Shown here: in pieces, positions 1 through 64,000 of the stretch
Layout of the letters: every line of letters begins with the position of its first letter
Position numbering within the stretch: position 1 is the stretch's first letter
The notes under the pieces: model-generated
What the model was told of the DNA's origin: nothing
What the model saw: only the letters and a program-made list of their open reading frames with translations
Databases searched by the model: none
Program-made: the position numbers and the translations under genes
From: Protonemura montana
Taxonomy: Eukaryota > Arthropoda > Insecta > Plecoptera > Nemouridae
Direction of reading: 5' to 3'
DNA length: 64,000 bases
Assembly (NCBI GenBank): GCA_947568835.1
Contig: OX387609.1
Span: 14,191,708 to 14,255,707, forward strand

Positions 1-1424
1 CCCCATTACCCACAAGAGCAAGCGAGACAACAACACTGCCAAGATAACATCATGCTGCATTTGACAGGTGTCAGCGTGCGGCATGTTAAAATGCTTTAAC
101 TAAGTCAAATTTTTGAGTGGATTTCTGACATCGCCCCTTCGCGGTTCCTGCGGGCAAAGAACCGAACGTCCCGAGGGTTTTTACCCTGGAACAGGGCGTG
201 GTGTGGGGGGGGGGGGGGGGAGGGGGTTCACGCATCGGATCACAATTAAGGGTCACTTGTCTCTTTTTAAAAAAGTTGTTGAAAAGAATTTTAGGGAAGG
301 GGTGTTCGTTGACTTGGGGTTGATGATGACTTTATTAATGCTATTTGCTGAATTCTTTGGACGTTTTTTTAGCCCCAGGTTGTCTTACCGTTTGGTCCAT
401 TAGGTCTTCGAACGCATGTGCGTCGTTGCCGGGATAATTTCATGCGTAACGAGGCTTTGTTCCTTAAGTACATACCTGGAGGCGTTTGTCACCCTTTGCC
501 GGGGCGGGTACACTTTTCAAAGGCTGTTTAATGGAGTTATTTGACGCGATTGCGACCTAGGTGCGGTGGAAAATGGCTTTATGACGTACACAAATTTACA
601 AGCCAAGTTTAATTGTTTAAATGTCATGTTTTTTTCGAAAAAAATATTGTTTACAAAATACCAGATGCTAAATTGAAATCAAGCTATTACTGGTGCATAG
701 CAAGCGTTGAGTTTTTTTTAAACTGTAATCAAATTTCGTTCGGTGCATTTTACATTTAGGATCGGTTTTATAAAAGTAATCAAATATTAAAAAAGGAAAT
801 ATTATTTACAAGCATCCTCTGCAGTGGTCTAGATAGCTAACAATCTGTTAACTATTTAACATAGCTGTTAAATTAACCTACAAACTCTTAACTAGTGTTG
901 CTGTCTATCTAATCTAGCAAAGTCATATCTGGTTTTGTCAAATATTAAAACCTATTCACAAAAAGCTAAAAACTAAACAAAGTAAAAAGGATAAAAAAAA
1001 AAAAAAAAAATTCACCAACACCACTGCCACCCAAATACCTTTGCCTCGTGCACATCGATCGATATCAAGGCGGCAGTGGCCTTCCCGCTTCCCGTGTTCT
1101 CTCACCGCCTTCCAGTAGTCGTTTCTGCGCGCTCGATGTTCACTTGTTTAAAATTCAGGCGGTGTCTTGGCAGGGTATTGATTGCGCTGTGCCCCCCTAC
1201 CAGAACAAAACACTATAGGCACGTCGGCCAGACTAGGTGGCGGTGGACGACGCAGTTTCCACTGGCCGTGTTGTCGACACTACAAGGCTGTGACTATAAA
1301 AGCTTGTAGCAATTTAACCAAACATTCCGGCGTTATTTTCAATAAAATTTGCTGCAAAATCATATCAACAATGTATTTTATTATTTCAAAGAAGATCATT
1401 TTCGTTTCCAACAAAAAAATCAAG
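1..1424. other. Non-coding AT-rich flank
   Basis: No supported gene. It holds a 16-base poly-G run at 205-220, a poly-A run near 997-1010, and a TTAAC-rich patch at about 835-905 that resembles patches near 2.9, 20.5, 21.3 and 33.8 kb. Short ORFs here have no recognisable domain and look like chance. Confidence 0.6.
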
Positions 1425-2185
1425 CATGGGAGGTTCAATGGTAGATTCAACGTTTGGTAGCCATGGAGATGCTGAGATTGCCTGACAGTGCTTCTTAATT
1501 CTGCTATCTTATGTTACCACGGGTATATCATGGCCTAGCATAGGAGGTTCAATGTTAGATTCAACGTTTGGTAGCCATGGAGATGCTGAGATCGCCTGAC
1601 AGAGCTTCTCAATTCTGCTATCTTATGTTACCACGGGTATATCATGGCCTAGCATAGGAGGTTCAATGTTAGATTCAACGTTTGGTAGCCATGGAGATGC
1701 TGAGATCACCTGACAGAGCTTCTCAATTCTGCTATCTTATGTTACCACGGGTATATCATGGCCCAGCATAGGAGGTTCAATGGTAGATTCAACGTTTGGT
1801 AGCCATGGAGATGCTGAGATCGCCTGACAGAGCTTCTCAATTCTGCTATCTTATGTTAACACGGGTATATCATGGCCTAGCATAGGAGGTTCAATGGTAG
1901 ATTCAACGTTTGGTAGCCATGTAGATGCTGAGATCGCCTGACAGAGCTTCTCAATTCTGCTATCTTAAGTTACCACGGGTATATCATGGCCTAACATAGG
2001 AGGTTCAATGGTAGATTCAACGTTTGGTAGCCATGGAGATGCTGAGATCACCTGACAGAGCTTCTCAATTCTGCTATCTTATGTTACCACGGGTATATCA
2101 TGGCCTAACATAGGAGGTTCAATGGTAGATTCAACGTTTGGTAGCCATGGAGATGCTGAGATCACCTGACAGAGCTTCTCAATTC
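1425..2185. repeat. 114-bp minisatellite, about 6.7 copies
   Basis: The segment beginning AGGTTCAATG recurs at 1431, 1545, 1659, 1773, 1887, 2001 and 2115, an exact 114-bp spacing. Copies differ by only a few substitutions, for example GGTAGCCATGGAG against GGTAGCCATGTAG. The last copy stops inside the unit at CTTCTCAATTC. No ORF runs through it and I do not recognise the unit. Confidence 0.95.
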
Positions 2186-3170
2186 ATTGCTTGTTTATAA
2201 CCACTTGACACACACCTGCCAATAGCAACGATTTCAGGAAAACTTAACAAAGTATCCCTTCACAGAAGATGTCCGCTTCTTGGCGTGGAGCAAAACATGC
2301 TGAGGTTTAGGCACCTCATTTCTACTCTACAGTGATTTACACAAGAACAATTCGGTGGGAAATTTACAGAAAAAAACCACACAGAAACATTACTTAAAAA
2401 GTTTCGAAATTTTTAAGATCTTGGAAATCGAAATCTTTTAAACCTACCGGTAAATAATTTCTGTTTGGTAAACATTTTCTAGCCAGAAATTCGACAATTT
2501 TCAACCAGATCAACAAATTACGACAAAAAAGCAAGAAAATCACAGCAAAAATGACTAAAACTAATTGAATAACGTAAAAGACCACCGTCCATATAAAAAT
2601 TTCCGATATTTTTCGACAGAATTTAACAGGTGAAACTATTGTAGTAGCGATCCTGCCAGCAATTTCTGGCATCTTTTCAAAATGGCGGAGCCTTAAAGCT
2701 GATAACGCTGTCACCAGCAAGCAGGCGCAAAGTGATAAAAAAATCGGCTAGACTTTAAACTATTCATTCATTCAAACATTCAAATTCAAAATATCCCCCC
2801 AACCCCCAGCACCCACACACAAGCACCCTAACCAAGCCCATCTGTCGTCACTACAATGACGTAGTTATCTCAAATCCTATCAACCAGTAGCTACTAACTT
2901 CTAGTTAGCTCTAGGCAAACTAACCGCCCGTTAACGCTCCGCTGGACCGAGCTAAGCCCGGCTTAACACGCCTGTTAACTCCAGCCCGAGGGTTAATTGA
3001 CAGGCCGATTGTTGCGGCGCGATTACGTCACGGAGGCGTGAGACCGTTAGGTAACAAGCTGATGACGTGGGAAGGCTAAAAAATACTGAAATACAGGTTC
3101 TTGATGTTTAACGACGCAATAGCTATGGTAGGCTCATGATAAAACTAGTCTTGCCTAGTGCTGGCACTCA
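2186..3170. other. Unannotated AT-rich interval with a TTAAC-rich patch
   Basis: There is no supported gene. A 108-residue minus-strand ORF at 2394-2720 is low complexity and hydrophobic and resembles no family I know. At 2865-3000 there is a run of GTTAAC/TTAACG motifs similar to other patches in the window. A short GGCGTGGAGCAAAAC motif near 2282 resembles the unit of the 70-bp array at 6.7-7.7 kb. Confidence 0.5.
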
Positions 3171-4410
3171 GGCCACCGCTTAGTCTTGTCTCTTTCACAC
3201 ACTGTGTTGTCTGCTCCTGTCCAACAGCACCAAGGACCGGCCACCGCTTAGCCTTGTCCCTTTGACACACTGTGTTGTCTGCTCCTGTCCAACAGCACCA
3301 AGGACCGGCCACCGCTTAGCCTTGTCCCTTTGACACACTGTGTTGTCTGCTCCTGTCCAACAGCACCAAGGACCGGCCACCGCTTAGCCTTGTCACTTTG
3401 ACACACTGTGCTGGCTGCTCCTGTCCAACAACACCAAGGACCGGCCACCGCTTAGCCTTGTCACTTTGACACACTGTGTTGGCTGCTCCTGTCCAACAGC
3501 ACCAAGGACCGGCCACCGCTTAGCCTTGTCACTTTGACACACTGTGTTGACTGCTCCTGTCCAACAGCACCAAGGACCGGCCACCGCTTAGCCTTGTCTC
3601 TTTGATACACTGTGTTGGCTGCTCCTGTCCAACAGCACCAAGAACCGGCCACCGCTTAGCCTTGTCTCTTTGACACACTGTGTTGGCTGCTCCTGTCCAA
3701 CAGCATCAAGGACCGGCCACCGCTTAGCCTTGTCACTTTGACACACTGTGTTGGCTGCTCCTGTCCAACAGCACCAAGGACCGGCCACCGCTTAGCCTTG
3801 TCACTTTGACACACTGTGTTGGCTGCTCCTGTCCAACAGCACCAAGAACCGGCCACCGCTTAGCCTTGTCACTTTGACACACTGTGTTGGCTGCTCCTGT
3901 CCAACAGCACCAAGGACCGGCCACCGCTTAGCCTTGTCACTTTGACACACTGTGTTGGCTGCTCCTGTCTAACAGCACCAAGGACCGGCCACCGCTTAGC
4001 CTTGTCACTTTGACACACTGTGTTGGCTGCTCCTGTCCAACAGCACCAAGGACCGGCCACCGCTTAGCCTTGTCACTTTGACACACTGTGTTGGCTGCTC
4101 CTGTCCAACAGCACCAAGGACCGGCCACCGCTTAGCCTTGTCCCTTTGACACACTGTGTTGGCTGCTCCTGTCCAACAGCACCAAGGACCGGCCACCGCT
4201 TAGCCTTGTCACTTTGACACACTGTGTTGGCTGCTCCTGTCCAACAGCACCAAGGACCGGCCACCGCTTAGCCTTGTCCCTTTGACACACTGTGTTGGCT
4301 GCTCCTGTCCAACAGCACCAAGGACCGGTCACCGCTTAGCCTTGTCACTTTGACACACTGTGTTGGCTGCTCCTGTCCAACAGCACCAAGGACCGGCCAC
4401 CGCTTAGCCT
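3171..4410. repeat. 68-bp minisatellite, about 18 copies (array 1)
   Basis: CCACCGCTTAGCCTTGTC recurs every 68 bp from 3173 to 4397. Copies are more than 90 percent alike, mostly varying at a few sites (TCACTTTG, TCCCTTTG or TCTCTTTG; GTTGTCTG or GTTGGCTG). The same unit forms a second array at about 27.8-28.7 kb. Part of the unit (CTCCTGTCxAAxAGCACCAAGG, then GGxxACCGxCTTA and a CCTTT block) matches the middle of the 5S-headed SINE. The overlapping 60-66 residue minus-strand ORFs are products of the periodicity, not genes. Confidence 0.95.
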
Positions 4411-4693
4411 GGCTGGCTTATGATGAAGCTAGCCTAGCATGGCAGGAAGCCGAGGATGAACCCGGGCCACATGACCTTGCCCTTGAAGTTTTTTTTTCTT
4501 CGGGGCTCACCGAACTAAGTCGTGTCTTGCCGAGTATTACCGAGTTCGTCCGAAACTTGCCGAGTCGTTCATCGGTGAATCACGTGACTTTGTCGCCTCA
4601 CTCTGGCTGTCACAGTGAAGAGTTGAGAGGGCAGTGGCGTGCCGCACGGCTTTTTTGTTGGTTCAGAGTTGATTAATACACTCTACGTTTGTA

Positions 4694-4982
4694 GCGCTGG
4701 CAGAGTTGCTAGAGCTGGCAGAGTCGCTAGAGTTGGCAGAGTCGCTAGAGTTGGCAGAGTCGCTAGAGCTGGCAGAGTTGCTAGAGTTGGCAGAGTCGCT
4801 AGAGTTGGCAGAGTCGCTAGAGTTGGCAGAGTCGCTAGAGTTGGCAGAGTCGCTAGAGTTGGCAGAGTCGCTAGAGCTGGCAGAGTTGCTAGAGCTGGCA
4901 GAGTCGCTAGAGCTGGCAGAGTTGCTAGAGCTGGCAGAGTTGCTAGAGTTGGCAGAGTCGCTAGAGCTGGCAGAGTTGCTGA
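4694..4982. repeat. 18-bp minisatellite, about 16 copies
   Basis: The unit is GCTAGAGTTGGCAGAGTC with T/C changes. Because 18 is a multiple of three, it keeps long ORFs open in more than one frame (RVARVG and LELAES repeats). That is expected from the unit and is not evidence of a protein. Confidence 0.95.
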
Positions 4983-5818
4983 AAGTTTTGCTTGGCTTCC
5001 TTTAATTTAATTTAAATTTTTAACGGCATTAATTCTGCTGATGTACAACACGTTGCCTTATAGAGGGTTTTTGAAGCTTTATAAAACTAGAATCACAGAC
5101 TTGATAGTGACATTGTCTTTTGCAGTCAAGATAAGTTTATGACGGGCAATTTCGTAAACTTCTTCAACTAGAATGAGAATCAGGTTCTTCTGGTTTCTAG
5201 AAGCATTTTTTTATGTTCTGACAAATGAAAAGTATAAACATTTGCAGTATTTCTATGAGAAACAGCTTAATGGCAATTAATTTGCTCTCAAATATCGATA
5301 TTTTGAAAAATGCAAACAAATTGTTTGATATCACAGAAAGTGCGAGAATACGGGTATTTTTAACAATGTGTCAAATTTAAAATATCATGTTTTGTGACAT
5401 GGAAATTCGAACAATTTACAAATAAATTAAACCATGTTCAATTTTGGTCTCCAATACTCAGTTGAAATTAAATCCCTCTTTGCAGTATTTGATCGAATAT
5501 TGAGATAAAACAAATACGAAAATAAAAAACTTATTTCCTGTGACAAATCATTAAATTATCAGCAAAATACTTCTTTTATCTTTGTTTATCATAACATATC
5601 AATAACTCGCTCAGCTCCAAGTAAAACCGGTCTTAAACCCTAACCAAAAGTCAAGGTCAAACCATATTTGGCCTTGATAAAATCAGCCATCTTTGATTCA
5701 TTCAATAAAAACTCGTTCCGCCACTGGTCAAAACCAAAACACTTTGCAAAACTCGTAATGAGACGTTCAGTGCATTACGCCACTGGATCAGAGCGCCCCG
5801 AACAAGAGCGGTGTAACG

Positions 5819-5869
<51 letters not shown>

Positions 5870-6516
5870 ACCAACACCCACCCCTCATCGGGGCAAAGAA
5901 AGTGTCAACTCACCTTCAAATCACGTGCGGTCACGCAAACTTAACGAAGCGAACGCGCGAGAAACAAAAGAAACTTTCGTGAAACATACTTTATGTTTTT
6001 CTTTATAATGAATGAGAGCAAACATTTGTAAGTCACGGCGATTACGATTATCATTTGGGACAAATTTTACGCGCCCGACGATAGTTTTATTTGTTATTTT
6101 TCTTGTGTTAATTATGAATAATTATGATTTCTTTTTAGCGTCGTTTTGTTTTGGTTTCCACGTGACTTTTGTGTTCTCGTTTGTTTGTTGCTTGAATGTA
6201 AAGGAAGTGGCGAGGTGTGTTTGGGACAAAGCGTCGAGGTGGCCGTGCCTGAGAGAAAGATCTCCGTGTAGCCGTGTTTCTCTGACAAAACCTGAACACT
6301 TGTCAACTAATGAGCCGTGTATTCTTGAGCGACTCTTCGTTGTTATGCAAATCTCGGGTGACGTTTGCTCGAGGACTTGAGTTCGGTTCCCATTTCATTT
6401 GTCAAACTGTGACCTGCATTCGGTTGACTCGTGCACTTCAGGATCGAGCGTTTAGAAATAGAATTGTTATTGTGATTTAAATTTTTTACCTAATTATGTT
6501 TGCTTTTTTGTTGCAG
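4983..6516. other. AT-rich interval with a 51-base poly-C run
   Basis: No supported gene. The notable object is an uninterrupted run of 51 C at 5819-5869, which creates a spurious polyproline ORF. The DNA downstream is AT-rich and ends in a pyrimidine tract leading into the candidate splice acceptor at 6515-6516. Confidence 0.7.
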
Positions 6517-6550
6517 AATGGATTCTTTGGTCGCCTGCAACTAAGAAAAG
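6517..6550 (+). other. Candidate 34-nt microexon
   Basis: A pyrimidine-rich acceptor (TGCTTTTTTGTTGCAG, ending at 6516) is followed by 34 nt and a near-perfect donor, AAAAG|GTAAGT, at 6551. Two of three frames are open; one reads NGFFGRLQLRK plus one extra base. It would join in phase to the candidate exon at 43469-43509 (34 + 41 = 75 nt). The splice signals are seen directly. That it is an exon is inference, and no protein family is recognised. Confidence 0.35.
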
Positions 6551-6685
6551 GTAAGTTCTTTGTCACCAAAATATATTTTGCATATTTGTCAGATTTTTAA
6601 ATCTCCCCTTAGATGTAAACCAAATTAAGTCTTGCTTCGGCTTAAAATAAAATACAGATATTAAAATATTAAACCAGCTCAGAAG

Positions 6686-7744
6686 CTCCTTTGCGTGGAG
6701 CGAAACAAGCGCCCTGTCACGGAATGTCCAGCACAGAGGCGACGGCGAATGTCCGCTCCTTTGCGTGGAGCGAAACAAGCAGCCTGTCACGGAATGTCCA
6801 GCACAGAGGCGACGGCGAGTGTCCGCTCCTTTGCGTGGAGCGAAACAAGCACCCTGTCACGGAATGTCCTGCACAGAGGCGACGGCGAGTGTCCGCTCCT
6901 TTGCGTGGAGCGAAACAAGCACCCTGTCACGGAATGTACAGCTCAGAGGCGACGGCGAGTGTCCGCTCCTTTGCATGGAGCGAAACATGCGCCCTGTCAC
7001 GGAATGTACAGCTCAGAGGCGACGGCGAGTGTCCGCTCCTTTGCATGGAGCGAAACATGCGCCCTGTCACGGAATGTCCAGCACAGAGGCGACGGCGAGT
7101 GACCGCTCCTTTGCGTGGAGCGAAACAAGCACCCTGTCACGGAATGTCCAGCACAGAGGCGACGGCGAGTGTCCGCTCCTTTGCGTGGAGCGAAACAAGC
7201 GCCCTGTCACGGAATGTCCAGCACAGAGGCGACGGCGAGTGTCCGCTCCTTTGCGTGGAGCGAAACAAGCATCCTGTCACGGAATGTCCAGCACAGAGGC
7301 GACGGCGAGTGTCAACTCCTTTGCGTGGAGCGAAACAAGCAGCCTGTCACGGAATGTCTAGCACAGAGGCGACGGCGAGTGTCCGCTCCTTTGCGTGGAG
7401 CGAAACAAGCGCCCTGTCACGGAATGTCCAGCACAGAGGCGACGGCGAGTGTCCGCTCCTTTGCGTGGAGCGAAACAAGCACCCTGTCACGGAATGTCCA
7501 GCACAGAGGCGACGGCGAGTGTCCGCTCCTTTGCGTGGAGCGAAACAAGCGCCCTGTCACGGAATGTCCAGCACAGAGGCGACGGCGAGTGTCCGCTCCT
7601 TTGCGTGGAGTGAAACAAGCTCCCTGTCACGGGATGTCCAGCACAGAGGCGACGGCGAGTGTCCACTCCTTTGCGTGGAGCGAAACAAGCACCCTGTCAC
7701 GGAATGTCCAGCACAGAGGCGACGGCGAGTGCCCGCTCCTTTGC
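6686..7744. repeat. 70-bp minisatellite, about 15 copies
   Basis: CTCCTTTGCGTGGAGCGAAA recurs every 70 bp from about 6686. Copies are nearly identical, with changes concentrated at CAAGCGCC/CAAGCACC/CAAGCAGC. A 210-bp super-period (three units) reopens reading frames, which explains the 361-residue plus-strand ORF across the array. A shorter GxGGAxCxAAACAxGC motif is found singly near 2285, 11800 and 33870, which suggests the unit came from a dispersed element. Confidence 0.95.
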
Positions 7745-9812
7745 TAAAATCGTATAAAAACGCTATAAACATTTGATCTCATGGTTTATGGGTGTGTTTA
7801 TTGCATTGGTATCATCACTGCGCCATTGAGTGAAAAGTATTGCAAGATACATTATATTTGTTGTATTGGGACTCAAAAATATCCGATAACCGCCACCAGG
7901 GACCGCTAGCGTGCGTGTCCGTCACTCGAGGCAATTAAAGCGCGGGACATTTGATATTGACAGCTCACTGCAACCCGATCAAGCACTTTGAGGTGATTAC
8001 AGATGGCATCGAGTCTCTTTTTGCTTTGGCGTGTCAAAAACCAATTTAAGGGGGGAGGGGGGGGGGGGGGGGGAGGGTGGGATGGTGGGGGGGGGGGGGG
8101 GGGGGGGGGTGGGAGGGGGGGGGGAGATATACTGACTGGTGCACGCTGTCAAAGTAGAAACACATTTGTCGGGGCTTAAATTTATCTGTTTTTGAGCTGT
8201 TGAGGGATTTTTTTTGGAAAAACCTTTATAACTGTTTTTTTTTGGTTAAAGACATGCTGGCTGTCAGGAATGGTTGGGTGATGATGAGGATGATGATACT
8301 TAGGCTTATGTAGATGTTAGGGTGAATCCGGTGCCGGTTACGTGTTGGTGCGATATCTTTTATGACCATTTCGTTGACAAAAGGGTACGAGTGGAAAAAT
8401 TAGAGGGACATAACATAAGTTTTTATGTTTAAAATTAATATTTTGGATCATTTTGTGCATTTTTAACAATTTTCGTTATTTTGATCTCATTTAATTTCGT
8501 AAAAATATGAAATTCTGACATTTTGGTGTAACTGCGAAACTGTGCTCCATAACGTTGCCAACTTCCCACACTCGCCGTCATAATACCAACCTCGAAAAGC
8601 CACCAGCTAGTCTTCAAACCTGACGACCCCCGCACCCGTCGGCCCCCCCAGAGAACCACCCCATCGACGGCGTCCCCGGAGGCGTCGAACCAGCTCCGAT
8701 CCCAACTCAGCGAGGTGTCGGCATGGAAAATCTCCTTTGCACTCGGCGACATCAGAGTGCCCTTCAAAGGAACCGCTCGCCATTCACGCAACGGGACCGA
8801 CAAAGAGAGTGCCATCCGAGCTGGCAAAGGTGCAAGAGAGATGAAGATAGGTTGTTCCCGACGGGGTGGTAGTTATGGAGATATCATCTAAATAGTTGAA
8901 CGAGTGCCGGGGTGTTATAAAAAGGGAATTAGACATGAGGGTGCCAGAGGCGACGGCGTCGAGGGGTCGCCGTCAGTGCGAGAGTCGTTCGGCCGGCACA
9001 AATTTCATTTTTGGATTATGTTTTTGAATTGATGACGTGGATTGGGGTTCGATGTGTTTTTGAATCGAGAAGCGTTTACTTTTGGCGCGTGTCGTTAGGA
9101 TTAGGTGTGTGTGGTGTTCTTGATTGGTGCTTTGAGGTTGGTGTTTGTTGCTACGAGTTGGCTTCAGTCTGCAAATGGACTAAGCTTTGGTATTCGCCGA
9201 AGATTTAGCAAACAGAGAATGACTTTCAGCATTGAAATCGGTCCTAAAATTGAATCGAGGATCAAGAATATGATAAAAGAGACTAAAGACACAGAATTGT
9301 ATGAATTTTTCATATGTATGTCACCAAGATAAGCTTATATATCTTTCACTTATGGCATCTCCCATGAGTAGATATGTTTTATGTATCTCGATCACTTATG
9401 GATATGGAATACTTATACTTACTTTTATGATAAATGCGGCGACCACTTATGGTCATATATGTGTCATGCTTGTATTCCAAGTAGAATATTTTACACTTTT
9501 ATTCTAAGTTACTAACATTACACACTTCCTATGCCGATTTTAAGATCACAGCTGTTTTATCTTTTAATGTTTAATCACTTTGGGATCCCACGTCGCGAAA
9601 CTGGAATATGTGTGCCAGGATAGCCCAGTTGCTAGAGCACCCGATCGGCAATTGGTTCCGGGTTTGTACTCCAGTTAGGTTAACCTTTTTCCAGTCATAG
9701 CTTCCTTTTAATCATTCGCTTGCTGGTTTTAGCTTCCTAGAAGAAACACTAGAAAAACCAAAAACACTGTAATTTTTTTAGTTACACTCACCCCGCCATG
9801 TTTGACATCTGA
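7745..9812. other. Intergenic or intronic interval, G-rich tract and SINE relic
   Basis: No convincing gene. 8050-8124 is almost all G. 8270-8350 is a weak relic of the SINE (GATGATGAGGATGATGAT followed by CCGGTGCCGG). 8560-8970 is CpG- and GC-rich; all three forward frames and one reverse frame stay open there, so the 130-residue minus-strand ORF at 8435-8827 has little weight. A tRNA-like motif (TAGCCCAGTTGCTAGAGC) lies near 9628. Confidence 0.5.
8050..8124. repeat. Poly-G/G-quadruplex-prone tract
   Basis: About 75 bases are nearly all G, broken by isolated A and T residues. It has many runs of four or more G on the plus strand and could fold into G-quadruplexes. Exact length in such a run may carry sequencing or assembly error. 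Confidence 0.85.
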
Positions 9813-9824
9813 TTTTAAGGTTAT
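9813..9824. repeat. Target-site duplication, left copy
   Basis: TTTTAAGGTTAT, identical to 10448-10459, immediately flanks the SINE. Confidence 0.85.
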
Positions 9825-10447
9825 TATTATTATTATTTGTGGTTTTATACGACGCACTGTTTTGACAACTGGCCCTGCGGCACTGGTCTAATGGCGTCTG
9901 TGAATGAGTGGATGATGATGAGGATGATGATGAACCTAACATAGCCTAGAAGGGAGGAGGGGAAACCCGGTGCCGGCACGTAGCCTACTCCTGTCGAAGA
10001 GCACCAAGGGGACCACCGGCTTAACGTCCCTTCCGAAAGATGGTACAACGCGAACAACAGGATTCCTCCACAAATCCATACTGTCGAGAGGTCGATAAGC
10101 AAGGCGAATGAAGTTGCTGTACTAACTTTCATCCCTCTAACCTCTCTCCCGAACAGAACTGGTCATGTGTATGATGGCCACCCATACAATACCTAACCCA
10201 GCACAGTGTTGCTTAACTTTCATCCCTCCAACCTCTCTCCCGAACAGAACTGGTCATGTGTATGATAGTCTCCCATCCAATACCTGATCCAGCGCAGTGT
10301 TGCTTAACTTTCATCCCTCCAACCTCTCTCCCGAACAGAACTGGTCATGTGTATAATGGTCACCCATTCAATACCTGACCCAGCGCGTGTTGCTTAACTT
10401 CGGTGATCTAACGAGAACCGGTGTTTCCAACACGACAAACCGTTCGG
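9825..10447 (-). mobile_element. 5S-headed SINE, full length, with 12-bp TSD
   Basis: Read on the minus strand, the element starts with a 5S rRNA-like head (GAAACACCGG-like block, AGTTAAGCAA, GGTATTGxATGGGTGACC). It continues with three 91-bp units that repeat the 3' half of the head, a linker (CTTGCTTATCGACCTCTCG type), a body with a TCCTTCGGAAGGGACG-type stem, and ends in an A/T-rich (TAA)n tail. A perfect 12-bp duplication, TTTTAAGGTTAT, flanks it at 9813-9824 and 10448-10459. This is direct evidence of insertion by target-primed retroposition. A SINE needs a partner LINE; none is identified here. Confidence 0.9.
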
Positions 10448-10459
10448 TTTTAAGGTTAT
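10448..10459. repeat. Target-site duplication, right copy
   Basis: TTTTAAGGTTAT, the partner of 9813-9824. It is followed by a short GGTTATGGATGTTA-type tandem repeat to about 10508. Confidence 0.85.
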
Positions 10460-12297
10460 GGATGTTAAGGTTATGGATGTTAGGGTTATGGATTTTAGGG
10501 TTATGGTATGGCGCCAAACTAAGAGATTATTCACATTAAAATAAGTCACAGATTTGCCGATAGGTGTCGTTGAGGTGACCTAATAAGTGATTGTGTCGCT
10601 GCCTGGTGGTAGGTTATCTAATGAAACGTTCCCCTAGAGCTGTGTTCTGATGAATGAGCTCTCAGCTTGCCCTAGCGTCGAAAGCTTGACTCGCATTGTT
10701 TCCGCCCCCGACCGCTCGCGGCGCTGCGCGAGGTCTTGATTTCAATTTACCTTTCGAAACTTTCAGACACTAATCTTTCTCTTTTATAAACTACTTAGGG
10801 AAAACTTTGAAGCACACACAAAAAATAAAGCGAGAATTTCCTGAGCTGAGTTTTCTTTGTGAGGAAAGTTTTGCATAAACAGGAGGAAAACATTTGGCGC
10901 TTTTCCACGCGCGTTTTGAAAGACTGTGAAAAGTCTGTGGAATCGGGTTGAATTGGTGTTTGATATTTTTGTGTATCACATTTTAAATTGATTTTCCCAC
11001 TAAAGATGTCAAATTGTTTCCAATGCTTCTCAAAGTGGTTGTATCGTCCCAATATCCTTTATCTGGGGGATTCAGGAAAAACAATCTTGTTTTATATTTA
11101 TTAATTGTGGTTAGTGTCAATAGTTTTAGCAACAAAAAATCTCTTTTACTGCAAATTTCCCAAAATTTTCATTATTAAAAAATGTGTAAAACTGGAAACA
11201 ACCATAAAGCAAGGTTTTTCAAAATGGTTGGCTCGTGTTTATTTTTTTCTTTGTAGTTTGTTAGTGTTAACAGATTGAAGAAATTCGGAATCCACAGCAG
11301 CTAAGAAAAATAAGATTTTCTCTAAAAAACACCGGAATCAAAATCAAAATCGAATCTTAATTCCGATTTTAATCTGGTATTTGCTGAGATTACTCAGCAG
11401 CATAAAGTGACAGCTTTAATTCAGTGCCCCTTTGGGCGCCAACTTTTCTTAGGTTATTTGTGTTTCTAATAATAAAAATGCTTTAAATTTGACATCGATT
11501 TAAATATGACTGTCAAAACTTTCAATCAATACACTTAAAAATAAAAGACGCTTGCTGCTTTCTATTGGATTTTTTATTAGATTTATTTTCAATTAAAAAA
11601 CGGTATTTTATCGATTTGAGCTAAATTAAGTTTCTGACATCTTTGAAAACCAATTATCAAACTCTTCTGTTTAATTTTTCACTCAGAATAGAACCTAATT
11701 TAGTTTTTAAACGCTTTTCTTGGCATTACTTATATGAATCGACAACGTGGCAAGTGGATTCTAAGATATGATCATCTTATTGATGATATATTTCCGTCGC
11801 GGGAAGCAAAACATGCACGGTTTTTATAAAACAATCATCTAAATTCAGACTGCAGTGAAGTTAAGCAATTAGTGCAGTGATTTGATGCACAGAAACATAG
11901 CAAAGCGACGCGTCCAGGGTTCGAACCCGGAGTGAACCAATTGACGAGATGTGATACCAGTTTTATCCGCCAGACGTCGCTGACAACGCATCTGTGTTTT
12001 GACACAACACGATTTATGACATAGCAGCCGAGATGTTGAAAGTCGTCAGCTTGGTTTGACTTCGGTTCTGTTTCAATCGCGCGGTTCCTGATGAACAGCT
12101 GAGCTCTCAGGAGGTCTTTGCATAGTAGGAGTAAACGCAGGAGGAACTTATTCACAGCTTTCTAGTATTAGATATTCTAAAACTTGGTTCATGATTCATT
12201 AAAGCTATTTTAAAATCAAGATTCTGTAAAAAAACAAAAATCAATCTCATTTTTAAATCCTATTTGTAACCGCGTTCTCGATGATATTTGATTTTAA
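10460..12297. other. AT-rich interval with possible old tRNA-SINE
   Basis: No supported gene. A B-box-like GGGTTCGAACCCGG at 11918-11930 sits in a region (about 11840-12150) that reads on the minus strand as NWFTPGSNPG, a common translation of tRNA-derived SINE heads. Shared fragments (GAGCTCTCAG after a TGATGAA motif) near 10650 and 12090 suggest two old copies of one element. Confidence 0.4.
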
Positions 12298-12372
12298 ACA
12301 ATAGGGAAATCCCCTTAAGATTATTATTTAATTATTATCATTGTGTTCAAATACGCGTTTTAAATAAAATCT
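12298..12372. repeat. Direct repeat, copy 1 of 2
   Basis: About 75 bp (GGGAAATCCCC, then TTTAATTATTATCATTGTG and CAAATACGCGTTT) is repeated at 12464-12535. The pair brackets a tRNA-like segment, so it may mark the ends of, or a duplication at, an inserted element. Confidence 0.75.
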
Positions 12373-12437
12373 GATGCCCAAACGGGGACACGATCCCCTA
12401 TACGTTGCGGGTGTTGCTCTAACCAATTGAGCATCTA
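12373..12437 (-). mobile_element. tRNA-like module of a dispersed element
   Basis: The minus strand reads GATGCTCAATTGGTTAGAGC (acceptor, D arm and A box), an anticodon-arm region, then a T-arm-like GGGGATCGTGTCCCC and GGGCATC closing the acceptor stem with seven pairs. The same TGATGCCCAAACGGGG motif recurs at about 22.5, 23.2, 49.9 and 50.6 kb. The D arm is good, but the anticodon arm is poor, so I call it a tRNA-derived repeat rather than a working tRNA gene. Confidence 0.55.
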
Positions 12438-12463
12438 AGATATATGGTATTTTAATGTTTACA

Positions 12464-12535
12464 AACAGGGAAATCCCCTAAAGATAATTATTTAATTATT
12501 ATCATTGTGTTCAAATACGCGTTTAAAATAAAGCC
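12464..12535. repeat. Direct repeat, copy 2 of 2
   Basis: Partner of 12298-12372 with a few substitutions. Confidence 0.75.
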
Positions 12536-13740
12536 TGACGTATTTTTTCTTTTTATACTCCGATCATAACTTTTCTATTTATATTTGTTTTAAGAATGGC
12601 TAAAATATGAATTCTCGTGGCGGGATTAAAACGGGCTGTGATTAACTACACGTAGTTCTGACGTCATTTTGTTGTATCCTTTGCGTTCGCTTCTGTTTCT
12701 TGACGTCATACTGACGTCAGATTTCACTTCATGTCATAAAAAATGGCGACCCTCGTTTTCGTACGAAATTCAAACGCAAACATTTTAAACAGAGATATTT
12801 TATTCAAAATTGGATTTAGAAGAAAAATAAAAAAATATGTGTTCATTATTTTCTCACAAGAAAATATAAAAAAAATAGTTTCAAATTTAAAGAGATTTTC
12901 TTATTTTTTTTCTGTTAAACGAAATTTGTTCATCAGTATTTTTTATAAGTTTTACAAGAATTCTCTTCTCGGGTTTCTTTCTCGTTTAAACATCTCCCAA
13001 TCCATCCTCACCTTAACATTTATCGATCCTCAACACCACATTCTTCTGTTTATATTAAGAAAACTACACATGCCAGTGGCTTAATAAGATCAACTCAAAA
13101 TATCAACACTTAATTTAAGTTAAACCTTTTCCCAAATCAGTTATAAAAATTCCAACTAACTTCTTAAAAGCATTGTGCACCGATCAATCTTGTCCCACTA
13201 CCAACACTCAATCGGCCACGACTGTACACCCATGCGACAAATTAGCCCGATATTAGCACCTAAACATACCCCCCTAGCCCCAACCCCTCACAACCATTCT
13301 CAAAAAACCCCCCGCTGGGCAATTCAGATCCCCTTTTTACCAACGCGCCGACACAAAGGCGAGGCGTCGTCTGGTTATTTCCAGCGTATTGGGCTACATC
13401 GAGTGAATCGCCCCTGCGGGTAGAAGGTGCTACCTATCAGGCCATGTGTGGGGGGGGGGGGGGGATCGCGTTGTGGGAGATCGCTTATAAACGGTTTTGT
13501 CTGAATAGTTGTATTTCGCTGACATCTGCAGTTTGCAAAGTGAATGCTTGTAATGGTGCAGTCGGATCCGTATTGCAATTGCTCGAGTAATTAGATACGA
13601 CGTCGGTCATTTGGTTCGTCAATTGGCTTCATTCCTATTTTTATCGAAACGCTTTAGATGATTCTGTCCCTGAATGCAGCCCGCACAGCTTTATATTCGT
13701 CGTATCTGTCATCAAAAGAAGCCATCATTTGTATAGAACA
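12536..13740. other. Unannotated interval
   Basis: No supported gene. The 113-residue plus-strand ORF at 12743-13084 is Lys/Phe/Ile-rich, as expected of AT-rich DNA. A G run lies at about 13451-13464. Three TGACGTCA-type half or full sites lie at 12659-12720. Confidence 0.4.
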
Positions 13741-13744
13741 TTGA

Positions 13745-14452
13745 TTGATTTATATGGTGTTTAACGACGCACTGTTTTGACATCTGGCCATGCTGCACTG
13801 GTCTAATGACGTCGGTGAATGAGCAGATGATGGAAAGGATGATGATGTGCCTAACTTAGCCTAGAAGGAAGGAAAGCAAACTCGGTGCCGGCTTGTAGCC
13901 TACTCCAGTCGAAGACCAAGGGGACCACTGGCGTAACGTCCCTTCCGAAGGACGGTACAACGCGAACAACGGGATTCCTCCAAAAATCCATGCTGTCGAG
14001 AGGTTGATAAGCAAGGCGAGTGAAGTTGCTGTACTAACTTTCATCCCTCCAACCTCTCTCCCGAACAGAACTGGTCATGTGTATGATGGTCATCCATCCA
14101 ATACCTGACCCAGCGCAGTGTTGCTTAACTTTCATCCGTCCAACCTCTCTCCCGAACAGAACTGGTAATGTGTATGATGGTCGCCCATCCAATAACTGAC
14201 CCAGCGCAGTGTTGCTTAACTTTCTTCCCTCCAACCTCTCTCCCGGACAGAACTGGTCATGTGTGTGATGGTCACCAATCCAATACCTGACCCACCGCAG
14301 TGTTGCTTAACTTTCTTCCCTCCAACCTCTCTCCCAAACAGAACTGGTCATGTATATGACGGTCACCCATCCAATACCTGACCCAGCGCAGCTTTGCTTA
14401 ACTTCGGTGATCTCATGAGAACCGGTATTTCCAACATGGCAAACCGTTCGGT
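13745..14452 (-). mobile_element. 5S-headed SINE, four VNTR units
   Basis: Same architecture as 9825-10447, with the 5S-like head at the right end (CCGAACGG... reading leftward) and the tail at the left (TGATTTATATGGTG). It has four copies of the 91-bp unit marked by GAACAGAACTGGT. No clear target-site duplication was found. The body keeps a 62-residue minus-strand ORF beginning MKVSTATSLALLINLSTAW. Confidence 0.88.
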
Positions 14453-14714
14453 GTTTTCTCTTCTTAAGCTCGATGGATGACGTTACCGTTGTAATATAGA
14501 CAAAGTGATGTGCAAAATGTAGGGAGGGGCGGAGGGGGAAGGGGTAGGGGGGTGCAAACAGACCGATATACATATTCATGTCGCGTGACGTCATATGGTC
14601 ACGTGGGCCGTGGCAGACACCCTCGACGGTGGAGGGTGGTGACTGACTACTTTGGGATATGGGCACCAAGGTTGAGTGGTCTTGGTGGCATTGATCTGAC
14701 TACGATTTGGTCTT

Positions 14715-15697
14715 CGATCTCCACTATTCTACCTGTGTAACCCACTGGTCTGTACACACTTGCGTGGATAGCGCATCCCGTGGACTGGTTTCCAAGCCAG
14801 TGGGGTCTTCGATCTCCCCTACTCTACCTGTGTAACCCACTGGTTTGTACATACTTGTATGGATAGCGCATCCCGTGGACTGGTTTCCAAGCCAGTGGGG
14901 TCTTCGATCTCCCCTATTCTACCTGTGTAACCCATTGGTCTGTACACACTTGCGTGGATAGCGCATCCCGTGGACTGGTTTCCAAGCCAGTGGGGTCTTC
15001 GATCTCCCCTATTCTACCTGTGTAACCCACTGGTCTGTACACACTTGCGTGGATAGCGCATTCCGTGGACTGGTTACCAAGCCAGTGGGGTCTTCGATCT
15101 CCCCTATTCTACCTGTGTAACCCACTGGTCTGTACACACTTGCGTGGATAGCGCATTCCGTGGACTGGTTACCAAGCCAGTGGGGTCTTCGATCTTCCCT
15201 ATTCTACCTGTGTAACCCACTGGTTTGTACACACTTGCGTGGATAGCGCATTCCGTGGACTGGTTTCTAAGCCAGTGGGGTCTTTGATCTCCCCTATTCT
15301 ACCTGTGTAACCCACTGGTCTGTACACACTTGTGTGGATAGCGCATCCTGTGGACTGGTTACCAAGCCAGTGGGGTCTTCGATCTCCCCTATTCTACCTG
15401 TGTAACCCACTGGTCTGTACACACTTGCATGGATAGCGCATCCCATGGACTGGTTTCCAAGCCAGTGGGGTCTTTGATCTCCCCTATTCTAACTGTGTAA
15501 CCCACTGGTCTGTACACACTTGCATGGATAGCGCATCCCGTGGACTGGTTTCCAAGCCAGTGGGGTCTTCGATCTCCCCTATTCTACCTGTGTAACCCAC
15601 TGGTCTGTACACACTTGCGTGGATATCGCATCCCGTGGACTCGTTTCCAAGCCAGTGTGGTCTTCGATCTCCCCTATTCTACCTTTGTAACCCACTA
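14715..15697. repeat. 95-bp minisatellite, about 10 copies
   Basis: The TCTGTACACACTTGCGTGG segment starts near 14749, 14844 and 14939 and onward at 95-bp spacing. Each unit carries CACTGG and CCAGTG arms (ACTGGTTTCCAAGCCAGT is a small hairpin), so single-stranded copies would form regular stem-loops. The unit is not recognised. Confidence 0.93.
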
Positions 15698-17210
15698 ATA
15701 CGGATAGAAAATAAAATAAAATATCGTAGTTTTAGGTGAAAATACATTATTTTCTCTTGTTTACAAAAATGTCAGAATAAAAAAGCTACATCATTTCCAA
15801 GACCAGGACAGCCAACTGCTATCAACCAGTACTTCCAGCCAACATGACACGAGTACTGAACTTAACATACGTGGTACCAACATGACATGCTGAACTGAGC
15901 CGCCATCATTTAGCGCTGCCAACCTCGGCCCATAAATCTCCTGTCCCCCGCTCCCCATTTTGCCACAGTGAATCTTTGCCCGCTTAACGCTCTCGTTATG
16001 AGCAAAGGGTTGCTCGAGGGGGCTGTGGGGTGGAGGCGTTTAACTAAGTTAATTAATATGAATTCATCGCTAGGCGTTGGGAGTTGCGTCTTGGAATGAA
16101 GGGTTAGGGGTTGATGATCAAGGGTATGCTGGATTCCTGCTCGTTAAATGTTGTTGAGGTTTTAATTTGTGTTGACTTAGATTTAGTTGTAGCTTAATTT
16201 GTGTCGACTTTATATTTGAAATTATATCAGTTCGCTTCTAGCTTTCTAATAAAATAGCGTTTGGTTTTTTAGGTTATATCTCGAAAAAACATACTTTTAG
16301 CTGTGAGAAAATTTGTTTTAGGTTAAATCAAAGTCTTTTATTGAAAGTTCTACTGAGCAAACGAGCCGACAACACGTGGGTACGATCGCTAGCCACCAGA
16401 TGGCGCTAGCTACAATCGCTTAACAAACCTTAACCAACAAATTAAATATTATCACCATTAAAGCTAAGTCATTGTCAAGCCAACCATTACTTATCAAGGT
16501 TGCTACCGGAACACTAGCAGCTCTAGCGGCAAAAATCTACACTAGCTCAATCGTACCATTCAAAGTCGGTATAGAATCAAGTTTGCAATGATAAACATCA
16601 ACCAATTTTACTCAAAAGCTTGCTATTTAACACTGGCTTCGTATTAATGTGCTTATGGTAGTTTTTGTTTCATATTTAACACTCAAAAACTGCATTTTCG
16701 CTGTCAAAAGTGGGAATTTCGAAGTTTAAAACATCAGACTGTCTTAGATACACGGCCCCTATAATTTCCAAACCCTGAGCTACAAATTACATCAATCATA
16801 AAAGGTAAATCATATAAGAGATCGCCACGTGACGGTGTCCTGGTAATTTACTGCAAGCCACAATTCAGGCAAACATTGCCATGGCAACCGTTGTTTAAAT
16901 AGTCAGCCCCCGCCCCCTCCATATCTCGTGGAGGGGGGTGGAAAGTGCTGACTTGGGCCATTGAAACCCTTTCAGATTTCGTAGTGTAAATAGAGGGGGC
17001 TGGAGCCCCCCCCCCCCCCCACCCCCCTTGAAGGGTGCCTGCGTTGCTATGTTCAACTCCGGGTAAACAATGTGGTGGGCCAGTTGAAATCTCGGCAAGA
17101 TCAGGCAAGGGAGTGTCTTTGTTGAATAACGCCGTTAAAATGGCCGACCACACAGCAGCTGTCTTGTAATATTTACTTTAAAAGAATACAAAATACGCAC
17201 TCTTTATAGG
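15698..17210. other. Non-coding interval with poly-C run
   Basis: No supported gene. A C run lies at about 17006-17019 next to a purine-rich/pyrimidine-rich patch that creates a spurious glycine-rich ORF on the minus strand. Confidence 0.5.
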
Positions 17211-17219
17211 GTCTCTCAA

Positions 17220-18026
17220 TTTATTGATTGATTTGATGTGTTTAACGACGCACTGTTTTGACATCTGGCCATGCGGCACTGATCTAATGGCGTCGGTGAA
17301 TGAGTGTATGATGATGAGGATAAAACTGAATCTAACCTAGCCTAGAAGGGAGAAGAGGAAACCCGGTGCCGGCACGTAGCCTACTCCTGTCGAAGACCAA
17401 GGGGACCACCGGCTTAACGTCCCTTCCGAAGGACGGTACAACGCGAACAACAGGATTCCTCCACAAATCCATGCTGTCGAGAGGTTGATAAGCAAGGCGA
17501 ATGAAGTTGCTGTACTAACTTTCATCCCTCCAACCTCTCTCCCGAACAGAACTGGTCATGTGTATGATGGTCACCCATCCAATACCTGACCCAGCGCAGT
17601 GTTGCTTAACTTTCATCCCTCCAACCTCTCTCCCGAACATAACTGGTCATGTGTATGATGGTTACCCATCCAATACCTGACCCAGCACAGTGTTGCTTAA
17701 CTTCCATCCCTCCAACCTCTCTCCCAAACAGAACTGGTCATGTGTATGATGGTCACCCATCCAATACCTGACGCAGCGCAGTGTTGCTTAACTTTCATCC
17801 CTCCAACCTCTCTCCCGAACAGAACTGGTCATGTGTATGATGGTCACCTATCCAATACCTGACCCAGCGCAGTGTTGCTTAACTTTCATCCCTCCAACCT
17901 CTCTTCCCAACAGAACTAGTCATGTGTATGATAGTCACCCATCCAATACCTGACCCAGCGCAGTGTTGCTTAACCCCGATGATCTCACAAGGACCGGTGT
18001 TTCCAACACGCCAAACCGTTCGGTTT
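17220..18026 (-). mobile_element. 5S-headed SINE, five VNTR units, 9-bp TSD
   Basis: This is the longest SINE copy in the window. The left tail is TTATTGATTGATTTGATG and the right end is the 5S-like head ending AAACCGTTCGG. Five 91-bp units separate head and body. GTCTCTCAA occurs directly outside both ends (17211-17219 and 18027-18035), a plausible 9-bp target-site duplication. The unit count differs from other copies (3, 4 or 5), like the VNTR of composite retroposons. Confidence 0.88.
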
Positions 18027-18479
18027 GTCTCTCAACATCCTTACAGCTCGAACTTGACACAATTTTCGTTTGGATATTTGAAATTCGGCGAGAAAGAAAA
18101 CGATCTCTTTGCCAAGCAAGTCCCTGCTTTTGATGGCCCACGCTGTGCGATCACGTGACCCCAAGCCGTCGTTAAGCTAGACGGATGACGTCGATGGATG
18201 TCTCACCCCCCCCCCCCCCCCCCAACCCCTCTTTAAAGTCACGTGACGAAGGGATTGAAGAAAGGCTTAGTTCTGGATCCCGCCGCCTGATAAAGCTAGC
18301 GTGAAGACAGGTGGCGCCTGGGGTGGTTTAGGATTCAAACGGTCTGGATAGATGTCACCTACGCATTTTATTATAAAAGTTAGGCACGTTATGCGTATCT
18401 GTTTATTGCAAAGGAAAAAGGTAACGGTTATAAAAATTTTGAAATTGAAAGTATTTCTTTTCTAAGTGGTATTGACCGT

Positions 18480-19057
18480 CAGCAACTTGCCTTGCTTGTC
18501 AACCTCTCGACAGCAACTTCACTCGCCTTGCTTATCAACCTCTCGACAGCAACTTCACTCGCCTTGCTTATCAACCTCTCGACAGCAACTTCACTCGACT
18601 TGCTTATCAACCTCTCGACAGCAACTTCACTCGCCTTGCTTATCAACCTCTCGACAGCAACTTTACTCGCCTTGCTTATCAACCTCTCGTCAGCAACTTC
18701 ACTCGCCTTGCTTATCAACCTCTCGACAGTAACTTCACTCGCCTTGCTTGTCAACCTCTCGACAGCAACTTCACTCGCATTGCTTATCAACCTCTTGACA
18801 GCAACTTCACTTGCCTTGCTTATCAACCTCTCGACAGCAACTTCACTCGCCTTGCTTATCAACCTCTCGACAGCAACTTCACTCGCCTTGCTTATCAACC
18901 TCTCGACAGCAACTTCACTCGCCTTGCTTATCAACCTCTCGACAGCAACTTCACTTGCCTTGCTTATCAACCTCTCGTCATCAACTTCACTCGCCTTGCT
19001 TATCGACCTCTCGACAGGAACTTCACTCGCCTTGCTTATCAACCTCTCGACAGCATG
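18480..19057. repeat. 36-bp minisatellite derived from the SINE linker, about 16 copies
   Basis: The unit (TCACTCGCCTTGCTTATCAA plus CCTCTCGACAGCAACT) is exactly the linker segment found once in each full SINE, and the array runs without a break into SINE body at 19058. Because 36 is a multiple of three, it extends the SINE ORF in frame to 233 residues on the plus strand (NLSTATSLALLI repeated) and also keeps a 187-residue minus-strand ORF open. A protein product is not supported; the repeat origin is clear. Confidence 0.93.
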
Positions 19058-19260
19058 GATTTGTGGAGGAATCCTGTTGTTCGAGTTGTACCGTCCTTCG
19101 GAAGGGACGTTAAGCCGATGGTCCCCTTGGTGCTCTTCGACGGGAGTAGGCTACGTGCCGGCACCGGGTTTCTACTCCTCCTTTCTAGTCTAGGTTAGGT
19201 TTATCATCATTCTATCATTCACAGAAGGAATTAGGTCAGTGCCGTATGGTCCGTTTTCAA
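19058..19260 (+). mobile_element. SINE body and tail, 5' part replaced by the 36-bp array
   Basis: From AGCATGGATTTGTGGAGG to CAGTGCCGTATGGTCC this matches the body of the other SINEs, in plus orientation. The 5S head and 91-bp units are absent. The tail after CATTCTATCATTCACAG is shortened. Confidence 0.85.
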
Positions 19261-19265
19261 AACAA

Positions 19266-21927
19266 TGCATCTTTATACACAGCAAATCAATCTTTTAAAT
19301 TCAGTGTGAATTTATCACATCATTTTGAGAGCAATAAAAAAGAAAATCAGTCAACTTTGAATCTAAATTCATTTTTCTTCGGCTTTTCTGGCCACAAATT
19401 TGCGCAACCTAACCCCTTTCAACCAAAACCACGTGACCACATCCATGTTAAAACAAAAGCATTTGACACACCGCACCGCCCCCTGAATGCCTCGGCGTTC
19501 CGTCGAGCCAAACCACGGGCCGGTATAAAATGAAGATTTATGCAGTGTTTTAGATTTATAGGTGGCGGTGATTTGAACCTATGTAGCCGTGGTTTTCCCC
19601 TTTGCCCGCCGCGAGAGCTAGCGTCGTTGACAAGATGGTGATATACAGAAGGCAGTGCATTTACCCTTTCAGTATGCGATACAGTACATGGGCGTTAAGG
19701 TTGCTTGAAAGCAAATTATGTTTTAAATATTTATATATATCCATGCATAGATATTTAATATTTATATTCAACTCGTTTTATTTTAAAATTTTTGATGTTT
19801 GTTTTATGGACAGTATTTTTAATTATCAGCTCTAATTTAATTGGTATTTTATGATGATGGGGTGGATTATGGATATATGTATTTGTAAAATATCTCGTAG
19901 CTTTAGTCGTACATCTTTTATGTCATACGTTTACCTCTTTTTAAGCATACAATAATAAGTTAGGTAAGAAAAATTGCAACATTTCAGAGTTATTTTAATT
20001 TTACATCAAAAATTCAAAATATTTATAAGTAAATTGAATAATTGACATCTATATTTTTAATTAGATGCATGTTTAGGATGTCTAGACAAGGTAATTGTTT
20101 ATATTATTGTCATTTTTTTATTGAAGAAATGTCACAGATACAAACAGGCAAAAGTTAGGAAAAGTTGGGAAAGTTAGTTGCTTCTTTACTTAGCATCCAA
20201 AACTCAGTTGTAACTAGTTATTATCAAAACTAGTGCTAAAGTTAGATTAAGTAGACATCAGTCAAAATATTAAAAAAAGACGTTTTTTTGCTGTCGCTCT
20301 TTGGATAAGATTTGGTTTCCATATCCGTTAAATCTGGTATCTGTAAGTTTCCATATCAAAGTTATGCTAAACTTGGCTAAAAGCATTTAGTTAAATATCA
20401 ACTTAGTTAAGCTGGCAATATACTAATAAACTATATTGATTGAAAGTTCAGTTAAGTTAAATTAAGCCCGTTAAGTTCTTAACAAACCGTTAACAAACAA
20501 AAAACATCTTATTGACTGTTGCTAGCAATTAACAGATAACCGAACTGTTAATTACTTAACGAGCTGTTAGTAAACAACTCTGACAAAGAATTGCAAGTGA
20601 CGTTTATAAGGCTGTGACGTTTGGAAGGCTGTGACGTTTGGAAGGCTGTGACTTGATCTCACGCCGTGTGTACTGTACATGGATCTACGCACGGGTAATC
20701 CACAAGGCAGTGGGTCTACACTTTATGCACAGCCGACTGGATATTTATGTGACTTCGGGTGGCAGTGGTGGTGGAAAAAGAGAGAGTGTGGCCAGGAAAT
20801 TTTCCGAGGTTTTCCCGAGGTTTTTCCAATGTTTTACGCACTTCCCGATACAGATTTGTTTAAACTGAGTTATGAAGGTGTGCGTGAGGGGTGGGGGAGG
20901 ATTTAGGGTCGTGGTTTCGATTTTGCTGGAAGGGTTTCGAGTAAGGGTTGCTTTTGGTCAATTGGTGAAGGGATGGTCAGTTTTGAGAAAGTTATCGGTT
21001 TCGTTGGGGGTGGTTTGTAATTTGTTCAGCAAATACAAATCGAGCTGCTCGAAAAGTAATGTTTTGTGTACAAAATGACGGAATTTTGTTCTAATTCCCT
21101 AAGATTGAACAAAATTTAAGAAAAATAGGAAATTTTTTAAAAATATTTTTCTTTGAAGAAAGTGTCACAACAGTAAGACTATTATCGTATCATCTGAATA
21201 AAACGAAGTTGAGTGCCGAGATTTAAGCGGCACGTTAAGTCACTAACAGACTGTTAACAAACATTTTTGATTGGCTGATACCAAGCAAATAAAAAATTAA
21301 CAGACTATTAATTATTTTACAGACCGATGAAAAGCCGGCTCATAATTGCAAGAAGATATTTGCACGGTTCCAAATTAGGTGATCACTCAAGTTTACAGGA
21401 TCTAAATGTAAAAAAAAAACAGCAGACATTTTATCTAGATGATAACGCTGCATAAATATGCTGCTAAAACTGATATCAAAAATATTTCCATATCATATTC
21501 TCAGCTTTATCCACTCAAACCTCAAACAACTCTTGCAGACTCAGGTGGTTTTTATTTTTAAACAACAGCCCGTGCCCCATGGACGCATCGTAACAAAACA
21601 CAAACACAGCCTGCGCCTATTTCTGTGACTCATCCCCCCCCCCCCTCGCTCTAATTAGAGTGGATTAATTACCACCAGCACGCAATTAGCTCGGCGGCGT
21701 GGATGCACCTGGGTGTGAAGCCAGCACCTCCAGAGGATTGTCTCGGGTGGCACGATATGGTTTTTAGAAGCTACACCCTGGTGCTGAATCCATCATGCAA
21801 TGCCATGACCAGGTCGGCGAGGTGTGGTGGTCATGGTGCTTCGTGGTGCTTCGTGGGGCTATATACTGCTGTCAAGGGGACATGACTCCTAGATCACTTC
21901 AAACTTTGAAAGATATTTGGATATTTT
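19266..21927. other. AT-rich interval, TTAAC-rich patches
   Basis: No supported gene. There is a tRNA-like B box (minus-strand AGGTTCAAATCACC, about 19570-19585, with TAGCTCTCGCGGCGGGC upstream). A fragment of the Penelope-like end lies at about 20165-20265. Three GGCTGTGACGTTTGGAA repeats lie at about 20590-20650. Two TTAAC-rich patches lie at 20440-20600 and 21230-21350, both followed by AATTGCAAG. A C run lies at about 21636-21646. Confidence 0.5.
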
Positions 21928-22430
21928 AAGAAAAACTATTTGAAATGGGTTTTGAATGCTAAGTAAAGGGCTACTAAATTTCCCGACGTTTCGTAACATG
22001 TACTAGTTACTTCTTCAAGGGTAAGAGCAGTCCTGACAATTTTCCAATAACAAAAGAACCACATAAAATTATCTAAATCCCTACATGTAATCAGAAAATG
22101 TAATCTACAACATGAGGTGGTTCTCTTCTCTCGGAGTCTTGCCAATCTATCTACTAACTTCCCACGTCTCTCCCCATAGAGATTCTTTATGATGGTTTTT
22201 AGACTCATGTCTACTTGATTTATCCTTATTATAATTTTATGTGGTTCTTTTGTTATTGGAAAATTGTCAGGACTGCTCTTACCCTTGAAGAAGTAACTAG
22301 TATATGTTGCGAAACGTCGGGAAATTTAGTTGTTCTTTACTTAGCATTCAAAACCCATTTCAAATAGTTTTTCTTAAAACTAGTGCTAAGGATAAATCAA
22401 GTAGACATAAGTCTAAAAACCATCATATTT
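21928..22430. mobile_element. Inverted Penelope-like element (PLE) remnant
   Basis: Two arms of about 150 bp (21930-22075 and 22226-22390) are inverted copies, each with GAAACGTCGGGAAATTTAG or its complement. The minus-strand ORF at 21936-22208 (90 residues) reads GERRGKLVDRLARLREK then LHFLITCRDL, which resembles the conserved N-terminal region of Penelope-like proteins (a basic segment followed by an FLxxC motif). No reverse transcriptase or GIY-YIG domain is present, so it is a short non-coding derivative. Related ends are at about 42.8, 43.3, 47.6, 51.7 and 54.3 kb. The family call is inference from the motif and the end structure. Confidence 0.55.
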
Positions 22431-22439
22431 AGATATTTA

Positions 22440-22625
22440 TTTATTTGGAACACTAATACCCTCTCAAAAATTGATGCCTAAACGGGGAAATATTGATTAG
22501 AACAGCACCCGCGACAGGTGAAGATCGGGGTTCGAGTCCCCGTTCGGGCATCAGTTTTTTTGAGGGAAGTAGTGTACCTAATAGTAAAATCTCCTGCGCA
22601 TTGCAGACGTTTGCAGTTTAAATCA
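22440..22625. mobile_element. Palindromic element with tRNA-like core
   Basis: Outer arms (CTCTCAAAAATTGATGCC and its near-complement GGGCATCAGTTTTTTTGAG) enclose a tRNA-like 3' half: CACCCGCGACAGGTG (anticodon-like arm), then CGGGGTTCGAGTCCCCG, a perfect T arm with a B box. The residue before the anticodon position is not U, so a working tRNA is unlikely. The right side carries GCGCATTGCAGACGTTTGCA, shared with the 23.2, 49.8 and 50.7 kb copies. Confidence 0.6.
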
Positions 22626-22654
22626 GATTTTAAATTGACTTTTGGAAACATTGA

Positions 22655-22775
22655 TTTGTATTGATTTATTTGTGAGGCCACGTGGCACAGGTCTAATAGC
22701 GTCCATAAATGGGTGGGTAACGATGAGGATAATGATGAAACTAACATAGCCTAGAAGAGAAAAGGAGAGAAACAG
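22655..22775 (-). mobile_element. SINE tail fragment
   Basis: GCACAGGTCTAATAGCGTCC and ACATAGCCTAGAAG match the 3' tail of the 5S-headed SINE, but the rest of the element is missing. It is a truncated or decayed copy. Confidence 0.65.
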
Positions 22776-23134
22776 TGATGCCATAGAAACCGCTATGGAA
22801 CTTCTACGCAGCTTGGATCTGCCCAACGTTACAACTTATTGATAATTAAGTTCTTAAATCTTCATTTAAAAATTCATTGTCTTAATGCCAGAAAGAACCT
22901 GATTTAAATGTTGCTACGTTTTAGAACATTAAAGTGCTTTTATAAAAATCCTTACCCGTTTTTACTTTCTAGCAACAGTGCACGAACTCTTTGACCCTAG
23001 TTTAGATCCTTGTGGTACGCCTAGTTCGTAAAAATCACTGCTATGAAAGAATACTACGCAACTGGTACAGTTTGTGGGTCAAATTCCGTGATTAAATCTT
23101 TTCTGTGAACACTTTTAATGCCTTTTTATTATTA

Positions 23135-23260
23135 TGAACACTATAACCGTCTCAAAAATGTATGCCCAAACGGGGACCCGTTTGGGTCCCCAAATACCCA
23201 GCGCATTGCAAGCGTTTGCAATTTTAATAAGATTTCATCTAAAAACTTTTAATGCCCCTT
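23135..23260. mobile_element. Palindromic tRNA-like element fragment
   Basis: It shares ACTATAACCGTCTCAAAAA, GATGCCCAAACGGGG-type and GCGCATTGCAAGCGTTTGCA blocks with the copies at 49.8 and 50.6 kb. The core is reduced to a short hairpin, GGGGACCCGTTTGGGTCCCC. Confidence 0.6.
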
Positions 23261-23974
23261 GGTCCTCAGCTTTTAGAATACTTGCTTAATCTTTTTGTCA
23301 GTGTAAACTCTCGGATAGTAGTGTACCTTTTGAACTTAAATGCGTTTAATAATACAACTTAGACTAACCATATCATGTTTAGGAGCGAATTCAAATACTT
23401 TCAAATACACGTTGAGTGACTTCCTTTTCTATTTGAAATATTCACACCAACGTTCACCGTAAACACATCCAGCCTAAAACCTTGCCGACAACAAAACCAT
23501 AATGAAACATATCAACAAAACTGAACACAACAATAGGGTGCACCACATGTCCCGGTCATGCAGCAACCCAACAAGACCAAACGCCCTCCCTCCTGACCAA
23601 ACACGTTGCCGAAACGCCGAAAAGATTCCCTGCTCCCGTTACCAACGCGACCGCCATTCCAATTCCTGTGACATCATTTACCACAACAACGTTTCTATCC
23701 CAACAACATAAAACTCTGCTTCTCGTTTGTTCGGAAACACGGTTTTCGTATTGTCCGGTTTTCCGGCGGCCGGTGAAAAGCGTGGAAAACGCGGGAAATG
23801 TGTTGTCACACTTGTGTACATGGGACTGTGGTGATGGCAGCGTTCCCTTGTGGTCAGCTGTTATGAACGCTCGGTTCGGGGCCGACAGTCGTGTAATTCA
23901 AATATTTAAACGATATTCGGAGTTTTTTTTTTCGTGGGTGTTTTGTGACGGGAAATTAAATATAACTGCGGGGG

Positions 23975-24625
23975 TCGAAAAAGTTAAGCAATATTGCGCT
24001 CGGTCAGGTATTGGATGGGTGATCATCATACACACGACCAGTTCTGTTCGGGAGAGAGGATGGAGGGATGAAAGTTAAGCAACACTGCGCTAGGTCAGGT
24101 ATTGGATGGGCGACCATCACACACATGACCAGTTCTGTTCGGGAGAGAGGTTGGAGGGATGAAAGTTCAGCAACACTGCGCTGGGTCAGGTATTGGATGG
24201 GTGATCATCATACACACGACCAGTTCTGTTCGGGAGAGAGGTTGGAGGGATGAAAGTTAAGCAACACTGCGCTAGGTCAGGTATTGGATGGGCGACCATC
24301 ACACACATGACCAGTTCTGTTCGGGAGAGAGGTTGGAGGGATGAAAGTTAGTACAGCAACTTCACTCGCCTTGCTTATCAACCTCTCGACAGCATGGATT
24401 TGTAGAGGAATCCTGTTGTTCGCATTGTACCGTTCTTCGGAAGGAACGTTAAGCTGGTGGTCCCCTTGGTGCTCTTCGACAAGAGTAGGCTACGTGCCGG
24501 CACCGGGTTTCCCCTCCTCCCTTCTAGTCTACGTTAGTTTCATCTTCATCATCATCCAATTATTTACTGACGCCATTAGACTAGTGCCACACGACCAGAT
24601 GTCAAAACAGTGCCTCCTTTAAAAC
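23975..24625 (+). mobile_element. 5S-headed SINE, plus orientation, four VNTR units
   Basis: AAGTTAAGCA at 23981 begins a run of 91-bp units (starts near 23983, 24074 and 24165, then one more), then the linker, body and tail ending CAAAACAGTGCCTCC. The outermost 5S-like block (GAAACACCGG) is missing, so the head is truncated. The body ORF (MKVSTATSLALLINLSTAW, 93 residues, 24341-24622) is intact. Confidence 0.88.
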
Positions 24626-25600
24626 AATTATCAAAGAATATATATTAAAATATTTCTCCCAAATAAAAAAAATATTTCAAGCGGTCGTAATTTGATGACA
24701 AAATAACTGATCTTTTCCGCAGTCTTCGATTGTTTTTGACCAGCACCAAGAAGCTGATCTTACCTGTTTACGTCAGCTTTCAAATTGATTCAACGCAATG
24801 ATAGCGTCCAAGTCAAGGTCTTGAATGACTTTTGTGACAAGAATTCGACCAAATAAATTTGAATCATTTTTTTTGCCCCCTCCCAGCATTCTCAATTATC
24901 TTGTCTGCTTTCGAGCGAGTGGAATGCACCGAGTGCAGTGCATTGCGTGCACCAGCAACTGCAGTTATGTGCACTTGAATGCATCGCAATGTGCATCGCG
25001 TGCATGCAAGCGAGAGCGAGACAATGCATTTCATTGTATTACAATGCAGAAAGTGCATTCTTTGGGAGGTTTGCACCCAAAAAAATGCAGGTTGCATTCA
25101 CATCTTTTGTTTTTTGGTGCAGTGAGGAATTTTTTAAACGTATGTGGCACGTGTTTCGGGATGTGGATGGATTTTTAGAATTTGTTGAGTTATTTTTGAA
25201 CTGACCGTTGATTTTCTAATCCAATTCGTCCTCTTTGCATTGAGCTGAACTTTTCGTTGGATGCAACATTTCGAAAAGCATGCATTACAGTTAATCAAGT
25301 ATTCAGTATTTAGCTTATTTTATGAAGAATCTTGAAGAATATACTTGAGTTCAATGCAATTTTAAATGCAATTTAAATCATTTTAATTTTTATTTAATTT
25401 TAAATTGAAATTGAAATTTGCAATTTTGTTGTTTTGAATGTAAAATGTATTCAAAATGTTACTGTTTTCAGAATCAATTCTATAATTCTACGTTTTTACC
25501 TAAAAACCAAATTTTTATTTCTTAAAATGATAAAGAAAGCTGTAGCAATCCTTATTTTCTTCAACTTCGCCACCAAACAAAACTAAGGTTATGAACTATG
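24626..25600. other. Unannotated interval, TGCA-rich
   Basis: No supported gene. From about 24920 to 25100 the sequence is dense in TGCAT/ATGCA motifs (for example GTGCATCGCGTGCATGCAAG). This leaves frames open on both strands but shows no known domain. Confidence 0.4.
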
Positions 25601-25604
25601 CGTC

Positions 25605-25860
25605 TGTCAGTCACCCATCCAATACCTGACCCAGCGCAGTGTTGCTTAACTTCTGTGATCTCACGAGGACCGGTGTTTCCAACACGCCAAACCGTTCGGT
25701 GGTCACCCATCCAATACCTGACCCAGCGCAGTGTTGCTTAACTTTCATCCCTCCAACCTCTTTCCCGAACAGAACTGGTCATGTGTATGATGGTCACCCA
25801 TCCAATACCTGACCCAGCGCAGTGTTGCTTAACTTCGGTGTTTCTGACACGCTAAATCGT
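25605..25860 (-). mobile_element. Isolated 5S-like heads, three units
   Basis: Three 5S-like units in minus orientation (one with its full GAAACACCGG-like 5' block, one followed by the CCAACCTCTTTCCCGAACAG spacer) stand without any SINE body or tail. It is either a 5'-only fragment or a small tandem array like 29140-29640. Confidence 0.8.
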
Positions 25861-25990
25861 TGACTATGTAAATAAAATATATGAAACAAAAGAAATTAAA
25901 GTCCGAACAGCTTTTTAAGTCCAACTTTTAGGGTTTCTTCTCTGAAAAATGTTTTTACTATAAATTAGTGTAATGGAAGACGAGCATTCA

Positions 25991-27115
25991 GTAAAGCAGC
26001 ATTCACCGAAGCAAGTATTACCAACTCAAACACAAGCAAAGCAGCATTCACCTAAGCAAGTATTACCAACTCTAGCACAAGCAAAGCAGCATTCACCGAA
26101 GCAAGTATTACCAACTCTAGCACAAGCAAAGCAGCATTCACCTAAGAAAGTATTACCAACTTATACACAAGTAAAGCAGCATTCACCGAAGCAAGTATTA
26201 CCAACTCTAGCACAAGCAAAGCAGCATTCACCGAAGCAAGTATTACCAACTCTAGCACAAGTAAAGCAGCATTCACCTAAGCAAGTATTACCAACTCTAG
26301 CACAAGCAAAGCAGCATTCACCTAAGCAAGTATTACCAACTCTAGCACAAGCAAAGCAGCATTTACCGAAGCAAGTATTACCAACTCTAGCACAAGTAAA
26401 GCAGCATTCACCTAAGCAAGTATTACCAACTTAAACACAAGTAAAGCAGCATTCACCGAAGCAAGTATTACCAACTTAAACACAAGTAAAGCAGCATTCA
26501 CCTAAGCAAGTATTACCAACTCTAGCACAAGCAAAGCAGCATTCACCAAAGCAAGTATTACCAACTCTAGCACAAGTAAAGCAGCATTCACCGAAGCAAG
26601 TATTACCAACTCTAGCACAAGCAAAGCAGCATTCACCTAAGCAAGTATTACCAACTTAAACACAAGTAAAGCAGCATTCACCGAAGCAAGTATTACCAAC
26701 TTAAACACAAGTAAAGCAGCATTCACCGAAGCAAGTATTACCAACTTAAACACAAGTAAAGCAGCATTCACCTAAGCAAGTATTACCAACTCTAGCACAA
26801 GCAAAGCAGCATTCACCAAAGCAAGTATTACCAACTCTAGCACAAGTAAAGCAGCATTCACCTAAGCAAGTATTACCAACTCTAGCACAAGTAAAGCAGC
26901 ATTCACCTAAGCAAGTATTACCAACTCTAGCACAAGTAAAGCAGCATTCACCTAAGCAAGTATTACCAACTCTAGCACAAGTAAAGCAGCATTCACCTAA
27001 GCAAGTATTACCAACTCTAGCACAAGTAAAGCAGCATTCACCTAAGCAAGTATTACCAACTTAAACACAAGTAAAGCAGCATTCACCTAAGCAAGTATTA
27101 CCAACTTAAACACAA
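25991..27115. repeat. 45-bp minisatellite, 25 copies
   Basis: The unit GTAAAGCAGCATTCACCxAA plus GCAAGTATTACCAACTCTAG and CACAA repeats for 1,125 bp, exactly 25 units. The first units read KQHSPKQVLPTLAQA in frame from an ATG at 25973 (153 residues). From 26431 many copies carry a TCTAGC to TTAAAC change, giving in-frame stops. The recurring stop variants argue against a coding role now. Confidence 0.95.
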
Positions 27116-27739
27116 ACAAACGGCAACTCAGATCTTCACAGCCGAACAGAAGCCGAATCAAGTAGCAATGTTTATGACGTAAGAAACATACTCAGCTGTC
27201 TTCGCCGATCGAACACACGGCTAGTTTATCGACGCAATGTAACCAAAGACAGGCGATCGCCCATTGTTCAACATCACGTGGGTGGCAATCGACGCCGAGC
27301 AAAACTCGACCTAAATGCACACGTGAATATCTGAACAATAAAGGTCAGAATCCTCCATCATGATGCGCCTTTTACAGAGGAAATATTTCCATTTGTGGTC
27401 GCTGTGTGTTTTTGCCTTTTTTTTGGCGCGTTTCATTGAATTCCTTGCAGCGTATGGAGCGGTCGGACTTGAGTGATTTACGACTAGATGTGGTCGCCGG
27501 GAAAAAAAAATCAGATGGAAAAAATAAAACGCGTTGTGTGTTTGTTGCAAAGGGGGTCGTTGGGGGAAGGGGGAGTGGAAAAAGGAAAATAGTTTTCCGA
27601 GTTGGGAAAAGCGAACGCGAAGCAGTGCCCTGGTGGTGGCAAGTGGAATGATTTGCGTTCTTTTTTTTTTTAAGTCTTCTCGTTTCAATTTGTGTCAATT
27701 TTGTGTGTGTGATATTAGTGCAAAGCCATTTGTCGAAAT
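27116..27739. other. Unannotated interval
   Basis: No supported gene. A CCTTGCAG acceptor-like site at 27441-27448 precedes an open frame (27406-27651) rich in Lys/Arg/Gly. No donor or family match makes it convincing. Confidence 0.35.
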
Positions 27740-27810
27740 AAAGCTAGCCTTGCTTGGCAGAGAGCTTAGAGTGAACCCGGTGCCGGCACGTAGCCTGTTC
27801 TGTCTAACAG
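27740..27810 (-). mobile_element. SINE middle fragment joined to a satellite
   Basis: ACCCGGTGCCGGCACGTAGC at 27776-27795 is identical to the SINE middle (as at 30338-30357), but the next bases pass directly into the first 68-bp unit. It is the physical junction between SINE sequence and satellite. Confidence 0.8.
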
Positions 27811-28709
27811 CACCAAGGACCGGCCACCGCTTAGCCTTGTCCCTGTGACACACTGTGTTGGCTGCTTCTGTCCAACAGCACCAAGGACTGGCCACCGCTT
27901 AGCCTTGTCGCTTTGACACACTGTGTTGGCTGCTCCTTTCCAACAGCATCAAGGACCGGCCACCGCTTAGCCTTGTCTCTTTGACACACTGTGTTGGCTG
28001 CTCCTGTCCAACAGCACCTAGGACCGACCACCGCTAAGCCTTGCCCCTTTGACACACTGTGTTGTCTGCTCCTGCCCAACAGCACTAAGGACTGGCCACC
28101 GCTTAGCCTTGTCTCTTTGACACACTGTGTTGGCAGCTTCTGTCCAACAGCACTAAGGACCGGCCACCGCTTAGCCTTGTCACTTTGACACACTGTGTTG
28201 GCAGCTTCTGTCCAACAGCACCAAGGACTGGCCACCGCTTAGCCTTGTCGCTTTGACACATTGTGTTGGCTGCTCCTGTCCAACAGCACCAAGGACCGGC
28301 CACCGCTTAGCCTTGTCACTTTGACACACTGTGTTGGCTGCTCCTGTCCAACAGCACCAAGGACCGGCCACCGCTTAGCCTTGTCACTTTGACACACTGT
28401 GTTGGCTGCTCCTGTCCAACAGCACCAAGGACCGGCCACCGCTTAGCCATGTCACTTTGACACACTGTGTTGGCTGCTCCTGTCCAACAGCACCAAGGAC
28501 CAGCCACCGCTTAGCCTTGTCACTTTGACACACTGTGTTGGCTGCTCCTGTCCAACAGCACCAAGGACCGGCCTCCGCTTAGCCTTGTCCCTTTGACACA
28601 CTGTGTTGGCTGCTCCTGTCCAACAGCACCAAGGACCGGCTACCGCTTAGCCTTGTCACTTTGACACACTGTGTTGGCTGCTCTTGTCCAACAGCACCAA
28701 GGACCGACC
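27811..28709. repeat. 68-bp minisatellite, about 13 copies (array 2)
   Basis: Same unit as 3171-4410, again about 68-bp spacing, with slightly more divergence in the first copies (CTGCCCAACAGCACTAAGG, CTGCTTCTGTCC) and more uniform later copies. The left end continues from SINE sequence. Minus-strand ORFs of 63-134 residues are by-products. Confidence 0.95.
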
Positions 28710-29139
28710 GCCTATTTAGAACAATTCCCTTTTTCCAAAAAAAGTAAAATGTTTTTCACTAAAAATGTATCGTGCACTAGCACCCAAACCAAATGCACCA
28801 AACCTAACGGCATCTAAAACACGTCAACTCTTCGCTGTCCCAATTCCAGGGCTACCATAATGACCAGTGTAATGATGCCGTTAAGACCTGGCCAATGGCC
28901 GTCTGCCCAAATCGAGCCATGCGCCTGTCAAATAAGAAAAGAAGCTGCCATCGTCTCAGACCACACGGTCCGTAAGACGCAGCCTTCTTTGACGGTTACC
29001 GCCGTCTTGCGTTTCTTTGTGTTTCTTAGCTGTCGTGCCGCACGGCGATATTTTATAACTGCACCAAAATGCGAGCGTAATTGGGTTCGAAGTTGGTTTT
29101 GGGAGGTTTTGTGTCCTTTGCAAGGGATATGGGTAACTA
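28710..29139. other. Unannotated interval
   Basis: No supported gene; the 122-residue forward ORF and 90-residue reverse ORF overlap each other and run into the 5S-like array. Confidence 0.4.
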
Positions 29140-29640
29140 CCGAGCTGTTTGGTGTGTTGGAAACACCGGTCCTCGTGAGATCACAGAAGTTTAGCAACAC
29201 TGCGCTGGGTCAGGTATTGGATGGGTGACCACCGAACGGTTTGGCGTGTTGGAAACACCGGTCCTCGTGAGATCACTGAAGTTAAGCAACACTGCACTGG
29301 GTCAGGTATTGGATGGGTGACCACCGAACGGTTTGGCGTGTTGGAAACACCGGTCCTCGTGAGATCACCGAAGTTAAGCAACACTGCGCTGGGTCAGGTA
29401 TTGGATGGGTGACCACTGAACGGTTTGGCGTGTTGGAAACACCGGTCCTCGTGAGATCACTGAAGTTAAGCAACACTGCACTGGGTCAGGTATTGGATGG
29501 ATGACCACCGAACGGTTTGGCGTGTTGGAAACACCGGTCCTCGTGAGATCACCGGAGTTAAGCAACACTGCCCAGGGTCACGTATTGAATGGGGGACCAT
29601 ACTTATGATCGGTTCTGTTGGGGAGAAAGGTTGGAGGGTC
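29140..29640 (+). repeat. 92-bp 5S-like tandem array, about 5 copies
   Basis: AGTTAAGCAACACTG-type blocks start near 29189 (here GTTTAGCAAC), 29281, 29373, 29465 and 29557, an exact 92-bp period. Each unit reads GAAACACCGGTCCTCGTGAG, GATCACxGAAGTTAAGCAAC, then GGGTCAGGTATTGGATGG and GTGACC. This matches the internal part of animal 5S rRNA, including the regions of box A and box C of the 5S internal promoter. The first roughly 18 and last roughly 30 nt of a real 5S gene are replaced, so these are 5S-derived units, not normal 5S rRNA genes. No SINE body follows. Confidence 0.85.
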
Positions 29641-29654
29641 AAAACGTGGAAAAG

Positions 29655-29860
29655 TTACTGCAATCTAAACAATTAATTGCGCCCGCATTGACAGAGGCTG
29701 TGGGTTCGAGCCTCGTCTAGCAAAACATGCCCTTATATAGGCTTTTAGTTTGATGTGCGTTGGTTGGCAACGACACAGGAGGCTGTGTTTCAGAGCACAG
29801 CTGTTTTACTTGTTACACGACGCCTACTTGATCATGTCTCGTACCGCTCGCTTACAAACT
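29655..29860 (+). mobile_element. tRNA-derived SINE-like fragment
   Basis: A B box, GGGTTCGAGCC (29702-29713), follows CGCATTGACAGAGGCTGT. Downstream TGGTTGGCAACGACACAGG and GAGCACAGCTGTTTTACT may belong to the body. No end or TSD is defined. Confidence 0.4.
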
Positions 29861-30212
29861 GTCATTAACGGAGTGTATTAGTACTAGTAGTGACCGCCAC
29901 AGCAGCACTGTCGTGCGCTCGTATTAAATATTATTTATTTGCGATGAAATATCTGAAATTTCAGGAATTAAAAAAACTACAGGACATGTTTTAATATTTC
30001 TGCCTTGTTTTCAATTTTCCCGATTATCGTCAAGTTGGGAGTTAACTTCAAGGAAAGTAAAATCTGGCTCGTGGGCGAAGTTACCACAGCATTGCTACCA
30101 ACTTATGAATTATTTTAGAAGAGATTTTTTGTGTTAAAATATTAAAGTTTTTAAGTTATTTTTACAAATATATAAGGAACTGTTAGCTCTCGAGTCAGAA
30201 TGTGTTGTGAAA
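29861..30212. other. AT-rich interval
   Basis: No feature recognised. Confidence 0.5.
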
Positions 30213-30224
30213 ACGAATGGTTTA
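30213..30224. repeat. Target-site duplication, left copy
   Basis: ACGAATGGTTTA, identical to 30819-30830. Confidence 0.88.
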
Positions 30225-30818
30225 TTATTATTATTATTATTATTTGTGGTGTTTAACGACGCACTGTTTTGACAACTGGCCATGCGGCACTGGTCTAATG
30301 GCGTCGGTGAACCTAGCTTAGAAGGGAGGAGGGGAAACCCGGTGCCGGCACGTAGCCTACTCCTGTCGAAGACCAAGGGGACCACCGGCTTCACGTCCCT
30401 TCCGAAGGACGGTACAACGCGAACAACAGGATTCCTCCACAAATCCATGCTGTCGGGAGGTTGATAAGCAAGGCGAGTGAAGTTGCTGTACTAACTTTCA
30501 TCCCTCCAACCTCTCTCCCGAACAGAACTGGTCATGTGTATGATGGTCACCCATCCAATACCTGACCCAGCGCAGTGTGGCTTAACTTCAATCCCTCCAA
30601 CCTCTCTCCCGAACAGAACTGGTCATGTGTATGATGGTCACCCATCCAATACCTGACCTAGCGCAGTGTGGCTTAACTTCAATCCCTCCAACCTCTCTCC
30701 CGAACAGAACTGGTCATGTGTATGATGGTCACCCATCCAATACCTGACCCAGTGCAGTGTTGCTTAACTTCGGTGATCTAACGAGAACCGGTGTTTCCAA
30801 CACACCAAACCGTTCGGT
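30225..30818 (-). mobile_element. 5S-headed SINE, full length, with 12-bp TSD
   Basis: The cleanest copy. The left end is (TTA)n then TTTGTGGTGTTTAACGACGC (the 3' tail on the minus strand). The body contains the AGGGACGT/TCCGAAGGACGG stem. Three 91-bp units follow, then the complete 5S-like head to AAACCGTTCGGT at 30818. A perfect 12-bp duplication (ACGAATGGTTTA) lies at 30213-30224 and 30819-30830. It serves as the reference for family boundaries. Confidence 0.92.
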
Positions 30819-30830
30819 ACGAATGGTTTA
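30819..30830. repeat. Target-site duplication, right copy
   Basis: ACGAATGGTTTA, partner of 30213-30224. Confidence 0.88.
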
Positions 30831-31530
30831 GAGCGAAACGAAACGAAATCAACGAGTAAGTGACTTTATTCTTTTTTAATATGCTTGCTGCTTGGTACAC
30901 GCACCCTTAAAAAATTGCTGGACATTTGGGCGCCACTGCGTTTGTCAAAATATCAAAAGTTTCAAAATGTTTAAGCTTTTATGAGTCTTTTGATATTAGA
31001 GCTGCACCGACATAGCGTTCTAAAGCTAGAGATTGCAGAGAAATGTTTGATCAGGTCGATCAATTGACTGTGGAATCTGCCGAAGGACAAATTAAAGCTG
31101 TTTTCCACCCCATTTCCTCTGCACACAAAACAACAGCCGCGAGCACAAAATGATTTTCCAGCAAATTTCTGTTTTACTTTTTGCGCTAGAATCTTGCTGT
31201 CAGGTTTTCCGGGAAACACAGCGCTTTTCCGACAGTTTTCCTCGGGGGCGTGACTTCCGAGGAAACCTATTTTACTGCTCGATGCTGTCTTATTTCACTA
31301 TTCATCAGACAATAGTTTAGGTACTATTTAGGACCACAATCCTATCTCAACAGAGCAAGAGTCCGTTTCTCAACACAACAATCTTGTGTCTATTTATTTT
31401 TGTATTTGTTGCAATTTATCAAGGTAAGTTCATCAGTTGTGAAGCATAGAAAGGTGAAAGATCTGCTTCGCGTTTATGGCTAGTCAAGCGGCACAGGTAT
31501 TGCCACGGTTAGTAAATATTAAAAACTCTA
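30831..31530. other. Unannotated interval with a strong donor-like site
   Basis: No supported gene. CAAG|GTAAGTT at about 31422 is a strong splice-donor match. A possible acceptor, CTCAACAG, about 70 nt upstream leaves one open frame rich in hydrophobic residues, but the AT-rich context makes this weak. Confidence 0.3.
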
Positions 31531-31834
31531 CCTAACCAAACCTAACCAAACCTAACCTAACCTAACCTAACCAAACCAAACCTAACCAAACCTAACCAAA
31601 CCTAAGCTAATCTAACCTAACCTAACCTAACCTAACCAAACCAAACCTAACCAAACCTAACCAAACCTAAGCTAATCTAACCTAACCTAACCTAACCTAA
31701 CCTAACCTAACCTAACCTAACCTCAGCTAACCTAACCAAACCTAACCTAACCAAACCTAACCTAACCTAACCTAACCAAACCTAACCTAACCTAACCTAA
31801 CCTAACCTAACCTAACCTAACCAAACCTAACCAA
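31531..31834. repeat. Interstitial CCTAA (TTAGG-type) array with CCAAA variants
   Basis: About 304 bp of CCTAA units, mixed with CCAAA and a few CTCAG/GCTAA variants. TTAGG is the ancestral arthropod telomere repeat. The interspersed variants and flanking unique DNA on both sides show that this is an interstitial tract, not a chromosome end. Confidence 0.9.
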
Positions 31835-31922
31835 TCCTTGGGATTATAGATACACATATATAATCAAATATCATAGCATAACTACAAACTGGCTAACATT
31901 ACCACAAAGGGCTAAAAATAAC

Positions 31923-31985
31923 CATGGGCTGGCATGGGCTAGCATGGGCTAGCATGAGCTGGCATAGAATAGCATGGGTTTTCAT
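31923..31985. repeat. Short AGCATGGGCT tandem repeat
   Basis: About six 10-bp units (GGCATGGGCT, AGCATGGGCT, AGCATGAGCT) lie in a row, decaying at both ends. Confidence 0.8.
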
Positions 31986-32009
31986 GAACTAGCAGAGGCC
32001 AGCGTTAAA

Positions 32010-32340
32010 AATCACAACTTCAACGGCGTCGACGTCGACGTCGCCGCCAGAACACGCGACGTCCCGTGAGCGTCGACGTTAGCGTCGCCTTGCGAGTGAC
32101 AAAGACAGAGATATACGTGCGCCTTGAGGAGCGAGTGAGCACGATATAGAGGGAGATCATAATGATCGCTTCTTCCAGCGGTAGAGGGAGCTGGTTGTTA
32201 TGGAAATAAGGGGTGGTGGGGGTGGGGCAGGGGGCGCCGACATCGAATCAGAGTAGGGGCTTACGAGCCTTAACAGCCACCCCCGCGATGCTCCCACCCC
32301 CGCCCCCGCCCGCCGCCCCCGACGGGGTGTATAGAACGAA
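32010..32340. other. CpG-rich patch
   Basis: It contains many CG dinucleotides (GTCGACGTCGACGTCGCCGC and similar) and a G/C-rich stretch to about 32330. It looks like a small CpG island or a decayed CpG-rich repeat. No transcript start or ORF is supported. Confidence 0.4.
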
Positions 32341-33030
32341 TGAAATACATTGGCTGGGAAAGATTAGAAGCAGAGGGATTTTGATATTTTTAGGCTTCGA
32401 GAATTTTTGGTTTAGTTTTTTATTGTTTCTTTCGGTTAAATTGTGTGGTTTTTTGGTTGAATTCTGACATTAAAAGATTATTGACAGTGAAATTATTGCT
32501 TTCTTACTGGATAAAAATGAATGTCTTGGAATTTGGAGGTGTAGACGGGATAATCCATGGAAATTGGTAAAAATTTAGAAATGTCGGTCCATAAATCCAA
32601 AATCATGCCAACATGGCAAAGGAAAAACATATTTTAGCGCACGATTCTTGTGGTTTTTCGGTTTATGCTCCTAAACACTGATCTAAAAGAGCGATCTCAC
32701 GCTGAAGATGGCAGAGCAATTTCTGCTGAAACCTCGGTGCATATCTTGTTCAGTCATAAAAACACTTAACAAAAGAGTATTAACCAAAAAATCACAACAC
32801 TCATAAACGAACAGCTCTCAAAACCTCAAAGAAATCATGTTTTAGCAAAGTTTTATTAGAAAACATCTTGGAAAAGTGCAAAAGTTCAACGTCACTTCGA
32901 TTACAGCAATCAAAGTGCACTTTTTCCAACAAAACAATTCACCATCACGTGGTCAACTAGCGGAAGTACATGTTTTATGTTCCCGCCTTCCCGTGACGTT
33001 TTTCCAGGACGTGATATCCTGGATTAGCCA

Positions 33031-33192
33031 CCAAGATCCTGGACAAGATCGTGGACAAGATCCTGGACAAGATCGTGGACAAGATCGTGGACAAGATCGT
33101 GGACAAGATCGTGGACAAGATCGTGGACAAGATCGTGGACAAGATCCTGGACAAGATCCTGGACAAGATCCTGGACAAGATCCTGGACAAGC
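33031..33192. repeat. 12-bp minisatellite, about 13 copies
   Basis: CAAGATCGTGGA or CAAGATCCTGGA units. The 12-bp period leaves all frames open (GQDRGQDPGQDR; DKIVDKIL; and IL/ST on the reverse strand). The ORFs are not evidence for protein. Confidence 0.95.
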
Positions 33193-34384
33193 ACCAGTTT
33201 GTTTCTATTTCAAATGTTGGCATCACCGAGCAGAATTGAATGAGATTGAAATTGTTGCATTAAAGGCGTTATTTCGATTTGAAAGCAGATTCACACGGTG
33301 CTGATCGCTCGTGTATGCTAATCAGCTTTGTTAATTTGGGAACATTTAGTACTTTTTTATGATCGCTAGAGAGAGACAGTGATGGGGGTGAAGAGAGAGA
33401 GAGGTCATGCAAATTGACCTGAAGCCTTTTTAACAGATGAAAGTTGTTCAACATAAAATAAATTATGTTTCTCTGTGTAACTACATTACATATGTATTCT
33501 GACCATAATGTGCAGTTTTGCCAACCAAAGTATTACTACTTTACTGACTTTACAATTTTTTTCTGACTTCTTATAATTTGTCTGACGAAACGTGCAGTTT
33601 TTTAAGTTTAAGTCGCTAGTTTTGCATCGCAAACCATCGCATTATTGGCAAATAAATATCGATATAATTGAATTAAATATTTAAACCTAACGGATTCAGC
33701 TTATAAAATTCAAAATCCACACACTTAGCGCCGGTGTTTCAGTGACATGTTAATAATTAACAGACCGTTAACTGTCGCGAAGAAAAGAACAAACTAACGA
33801 ACTGTTATGTTTTTAACGAACTACTTGAAACCAGCCCAAGTCATTGAATAACTACTGCCAGTGCTGCCACCTTGTGGGGAACGAAACAAGCAATATTTAG
33901 GTTCCTTGGTTTAAATCAAAGAGCGAGATCAGCGCGAATAGGCAAAGAAGTGACTTCTATTCCGCTGCAATCACTGGAATCTCGGCGCATCCTGAGTCAA
34001 GCCATTCCATTTGTCTTGGTCCTGATCGGTTAAAAATGGCGGTCATTTCCGGTCGAATCTGTGTACAGGATCTGTTTCTCCGAACAGAAGAGCTGTTTTC
34101 TCGCCTGTCAAGCTGACTAGCACTTTGTTATTTTAAAACGACGCCCACTCGAAGGATTTCCCTAACAGATGTTTTCTTATCAGATGGAAAGCGCGGAAAA
34201 TCACTGTTTTTGACAACAAAAGCGACGTGAAATCAACAATGCCTGGAATGTAGAAAGTTTTTCAATGCAAACTAATTAAAAAATAAATAAAAGAATATTA
34301 AAAAACTAGATATTAGCTGAGGTTGAATTTTTTTTCACTTTAGCCCGACATTTTTCATTATTTCTTCCTAAGTAACATGTACCA
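33193..34384. other. AT-rich interval with TTAAC patch
   Basis: No supported gene. A TTAAC-rich patch lies at 33750-33840. A GGGAACGAAACAAGC motif at about 33877 resembles the 70-bp unit. TATGCTAAT occurs at 33314-33322. Confidence 0.45.
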
Positions 34385-34388
34385 TGTT
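34385..34388. repeat. 4-bp TSD of LTR element, left copy
   Basis: TGTT precedes the left LTR and matches 37459-37462. A 4-bp TSD is usual for Ty3/gypsy integration. Confidence 0.7.
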
Positions 34389-34613
34389 TGTAAGGTTTCG
34401 CTTATCACAATAAAGAACGAAGCCAAGAGATAGGATGAAAACAATGATTTATTCAAAGAGATGTTAATCCGGCGGACCGGTGGTACATTCGGAGGACCGA
34501 AGTCAACTGCCTCTCCTTGGGGTCGTAGCCCTTTCGGATCGTCTCTGTACCCTACCTACCTGCCCTGGTGGAGGGACAGGTTACTAACCGCACAAAGTGG
34601 CGGGAACGTTACA
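34389..34613 (-). repeat. 3' LTR (left copy)
   Basis: 225 bp with TG...CA ends. On the minus strand it starts TGTAACGTTCC and ends ACCTTACA. A poly(A) signal AATAAA lies at 34448-34453 (plus-strand TTTATT). It is identical by eye to 37234-37458. Confidence 0.93.
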
Positions 34614-34623
34614 TACCCCCGCC
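34614..34623 (-). other. Polypurine tract
   Basis: On the minus strand GGCGGGGGTA lies immediately 5' of the 3' LTR, the expected place for plus-strand priming. Confidence 0.75.
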
Positions 34624-34812
34624 AGATTTAAAGCAGGGGGAAAATGAACAGTGTACATGCTTTAATCTAAAACAGACGAATAGATAATATAAATTAAATA
34701 TTAAAATGAATATATTTTACAATCCCTCATCGGCAATTACTTAAAACGACTAAACAATGCTAAACAAACTAAACAATGCTAATTCTTCAGTGTTGTTTCT
34801 CCATGGTCACGT

Positions 34813-35739
34813 TCATCCATGATTCCTAATCATCCTACCTAGCTCACTCATCACTTTTTCACTAGGATTACTGGCCGGATGCCGTACCGACGAGTGAACT
34901 ACCTGAATGTTTTCTTTCACTAAGGCGGTAGACCACTGACGCGAACAAAATTGGTTTCCGTTGTCACTCAACAGCTTCTCGCACCTACCTACGTTGACCA
35001 GGTAGTCGCCTGTCAGACGGTTCAAAATCGCCTGCGTCGTTGCCTTCTTCAATGCATAAAGTTTCACATGTTTGGAAAACACGTCTAAAATTACTAACAC
35101 GAAAATCACTCCTCCTCGAGACCTTGGTAATGGGCCGAAAAGGTCTGTTGCCGCGAGCTGATTTGGTCGGTCAGGTAATAGGGATGACATTTCTCCAGCT
35201 AGTGTGTGGGTAAGAATTTTGGCTTTCTGGCTAATTTCACACGATCTTGCTATTTTAACGATATGTCGTCGCATTCTTTGCCAGTGAAAATACTCTCGCA
35301 TTTTGCAAAATATTTTGTATGCCCCGCAATATCCGTACGCCTCATGATAGTTAATCACTAATTGATTTATCAGTGAATGGGGAACACACGCTTTCCATAC
35401 AAGCTTGTATCTCACGCGATGAAACCGCGTGTTTTTGTGAACGATGTTTTCACTTTTCAACTTCTGCTCTGTCGCCGTCGAATCTGAATTCGTTTGCAGC
35501 GCGCTAACGATTACTTTAAATTGTTCGTCAGTTTTCTGTTCTGCCGCTAAAGATTTTACCAACTGTGAAATATTCTCGTTTGGCTCTTTCACGCACGGCT
35601 GTAATTCGTCGATGTGTAATGTCGTGTGATTCGCACTTTCGTGACTGGCTCGTATCTGGACTTCATTGATCACGGCCTCTATGTGTGATGTGTTTTCACA
35701 TATTGTACTAACATGTTCTTTCGGACCTTCGTCCCACAA
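34813..35739 (-). pseudogene. Integrase fragment of the Ty3/gypsy element
   Basis: A 308-residue ORF. Residues 132-170 correspond to the HHCC zinc domain but are degraded (HEAYGYCG has Y at the second His; CEIS has S at the last Cys). The catalytic D,D-35-E core is visible: D199 in ATDLFGPLP, D259 in LSDNGNQF and E294 in NPSEKVMSE. The ORF stops just after the core (MIRNHG), without the usual C-terminal DNA-binding region. Residues 1-110 look like the linker between RNase H and integrase. The damaged zinc finger and missing C-terminus make an active integrase unlikely. Confidence 0.85.
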
Positions 35740-35858
35740 ATCCGCGAGTGGATTTCCTTCGATTCCGATGGAAAATATCCCACACGTGTCTTCTGTTGGT
35801 TCAGTGGTGACTTCCTTCTGGTCGGTCTCGGCTGGCGGCTCGGAAGTCTCAGGCGCAG

Positions 35859-36773
35859 CTACGACTCGTTTCCCGACGTCTCGTGGTCGTCGTCGTTTTC
35901 CCTGGGGGCGTCGTGGCTCTCGGTGTCGTCCTGCGCGGAAAGCTGGTGTACTCTTCTGTGAATTTCGTCTTTTGGCTTGGAACGCCAGTTGTTGTTGCTA
36001 TTGTTGGTGGTGCAGGTATTTCCTCCGTTTGAATTACGCGAGAATCGCGTCGCTTGTCGGTGCGTGGTGTCCACGGCAACCTGTCTGTGGTTGCGTCGTG
36101 ACGCTCCCTCGTCCATTCGCTGCAGGACTTGCAGCAGTTCAGCGGTGGTGCTGATGTTGCTTGCAGCCAGGATATTAAACGTGGTTGCTGGCATCAGAGA
36201 AATGAGCTGTCGGATAAATCGGGCTGGTTCAATTGGTGGTGTGATGTACTTTAGTTTCCCCATCCAATGGATGAGGAACTGGGCCATTGAATTGTGCACT
36301 TCTCTGGAATACACTGAGTTTGTAAACTCTGCGAGAATCGCGTCTTGTTTGTACATCGACCAGTACGTGGATATAAAGGCCTCTTCGAACTCCTTCCACG
36401 TCGCCCACTGGTCAGACATGGCATTCGCCCAGTCTTGCGGGGGGCCGTCGAGTTGATTAATCGCAATCTCGATAATATCTTCGTCATTGTAGTCCGTCAG
36501 GTACTTTTGAAATTGTTTAATGAATTCCTTCGGATGGACCTTACCATCCTCTGCAAAGCGTCGCAGGGTTATTGGTGGCATGGGCAGGGTAGCCGCCGCC
36601 GGTGCGCTCCTCGGAGGTGTGGACGTGCGCTCTTGGGGTGTGACGGGCTGCGGTTGCAAATTGTTTACTTTGGTATTAATCGCGGCCAAAGCTTGCGACA
36701 TGGTTATGAGCGCCTCAGAGATTGTTGCACTCTCTGCAGACATGGTTTCCCGCGTTCGTCGCGTCTTCACCAT
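35859..36773 (-). CDS. gag: Gag protein of the Ty3/gypsy element
   Basis: A 304-residue ORF beginning MVKTRRTRETMS. Residues 70-170 match the retrotransposon Gag pattern (LRRFAEDGKVHPKEFIKQFQ, then DGPPQDWANA, WATWKEFEEAFISTYW). It would form the capsid-like particle. The C-terminal 226-275 stretch is basic and Asn/Arg-rich; no CCHC zinc knuckle is seen, so RNA binding may use the basic tail or the knuckle has been lost in the deletion. The start at 36773 is the first Met after the leader repeats. It is the only intact ORF of the element. Confidence 0.8.
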   Translation of the reverse strand: MVKTRRTRETMSAESATISEALITMSQALAAINTKVNNLQPQPVTPQERTSTPPRSAPAAATLPMPPITLRRFAEDGKVHPKEFIKQFQKYLTDYNDEDIIEIAINQLDGPPQDWANAMSDQWATWKEFEEAFISTYWSMYKQDAILAEFTNSVYSREVHNSMAQFLIHWMGKLKYITPPIEPARFIRQLISLMPATTFNILAASNISTTAELLQVLQRMDEGASRRNHRQVAVDTTHRQATRFSRNSNGGNTCTTNNSNNNWRSKPKDEIHRRVHQLSAQDDTESHDAPRENDDDHETSGNES

Positions 36774-36792
36774 TTTCTGTGGTGTTTACGAG

Positions 36793-37190
36793 TTCGTGCA
36801 ACGCGGACGTAGCACAATTACACAAAATATTGTCAGTTAAGTACGGCGCAGACGCGGCACAATAACACAAAATAGTGTCAGTTTAGTACGGCGCGGACGC
36901 GGCACAATTACAAAAATATTGTCAGTTTAGTACGGCGCGGACGCGGCACAATTACACAAAATATTGTCAGTTTAGTACGGCGCGGACGCGGCACTATTAC
37001 ACAAAATATTGTCAGTTTAGTACGGCGCGGACGCGGCACAATTACAAAAATATTGTCAGTTTAGTACGGCGCGGACGCGGCACAATTACACAAAATATTG
37101 TCAGTTTAGTACGGCGCGGACGCGGCACAATTACACAAAATATTGTCAGTTTAGTACGGCGCGGACGCGGCACAATTACACAAAAACACT
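36793..37190 (-). repeat. 45-bp tandem repeats in the element leader, about 9 copies
   Basis: Between PBS and gag, a TTAGTACGGCGCGGACGCGG plus CACAATTACACAAAATATTG unit repeats at 44-45 bp spacing (GTACGG at 36841, 36886, 36930, 36975, 37020 and onward). Copies differ by very few bases. It is a minisatellite inside the untranslated leader where packaging signals normally lie. Confidence 0.92.
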
Positions 37191-37219
37191 GAAACACGAA
37201 TGAATAATCTGGTTCGATT

Positions 37220-37232
37220 ACGTTGGGCGCCA
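37220..37232 (-). other. Primer-binding site, tRNA-Lys type
   Basis: The minus strand reads TGGCGCCCAACGT one base after the 5' LTR end. TGGCGCC is the usual complement to the 3' end of tRNA-Lys in Ty3/gypsy elements; the exact tRNA is an inference. Confidence 0.7.
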
Positions 37233-37233
37233 A

Positions 37234-37458
37234 TGTAAGGTTTCGCTTATCACAATAAAGAACGAAGCCAAGAGATAGGATGAAAACAATGATTTATTCA
37301 AAGAGATGTTAATCCGGCGGACCGGTGGTACATTCGGAGGACCGAAGTCAACTGCCTCTCCTTGGGGTCGTAGCCCTTTCGGATCGTCTCTGTACCCTAC
37401 CTACCTGCCCTGGTGGAGGGACAGGTTACTAACCGCACAAAGTGGCGGGAACGTTACA
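37234..37458 (-). repeat. 5' LTR (right copy)
   Basis: 225 bp, identical by eye to the 3' LTR. Promoter elements were not clearly identified. Confidence 0.93.
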
Positions 37459-37462
37459 TGTT
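37459..37462. repeat. 4-bp TSD of LTR element, right copy
   Basis: TGTT, matching 34385-34388. Confidence 0.7.
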
Positions 37463-37571
37463 AAACCTCTTGAATGCGTGACTATTCTAGGCTCTACATG
37501 GACACTTTATCAATACCCAGTATTACAATTTTATTAATTCTTGATCAAATTAGATTTAAATTAATTTCTAT

Positions 37572-37655
37572 GACAACAACCAATCACATGCAGTGAAAAG
37601 TCAGCTGTTTCTGAGAGTTAGGAACTTAACTCTGAGTTGAAATTCATTGTAATGT
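37572..37655. mobile_element. Dispersed repeat related to the 92-bp satellite
   Basis: ACCAATCACATGCAGTGAAA followed by GTCAGCTGTTTCTGAGAGTT and AACTCTGAGTTGAAATTC is an inverted relative of the 92-bp unit. A second copy lies in the opposite orientation at about 50935-51045. It may be the parent element of the satellite. Confidence 0.6.
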
Positions 37656-37659
37656 CAGG

Positions 37660-38692
37660 TTTTACCAAAATGTTGAACTATAAGTTGGATCTTTAACTCA
37701 CAGAAATATCTGAATTTCACTGCATGTGATTGGAAGTCGTCATGGCAACAGTTTCAACAAAATGTTCAACTATAAGTTGGATCTCTTGCTCACAGAAACA
37801 TCTGAATTTCACTGCATGTGATTGGAAGTCGTCATGGCAACAGTTTCAACAAAATGTTCAACTATAAGTTGGATCTCTAGCTCACAGAAACATCTGAATT
37901 TCACTGCATGTGATTGGAAGTCGTCATGGCAACAGTTTCAACAAAATGTTCAACTATAAGTTGGATCTCAAGCTCACAGAAACATCTGAATTTCACTGCA
38001 TGTGATTGGAAGTCGTCATGGCAACAGTTTCAACAAAATGTTCAACTATAAGTTGGATCTCTAGCTCACAGAAACATCTGAATTTCACTGCATGTGATTG
38101 GAAGTCGTCATGGCAACAGTTTCAACAAAATGTTGAACTATAAGTTGGATCTCTAGCTCACAGAAACATCTGAATTTCTCTGCATGTGATTGGAAGTCGT
38201 CATGACAACAGTTTCAACAAAATGCTCAACTATAAGTTGGAGCTCTAACTCACAGAAATATCTGAATTTCACTGCATGTGATTGGAAGTCGTCATGGCAA
38301 CAGTTTCAACAAAATGTTCAACTATAAGTTGGATCTCTAGCTCACAGAAACATCTGAATTTCACTGCATGTGATTGGAAGTCGTCATGGCAACAGTTTCA
38401 ACAAAATGTTGAACTATAAGTTGGATCTCTAGCTCACAGAAACATCTGAATTTCTCTGCATGTGATTGGAAGTCGTCATGGCAACAGTTCCAACAAAATG
38501 TTGAACTATAAGTTGGATCTCTAGCTCACAGAAACATCTGAATTTCACTGCATGTGATTGGAAGTCGTCATGACAACAGTTTCAACAAAATGCTCAACTT
38601 TAAGTTGGAGCTATAACTCACAGAAACATCTGAATTTCACTGCGTGTGATTGGAAGTCGTCATGGCAACAGTTTCAGCTAACTTATCAACTA
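37660..38692. repeat. 92-bp minisatellite, about 11 copies (array 1)
   Basis: TATAAGTTGGATCTCTAGCT starts near 37771, 37863 and 37955 and onward at 92 bp. Every unit contains TTTCACTGCATGTGATTGGA and GTCGTCATGGCAACAGTTTC. A four-copy array of the same unit lies at 58335-58722. No ORF runs through it. Confidence 0.95.
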
Positions 38693-39710
38693 GAAGGCGA
38701 GATTTTGGTAAAACCGGGAGCAAAGCAAGAGTAGCAAACTCCATCGAAAGCAAACCAGGATGAAACCTGGCAGAAAAGCGACCGTCTAGTGGCATGGCGA
38801 AGCAGAAAGCCCCCACAACCGAGCGTATATCTCTAATGGCAGTGTTATCGACCGCCGCCCCCTCGGTCCACCCCCGCCCGCCCCCGCGCCGAAACGGGCG
38901 GTGCATGCAAATGAGCTCACGGCGTCGACGCCACCCCACCCCCTATGTCCCCACCCCCCCGAGTAGCGTTGGCTGGAAGACGCTTGGACAAAGGCAAGGC
39001 TTGAAGCTGGGTTGGCACCGGCAGCATGTTTTTATACATTTAGGTGCGGAGGTTTGCTGGTAAGATTGCGTTGCGTTGGCAAATGTGCGCATAGAAAATT
39101 GTAGGATAGTTTTATTTTTTGCGTTTTCTGTTGTCGGTATTTGATTTTTGGGAAAATCGCTGCTGATTTTTTCTAAATGTGAACGCTGTGTGTTAAGGAG
39201 AATGTCATTTTGACAGATTTTTAAGCGAACATAGAAAAATACCAACCGTTTTTACTTGTACTTGTATGATATAACCTAACCTAACTTACACTAGGAGAAT
39301 ATTTTCAACACGTATTCAACATTCAATGCGGTTGCTTGGCAAATCTTTTTCAATCAAAATCCCACAGAAACGAAAGCATCGCGATATTTTCCTGTTATCT
39401 GTACTTTTTTACCATTAACTAAATCCAATTAACAAATAAATTCTGTATCAAAATGATGTCTCTAAAAAATGCAAATCGAACTTTCCTTCTGTGAACGTGC
39501 AATGTTTGAAAAATCAGGCAAAAGTCATTTGAACAAATTAATTGATCGTGACTTTCCTGGCAATAACGGTGTAAATTCAAATTAAAAAAAGGAATTTCGT
39601 AGTTACAAAATCGGTACTGTGTTTTCAAGATGGTGGCCTATCATTCAAGGAAGCTAAATTGTTAGTTATTTTTATTATCGCTCTTAGAAGCCATTCTCAA
39701 TTCCACGTGG
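38693..39710. other. Unannotated interval with a CpG-rich patch
   Basis: No supported gene. 38770-38965 is C- and CpG-rich and contains ATGCAAAT (38905-38912), a POU-octamer match. The rest is AT-rich. Confidence 0.4.
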
Positions 39711-41456
39711 TCACCGAGACCAAGTAGGTAAGACCGTGACCAAGTAGGCAAGACCGTGACCAAGTAGGCAAGACCGTGACCAAGTAGGCAAGACAGAGAC
39801 CAAGTAGGCAAGACCGTGACCAAGTAGGCAAGACAGAGACCAAGTAGGCAAGACCGAGACCAAGTAGGCAAGACCGAGACCAAGTAGGCAAGACCGAGAC
39901 CAAGTAGGCAAGACCGAGACCAAGTAGGCAAGACCGTGACCAAGTAGGCAAGACCGTGACCAAGTAGGCAAGACCGAGACCAAGTAGGCAAAACCGAGAC
40001 CAAGTAGGCAAGACCAAGACCAAGTAGGCAAGACCGAGACCAAGTAGGCAAGACCAAGACCAAGTAGGCAAGACAGAGACCAAGTAGGCAAGACCGTGAC
40101 CAAGTAGGCAAGACCTAGACCAAGTAGGCAAGACCAAGACCAAGTAGGCAAGACCGAGACCAAGTAGGCAAGACCGAGACCAAGTAGGCAAGACCGAGAC
40201 CGAGTAGGCAAGACCAAGACCTAGTAGGCAAGACCGTGACCAAGTAGGTAAGACCGAGACCAAGTAGGTAAGACAGAGACCAAGTAGGCAAGACCGTGAC
40301 CAAGTAGGCAAGACCGTGACCAAGTAGGCAAGACCGAGACCAAGTAGGCAAGACAGAGACCAAGTAGGCAAGACCGAGACCAAGTAGGCAAGACATAGAC
40401 CAAGTAGGCAAGACCGAGACCAAGTGGGCAAGACCGAGACCAAGTAGGCAAGACCGTGACCAAGTAGGTAAGACCGAGACCAAGTAGGCAAGACCGAGAC
40501 CAAGTAGGTAAGATCGAGACCTAGTAGGCAAGACCAAGACCTAGTAGGCAAGACCGAGACCAAGTAGGCAAGACCGAGACCAAGTAGGCAAGACAGAGAC
40601 CAAGTAGGCAAGACCGAGACCAAGTGGGCAAGACCGAGACCAAGTAGGCAAGACCTAGTCCAAGTAGGCAAGACCAAGACCAAGTAGGTAAGATCGAGAC
40701 CTAGTAGGCAAGACCAAGACCTAGTAGGCAAGACCGAGACCAAGTAGGCAAGACCGAGACCAAGTAGGCAAGACCGAGACCAAGTAGGCAAGACCGAGAC
40801 CAAGTAGGCAAGACCGAGACCAAGTAGGCAAGACCGAGACCAAGTAGGCAAGACCGAGACCAAGTAGGCAAGACCGTGACCAAGTAGGCAAGACCGTGAC
40901 CAAGTAGGCAAGACCGAAACCAAGTAGGCAAGACCGAGACCAAGTAGGCAAGACTGAGACCAAGTAGGCAAGACCGAGGCCAAGTAGGCAAGACCGAGAC
41001 CAAGTAGGCAAGACCGTGACCAAGTAGGCAAGACCGAAACCAAGTAGGCAAGACCGAGACCAAGTAGGCAAGACCGCGACCAAGTAGGCAAGACCGCGAC
41101 CAAGTAGGCAAGACCGAGGCCAAGTAGGCAAGACCGAGACCAAGTAGGCAAGACCGAGGCCAAGTAGGCAAGACCGCGACCAAGTAGGCAAGACCGCGAC
41201 CAAGTAGGCAAGACCAAGGCCAAGTAGGCAAGACCGAGACCAAGTAGGCAAGACCGAGACCAAGTAGGCAAGACCGTGACCAAGTAGGCAAGACCGAAAC
41301 CAAGTAGGCAAGATCGAGACCAAGTAGGCAAGACCGAGACCAAGTAGGCAAGACCGAGACCAAGTAGGCAAGACCAAGACCAAGTAGGCAAGACCGCGAC
41401 CAAGTAGGCAAGACCGTGACCAAGTAGGCAAGACCGAAACCAAGTAGGCAAGACCA
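39711..41456. repeat. 20-bp minisatellite, about 87 copies
   Basis: The unit CAAGTAGGCAAGACCGAGAC repeats for 1.75 kb, with variants at the GAGAC/GTGAC/GCGAC/GAAAC positions and rare AAGTGGGC or GTAAGA forms. No stop codon falls in any minus-strand frame of the unit, and 3 x 20 = 60 bp gives a 20-residue super-period (LPTWSRSCLLGLGLAYLVSV), so a 592-residue ORF is expected by chance. It is the largest tandem array in the window. Confidence 0.96.
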
Positions 41457-42024
41457 ATTGTCTCATTTGTATCAATTGGCAACAATAGAGATATCGATCT
41501 TGATGTTGTTGTCAAAATCAATAAAAACCCTAAGAATCACCCCACAAGTATCGAATACCAATCGAGTATCGAAGAAATAAGATACTTGACAGGTAGATAC
41601 TTAAATTCGTGCCCGTGTGAGTATCCCAGCGACACCCTCCATGTCACTCTCCTGTGACCCTGCCCTCGGCCACGCTACCGAACCCAACGCATGGTGCATA
41701 TATTTGCAATAACGTAACTAGGGCCATGCCGAGCGGGTTGCGTAGCGAGGCAGGGGTAGCTCATGAAATATGCAGTGGCTGATGGTGGCGCCTCGGCGCG
41801 GGGTCGAGGGAAAGTACTCGCTCGCTGTATAAAATGTAGGACTTTGTTCGTGGGGCTTTGTTGGCAACCTAAAGTGGATGTGGCTGAATGGATGTCTGGA
41901 CGTTGCTTCATTGGTTTTATTGGTGTTATCATTTTGTTATGTCGGTGTTTCGAGAGGTTTGTTTCAAATCAGGTCATAATGTTGCTGCTGTCGTTTGGGT
42001 GAATAGGTTATTTGTTATTTTATT
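41457..42024. other. Unannotated interval
   Basis: No supported gene. About 41680-41850 is CpG-rich, with short ORFs on both strands and no recognisable domain. Confidence 0.45.
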
Positions 42025-42635
42025 TATTTGTGGTGTTTAACGACGCACTGTTTTGATATCTGGCCATGCGGCACTGCTCTAATAGCGTCGGTGAATGAGT
42101 GAATGATGATGAACCTAACACAAACAAGAAGGGAGGAGGGTAAACTCGGTGCCGGCAAGTAGCTTACTCCTGTTGAACAGCACCTAGGGGACCACCGGCT
42201 TAACGTCCCTTCCGAAGGACGGTACAACGCGAACAACAGGATTCCTCCACAAATCCATGCTGTCGAGAGGTTGATAAGCAAGGCGAGTGAAGTTGCTTTA
42301 CTAACTTTCATCCCTCCAACCTCTCTCCCGAACAGAACTGGTCATGTGTATGATGGTCACCCATCCAATACCTGACCCAGCGCAGTGTTGCTTAACTTTC
42401 ATCCGTCCAACTTCTCTCCCGAACAGAACTGGTCATGTGTATGATGGTCACTCATTCAATACCTGACCCAGCGCAGTGTTGCTTAACTATCATCCCTCCG
42501 ACCTCTTTCCCTAACAGAACTGGTCATGTGTATGATGGTCACCCATCCAATACCTGACCCAGCGTAGTGTTGCTTAACTTCGGTGATCTCATGAGAACCT
42601 GTGTTTCCAACATGCCAATTACCGTTCTGTTTGGG
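42025..42635 (-). mobile_element. 5S-headed SINE, three VNTR units
   Basis: The left tail is TTATTTATTTGTGGTG then GTTTAACGACGCACTG. The body keeps the MKVSKATSLALLINLSTAW ORF (42024-42311). Three 91-bp units follow, and a 5S-like head ends at about 42635 (head base changes: AACCTGTGTTTCCAACATG). A TSD was not confirmed. Confidence 0.88.
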
Positions 42636-42734
42636 AATTATAGTTCAGAGCTGTTATTCTTGGTAGATACGGTTCTATGTATAATTTTAATTTGCCTGGT
42701 GAATTTTGTTAATCTGATGGTTCTTAGAATCATG

Positions 42735-43050
42735 TCTACTTGATTTAACACTAGTTTTAACAAAAACTATTTCAACTGGGTTTTGGCATGGTACCTATAT
42801 TTTAATGTTATCTTTTAATGGTACTGGAAACTGACATTTTTTAATTAATGAGATTTTAAATTGAAATGTAGTTAAGATAGTTTTTAGACTCATTTCTACA
42901 TTATCTTAACTTAGCACTAGTTTTGACAAAAACCATTTGAACTGGGTTTTGAATGCTAAGTGAAAATTGTCAGGACTGCTCTTACCCTTGATAAAGTAAC
43001 AGGTACAAGTTACGAAACGCCGGGAAATTTAATTGTTATTTTTCTAATTT
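42735..43050. mobile_element. Penelope-like element ends
   Basis: It carries CATGTCTACTTGATTTAACA, AACTGGGTTTTGAATGCTAA and, at about 42986, TTGATAAAGTAACAGGTAC then AAGTTACGAAACGCCGGG. These are the same blocks as in the inverted remnant at 21.9 kb. There is no coding region. Confidence 0.55.
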
Positions 43051-43204
43051 GCATTTCTATCTGCAGCAACGGGTTTTTTTTTTAAATTATAAAAACAAGA
43101 TTACCACAATAATAAGTTGTGAAATACCAAATTTCAGTGTTTAATTTTCATTTTTTGGGAGCCGTACGTAATGATAAATCAGAAACACAAATCAAATCGT
43201 TGCT

Positions 43205-43345
43205 TTCTGTTAAAAAAGCACTATTTTAAAACTGGGTTTCGAAATTAAAAAAACTTAGCATTAAAAACCCAGTTTTTAGGGGGTTTTTTTAGTTTCAAAA
43301 CTAGTGCTTCTGTCAGATAAAGTAGCCATGAGTCAAAAACCTAAT
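43205..43345. mobile_element. Penelope-like foldback fragment
   Basis: AAACTGGGTTTCGAAATT and an inverted copy near AACCCAGTTTTTAGG, followed by AAAACTAGTGCTTCTGTCAG and AGTCAAAAACC, match the terminal blocks of the family. Confidence 0.5.
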
Positions 43346-43468
43346 TTTTTAACTTTTATTTCATATTTATAATACAATTAATTAGATGTATATTATTTCA
43401 ATTAATTACAAAAACCCTGTCGCATGCAAAATATCGACATTAATTCAAACTCTTGTCTTTGTTCCAGG
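43346..43468. other. AT-rich sequence before a candidate exon
   Basis: Ends in the pyrimidine tract CTCTTGTCTTTGTTCCAG, a good splice acceptor. Confidence 0.35.
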
Positions 43469-43509
43469 CCACGTGCCAGTCTGGAAGTTACGTCCCACCC
43501 GCCAAAAGG
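43469..43509 (+). other. Candidate 41-nt microexon
   Basis: TTGTCTTTGTTCCAG|GCCACG marks the acceptor (AG at 43467-43468) and CCAAAAG|GTACGT the donor at 43510. All three frames are open; frame 1 reads ATCQSGSYVPPAK and frame 3 HVPVWKLRPTRQK. It is GC-richer than its surroundings. Splicing from 6517-6550 would be phase-compatible (HVPVWKLRPTRQK frame). No homologous protein is recognised. Confidence 0.35.
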
Positions 43510-44057
43510 TACGTTGACCCCACCCTTTAATCTCTTCCCTCTAATCCCGACCCAGCAAAACTAACCATTGAGAAGTTGCCAGTGAATGACCACCAGATCG
43601 CATTGTAATCAACTTGAACCCGGCACCTCCACCAGTAGGATGTAGAACGCGCGTGCAAATTTTATCACCACTTCCGCTCAATTCCAGACCAACCATTCAT
43701 AAAGTTTTCAAATTTAATCGGTTTATAATTGTTGCTACGATTGTTATTAGGATAAGACGCTGAACAATCAAATGCGATTGGTTATCGTGGAAAATAAGTT
43801 TTGATTAAACTTTATCCGTCTTAGCTTTTCATTCATAACAAAGTGAAACTACTTGAAGTAGATTTACTTGCAGCTGAGTTTATAAGCTGTTTCACTTGTC
43901 TAACACGTTATTGTAATAATCTTTAAAATACTGCTTCATGTTTTAATATATTTGTTTTTAAGCTTGTATATGCTTTAAACCTGGCACCTCCACTTACAAA
44001 AAATCAGCACAAGCAAATTACCGCTATGATTCCCTGATTCCCAAGCTCTGATTCCCA
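43510..44057. other. Unannotated interval
   Basis: Apart from two similar AACCCGGCACCTCCAC/AACCTGGCACCTCCAC motifs (about 43617 and 43979), nothing is recognised. Confidence 0.4.
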
Positions 44058-44677
44058 GTTAACTGATTGATTTGTAGTGTTTAACGACGCATTGTTTTGA
44101 CGACGGACCCTGCGGCACTGGTCTAATGGCGTAGGTGAATGAGTAGATGATTATGATGATGAACCTAACCTAGTCTAGAAGGGAGGAAGGTAAACTCGGT
44201 GTCGGCACGTAGTCTACTCCTGTCGAAGACCAAGGGGACCACCGGCTTAACGTCCCTTCCGAAGGACGGTACAACGCGAACAACAAGATTTCTCCTCAAA
44301 TCCATGCTGTCGAGAGGTTGATAAGCAAGGCGAGTGAAGTTGCTGTACTAACTTTCATCCCTCCAACCTCTCTCCCGAACAGAACTGGTAATGTGCATGA
44401 TGGTTACCCATCCAATAACTGACCCAGCGCAGTTTTGCTTAACTTTCATCCCTCTAACCTCTCTCCCGAACAGAACTGGTCATGTGTATGATGGTCACCC
44501 ATCCAATACCTGACCCAGTGCAGTGTTGCTTAACTTTCATCCCTCTAACCTCTCTCCCGAACAGAACTGGTCATGTGTATGATGGTCACCCATCCAATAC
44601 CTGACCCAGCGCAGTGTTGTTTAACTTCGGTGATCTCACGAGGACCAGTTTTTCCAACACGGCAAACCATTCGGTTA
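44058..44677 (-). mobile_element. 5S-headed SINE, three VNTR units, 9-bp TSD
   Basis: The left tail is TTGATTTGTAGTG then GTTTAACGACGCATTG; the right end is the 5S-like head. TGATTCCCA lies at 44049-44057 and 44678-44686, consistent with a 9-bp target-site duplication, though ATTCCC-like motifs are frequent just upstream. Three 91-bp units are present. Confidence 0.85.
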
Positions 44678-44934
44678 TGATTCCCAACTATGATTTCTTA
44701 GCTGCAATTGTAACCGTTTTAGCTTTAAATTTAATAATCACATTTTACCATCAAAACTCATTGACTTAAAAACTAGTACAACAAAACCCTCGTAAACAGA
44801 AATTTGAATAGAAAAATTCGACCCAATTTTTTTAAGTAATAAAAATATTCATGAAGTCCAAGCTGCTTGACAACAACATCGCCTTTGTTCCCGTCGATTA
44901 CAAGCAATAGTAAAATATTTGTTAAAACAAGTGA

Positions 44935-45020
44935 ATGAAACCCCGAATCACAGGCGAGCTCGGCCATAGCGTGACCGGTCACTAGTTGGAGCTTGGGTTC
45001 GATTCCAGGGCGCGATAAAA
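44935..45020 (+). mobile_element. tRNA-like SINE head
   Basis: GAGCTCGGCCATAGCGTGAC resembles a D arm/A box. Downstream, GGGTTCGATTCCAGG (B box at 44995-45006) is near-canonical. The anticodon arm is not recognisable. Confidence 0.45.
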
Positions 45021-45099
45021 CGACGTGGTTTTTTAACGAGGAATTCGTAATTTTACAGATTATCACGCTTGCCGCCGGGCATACCTGAATGACCCCCCC

Positions 45100-45120
45100 T
45101 TGTGTCCCCCCCCCCCCCAC
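45100..45120. repeat. Poly-C run
   Basis: A run of C follows TGTGTC; it is one of several homopolymer C/G tracts in the window. Confidence 0.8.
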
Positions 45121-45236
45121 AGGTTTTACAGCCGCACGGGGGGTTCTTTTACGCTTTTATGTGTTTTTGTTTCTGGGTGGCGTGATTACGAATTGAGGTC
45201 GATTCGGCTAAAAGGGGTTTTTGCTTTTCAAGTTTT

Positions 45237-46187
45237 GCAATACTGTGGGTCTAGAGTGGATAGGCTCTATCTGATATTGTTACAATGCAATACTGTGTGT
45301 CTAGAGTGGATAGGCTCTACCTGATATTGTTACAATGCAATACTGTGGGTCTAGAGTGGATAGGCTCTACCTGATATTGTTACAATGCAATACTGTGTGT
45401 CTAGAGTGGATAGGCTCTACCTGATATTGTTACAATGCAATACTGTGGGTCTAGAGTGGATAGGCTCTATCTGATATTGTTACAATGCAATACTGTGGGT
45501 CTAGAGTGGATAGGCTCTACATGATATTGTTACAATGCAATACTGTGGGTCTAGAGTGGATAGGCTCTACCTGATATTGTTACAATGCAATACTGTGGGT
45601 CTAGAGTGGATAGGCTCTACCTGATATTGTTACAATGCAATACTGTGGGTCTAGAGTGGATAGGCTCTACCTGATATTATTACAATGCAATACTGTGGGT
45701 CTAGAGTGGATAGGCTCTACCTGATATTGTTACAATGCAATACTGTGGGTCTAGAGTGAATGGGCTCTACATGATATTGTTACAATGCAATACTGTGGGT
45801 CTAGAGTGGACGGGCTCTACCTGATATTGTAACAATGCAATACTGTGGGTCTAGAGTGAATGGGCTCTACCTGATATTGTTACAATGCAATACTGTGGGT
45901 CTAGAGTAGATAGGCCCGAGCTGATATTGTTACAATGCAATACTGTGGGTCTAGAGTGGATAGGCTCTACCTGATATTGTTACAATGCAATACTGTGGGT
46001 CTAGAGTGGATAGGTTCTACTTGATATTGTTACAATGCAATACTGTGGGTCTGGAGTGGATTGGCTCTACCTGACATTGTAACAATGCAATACTGTGGGT
46101 CTAGAGTGGATGGGCTCTACCTGATATTGTTACAATGCAATACTGTGGGTCTAGAGTGGATAGACTCTACCTGATATTGTTACAATG
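45237..46187. repeat. 50-bp minisatellite, 19 copies
   Basis: TACTGTGGGTCTAGAGTGGA plus TAGGCTCTACCTGATATTGT and TACAATGCAA repeats with exact 50-bp spacing. Each unit carries TAGAG...CTCTA arms that can form a small hairpin. Later copies carry changes such as TGGGCTCTAC or GGCCCGAGC. Confidence 0.96.
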
Positions 46188-46547
46188 GTTTTAAAATTAA
46201 TTTCAGTTATTTTTCAATTGTTTTCAGACATTTTGGGATGATTTTAATGCAATTTTAAGCGATTTCAAATTTTTGAGGTTCTATAAAAACAGTTTTTTTG
46301 AGTGATTTTTGGTTGGATTTTAGTAGTTTTTGGCTGAATTCTTGAATCATGAATATTACTTCCCAATTTCCGTCGGTCAGTTTTAGCCATTACGCTAATC
46401 GCGTATTCGGTAGCTTCATGGCTCTCTCACCTTTACGATATTACGTATTTTCACTCGAAATTTTTTATAAAACAGAAATTAAATTGCAGCTTTGAGCAAA
46501 CGCGCACAGGTTACTTCGCCCCAGTAAACTAGTCAGCTTTACGTGAG
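46188..46547. other. AT-rich spacer
   Basis: No feature recognised. Confidence 0.5.
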
Positions 46548-47032
46548 GGTCGTAGGGCACATGTGCAGGGCCCCATATGACTTACATGAGGCCACATGTG
46601 CAGGGCCCCCTATGGTTTACATGAGGGCACATGTGCAGGCCCCCTATGGTATACATGAGGGCACATGTGCAGGGCCCCATATGACTTACATGAGGGCACA
46701 TGTGCAGGGCCCCCTATGGTTTACATGAGGGCACATGTGCAGGGCCCCCTATGGTAAACATGAGGGCACATGTGCAGGGCCCCATATGACTTACATGAGG
46801 GCACATGTGCAGGGCCCCCTATGGTTTACATGAGGGCAGATGTGCAGGGCCCCTATGGTTTACATGAGGGCAGATGTGCAGGGCCCCTATGGTTTACATG
46901 AGGGCACATGTGCAGGGCCCCATATGACTTACATGAGGGCACATTTGCAGGGCCCGCTATGACTTACATGAGGGCACATGTGCAGGGCCCCCTATGACTT
47001 ACATGAGGGCACATGTGCAGGGCCCCCTGTGA
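46548..47032. repeat. About 35-bp minisatellite, about 14 copies
   Basis: The units read TTACATGAGGGCACATGTGC then AGGGCCCCCTATGGT, with 34-36 bp spacing. Each has two perfect palindromes, GCACATGTGC and GGGCCC. Two variants alternate: CATATGACTTAC and CTATGGTTTAC. Confidence 0.93.
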
Positions 47033-47555
47033 CTCCCGAATCCTCCCTATTTCGTGCCCATTCAACGAGGTCCTGCCCCTCGTTTTTCATGGCTGGGAAA
47101 TGAACTGCATGACGTGCGTTCGGAGGGAAACGCAGCTCGGAGAGATCCTGGCGGTCTGATAACAAAGCTGAGATTAAGCTCGCTAAAGCGGCGTGGAATG
47201 ATGGAATCTTTCAAATTTATGTTTTAACCCGTTTTTATTTGTGTTCTCTATTTTTTTATTTATTTTTTTTGGTTTGTTCTGTCGTCAGGTTTTCCTCAAT
47301 TTCCGTCAACACAAAATGCAAATACTTGGAGCTGATTTTTAGTAATTCTGTGTTTTAAGCAATGACCATTAGGGAGACATTTCACCCCTGATTTACGATT
47401 TCATTGCATTTCAAGTTAAAATACGTTCTATGTAGGTACACGTTGTCAAGATAGACCAAAATAAATATTTAAATTAGGACCGTTAGGCTGTATTGTCAAC
47501 TCATGATACAATTTTTTTTTTTTTTTAACTAAGTCTAAAGAGTATAAAGAAAATG
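47033..47555. other. Unannotated interval
   Basis: No supported gene or repeat; a T run lies at about 47513-47526. Confidence 0.5.
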
Positions 47556-47702
47556 TATGATGGTTTTTAGACTCATGTCTACTTGATTTATCCTTAGCAC
47601 TAGTTTCAAGAAAAACTATTTGAACTGGGTTTTGAATGCTAAGTAAAGGGCTACTAAATTTAGTAGCTTAAAAAAACCCATTTCAAATAGTTTTTCTTAG
47701 TA
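47556..47702. mobile_element. Penelope-like foldback end
   Basis: TGGTTTTTAGACTCATGTCT, TACTTGATTTATCCTTAGCA and AACTGGGTTTTGAATGCTAA are followed, after a short loop (AAATTTAGTAGCTT), by an inverted AAACCCATTTCAAATAGTTT arm. Confidence 0.6.
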
Positions 47703-49790
47703 AAGAAAATTGTGTATCATAAATTAAATAAAAACACTGTTTTCACACCAAGAAAGCGAGTGAAAGTGAAATATCACCACCAAAGCAACTTTCCCTGAAA
47801 GTTTTACAAGTTTCCACCCTAGTAAATATCTGTGACCCTCGACCAACTACTCGATCTTGTTCCACCTGTCCACCAATCACAACTAATTAACATAAAAGTG
47901 AGGTCTCGCGTAATGAAACAGTGTGATAATCTTTCATCCCACATTAAGCCTCTCATACGTCTCGTTCCCGATACGCTGGGACAAGTAGCTGCAAATCGCC
48001 TTATCAATCTTCAGGTGCTCCCAGAGCTAGGTACGGGTAGGTACAGGTTACGATAGCCAAGCGTTATATGCTAATGAAAAACGCAAAAAAAAAGTACCTA
48101 CCATATTATAAGACTGCCGTAAATTACGATTTGTCAAATTCACAACTGACGTTTTTCGCCTGCAGCATTAAACCTTATCGCTTCGGAAAAGCGATAAAAA
48201 CGTAAAAGAAAAACCGCAATTCACTGCTAATAATATATTAGGACAATGAAATGAGAAATATGCTAATTACATCAACGTATATGAGTAACATACACATAAA
48301 ATATCCGCACATATGTGCCGGTCATATGCAAGATTATATGCGAATTATCAAACGCATGTGTTATGATTTTAAATGTTAAATTACGCGGGAAAGTGTCTCG
48401 GTGTGATTAGGTTGTAAAGTCTTATATGCTAATCACGTTCGATAGAGCACACGCTAATATTTTGCTTTCTTTGCCTTGCCTTTTTTTTGGTTCTCGGCTG
48501 TTCTGTCATTTTTATGAGTTTTTGGGGTGATTGAGGTGTGAAGGCGTTTCACTGCGACTGTTTGGCTGTTTTTAAAAGTGTTCTAAAGTTCATTTGAAGT
48601 TGAGATGAAGACAGGATCCAAAAAAAAAAAAAAAATTGCTACAAATATATAGGTATGGAGATTTTCTTGATTTTTTAAATAATTTAAGTCCATTGAGATT
48701 TGCTAACATTTTGGTTCCGTTACCCAATAGTACGTTCTTTGTTCTGGTCTGTTTTTTTCCCCAATACGTTGAAAATTAAAGCTGCACACAAAAAAACGGT
48801 ATATTTAAAAAAAAAACATTTAAAATGCCCAAAATGGACGCCAATGCCGTGCAATTCAAGAAAAAATCGTTCCAAAAATTTAAAATAAAAACAGACTTTT
48901 AAACTTCAAAACTGGTTTCATGGTAATTTCCACTAAAATTCATCTTCCAGATCTTTGTCAAGCAGATTCTGGCCCAAAGAGATAAAAAAAATACAAAATT
49001 ATAACAATTTTTCTTGGCATAAAAGCTTGCAGTACGCAGGTAATACCACCTTATACCCACAACCTCGAAATGAAATCGAGTTTAAAATATTTAATAACAA
49101 TAACAAAACCCAGCGTGAGGTCGTTTAAGTGCGTAGTTACACCAGCACGCATCTTGGCAACGCGTTGAAATTATAATAGAACTCCTAAAATGCGTGTACT
49201 AATGAGATTTTAGTTTAAAAAGGGGGTAGATCTGAATCGTTGATTCCTTCATGCCATGGTGCTACTGTGTTTATGCCTCATGGACTTTTTCCTCTTTCCG
49301 ACTCGGTTTTTCTTAAGATCTTTGCCACGATTAGCTGATGTGTATACCGAGATGTTTGGCGCGTTAATAGCTACTTAATTGCCCCGTTAAAGTTTTAATC
49401 GGAGCGTCATGGAGTGCGTTTAGCAGAATCGAGCGCTACTTTGCAAAAAATACACACCTAGCGACCTTAACGAACTTTTAGCAAAACTTCAAAAACACAT
49501 CTATTTTATAATTATTTATTTGTATCTGTTTTAAACGTTATGTACATTCTGATTTACATTGCCATATAATATTATAATACAGAAATACTCTGTCTAAAAT
49601 TACATGTGCTAAAGTTACTTATTTTCAAACTTGTAAAAAGTATAAAATATTTATGTATGATAAAATATTTGTAAAATAGTAAGAGTTATAAAAAATTATG
49701 ACTTTCTGTACAAAATTTCATGTTTTTTAAAACAATGAACCAAAATAAATAAATATATAAATAAATATTAGGGACAGGAATTTTTGTAGA
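47703..49790. other. AT-rich interval with a TATGCTAAT cluster
   Basis: No supported gene. TATGCTAAT occurs at 48067-48075, 48259-48267 and 48425-48433, and related TATGCGAAT and ATATGCAAG near 48320-48345. The sequence shows a strong T/A bias; several small ORFs are chance. Confidence 0.4.
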
Positions 49791-49794
49791 TGAA

Positions 49795-49960
49795 ATCTGA
49801 TTTAAATTGCAAACGCTTGCAATGCGCGGGGTATTTTATTATTATCAACACTATAACCGTCTCAAAAATTGATGCCCAAACGCGGAAATTGATGTCGCCG
49901 TTTGGACATCAATTTTTGAGACGGTTTTAGTGTTTATAATAATAAAAAAGGAACTCTTGC
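49795..49960. mobile_element. Palindromic tRNA-like element (hairpin form)
   Basis: ATAACCGTCTCAAAAATTGA and its inverted copy TCAATTTTTGAGACGG, around GCCCAAACGCGG, make a near-perfect palindrome at 49850-49930. The left outer part has GCAAACGCTTGCAATGCGCG, also seen at 22.6, 23.2 and 50.7 kb. Confidence 0.7.
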
Positions 49961-50574
49961 GCTGTTACTCTGCAGAAGTGGATTTCATTGAGACTTCCAT
50001 TGATTTCGACATTCTTTTCAGGAAGATTTGATAAACAGTTTCTCGTTTATTGGTGATAATATTTGCAATCATTTAATTAATACAGGATTGCATGCTTTAC
50101 CAAAGATTTTAGGAAAGTAAAGCAGCTTAATTATCTGATGGCAAAATCTTAATATTAATTACTAGCCAGTAATTACTTGGGGTGTTTTTTTTTTTAAATA
50201 ATATAACGTTGTGAAATGGACAAACACAAAGTACAACAAACAAAATGGCGAGTTTTACTATTTTTTCTTTGTATTATTTTAGTTAGTTGTATGAAAATGA
50301 ATCTAGTTTTGTAAAGGACCTCAGTTTCTTGTGCGGCCTTTGTAAAAGTCTGGCACCTGACCCGTGTGACCTTAAAAACACATGTTATACAGGAGAAGTA
50401 ATTCTAACCTCAACTATAGTTGTTGACAATTAATGCTTTCAAGCATCTTTATCATGATTCATATTCTCTGTCGTTCACTACCAAGACAGTTATTATAACA
50501 TCTCAATCAATAACCATCCAGCCAAAGTTTTACCATTTATCTACCAGATAATTCTAAATAAGTTATTAAAAAAT
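49961..50574. other. AT-rich spacer
   Basis: No feature recognised. Confidence 0.5.
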
Positions 50575-50725
50575 TGATCTCAAAAATTGATGCCCAAACG
50601 GGGACCTACGGGGATTGATCCCCGTTTGGACATCAATTTTTGAGACGGTTATAGTGTTGATAATAGTAAAATACCCCGCGCATTGCAAGCGTTTGCAATT
50701 TAAATAAGACTTCATCCTAAAATTC
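50575..50725. mobile_element. Palindromic tRNA-like element
   Basis: ATCTCAAAAATTGATGCCC, AAACGGGGACC and the inverted GGGGATTGATCCCCGTTTGG then ACATCAATTTTTGAGACGG, followed by CGCGCATTGCAAGCGTTTGC. It is nearly the same as the 49.8 kb copy, in the opposite outer-arm orientation. Confidence 0.7.
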
Positions 50726-50934
50726 TAAATAAGATTCCAGTTTCTAAGTTCCTGATTTCCAGAGATCTCCATGACAACTCCTGTGGCTGGACATATAGAG
50801 TGAAGATATTTGTCACAGGGAATTACAATTTGTAATGCTGCAAAATTTAATTTTTTATGTCATAAAAGTAAATATCTTCAAAATCAGCTGCGAAATAAGA
50901 AGAAAATGCGATGAGCTAGTTTAGGCTTCGCATA

Positions 50935-51045
50935 ACAATACGTTTTAACTCTGAGTTAAGCGCTTAACTCACTTAAACAGCTGACTTTCACTGCTTGCGA
51001 TTGGTTGTGGTCATGAAAATTGATTTAACTTCTGCTTTATGTAGG
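50935..51045. mobile_element. Dispersed repeat related to the 92-bp satellite
   Basis: TTAACTCTGAGTTAAGCGCT and AACAGCTGACTTTCACTGCT, then TGCGATTGGTTGTGGTCATG, are the inverse of blocks at 37572-37655 and of the satellite unit. It is the single-copy form of the family. Confidence 0.6.
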
Positions 51046-51639
51046 AGTTAAGAAAATTGTAAACGTAAGAGAGTTAGTAAGTGTATTTTAGCACACTGGG
51101 ATTCGTCGTTGAATCTCTAAGATTTGATTTAAAATGGTATAGAAAATCAAAGAAAACAAAGATATTTTTGAGCTACGATATTGAGCAGTTTCCAAATCAT
51201 CAGCCGAGTTCAGATTGTTGGCTTGCAGTCGAGTTACTCCCACCCTACTCCACTTGACACCGCTTTCCGTGCGCATGCTCCGTCGTGTTGCGATACAAGT
51301 AGCTCGCTCTGTACGGCGCCGCTCGGCAACCGCTCCAGGCGCCGCGACGCCGGCGTCGGACACGCCCACACCGTGCCCTGGAGGTGGGGGGGAAGGGGAT
51401 CGTTATGCCACAGGACAAATTCATTCACGCTTTCCGCGGAGAGTTTCCACGATTTGTCGGCGGATTTGCTTCATGCTGGACAATTGAAACTGAGTGCAAT
51501 TGAATAAATTCTGTTGGAATTTGGTGAATGTATTTTCATGAAGGATGCTCTCGAGTAGCTTTATGAGATGGCGCTTGGTAAATGTTTTGAAGTCTGCCTT
51601 CCAGATGACGGAAAACTAATAAAAAATTAGATCTTTTGA
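51046..51639. other. Interval with CpG-rich core
   Basis: 51230-51450 is CpG-rich (GGCGCCGCGACGCCGGCGTC) with overlapping ORFs on both strands of 60-108 residues. It is possibly a small CpG island. No promoter motif or domain was seen. Confidence 0.35.
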
Positions 51640-51890
51640 AAAAAAAACTATTTCAACTAGGTTTTGAATGCTAAGTGAAAAACAACTAAATTTCCCAACG
51701 TTTAGTAACTTGTACCTGTTACTTTATCAAGAGGACTGATTTTACTCTTGATTAAGTAACAGGTACAAGTTACGAAACGTTGAGAAATTTAGTTGTTCTT
51801 CACTTAGCATTGAAAACCCAGTTCAAAAAGTATTTATCAAAACTAGAGCTAAGCTTGGATAAAGTAGAGATGAGTCTAAAAACCGCTTTG
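51640..51890. mobile_element. Palindromic Penelope-like foldback element
   Basis: The left arm (51645-51728) and right arm (51745-51830) are near-perfect inverted copies with TTTGAATGCTAAGTG and CTTGTACCTGTTACTT then its complement. A shared central segment contains GTAACAGGTACAAGTTACGA, a stem-loop within each arm. The outer right end is AGTCTAAAAACC, as in 22390 and 43340. Confidence 0.65.
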
Positions 51891-52792
51891 AAATTTAAAT
51901 AAACAGCTCAATATCTAGCTAATTATACAAGCCAGGTTTAAACTTGAAGTTAATATGCGAATTATTAAGGGTTAAGTTCAAAATGTTTATTCAAAAAAGA
52001 GAACTGTCAGTCAGTCTATTGACCAAGGTACACAGCCGCTTGGATACTTTCATTTTCAATTGTTTTGTGTAAACGCTTTCCTTTATTAAACAATATTCTC
52101 GATTTTCATGACAAATTCCAGCTGTTTAAGCCCTGCGTGTGTAAAATATTGACAACAAATCTCAGTTTTTGTAGTTGTCAAATAAATTTCAATAACAGCG
52201 TTCACGAACACAGCAATAAAACCGTTGATGGAACATTTTTCAAACCATAAACTAACAAAACCGTCCGACACCACACATAAACCACACGAAATGGCCGATC
52301 TAAGACCACCACAACACTGTCATCATAGTTATGTTAGCCTTACCTTGCTTCAAGCTGGTGGACTCTGACTACACATTGCCAACTTTAGAATGCAAAATAA
52401 AGCCAGTCTTCACCGGGGAGTTTGAAATTAACCAGAAAATTAGGACCAAAAAATGCATCATGCACTTAAATTCTTTGAGGATTCATCAGTTTATTTACGT
52501 GAAATTAATTCTATTGAAAAATAAGAACTTGAATACAAAACTAAAAGTCCTAATGGCTTCTGCTAAATACCTACCGTACACTAGCGGATTCTAGCAATGG
52601 CTGCCAAAGAGCGGTTTGCAAGCTTGGTTTCCTGCCTAAACCTGATAAAAGTTAAAAGTAATCCAAAATATATTAATTTTAACTTTGGTCGATAAACATT
52701 TATTGTTTTTCAGTAAATATTTTATTTTCCTGGAATTATTAAATGTTTCAACCAAAGAAAAACATTATTTTGTTGCTTTTAAATCGGATAGT
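51891..52792. other. AT-rich interval
   Basis: No supported gene. An 87-residue ORF (52331-52594) and a shorter reverse ORF are AT-biased and lack domains. Confidence 0.4.
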
Positions 52793-53192
52793 TAACAGTA
52801 GCATCATGGTGTCATGTTTTCCTGGTTGGTACAAGCACCCCAGAAAGTGGCAAACTCAAATTAATCCTAGTGTAACAGTAGCATCATGGTGTCATATTTT
52901 CCTGGTTGGTACAAGCATCCCAGAAAGTAGCAAACTCAAATTAATCCTAGTGTAACAGTAGCATCATGGTGTCATATTTTCCTGGTTGGTACAAGCAGCC
53001 CAGAAAGTGGCAAACTCAAATTAATCCTAGTGTAACAGTAGCATCATGGTGTCATATTTTCCTGGTTGGTACAAGCACCCCAGAAAGTGGCAAACTCAAA
53101 TTAATCCTAGTGTAACAGTAGCATCATGGTGTCATGTTTTCTAGGTTGGTACAAGCAGCCCAGAAAGTGGCAAACTCAAATTAATCCTAGTG
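52793..53192. repeat. 80-bp minisatellite, 5 copies
   Basis: TAACAGTAGCATCATGGTGT starts at 52793, 52873, 52953, 53033 and 53113. Unit ends read AATTAATCCTAGTG. Copies differ at single sites (GCACCCC, GCATCCC, GCAGCCC). Confidence 0.96.
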
Positions 53193-53654
53193 TTTAGTAA
53201 AAATGACCGACCACGACGAGTCGTCAATTCAAAGCAAAGCTAGAGTAAGATTGTTGTCAACGGGTACCGGGGCTAGGTTGGGTTACTGGGCCCGGCTACT
53301 CGTTATTCCGGGCAACTGTGTTGCTCATCACTATTCCCCCAACGTCTGCGTGGACGGCGAGCTCATGCATTGCTTCTGTGTCAAGGGTGCAGCCGAGGTG
53401 TACACTGCAGCCACACGCGCGCCAAGCTAAACAATCGATGTAGGTGCCACTCGCCGAGAGCATGGCTTGCCTTTGGAACGTAGAGGCTCGGTAGCCGTGT
53501 TTTCAGTTGTTTTTAAGAAGGCGACAATCCAGTTCAACTGGGTTCAAGTTGGGATTATTATCAGCTGCTAATAGAAATTGTGGTTAGAACTCGTATGTTA
53601 ATTTCTTAACGGATTTCAGATTTGATAAGGACAACCAAAAATTGTGTTAACTAC
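53193..53654. other. Unannotated interval
   Basis: No supported gene. The 75-residue ORF at 53203-53430 lies in a patch of higher GC (CGGGTACCGGGGCTAGG) and has no recognised motif. Confidence 0.35.
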
Positions 53655-54250
53655 GTTTTGTAGTTGTTCCTGCCACTGCTAACTACTGTTAAATACTGTA
53701 AAATACTGTTAACCTATTGTAAACTGACTGTAAACTGACTGTTTAACTATTGTTAACTACTGTTTACTACTGTTAACTACTGCAAAATACTGTAATATAC
53801 TGTTAAACTTATCCTATTCTTCTGTTTAACTATGTAGGAGCAACTAGCCGTGATCATGGCTTGCTAGAATCGAACGTTCGTCAGCTGCTTTTTGAGTTGT
53901 TCCAGAAGGCCGTGAAATCAGTCCAGGGGACCTATTCTCGAAAGTATGCTGGTTATCACGTGATAAGTTTTCCTAAGACTGAATTAACGGTAAATTATAA
54001 AATACTAACTGAAAGTGTGGCAACAACTCACACTTGGAAAGTTTCATATGAAATTATTGATTCAAATCTGGTCTTTGAATTTGTTTTTCAACGGATCATA
54101 ATTTGTGCATGTCACCTCCATCTTTTATCAGCTACTGCTTTCGTTAAACTGCTGTTAAACTGTTGTTAAACTGCTGTTAAACTGCTGTTAAACTGCTGTT
54201 AAACTGCTGTTAAACTGCTGTTAAACTGCTGTTAAACTGTTGTTAAACTT
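53655..54250. repeat. Degenerate ACTGTTAA repeats and a (AAACTGCTGTTA)n array
   Basis: 53655-53825 holds irregular TACTGTTAAC/TACTGTAAAA repeats, and 54140-54248 holds an almost perfect 12-bp array, AAACTGCTGTTA, of about 9 copies. Between them is a unique segment with a 102-residue ORF (53861-54169) that runs into the array. Both repeat blocks share the CTGTTAA core, so one may derive from the other. Confidence 0.75.
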
Positions 54251-54254
54251 TTTG

Positions 54255-54345
54255 TGGTTTTTAGACTCATGTCTACTTAATCTAGCCTTGGCACTAGTTT
54301 TGAAAAATAAAAAATGGACTACTGGAATTTGTAATGCTAAGTAAA
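54255..54345. mobile_element. Penelope-like end fragment
   Basis: GGTTTTTAGACTCATGTCTA and CTTAATCTAGCCTTGGCAC then AGTTTTGAAAAAT match the terminal block of the family; the remainder is decayed, followed by a long poly-A run. Confidence 0.5.
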
Positions 54346-54559
54346 AAAAAAAAAAAAAATATTTTTTCAAAGTAAAATGTTAAACTTTTCTTAAACTTAA
54401 TTTAAACTAAATTATCTTTGGTTTCTAATGCCCAGTTTTGCCGCCCACTTACTGTGGAATAACATATCGCAGTTTGACAATGTTTTGTTTCCTCGGCTAA
54501 TAAGGAAAGTACTGAAGTATACTGCTGACCATTGAAGGTAAAAACACTGTGGAGGACCT

Positions 54560-54620
54560 GAACTTGGACCTGAACCTGAACCTGAACTTGGACTTGGACT
54601 TGGACTTGAACTTGGACTTT
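54560..54620. repeat. (GGACTT)n-type microsatellite
   Basis: Alternating GAACCT, GGACTT and GAACTT hexamers. Confidence 0.85.
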
Positions 54621-55254
54621 AAATTAGCTTTTCATCCTTTTAACACATAATTCAGCATAAAATAGACAGTAAAATTGTAGTTAATAACGAGAAAAACATG
54701 AAAAATTAGTCGACGAGTGGTAACTTACAGCAAATGACCTCAAAACGAGGATCATGTCACCCCATATGTCACGAGCCGATGATAGTACATTCAATCCAGT
54801 TTACTACACCTCATCAAGCTCGACTCACAACCCCACAGCACCGAGGGTAGCCGGTGTTCGCGGGGGTTGCTTCCACGCTAGGTGGTTGGGGATGGGTGAG
54901 GGGGGGGGGAGGTCCCCCTTTGATGCGTTAGCTTTGCGGTGCGTGATCCTTGCCTCGTGATCCTCGATCGCTATTTTCCTACGGGCGTCGCTCAAAGCGC
55001 CGGGCTCATGGTAAAAAAAGGTTAGAAATAATGCGATTATTATTTCCTTCTTGAATTAAATATAAAAGAAGTGTTCATAAGTGTACAAGTTATTTGAGTA
55101 AATGCAGGGCATCAGTGGATCAAACTCTAGTTTCGCTGATTCATTCTCTCAATTGTATCATATTTCATATGCGTTCATATTTAATTCTCTACTGAAATCA
55201 GTCGATTTTGTTCCTCTTTGAGATGACAATCCAGAAATGATAGTTGTCTTCAAG
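54621..55254. other. Unannotated interval
   Basis: No supported gene; a G run (54899-54909) and a CpG patch at 54840-54960 are present. Confidence 0.4.
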
Positions 55255-55905
55255 TTTTTTTTATTGATTTGTGAGATTTTTAGACAAATTCTTTTGACAA
55301 CGGGCAATGTGACACTGGTTTAATAGCGTCGGTGAATGAGAGGATGTTGATAAACATAACCTAACATAAAAAGTTGGCGGGGAAACCTGGTGCCGGCTTG
55401 TAGCCTACTCTTGTTGAAGAGCACCAAGAGGACCACCGGCTTAACGTCCCTTCCGAAGGACGGTACAACGCGAACAACAGGATTGCTCCACAAATCCATG
55501 CTGTCGAGAGGTTGATAAGCAAGGCGAGTGAAGTTGCTGTACTAACTTTCATCCCTTCAACCTCTCTCCCGAACAGAACTGGTCATGTGTATGATGGTCA
55601 CCCTTCCAATACCTGACCCAGTGCAGTGTTGCTTAACTTTCATCCCTCTAACCTCTCTCCCAAACAGAACTGGTCATGTGTATGATGGTCACCCATCTAA
55701 TACCTGACCCAGCGCAGTGTTGCTTAACTTTCATGCCTCCAAACACTCTCCTGAACAGAACTGGTCATGTGTATGATGGTCACCCATCCAATACCTGACC
55801 CAGCGCAGTGTTGCTTAACTTTCATTCCTCCAACCTCTCTCCCGAACAGAGCTGGTCATGTGTATGATGGTCACCCATCCAATACCTGACTCAGCACAGT
55901 GTATG
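55255..55905 (-). mobile_element. 5S-headed SINE, degenerate tail and truncated head
   Basis: The body matches the family well (GGTGCCGGCTTGTAGCCTAC, TTCCGAAGGACGGTACAACG) and keeps the MKVSTATSLALLINLSTAW ORF (55361-55552). The left tail has drifted (ACAAATTCTTTTGACAACGG). Four 91-bp units end at about 55905, and the terminal 5S-like block is missing. Likely an older copy. Confidence 0.82.
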
Positions 55906-55923
55906 TCCACTGTTTTCTGAGCT

Positions 55924-56032
55924 CAACTGGCTGGGCTGAGAACTGGCTGGGCTGAGAACTGGTTGAGCTGAGAACTGGCTGGGCTGAGAACTGGCTGGGC
56001 TGAGAACTGGTTGAGCAGAGAACTGGTTGAGC
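55924..56032. repeat. 16-bp minisatellite, about 7 copies
   Basis: GGGCTGAGAACTGGCT with GGTTGAGCTGAGAACT variants, directly next to the truncated SINE end. Confidence 0.88.
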
Positions 56033-57283
56033 TTTATTCACTCAAGAATGCACAGATCAACTTGCAAGGGCGCCCAGGAATTTTGCTCGCGCGACCGACG
56101 CAAGGTGTTTTGGTAGTTGTTTGGGGTCGGCGGTGTTGGGGGGTGGGGGAAGATGTTGTTTTGATGTTAGCAGGGGTGAGGGGAGGGGCTTATTAGACGG
56201 GGCCAGTGCGGGCGATCATACGCCAAACAGAATAATTTCAGATTTAAATACACCTAGTGCTTGTGAGGAACTGGTAATGAGAACGAAGTGTTGATATTTT
56301 GGTCAGTCTAGCGTCGGTTTATTTTAATACCATAGGGGATTTGCAAATGGACTTCAGGAAGTTTTGACTTCAGAAGACAAAAAGTGAAGATGACACTCCA
56401 TTATATCAGACTGTCCATGATGGCTTGGAGTATTTATATATATTTTTTCATTTAAGGCTTTTCATAGAGTATGTAAGCTAGTTTTGTCAAAATAAATGTT
56501 TTGCTTGGTTCGTATAGGTTCGCTTGTTACCTGTTTCAGATTGCTGATATCTTTGTTTTATCATATTATTATTAATATCGTTTAGTTTTTTAGATATAAT
56601 CAAAGAACCAGCGCTAATTTTAAACTATGTTCGCGAAAAATGGCTGCCAAATGGCTACGCCATATTGAAAGCTCAAAATGTAAACGCAATCCCCAGCTTG
56701 AAAAATTTGCGAGTCAATTATAACTAAAATAGCAACTCGCACCAACAATATCTCTGTCTTCTTCTCCACTAGTCTAACCACCTCGTCGCCGCTTCTAACT
56801 CAGAGTTAACCAACCCCAATGTACACGCACGCATCATGCGTATATCCGCACAAAGCACTCGCACAAGATAACGAGCTCGTTGATTGGCTGTTATGCGTAG
56901 GCTCACGGGGCTGATTGGCAACGCGTTGCGTCGAGTGCGTAGTGCGTAGTGCGTGCAGTGCGTGCGGGGGACGCCGCTAATTGAATGCTGGAGGGTGGCT
57001 ATGAGGGAAAGGGGGTTGGAGGGGGTACTGATAGTGTCCGTGGGGACGTAGAGCGTTGCGCGATTGCGTTACGCAATGCTGAATTCTATTGTGCGTGAGC
57101 CTGTTTTTCGGAGTCGGATTCTCTGCTAAAATTATCAAGGTTTGGGTGGATCGAGTTTTTGTTTGCGCTTTGTCGCATTTTGCCCGAGACGGAGACATGT
57201 TACTTCACAAAACTTTGAAAAAACGATGCAAAAACACAAAATTAATTTGCAATTTACACTGTGATATTATTGTGAAGACAGTC
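56033..57283. other. Unannotated interval
   Basis: No supported gene. GTGCGTAGTGCGTGCAGTGC repeats lie at about 56930-56965, and CpG-richer DNA at 56850-57075. Confidence 0.4.
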
Positions 57284-57826
57284 AATATATTTGGGGTGTT
57301 TAACGACGCACTGTTTAAATTGTGTGCATTTGTTACTGGTCTATTGGTGTCGGTGAATGAGTGGGTGATGAACTTTACCTAGCCTAGAAGGGAGGAGGGG
57401 AAATCTGCTTAACGTCCCTTCCGAAGGACGGTACAATGCAAACAGCAGGATTCCTCCACAAATCCATGCTGTCGAGAAGTTGATAAGCGAGACGAGTGAA
57501 GTTGCTGTACTAACTTTCATCCCTCCAACCTCTCTCCCAAACAGAACTTGTCATGTGTATGATGGTCACCCATCCAATACCTGACCCAGCGCAGTGTTGC
57601 TTAACTTTCATCCCTCCAACCTCTCTCCCGAACAGAACTGGTCATGTGTATGATGGTCACCCATCCAATACCTGACCCAGCGCAGTGTTGCTTAACTTTC
57701 ATCCCTCCAACCTCTCTCCCGAACAGAACTGGTCATGTGTATGATGGTCACCCATCTAATACCTGACCCAGCGCAGTGTCGCTTAACGTCGGTGATCTCA
57801 CGAGGACCAGTTTTTGAAATACGCCA
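57284..57826 (-). mobile_element. 5S-headed SINE with internal deletion
   Basis: The left end is TGGGGTGTTTAACGACGCAC; the body lacks about 60 bp in the CCGGTGCCGG region (GGAGGGGAAATCTGCTTAAC jumps directly to the CTTAACGTCCCTTCC block). Three 91-bp units follow, and a partial 5S-like head ends near 57826. The CCGGTGCCGG block lost here is the one next to the satellite junction at 27.8 kb. Confidence 0.85.
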
Positions 57827-58334
57827 GTGAGTTGGCAGTGAATGTTGGTGAGTGTTGGTGCGTGGTTTTAGTGAATGTTGGTGAGGGTCGTTGCCCGTGA
57901 TTAGCCCATTGATTTGTGTGTGAGGGGTTGGAAGTGGTTGGAAGTGGTTGGAAGTGGTCGGGGCTAGGTGATCGGGATTTAGCGCTGAGCGACAGATTTT
58001 TGCCCCTGGCCGTGCCTGGCAACTGTGTTGACATAATATGGTGACACGTGTTCGATACGTTTGATTGGAATGCGATGATGTAGGTACACACAGCTCGGTG
58101 TTTGCTTGCCAAGCAATGAGATGGCGTTCACGTTTTTGTGTGCTCGTGGGGTCTGAAAAAAGGGGAAATAACGCAATTTATGATCCCAAAATTCACCTAA
58201 TTGCAAAGGATCCTGTGAGAGTGGAAATAAAATTTGCAAAAGCATTCGAGTTATCTAAATTTTGTAGCTGTGCCGTTTTAGATGCTCACAAAAAATGAAC
58301 TTCAATCTTTTAGTAACAATACCAATTAAAGTTG
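57827..58334. other. Interval with short G/T-rich repeats
   Basis: AATGTTGGTGAGTGTTGGTG and three GTTGGAAGTG units lie at 57835-57960. The rest shows no gene or known repeat. Confidence 0.55.
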
Positions 58335-58722
58335 GGTATAACCAAAATGTGAAACTATAAGTTGGATCTCTAGCTCACAGAAATATCTGAATTTCACTGC
58401 ATGTGATTGGAAGTCGTCATGGCAACAGTTTTAACAAAATGTTCAACTATAAGTTGGATCTCTAGCTCACAGAAATATCTGAATTTCACTGCATGTGATT
58501 GGAAGTCGTCATGGCAACAGTTTTAACAAAATGTTCAACTATAAGTTGGATCTCTAGCTCACAGAAACATGTGAATTTCACTGCATGTGATTGGAAGTCG
58601 TCATGGCAACAGTTTCAACAAAATGTTCAACCATAAGTTGGATCTCTAGCTCACAGAAACATCTGAATTTCACTGCATGTGATTGGAAGTCGTCATGGCA
58701 ACAGTTTCAACTAACACTTCAA
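58335..58722. repeat. 92-bp minisatellite, about 4 copies (array 2)
   Basis: Same unit as 37660-38692 (ACTATAAGTTGGATCTCTAG, TTTCACTGCATGTGATTGGA, GTCGTCATGGCAACAGTTT). It is 20 kb from the first array, which shows that the unit is dispersed or was moved. Confidence 0.95.
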
Positions 58723-61700
58723 ATAGGAGGCAAGATTTTGACATAACTGAACCTAAGGACTATTGAAAAAAAGGCTGTAAAAGGCAAGCTATTCTTATTT
58801 TACTTGCATATATATCAAACACAGTTTATTTAGCAAAAACATATCAATGCTTTTGTTTTAATTCTGCACTTTTTGAGTAAACTTTAACGTTTTCATCAGT
58901 CGATTTAATATTTTTGCGTTTGAAGTTGTTTATTTAGCAAAAATAAATGCTACTTCACTGTACATTATAATTTTTGTCATTTATTTTCCGACATTTTTAC
59001 TTAAATACTAACATGGCTTCCTAATTTTCAATTAAACTTAACAAAGTATTTCTCACCTTTAATTATAACAAGAAGTGCATAATACTTTCTTACTCCTATA
59101 AAGAATTATCAGCCAACACACGAATTTCTTTCTATTCTATAATAACAGCAGAACAGCGAAGTAACCAAACGTATAAACAAACCATTATCTACTTCCTAAC
59201 CGAAAACATAGAACAGCGATTCAAAACTTCAGGAAGCAATTTCCCCCGCCCGCATTATCATTTCTGAATAATTTTTTTTTAAATCTACATTGCAAATGTT
59301 TGAAACAACCTTGGTCCGACTAACCCATATCATGTTTATCAGTGGATAGCTATCAAAACAAATCACGAATCAATACACTAAAAGCAATCCAAAATAAAAC
59401 CCTCGACAGCACCATCAGCATCAGTGGGTACCAACTCTATAATATCACAAGCCCAAACAGCCAGTATCTTCCCTACATAGAGCTAGGGTGGATTGTTGGA
59501 TCTGTAAGCATTTCGTCATCATGCATATTCATCGTAGCATTAAGTTCCGCTAGGGTTAGTTGCCCACCCTACCACCCCACGGTGCTGCTGCTGCTGCTAT
59601 GTTTACACTGCGATCCGCTTCGCAGTGATAATTTGTTAAATTAATTAGTTTGCCGTCTTTGTCGGCTGCACGAGCTCGGAGTGGCGCTGGCGAGACGGTC
59701 GATCTCTCTCTGTTTCTCGCGAGTTCTTGCCTGGGAAAGGAGGCGCTCTTATTTGGGGAGATACCTTGGTTGTGTCTGGCAGATCTGCGATGTCGGGGTT
59801 TTGCGTCGTTTTGGGTTGAACGTTTTGAAGATGGAGGACTTTACGATGGTCGATTATTTGGTGATTGATTCTGAAATTAGAATTGTCTCTTTTATTTGTT
59901 TACTTGAACTTCAGTTTTTAAGTTCAATGTCTGGATTTCTTAAGACCTTAATAGTTAAATTACAGCAAATATACTTTGGTATACCGTAAATTGGAATCAA
60001 AGACATTTTTTTTTGTACTATATTATGCTTAACTTACTTTTTAGCTTGACTGAACTTTAAATTCGTAGTATCATTGGTTTAAAATAGCTTTTTTTTGTAA
60101 GTAAACAAAAAGGCGATTACTTAAAGTTATCAATAAATGAAATATAAACAGTGTAAAATACTTCTTTTCGCTGGAGCCGTAAAGTGTTCGAACACAAAGC
60201 TTTAACATTGCCAGAAGCTGCAACTCAACGACTTATTGCGCAGGGTTGGATAAAAAACGGCTTCTATAGTCTATTTTCGTGTCCCGGTCCCTTTGAACGA
60301 CATAAAACTACCGCGCGCACGAAATCCCTTGCAACTTCAGTAAGTCCGTTGAAATAAATAGCAGAAAGTCGTAAACCACCGCCACCTAAACGCATAAAGC
60401 GCCGCCGCAAAAATCGACTTTATGTCACTTTCCATTCCATTTTCATTTCTCACGATTCAACTTTCACTTGCCGCCATTTCCTTCCCCACATCATCACTCA
60501 AATTACAAAAAAAAAATCCCACAAAACCCTCCAAACACACACACACATACAGGCAAACATACACACATAGAATACCGGTCAATTGCAAACCAGCATTTCC
60601 ACCGAGTTCGGAAAACTCCCGTCGTCGGCGCACAAGTCTTGAGAAACTCTCAATCCTCGGCTTCGTTTCGTCGCTGGAAAGCGTTGCATGCGCTATCTAG
60701 CGGTGTTACGATGAACTAGCGCGCCTGCCATTTTGTGTGCGCCGCCTGTCGATTCGAGCCGAGCTAGGGAGCGTTGTGACTGGTCGGTTCTGGGCATGCC
60801 TACTACCACCACTCTCTCTCAACGCTCTCCTCTCGGCGACAACGCTATCCCCTCTCTCGGCGCGTTGCTTCAAACGTTGCCTAGGTCGACGTCTATCCTG
60901 CGGTGCATGGCTTGACGACGCATTTGAAAATAACGACGTGTTTAACGGAATGGATGACTGTGTTCAGGGCTGGTTAAGAGTCTGAACGAACATGAAGGGT
61001 AAATAATTGCATTTCAGGCTTGATGTGGCGAGGTTTAGGTTAAATTTCGAATTCGAAAAATAAGCGCTTTTTGTGTTTTTTAAGTTTCTTGACCACATGC
61101 ATCAAGAAAATTGTATCGTTACTTCAGCAAATATAAAACAGCACGTTATTTATTGAGAAACATTTGTGAAACATAACAAATATGAGAAATTGGATGTGTG
61201 CTTTTTGATTTTGGCGGTATTATAATGCCAATTATTCTCTATTTATTGACTTTTAATTGATTCAAGTCTCTGAAAAGAGGGCCATGTGACATTCACTAAC
61301 TATATTCACTAAAAACACATGTTTTCTTCGATCCTGGACAGCCAAAATAATATTTAGGCGCCGCTATTCTTGGTACTTACACATCTATGAATGCAGACGG
61401 TGATTCTTTACCTTACTTCGTATTCCACCTTGGCGCATCCCAACTTCTTGGAAGATCTACGCGAAGTAACAGTCAGAAATCCCGACTCCCATTGTTGACT
61501 AACGAGTGGTAGTCTGTACCTATTCCTCGACCCACCAACAGGAAATGCGTGAACGAGAAGTCAGATACTTTGACGGACACATTACACAACCCATGTTTTC
61601 AGAAGTTCAAATGGATATCCTATTCGAGAGGAAATACCGTGAAATTATCATATATTTGGTAATGAAACCTCTTGAATCTCCTCGACGTTGATTTTGATAA

Positions 61701-63590
61701 TTATTACTGACAATACCTACTCATGATGTTTAATTACTGCTCATTACAGAGTAACATGATAAACGATGAAAGGATTTACCACCAAGAACAGTGTACTTTA
61801 TGGAAAACAACATATAGGGAATTGCAGTCGACTTAGAAGCAAGGATGCAATTTTATGATATTATCTACCATGCAATGACTCTAAAAATAAATAGTGTATT
61901 GCTGGGAATCATGTAGCATAAAATTACGATGATGCCTTCATGAAGTTCGCCATCTTTTATGGTGTACAGGTATTCTGTGGTATAAGTACTATGAGTATAA
62001 CGCATGTAAAACCACATGCGACAAAAGAAATCACTATTTTATTGCGATAGATTTGTTTTAAGGGTTGCTTTTGACAGATTGACCAAATAGGTTACAATGC
62101 ATTTTAGAAAATCTCATGTAGAATTCAGGATTAATTTAAAAAATCAAAAACCTATGTTTTAATGTAAATTTAAAATAAAAATCTTGAATGTCGTGTATGC
62201 TAGCTTTTAGAGAGAATTATTGCACGTGATTTTATGGTTAAATCCTATCAAATACACTGTAGTCTGAGATGATATTTGAAACCAAATCGAAATATTGTTT
62301 TGTAATATCAAAATAAATGTGTCATCCAAAAATAAAAAACCAACTGAAACATGTGTAGTAAGTAGTTAAGTATGCAAGTACCACGAAATCGAAAGGTAAT
62401 ATCGTAATCACCTAACGGTATTTGATCTACTCAATTAGGTAAGTAAATTAATTCAAGGCTGGCATGTTAGGCCAATTATAAATTATAATAAAAGCGTAAA
62501 CTCTGGAAGATCACATGAAAGAAACTTGTATTTCTATTGTAAAACTGTCACCAATACCCGATCTCCTATAAGTCTGGTTGGCACAAGGACCGTTGTCTGC
62601 TATGCTATCGCTCGACGCCCGGCATGAGTCACTATTATATGGTGATGAGTTACCAGTCCAGACAGGGGGTATGACTCCGCTGCGGTCGCAAACTAGGGGC
62701 ACATCCAGAGCCACTCGATTTATCAACATAAAACGATCCTGCCACATTGACAAAAAGCTGTTAATTGAGGTTTTAGGCATGGTTCAGGTTTTGACAGCCT
62801 GTTAAGTTGCTATAAAGCACTTTTAATCTCAGGGATATAACCGTGTAATTTGAAGTTGTGATTTTAGAAACACTCGGTTGTTTTGTTTTTGAGGTTACTG
62901 AACGCCTTTGAAATCGCGTGTATTCTGCTTGTAAGATGAATGTTTGTGAAGGACCTACACATCGGTGTTTCCAGAACGCCAAAGTATCTAAATTTCCCAA
63001 AAAAAGCAAAAATATTACTTAAAAAGTGTCAAAACACGAGAAATATGCATATGGCTTCGCCGCTAGTTACATGAGCAAACAATTTCCAACGAAAAACGCC
63101 AAAAATAATAACCGCAAAGCTCACCGAAGCATACAGAATTCCTATTTCTATTTCAAAATCCAGGGTAACCTTTGTCGTGTTTTTGCTAGCCCCAAAGCCC
63201 CCCACGTGCACAAAATCTGTCCCGATGCATGGATCCTCTCCCAATAACTTGCAAGGCATGTGAGTCAGTATGGAGATGAGTCTGCCTGCTATAGGGGGAC
63301 TGCCCAGCACAGAGACGGGATAAAGAGTCCGCGATGGGGTGGAGGCGGAGAGACCCCTTGTCACAATCTTAATCCAAGGGTTACTCATCCGTATCACGCA
63401 AGCATTTCCTGGTCGAGGGACCGCACTAGGACCGCACAGCACTTGGCCCGCAATTGCTTTGCTGTGACTTGGGAGATGGAATCGAATTTTGCGGGACCTT
63501 TACTAGAATGATTGCTACGCCAAGAATGGCCGGCGAACGATTAGGAAATGATGCATTAGCGATTATTAAAAAATAACTAATGTTATTTGC
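58723..63590. other. Large interval without recognised gene
   Basis: Nearly 4.9 kb with no convincing gene, array or TE. 60600-60985 is somewhat CpG-rich with short plus-strand ORFs. A 137-residue minus-strand ORF at 63029-63442 and an 89-residue one at 62511-62780 have no recognisable domain. CA-rich sequence lies at 60530-60570. I see no feature to annotate. Confidence 0.5.
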
Positions 63591-63745
63591 TATTATTAGA
63601 AACACTAATAACCTTTACTCAAGCGAAGTTTCGAACACCGATCTCCACCTGTCGCGGATGTTGCTCTAAATTATTGAACACGGTTTTTTTGAGAGGTTTT
63701 AAGTGTTCCTAATAATACAGTTTTATGACTTTTGAAAGTATTTGC
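63591..63745 (-). mobile_element. Decayed palindromic tRNA-like element
   Basis: On the minus strand TTTAGAGCAACATCCGCGAC then AGGTGGAGATCGGTGTTCGA follows the tRNA-like core of the 22.5 kb copy. CTCTCAAAAAAACCG marks the outer arm, and the plus strand has TTTGAGAGGTTTTAAGTGTT. The terminal arm on the left is missing. Confidence 0.5.
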
Positions 63746-64000
63746 AATTTAAATAAAAATTGTACGGTATTTTCCTATTTTTTCAATGAATTGTGCTTGC
63801 TGTTTGCTCAGCGTGGCTTGCTATACTTCCAAGAAATAAGCAACCAATTCCAGTTAAAGTATATTTATTGTATTATTACTAAGCAAGTAGAGATGGTAAC
63901 GTTATATCCATGTCTCAGGACAAAGCATTCTTTCTCCTAACCAAAAGCTGAACTAAAATGCAGAAAATAACAGGGAAATAACACGAAGGAATTGGCTGCC

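Follow-up and report, generated by a model that had tools for sequence, protein, structure and literature searches.

Tandem arrays derived from several segments of a 5S-type SINE and a related element in Protonemura montana

SINE-derived satellites (sSats) have been described in squamate reptiles, where they derive from the tRNA-related SINEs Squam1-3 and reach up to 1000 units per locus (PMC10702118). As that paper presents them, portions of the SINE are repeated in tandem, the repeated segment differs from case to case, and a longer terminal unit reaches the end of the SINE. They favor subtelomeric regions, and they form a spectrum that begins with SINEs in which part of the sequence is duplicated internally and ends with satellite-like arrays (PMC10702118). 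The VNTR-composite retrotransposons SVA and LAVA are described as non-autonomous elements that include a variable tandem array, and microhomology-driven expansion and contraction at the DNA level has been proposed for them (PMC4432496). In mouse L1, the 5'UTR is reported to contain tandem monomers, so that a retroposon's internal promoter is repeated at its 5' end (PMC9022269). Among the papers that our literature searches listed, none describes a 5S SINE whose promoter is repeated.

We analyzed a 64-kb stretch of the Protonemura montana genome (the window). A preliminary description held that three separate parts of one SINE had each become a tandem array there. The arrays that it named are real and were found in the same places by TRF. 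SINE-derived arrays make up 13 of the 31 arrays in the window with a period of at least 15 bp. (The window also holds a 20-bp array.) ARAGORN found no tRNA genes in the window. The element that we call SINE-A is a 5S-type SINE: nine matches to Rfam's RF00001 in the window are above the gathering score. Judged by its sequence, SINE-A has the 5S-derived head of the SINE3 class, and we predict that it contains a type 1 Pol III internal promoter. (In the 5S promoter, 5S nt 50-97 contain boxes A, IE, and C.) SINE-A may also resemble Deu-SINEs in their central Deu domain. In the SINE3 class, a SINE has its 3' end in common with a partner LINE; copies of SINE-A share a 3' end, TGCGTCGTTAAACA, and an A/T-rich tail.

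The commonest array in the window has a 91-bp unit that contains the 5S promoter region; it is present in 3-5 copies in nine copies of SINE-A. These arrays are absent from the preliminary description. They lie at 10123, 14035, 17516, 23980, 30492, 42302, 44349, 55543, and 57511, each within a SINE-A copy. Copies with a head, 91-bp units, and a body lie on the minus strand at 9826-10448 (three units, with the tail), 13755-14452 (four units; also retrieved by the exact four-unit pattern), 17221-18024 (five units), 30233-30818 (three units, 64.1 bits in Rfam, with an internal deletion in the body), 42024-42630 (three units), and 44070-44675 (three units). Also on the minus strand, 57288-57826 has a truncated head, three units, and a body with a large deletion, and 55258-55902 has four units and a body without a head. 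The copy at 23981-24625 (plus strand) likewise has four units and a body without a head, and a fragment of mixed 91/92-bp units without a body lies at 25610-25835 (minus strand). Across the genome, exact patterns found 935, 225, 180, and 116 copies of SINE-A with one, two, three, and four units, respectively. The longest 91-bp array that we noted has 15 units (locus L009).

Target-site duplications, as in the SINE3 class, flank five of the 20 copies tested; their scores are 9-15, while mismatched pairs of flanks score at most 9. Each of the five copies has a head, and the number of units is either 3 or 5. In the window, we found target-site duplications at 9826-10448 (ATAACCTTAAAA), 17221-18024 (TTGAGAGAC), 30233-30818 (TAAACCATTCGT), and 44070-44675 (GGGAATCATA, in a locally repetitive flank). 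The flank repeat at 42024-42630, CCCAAAC, reaches only the null's 95th percentile, and comparing the flanks at 13755-14452 yielded no target-site duplication. Put differently, target-site duplications are present in five of the eight head-bearing copies with 3-5 units; none above the null was found in the other three or in the one-unit copy L017. Many of the 15 copies that fell short of scores of 9-15 are truncated.

Among 13 arrays with at least three units, five have no variant that is common to their own units, six have one, and two have many. Excluding L009 and the window copy at 23981, the remaining 11 arrays contain 97 variants that are confined to one unit and 6 that are found in several. 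Given the target-site duplications in five of eight copies, and at most one shared variant in 11 of 13 arrays, the 91-bp array probably entered together with the insertion. Target-site duplications and star-like units favor the view that the array was retroposed with the element. Such retroposition characterizes VNTR-composite retrotransposons of the SVA type, whose VNTR is flanked by Alu-like and SINE-R or LAVA domains. (The star-like pattern would also fit a burst of growth right after insertion.) At seven loci, the distance between units was 0.062 within a locus, and between loci it ranged from 0.039 (last to last) to 0.093 (first to first). We found no clear variants by unit position that were common across loci. 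A candidate subfamily marker, A22, was dropped as support because it gave mixed results between one-, two-, and at least three-unit copies: it was present in 26 of 38 one-unit copies among the matches listed (scored by eye, mostly from the middle of chromosome C1), in 4 of the 16 single units at the examined loci and in the window, in 4 of 5 last units of two-unit arrays, and in none of 13 last units of arrays with at least three units.

The second type of array repeats the linker of SINE-A, as the preliminary description had proposed: the 36-bp pieces are 93-100% identical to the SINE-A linker. In the window (18481-19287, plus strand), the array spans 18485-19055 with 15.9 copies and passes at about 19014 directly into the SINE body; the 5' part of the SINE is missing. 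The association with the SINE extends beyond the window, as the body follows the array in seven of eight further 36-bp loci. (At the eighth, the sequence examined stops short of the 3' side.) All eight loci whose 3' side was examined enter the SINE body at one border. Seven of them reach the tail, and for L031 the sequence examined extends only into the body. The 5' ends differ between loci and the flanks are unrelated, which, together with the shared border, fits retroposed copies. Among the five 36-bp loci with both ends, the only candidate target-site duplication is at the full-length L035, with a score of 7 (the null's 95th percentile); the 5'-truncated loci among these five had none.

The third type, with a 92-bp unit, was described as the 5S head, and Rfam bears this out: the unit is 5S rRNA nt 1-92 of SINE-A. 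In the window (29129-29638, plus strand), TRF gives 29129-29599 with 5.1 copies, and the SINE match continues to 29638, as the last copy runs into a diverged 91-bp unit; there is no body. Rfam places 5S at 29323-29439 and 29508-29623. The 92-bp junction is located at the 5' end of SINE-A. Of 11 further 92-bp arrays, five (L040, L041, L043(+), L044, and L045) continue into 91-bp units and/or the body.

The fourth type, with a 68-bp unit, forms arrays at 3171-4410 (18.2 copies by TRF) and 27800-28706 (13.3 copies by TRF), both on the minus strand. The preliminary description noted a resemblance to the middle of the same SINE. The source is instead a relative, SINE-B, and two separated pieces of it have been joined: in each unit, the 3' end of SINE-B is fused to its middle, and about 110 bp of the composite consensus is absent. 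The SINE-B composite is 67-78% identical to SINE-A copies over 119-163 nt in 21 places. We know SINE-B, a putative SINE, from the homology of its body to SINE-A and from a SINE-A-like tail at the array at 3171. On the 5' side of that array, in the sense of the element, a body/3' segment of SINE-B at 4340-4465 (minus strand; 75.8% identity to composite nt 67-188) overlaps the array's last units. The second array does run out of SINE sequence, as had been noticed: the junction at 27774-27818 (minus strand) is 89% identical to SINE-A body nt 120-165. This junction is also present at L002-L008, which were chosen with a query that contained it. The 36-bp and 92-bp arrays come from SINE-A, but the "one SINE" of the preliminary description is at least two related elements.

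How might these arrays arise? Unexpanded SINE-A contains 6-bp direct repeats that are 91 bp apart (AAGTTA) and 36 bp apart (ACAGCA), and these repeats, spaced by exactly 36 and 91 bp, are where the arrays have their borders. The single-unit SINE could be duplicated in 38,415 ways, and 0.19% of these involve a repeat of at least 6 bp. Since the unexpanded SINE has 21 direct repeats of 6-7 nt and only two of these border the arrays studied, a direct repeat is not sufficient alone. We consider it fairly probable that SINE-A and SINE-B seed tandem arrays, in SINE-A by duplication at direct repeats, retroposition of arrays, and later local growth near chromosome ends. First, the segment between two 6-bp direct repeats of SINE-A would be duplicated, via slippage or unequal exchange; in the 92-bp type, by contrast, the 5' end of the SINE is joined to 5S nt 92, and this looks more like a template jump by reverse transcriptase. 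Some duplicated forms of SINE-A would remain competent for retroposition, and copies with 3-5 91-bp units would be inserted as arrays, inherited via RNA, with target-site duplications. After insertion, arrays toward chromosome ends would enlarge by ordinary local exchange. 

The preliminary description's broader idea, that the SINE is a repeated source of minisatellites, holds insofar as there are several array types with different periods and segments (36, 91, and 92 bp from SINE-A, and 68 bp from SINE-B). Separate births locus by locus are not supported, since retroposing copies seem to pass on the 91-bp array, and the 36-bp arrays have more unit variants in common than a simple null predicts. 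Nor are SINEs the sole source of arrays; a grid sample of 190 kb contained 14 strong arrays, of which 11 were not SINE-derived. In this sample, the non-SINE arrays were no nearer to SINEs than shuffled positions. We also rejected the idea that SINEs are a general magnet for arrays: one of the 11 non-SINE arrays is within 500 bp of a SINE, which is below the shuffled means of 24% and 38%.

A somewhat unlikely alternative is that all of the arrays grew in place from one-unit SINEs by high recombination near chromosome ends, that no array was retroposed, and that SINEs were hit because they are common there. This would fit the positions of the arrays and their local growth, both of which also agree with the reading that we favor. 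On one chromosome, C1, 34 of 37 copies with at least two units lie within 5 Mb of an end, versus 30 of 68 one-unit copies (p = 7.7e-7). The exact 36-bp junctions on C1 number 64 and fall into seven clusters, every one of them between 31.1 and 32.7 Mb of a length of 33.1 Mb and in the last 2.02 Mb; four of the seven are single junctions, and a 2.3-kb stretch of junctions lies at 31.600-31.602 Mb. The region of the seven clusters contains 12 of 105 SINE-A copies (p = 1.4e-6, with the border set after viewing the data). Both end biases were measured on C1. Among the matches listed, SINE-A junctions are also denser near chromosome ends. Array content increases toward the ends regardless of the unit: across 19 grid loci, it is lower the farther a locus lies from the end (rho -0.53, p = 0.019). 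Because unrelated arrays crowd toward the ends in the grid sample too, location also matters, and recombination may be what causes the end bias. Repeated blocks in L009, L031, L032, and the window copy at 23981 reveal local growth; in the last of these, variants are common to units 1/3 and 2/4, which is a local two-unit duplication. But given how few variants are common to the units of most arrays with at least three units, growth in place would need to have been early in each array and then to have halted.

Alternatively, every array type may go back to a single birth, or to a few, and have been spread among chromosome ends by ectopic exchange or by insertion of array fragments, not by retroposition. 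We view this as unlikely. The nine 36-bp arrays do share variants: after removing the variant C13A, there are 38 shared variant pairs versus a null mean of 16.1 (p < 1/5000), and after also removing CpG transitions, there are 24 versus 9.3 (p = 0.0002). However, the null presumes equal rates across sites, and site 36 of the unit may be a mutational hot spot, as several loci show it changed to each of the other three bases. C13A itself seemed at first to prove a single ancestor, as it was in eight of nine 36-bp loci and none of 21 single linkers. We rejected this argument because the query contained a C13A unit, so the loci were probably selected by it. (The search ignores very common words.) Several of the single linkers that this query returned are C13A linkers themselves; genome-wide, exact first linkers number 3161, and C13A occurs in 15 of them. 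Ectopic spread would also suit the other 6 of 11 92-bp arrays, which lack the SINE body and end within a unit, and which retroposition leaves unexplained. Other array families are dispersed over several loci, and their flanks are unrelated wherever a comparison was possible, so another route of spreading may operate. Against ectopic spread, the 36-bp loci enter the SINE body at the same border while their 5' ends differ. Insertion of arrays as whole circles was rejected, as copy numbers are non-integer (judged by eye).

Finally, it is extremely improbable that the arrays are unrelated satellites with chance similarity: the 68-bp unit matches SINE-A over just ~40 nt, but its local score of 40 exceeds all of 2000 shuffles (maximum 29), and for the 36-, 91-, and 92-bp arrays this reading is refuted by identity to the SINE consensus (93-100% in the window, both for the 36-bp pieces and for the nine copies' 91-bp units) and by the Rfam 5S matches.

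We return to the reading that we favor, in which SINEs seed arrays that retropose and later grow near chromosome ends. One assembly contains the unexpanded SINE with its direct repeat, copies with 3-5 units and target-site duplications, and long local arrays. Because all of these stages are in one assembly, the origin of minisatellites becomes testable in terms of direct repeats, template jumps, and chromosome position. It is also testable whether a multiplied Pol III promoter aids the spread of a SINE. More tentatively, and with a little less than even confidence, we propose that the SINE's own putative promoter region is a retroposing tandem array of which several units travel with the element, that unit number is heritable in SINE lineages, and that linker and head arrays are also shed near chromosome ends. 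If so, the 91-bp units, with their 5S-type internal control region, would be a Pol III counterpart of the promoter monomers of mouse L1.

As in the sSats (PMC10702118), what is repeated is part of a SINE (36, 91, or 92 bp, or 68 bp from a relative), and the terminal unit reaches toward the SINE's end (to the body at 8/8 36-bp loci, with 7 to the tail, and into 91-bp units and/or the body at 5/11 92-bp loci). The subtelomeric preference is also similar, although here it refers to the position of 36-bp junctions on C1 rather than to a located telomere. Unlike the sSats as that paper describes them, our arrays involve a 5S head and three segments of one family in one genome, they are short, and the promoter-region arrays lie within copies that have target-site duplications. 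As in SVA and LAVA (PMC4432496), a variable tandem array lies within a non-autonomous retroposing element, but here the array is the promoter region or the linker, instead of the GC-rich central domain described there. As in mouse L1 (PMC9022269), an internal promoter region, here predicted, is tandemly repeated at the 5' end; in that account it is the promoter of an autonomous LINE, and here it is a SINE's predicted 5S-type Pol III region. Arrays born from mobile elements are already known, and ours are a rich variant of that process rather than something new in kind. What is new is that the SINE is of the 5S type, that several segments are involved, and that a putative promoter has been multiplied and probably retroposes.

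SINE-A, a 5S-headed SINE, is the source of the 36-, 91- and 92-bp arrays in the window (C12:14191708-14255707; the assembly is 258.5 Mb in 34 contigs). In the element's sense, a head (5S nt 1-48) comes first, followed by a variable number of 91-bp units, each made of 5S nt 49-97 and ~42 nt from outside 5S. A linker and a ~250-nt body come next, and TGCGTCGTTAAACACCACAAATAATAAT forms the 3' end. Nine 5S matches in the window exceed Rfam's curated score. Target-site duplications scored at least 9 by our own rule, under which mismatched flank pairs scored 9 at most, in 5 of the 20 copies tested: w10k, w17k, w30k and w44k from the window, and L021 from elsewhere. All five have the head and 3 or 5 units. 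Three other head-bearing window copies with 3-4 units (w14k, w42k and w57k) scored below the pass. By eye, AATACATGAATA flanks L026, a copy with one unit and a truncated head, on both sides.

In unexpanded SINE-A, AAGTTA is repeated 91 bp apart. Using exact border patterns at the correct spacing, we counted across the genome 935 copies with one unit, 225 with two, 180 with three, and 116 with four, with a few places at least (such as C4:922547) in two classes. In most arrays, the units share few or no variants. Among 13 arrays of three or more units, drawn from the window and the examined loci, five had no shared variants, six had one, and two had many, namely L009, with its 15 units, and the 23981 copy, which has a two-unit block. 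Excluding these two, 97 variants were confined to one unit and 6 were in more than one. Mean unit distances give the same picture: they reach 0.062 within a locus (31 pairs), whereas between loci (7 compared) last units differ by 0.039 and middle units by 0.058. A burst of growth immediately after insertion may give the same pattern; no unit-by-position variant was common to many of the loci compared. We read these data as suggesting that most 91-bp arrays were already present at insertion and that some grew locally later. The array at L009:3802-5171 carries the SINE head, many of its variants are common to several units, and we found no match to the SINE body 3' of it. On C1, with complete lists for each unit-number class, 34/37 copies that have at least two units are no more than 5 Mb from an end, versus 30/68 one-unit copies.

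The 36-bp array is the SINE linker, as the preliminary description proposed. ACAGCA bounds the unexpanded linker at both ends, 36 bp apart, and the array at 18485-19055 repeats precisely this segment before continuing into the body. We examined all eight further array loci (from 40 of 73 candidates scored) along with the window copy. The expected junctions with the SINE do occur elsewhere: the body follows the array in seven of the eight, and the sequence examined for L028 stops within the array. The 5' ends vary: L035 retains the head plus two 91-bp units, only part of a unit remains in L030, L033 begins at the end of a unit, and L028, L029, L031 and the window copy begin within the linker (those of L032 and L034 lie beyond the sequence examined). 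Each array has private variants, and L031 and L032 contain whole-block repeats, so the arrays have changed locally. Because the genome contains 1275 exact linker-linker junctions, these nine loci are a small, biased sample. The 64 exact junctions on C1 (33.1 Mb) form 7 clusters, four of them single junctions, all at 31.1-32.7 Mb; this region, whose border was set by the data, holds 12 of 105 SINE-A copies with 1-4 units.

In the 92-bp array, the unit is made up of the head and the opening 44-45 nt of a 91-bp unit. Here, unlike in the 36- and 91-bp arrays, the junction lies between 5S nt 92 and the first SINE base, with 1 bp of shared sequence. Ten loci held 11 such arrays. Five are followed by 91-bp units and/or the body (L040, L041, L043 plus strand, L044 and L045); the other six end within a unit and lack the body (L036-L039, L042 and L043 minus strand). 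Also, L015 from our grid sample has mixed 91- and 92-bp units before a body with a large deletion. Of the places scored (40 of 1532 candidates), 25 were at C12:10.6-16.2 Mb or C5:17.7-18.9 Mb.

The 68-bp unit had been described as resembling the middle of the same SINE. A body related to SINE-A flanks all nine arrays compared (L001, which is the window array at 27800; L002-L008; and the window array at 3171), and we reassign the unit to a related element, SINE-B. The body lies immediately 3' of eight arrays, which were selected by a query starting in the body; on that side of the 3171 array there is just a diverged body, whose tail is SINE-A-like. The body also lies 5' of four arrays (L002, L003, L005 and 3171), and a shortened one lies there at L006. 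Since bodies occur on both sides, the unit links one body's 3' end to the middle of the following body, and ~110 bp are missing. Exon-like frames lie beside or on both sides of the arrays at five loci. Pfam matches to aldo/keto reductase (L002) and GH18 (L006) occur on both sides of the array, in each case with one of the two below the cut-off. L003 matches protein kinase, L008 has a weak PDZ match that is also below the cut-off, and L007 had no Pfam match. By eye, the array and SINE-B remnants seem to occupy most of an intron at L002, L006 and L008, which brings introners to mind.

Are arrays concentrated near SINEs? In the grid sample (19 loci of 10 kb, or 190 kb), we found 14 arrays with TRF scores of at least 300. 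Three were SINE-A, all of the 91-bp kind, versus 3.0% of non-array bases (p = 0.008, with arrays probably non-independent because of inheritance). The 11 others were no closer to SINEs than shuffled positions, which does not bear out a raised array density near SINEs. Array bases per locus become fewer farther from the chromosome end (rho = -0.53, p = 0.019). The 41-, 70-, 95- and 114-bp families each occur at two or three loci, and next to the arrays, comparable flanks do not match. A non-SINE 92-bp family at two window places has a one-sided 39-bp stretch as its sole common flank. Across these five minisatellite families, all unrelated to the SINE (window sites 1423-2185, 6685-7744, 14709-15696, 37659-38676 and 58343-58711; also L004, L007, L009, L015, L026 and L027), arrays are 93-98% identical and flanks are mostly unrelated. 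Separately, the window contains an array of 87 copies of a 20-bp unit at 39713-41455, with extreme AT skew (0.46 in 40001-42000), and an uninterrupted 51-C run and a G-rich tract (5819-5869 and 8050-8124).

Given the non-SINE arrays, the recurrent families, and the fall-off from the ends, this genome generates and spreads minisatellites quite generally, to a greater extent towards chromosome ends, with SINEs as one traceable source. The preliminary description is largely right apart from the 68-bp unit. Its interpretation is about half right: several kinds of arrays do derive from SINE sequence, but inheritance inside the element and chromosomal position probably account for much of their apparent repeated birth.

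Among the top papers listed in text searches of the open-licence literature, none described a 5S SINE whose promoter is multiplied. VNTR composites bear arrays that are remodelled at microhomologies, according to PMC4432496. SINE-derived satellites are reported in squamates by PMC10702118, which also mentions SINEs that are dimeric or that carry short internal duplications. As described there, the squamate satellites match the arrays in this genome in their end structure and in their subtelomeric preference.
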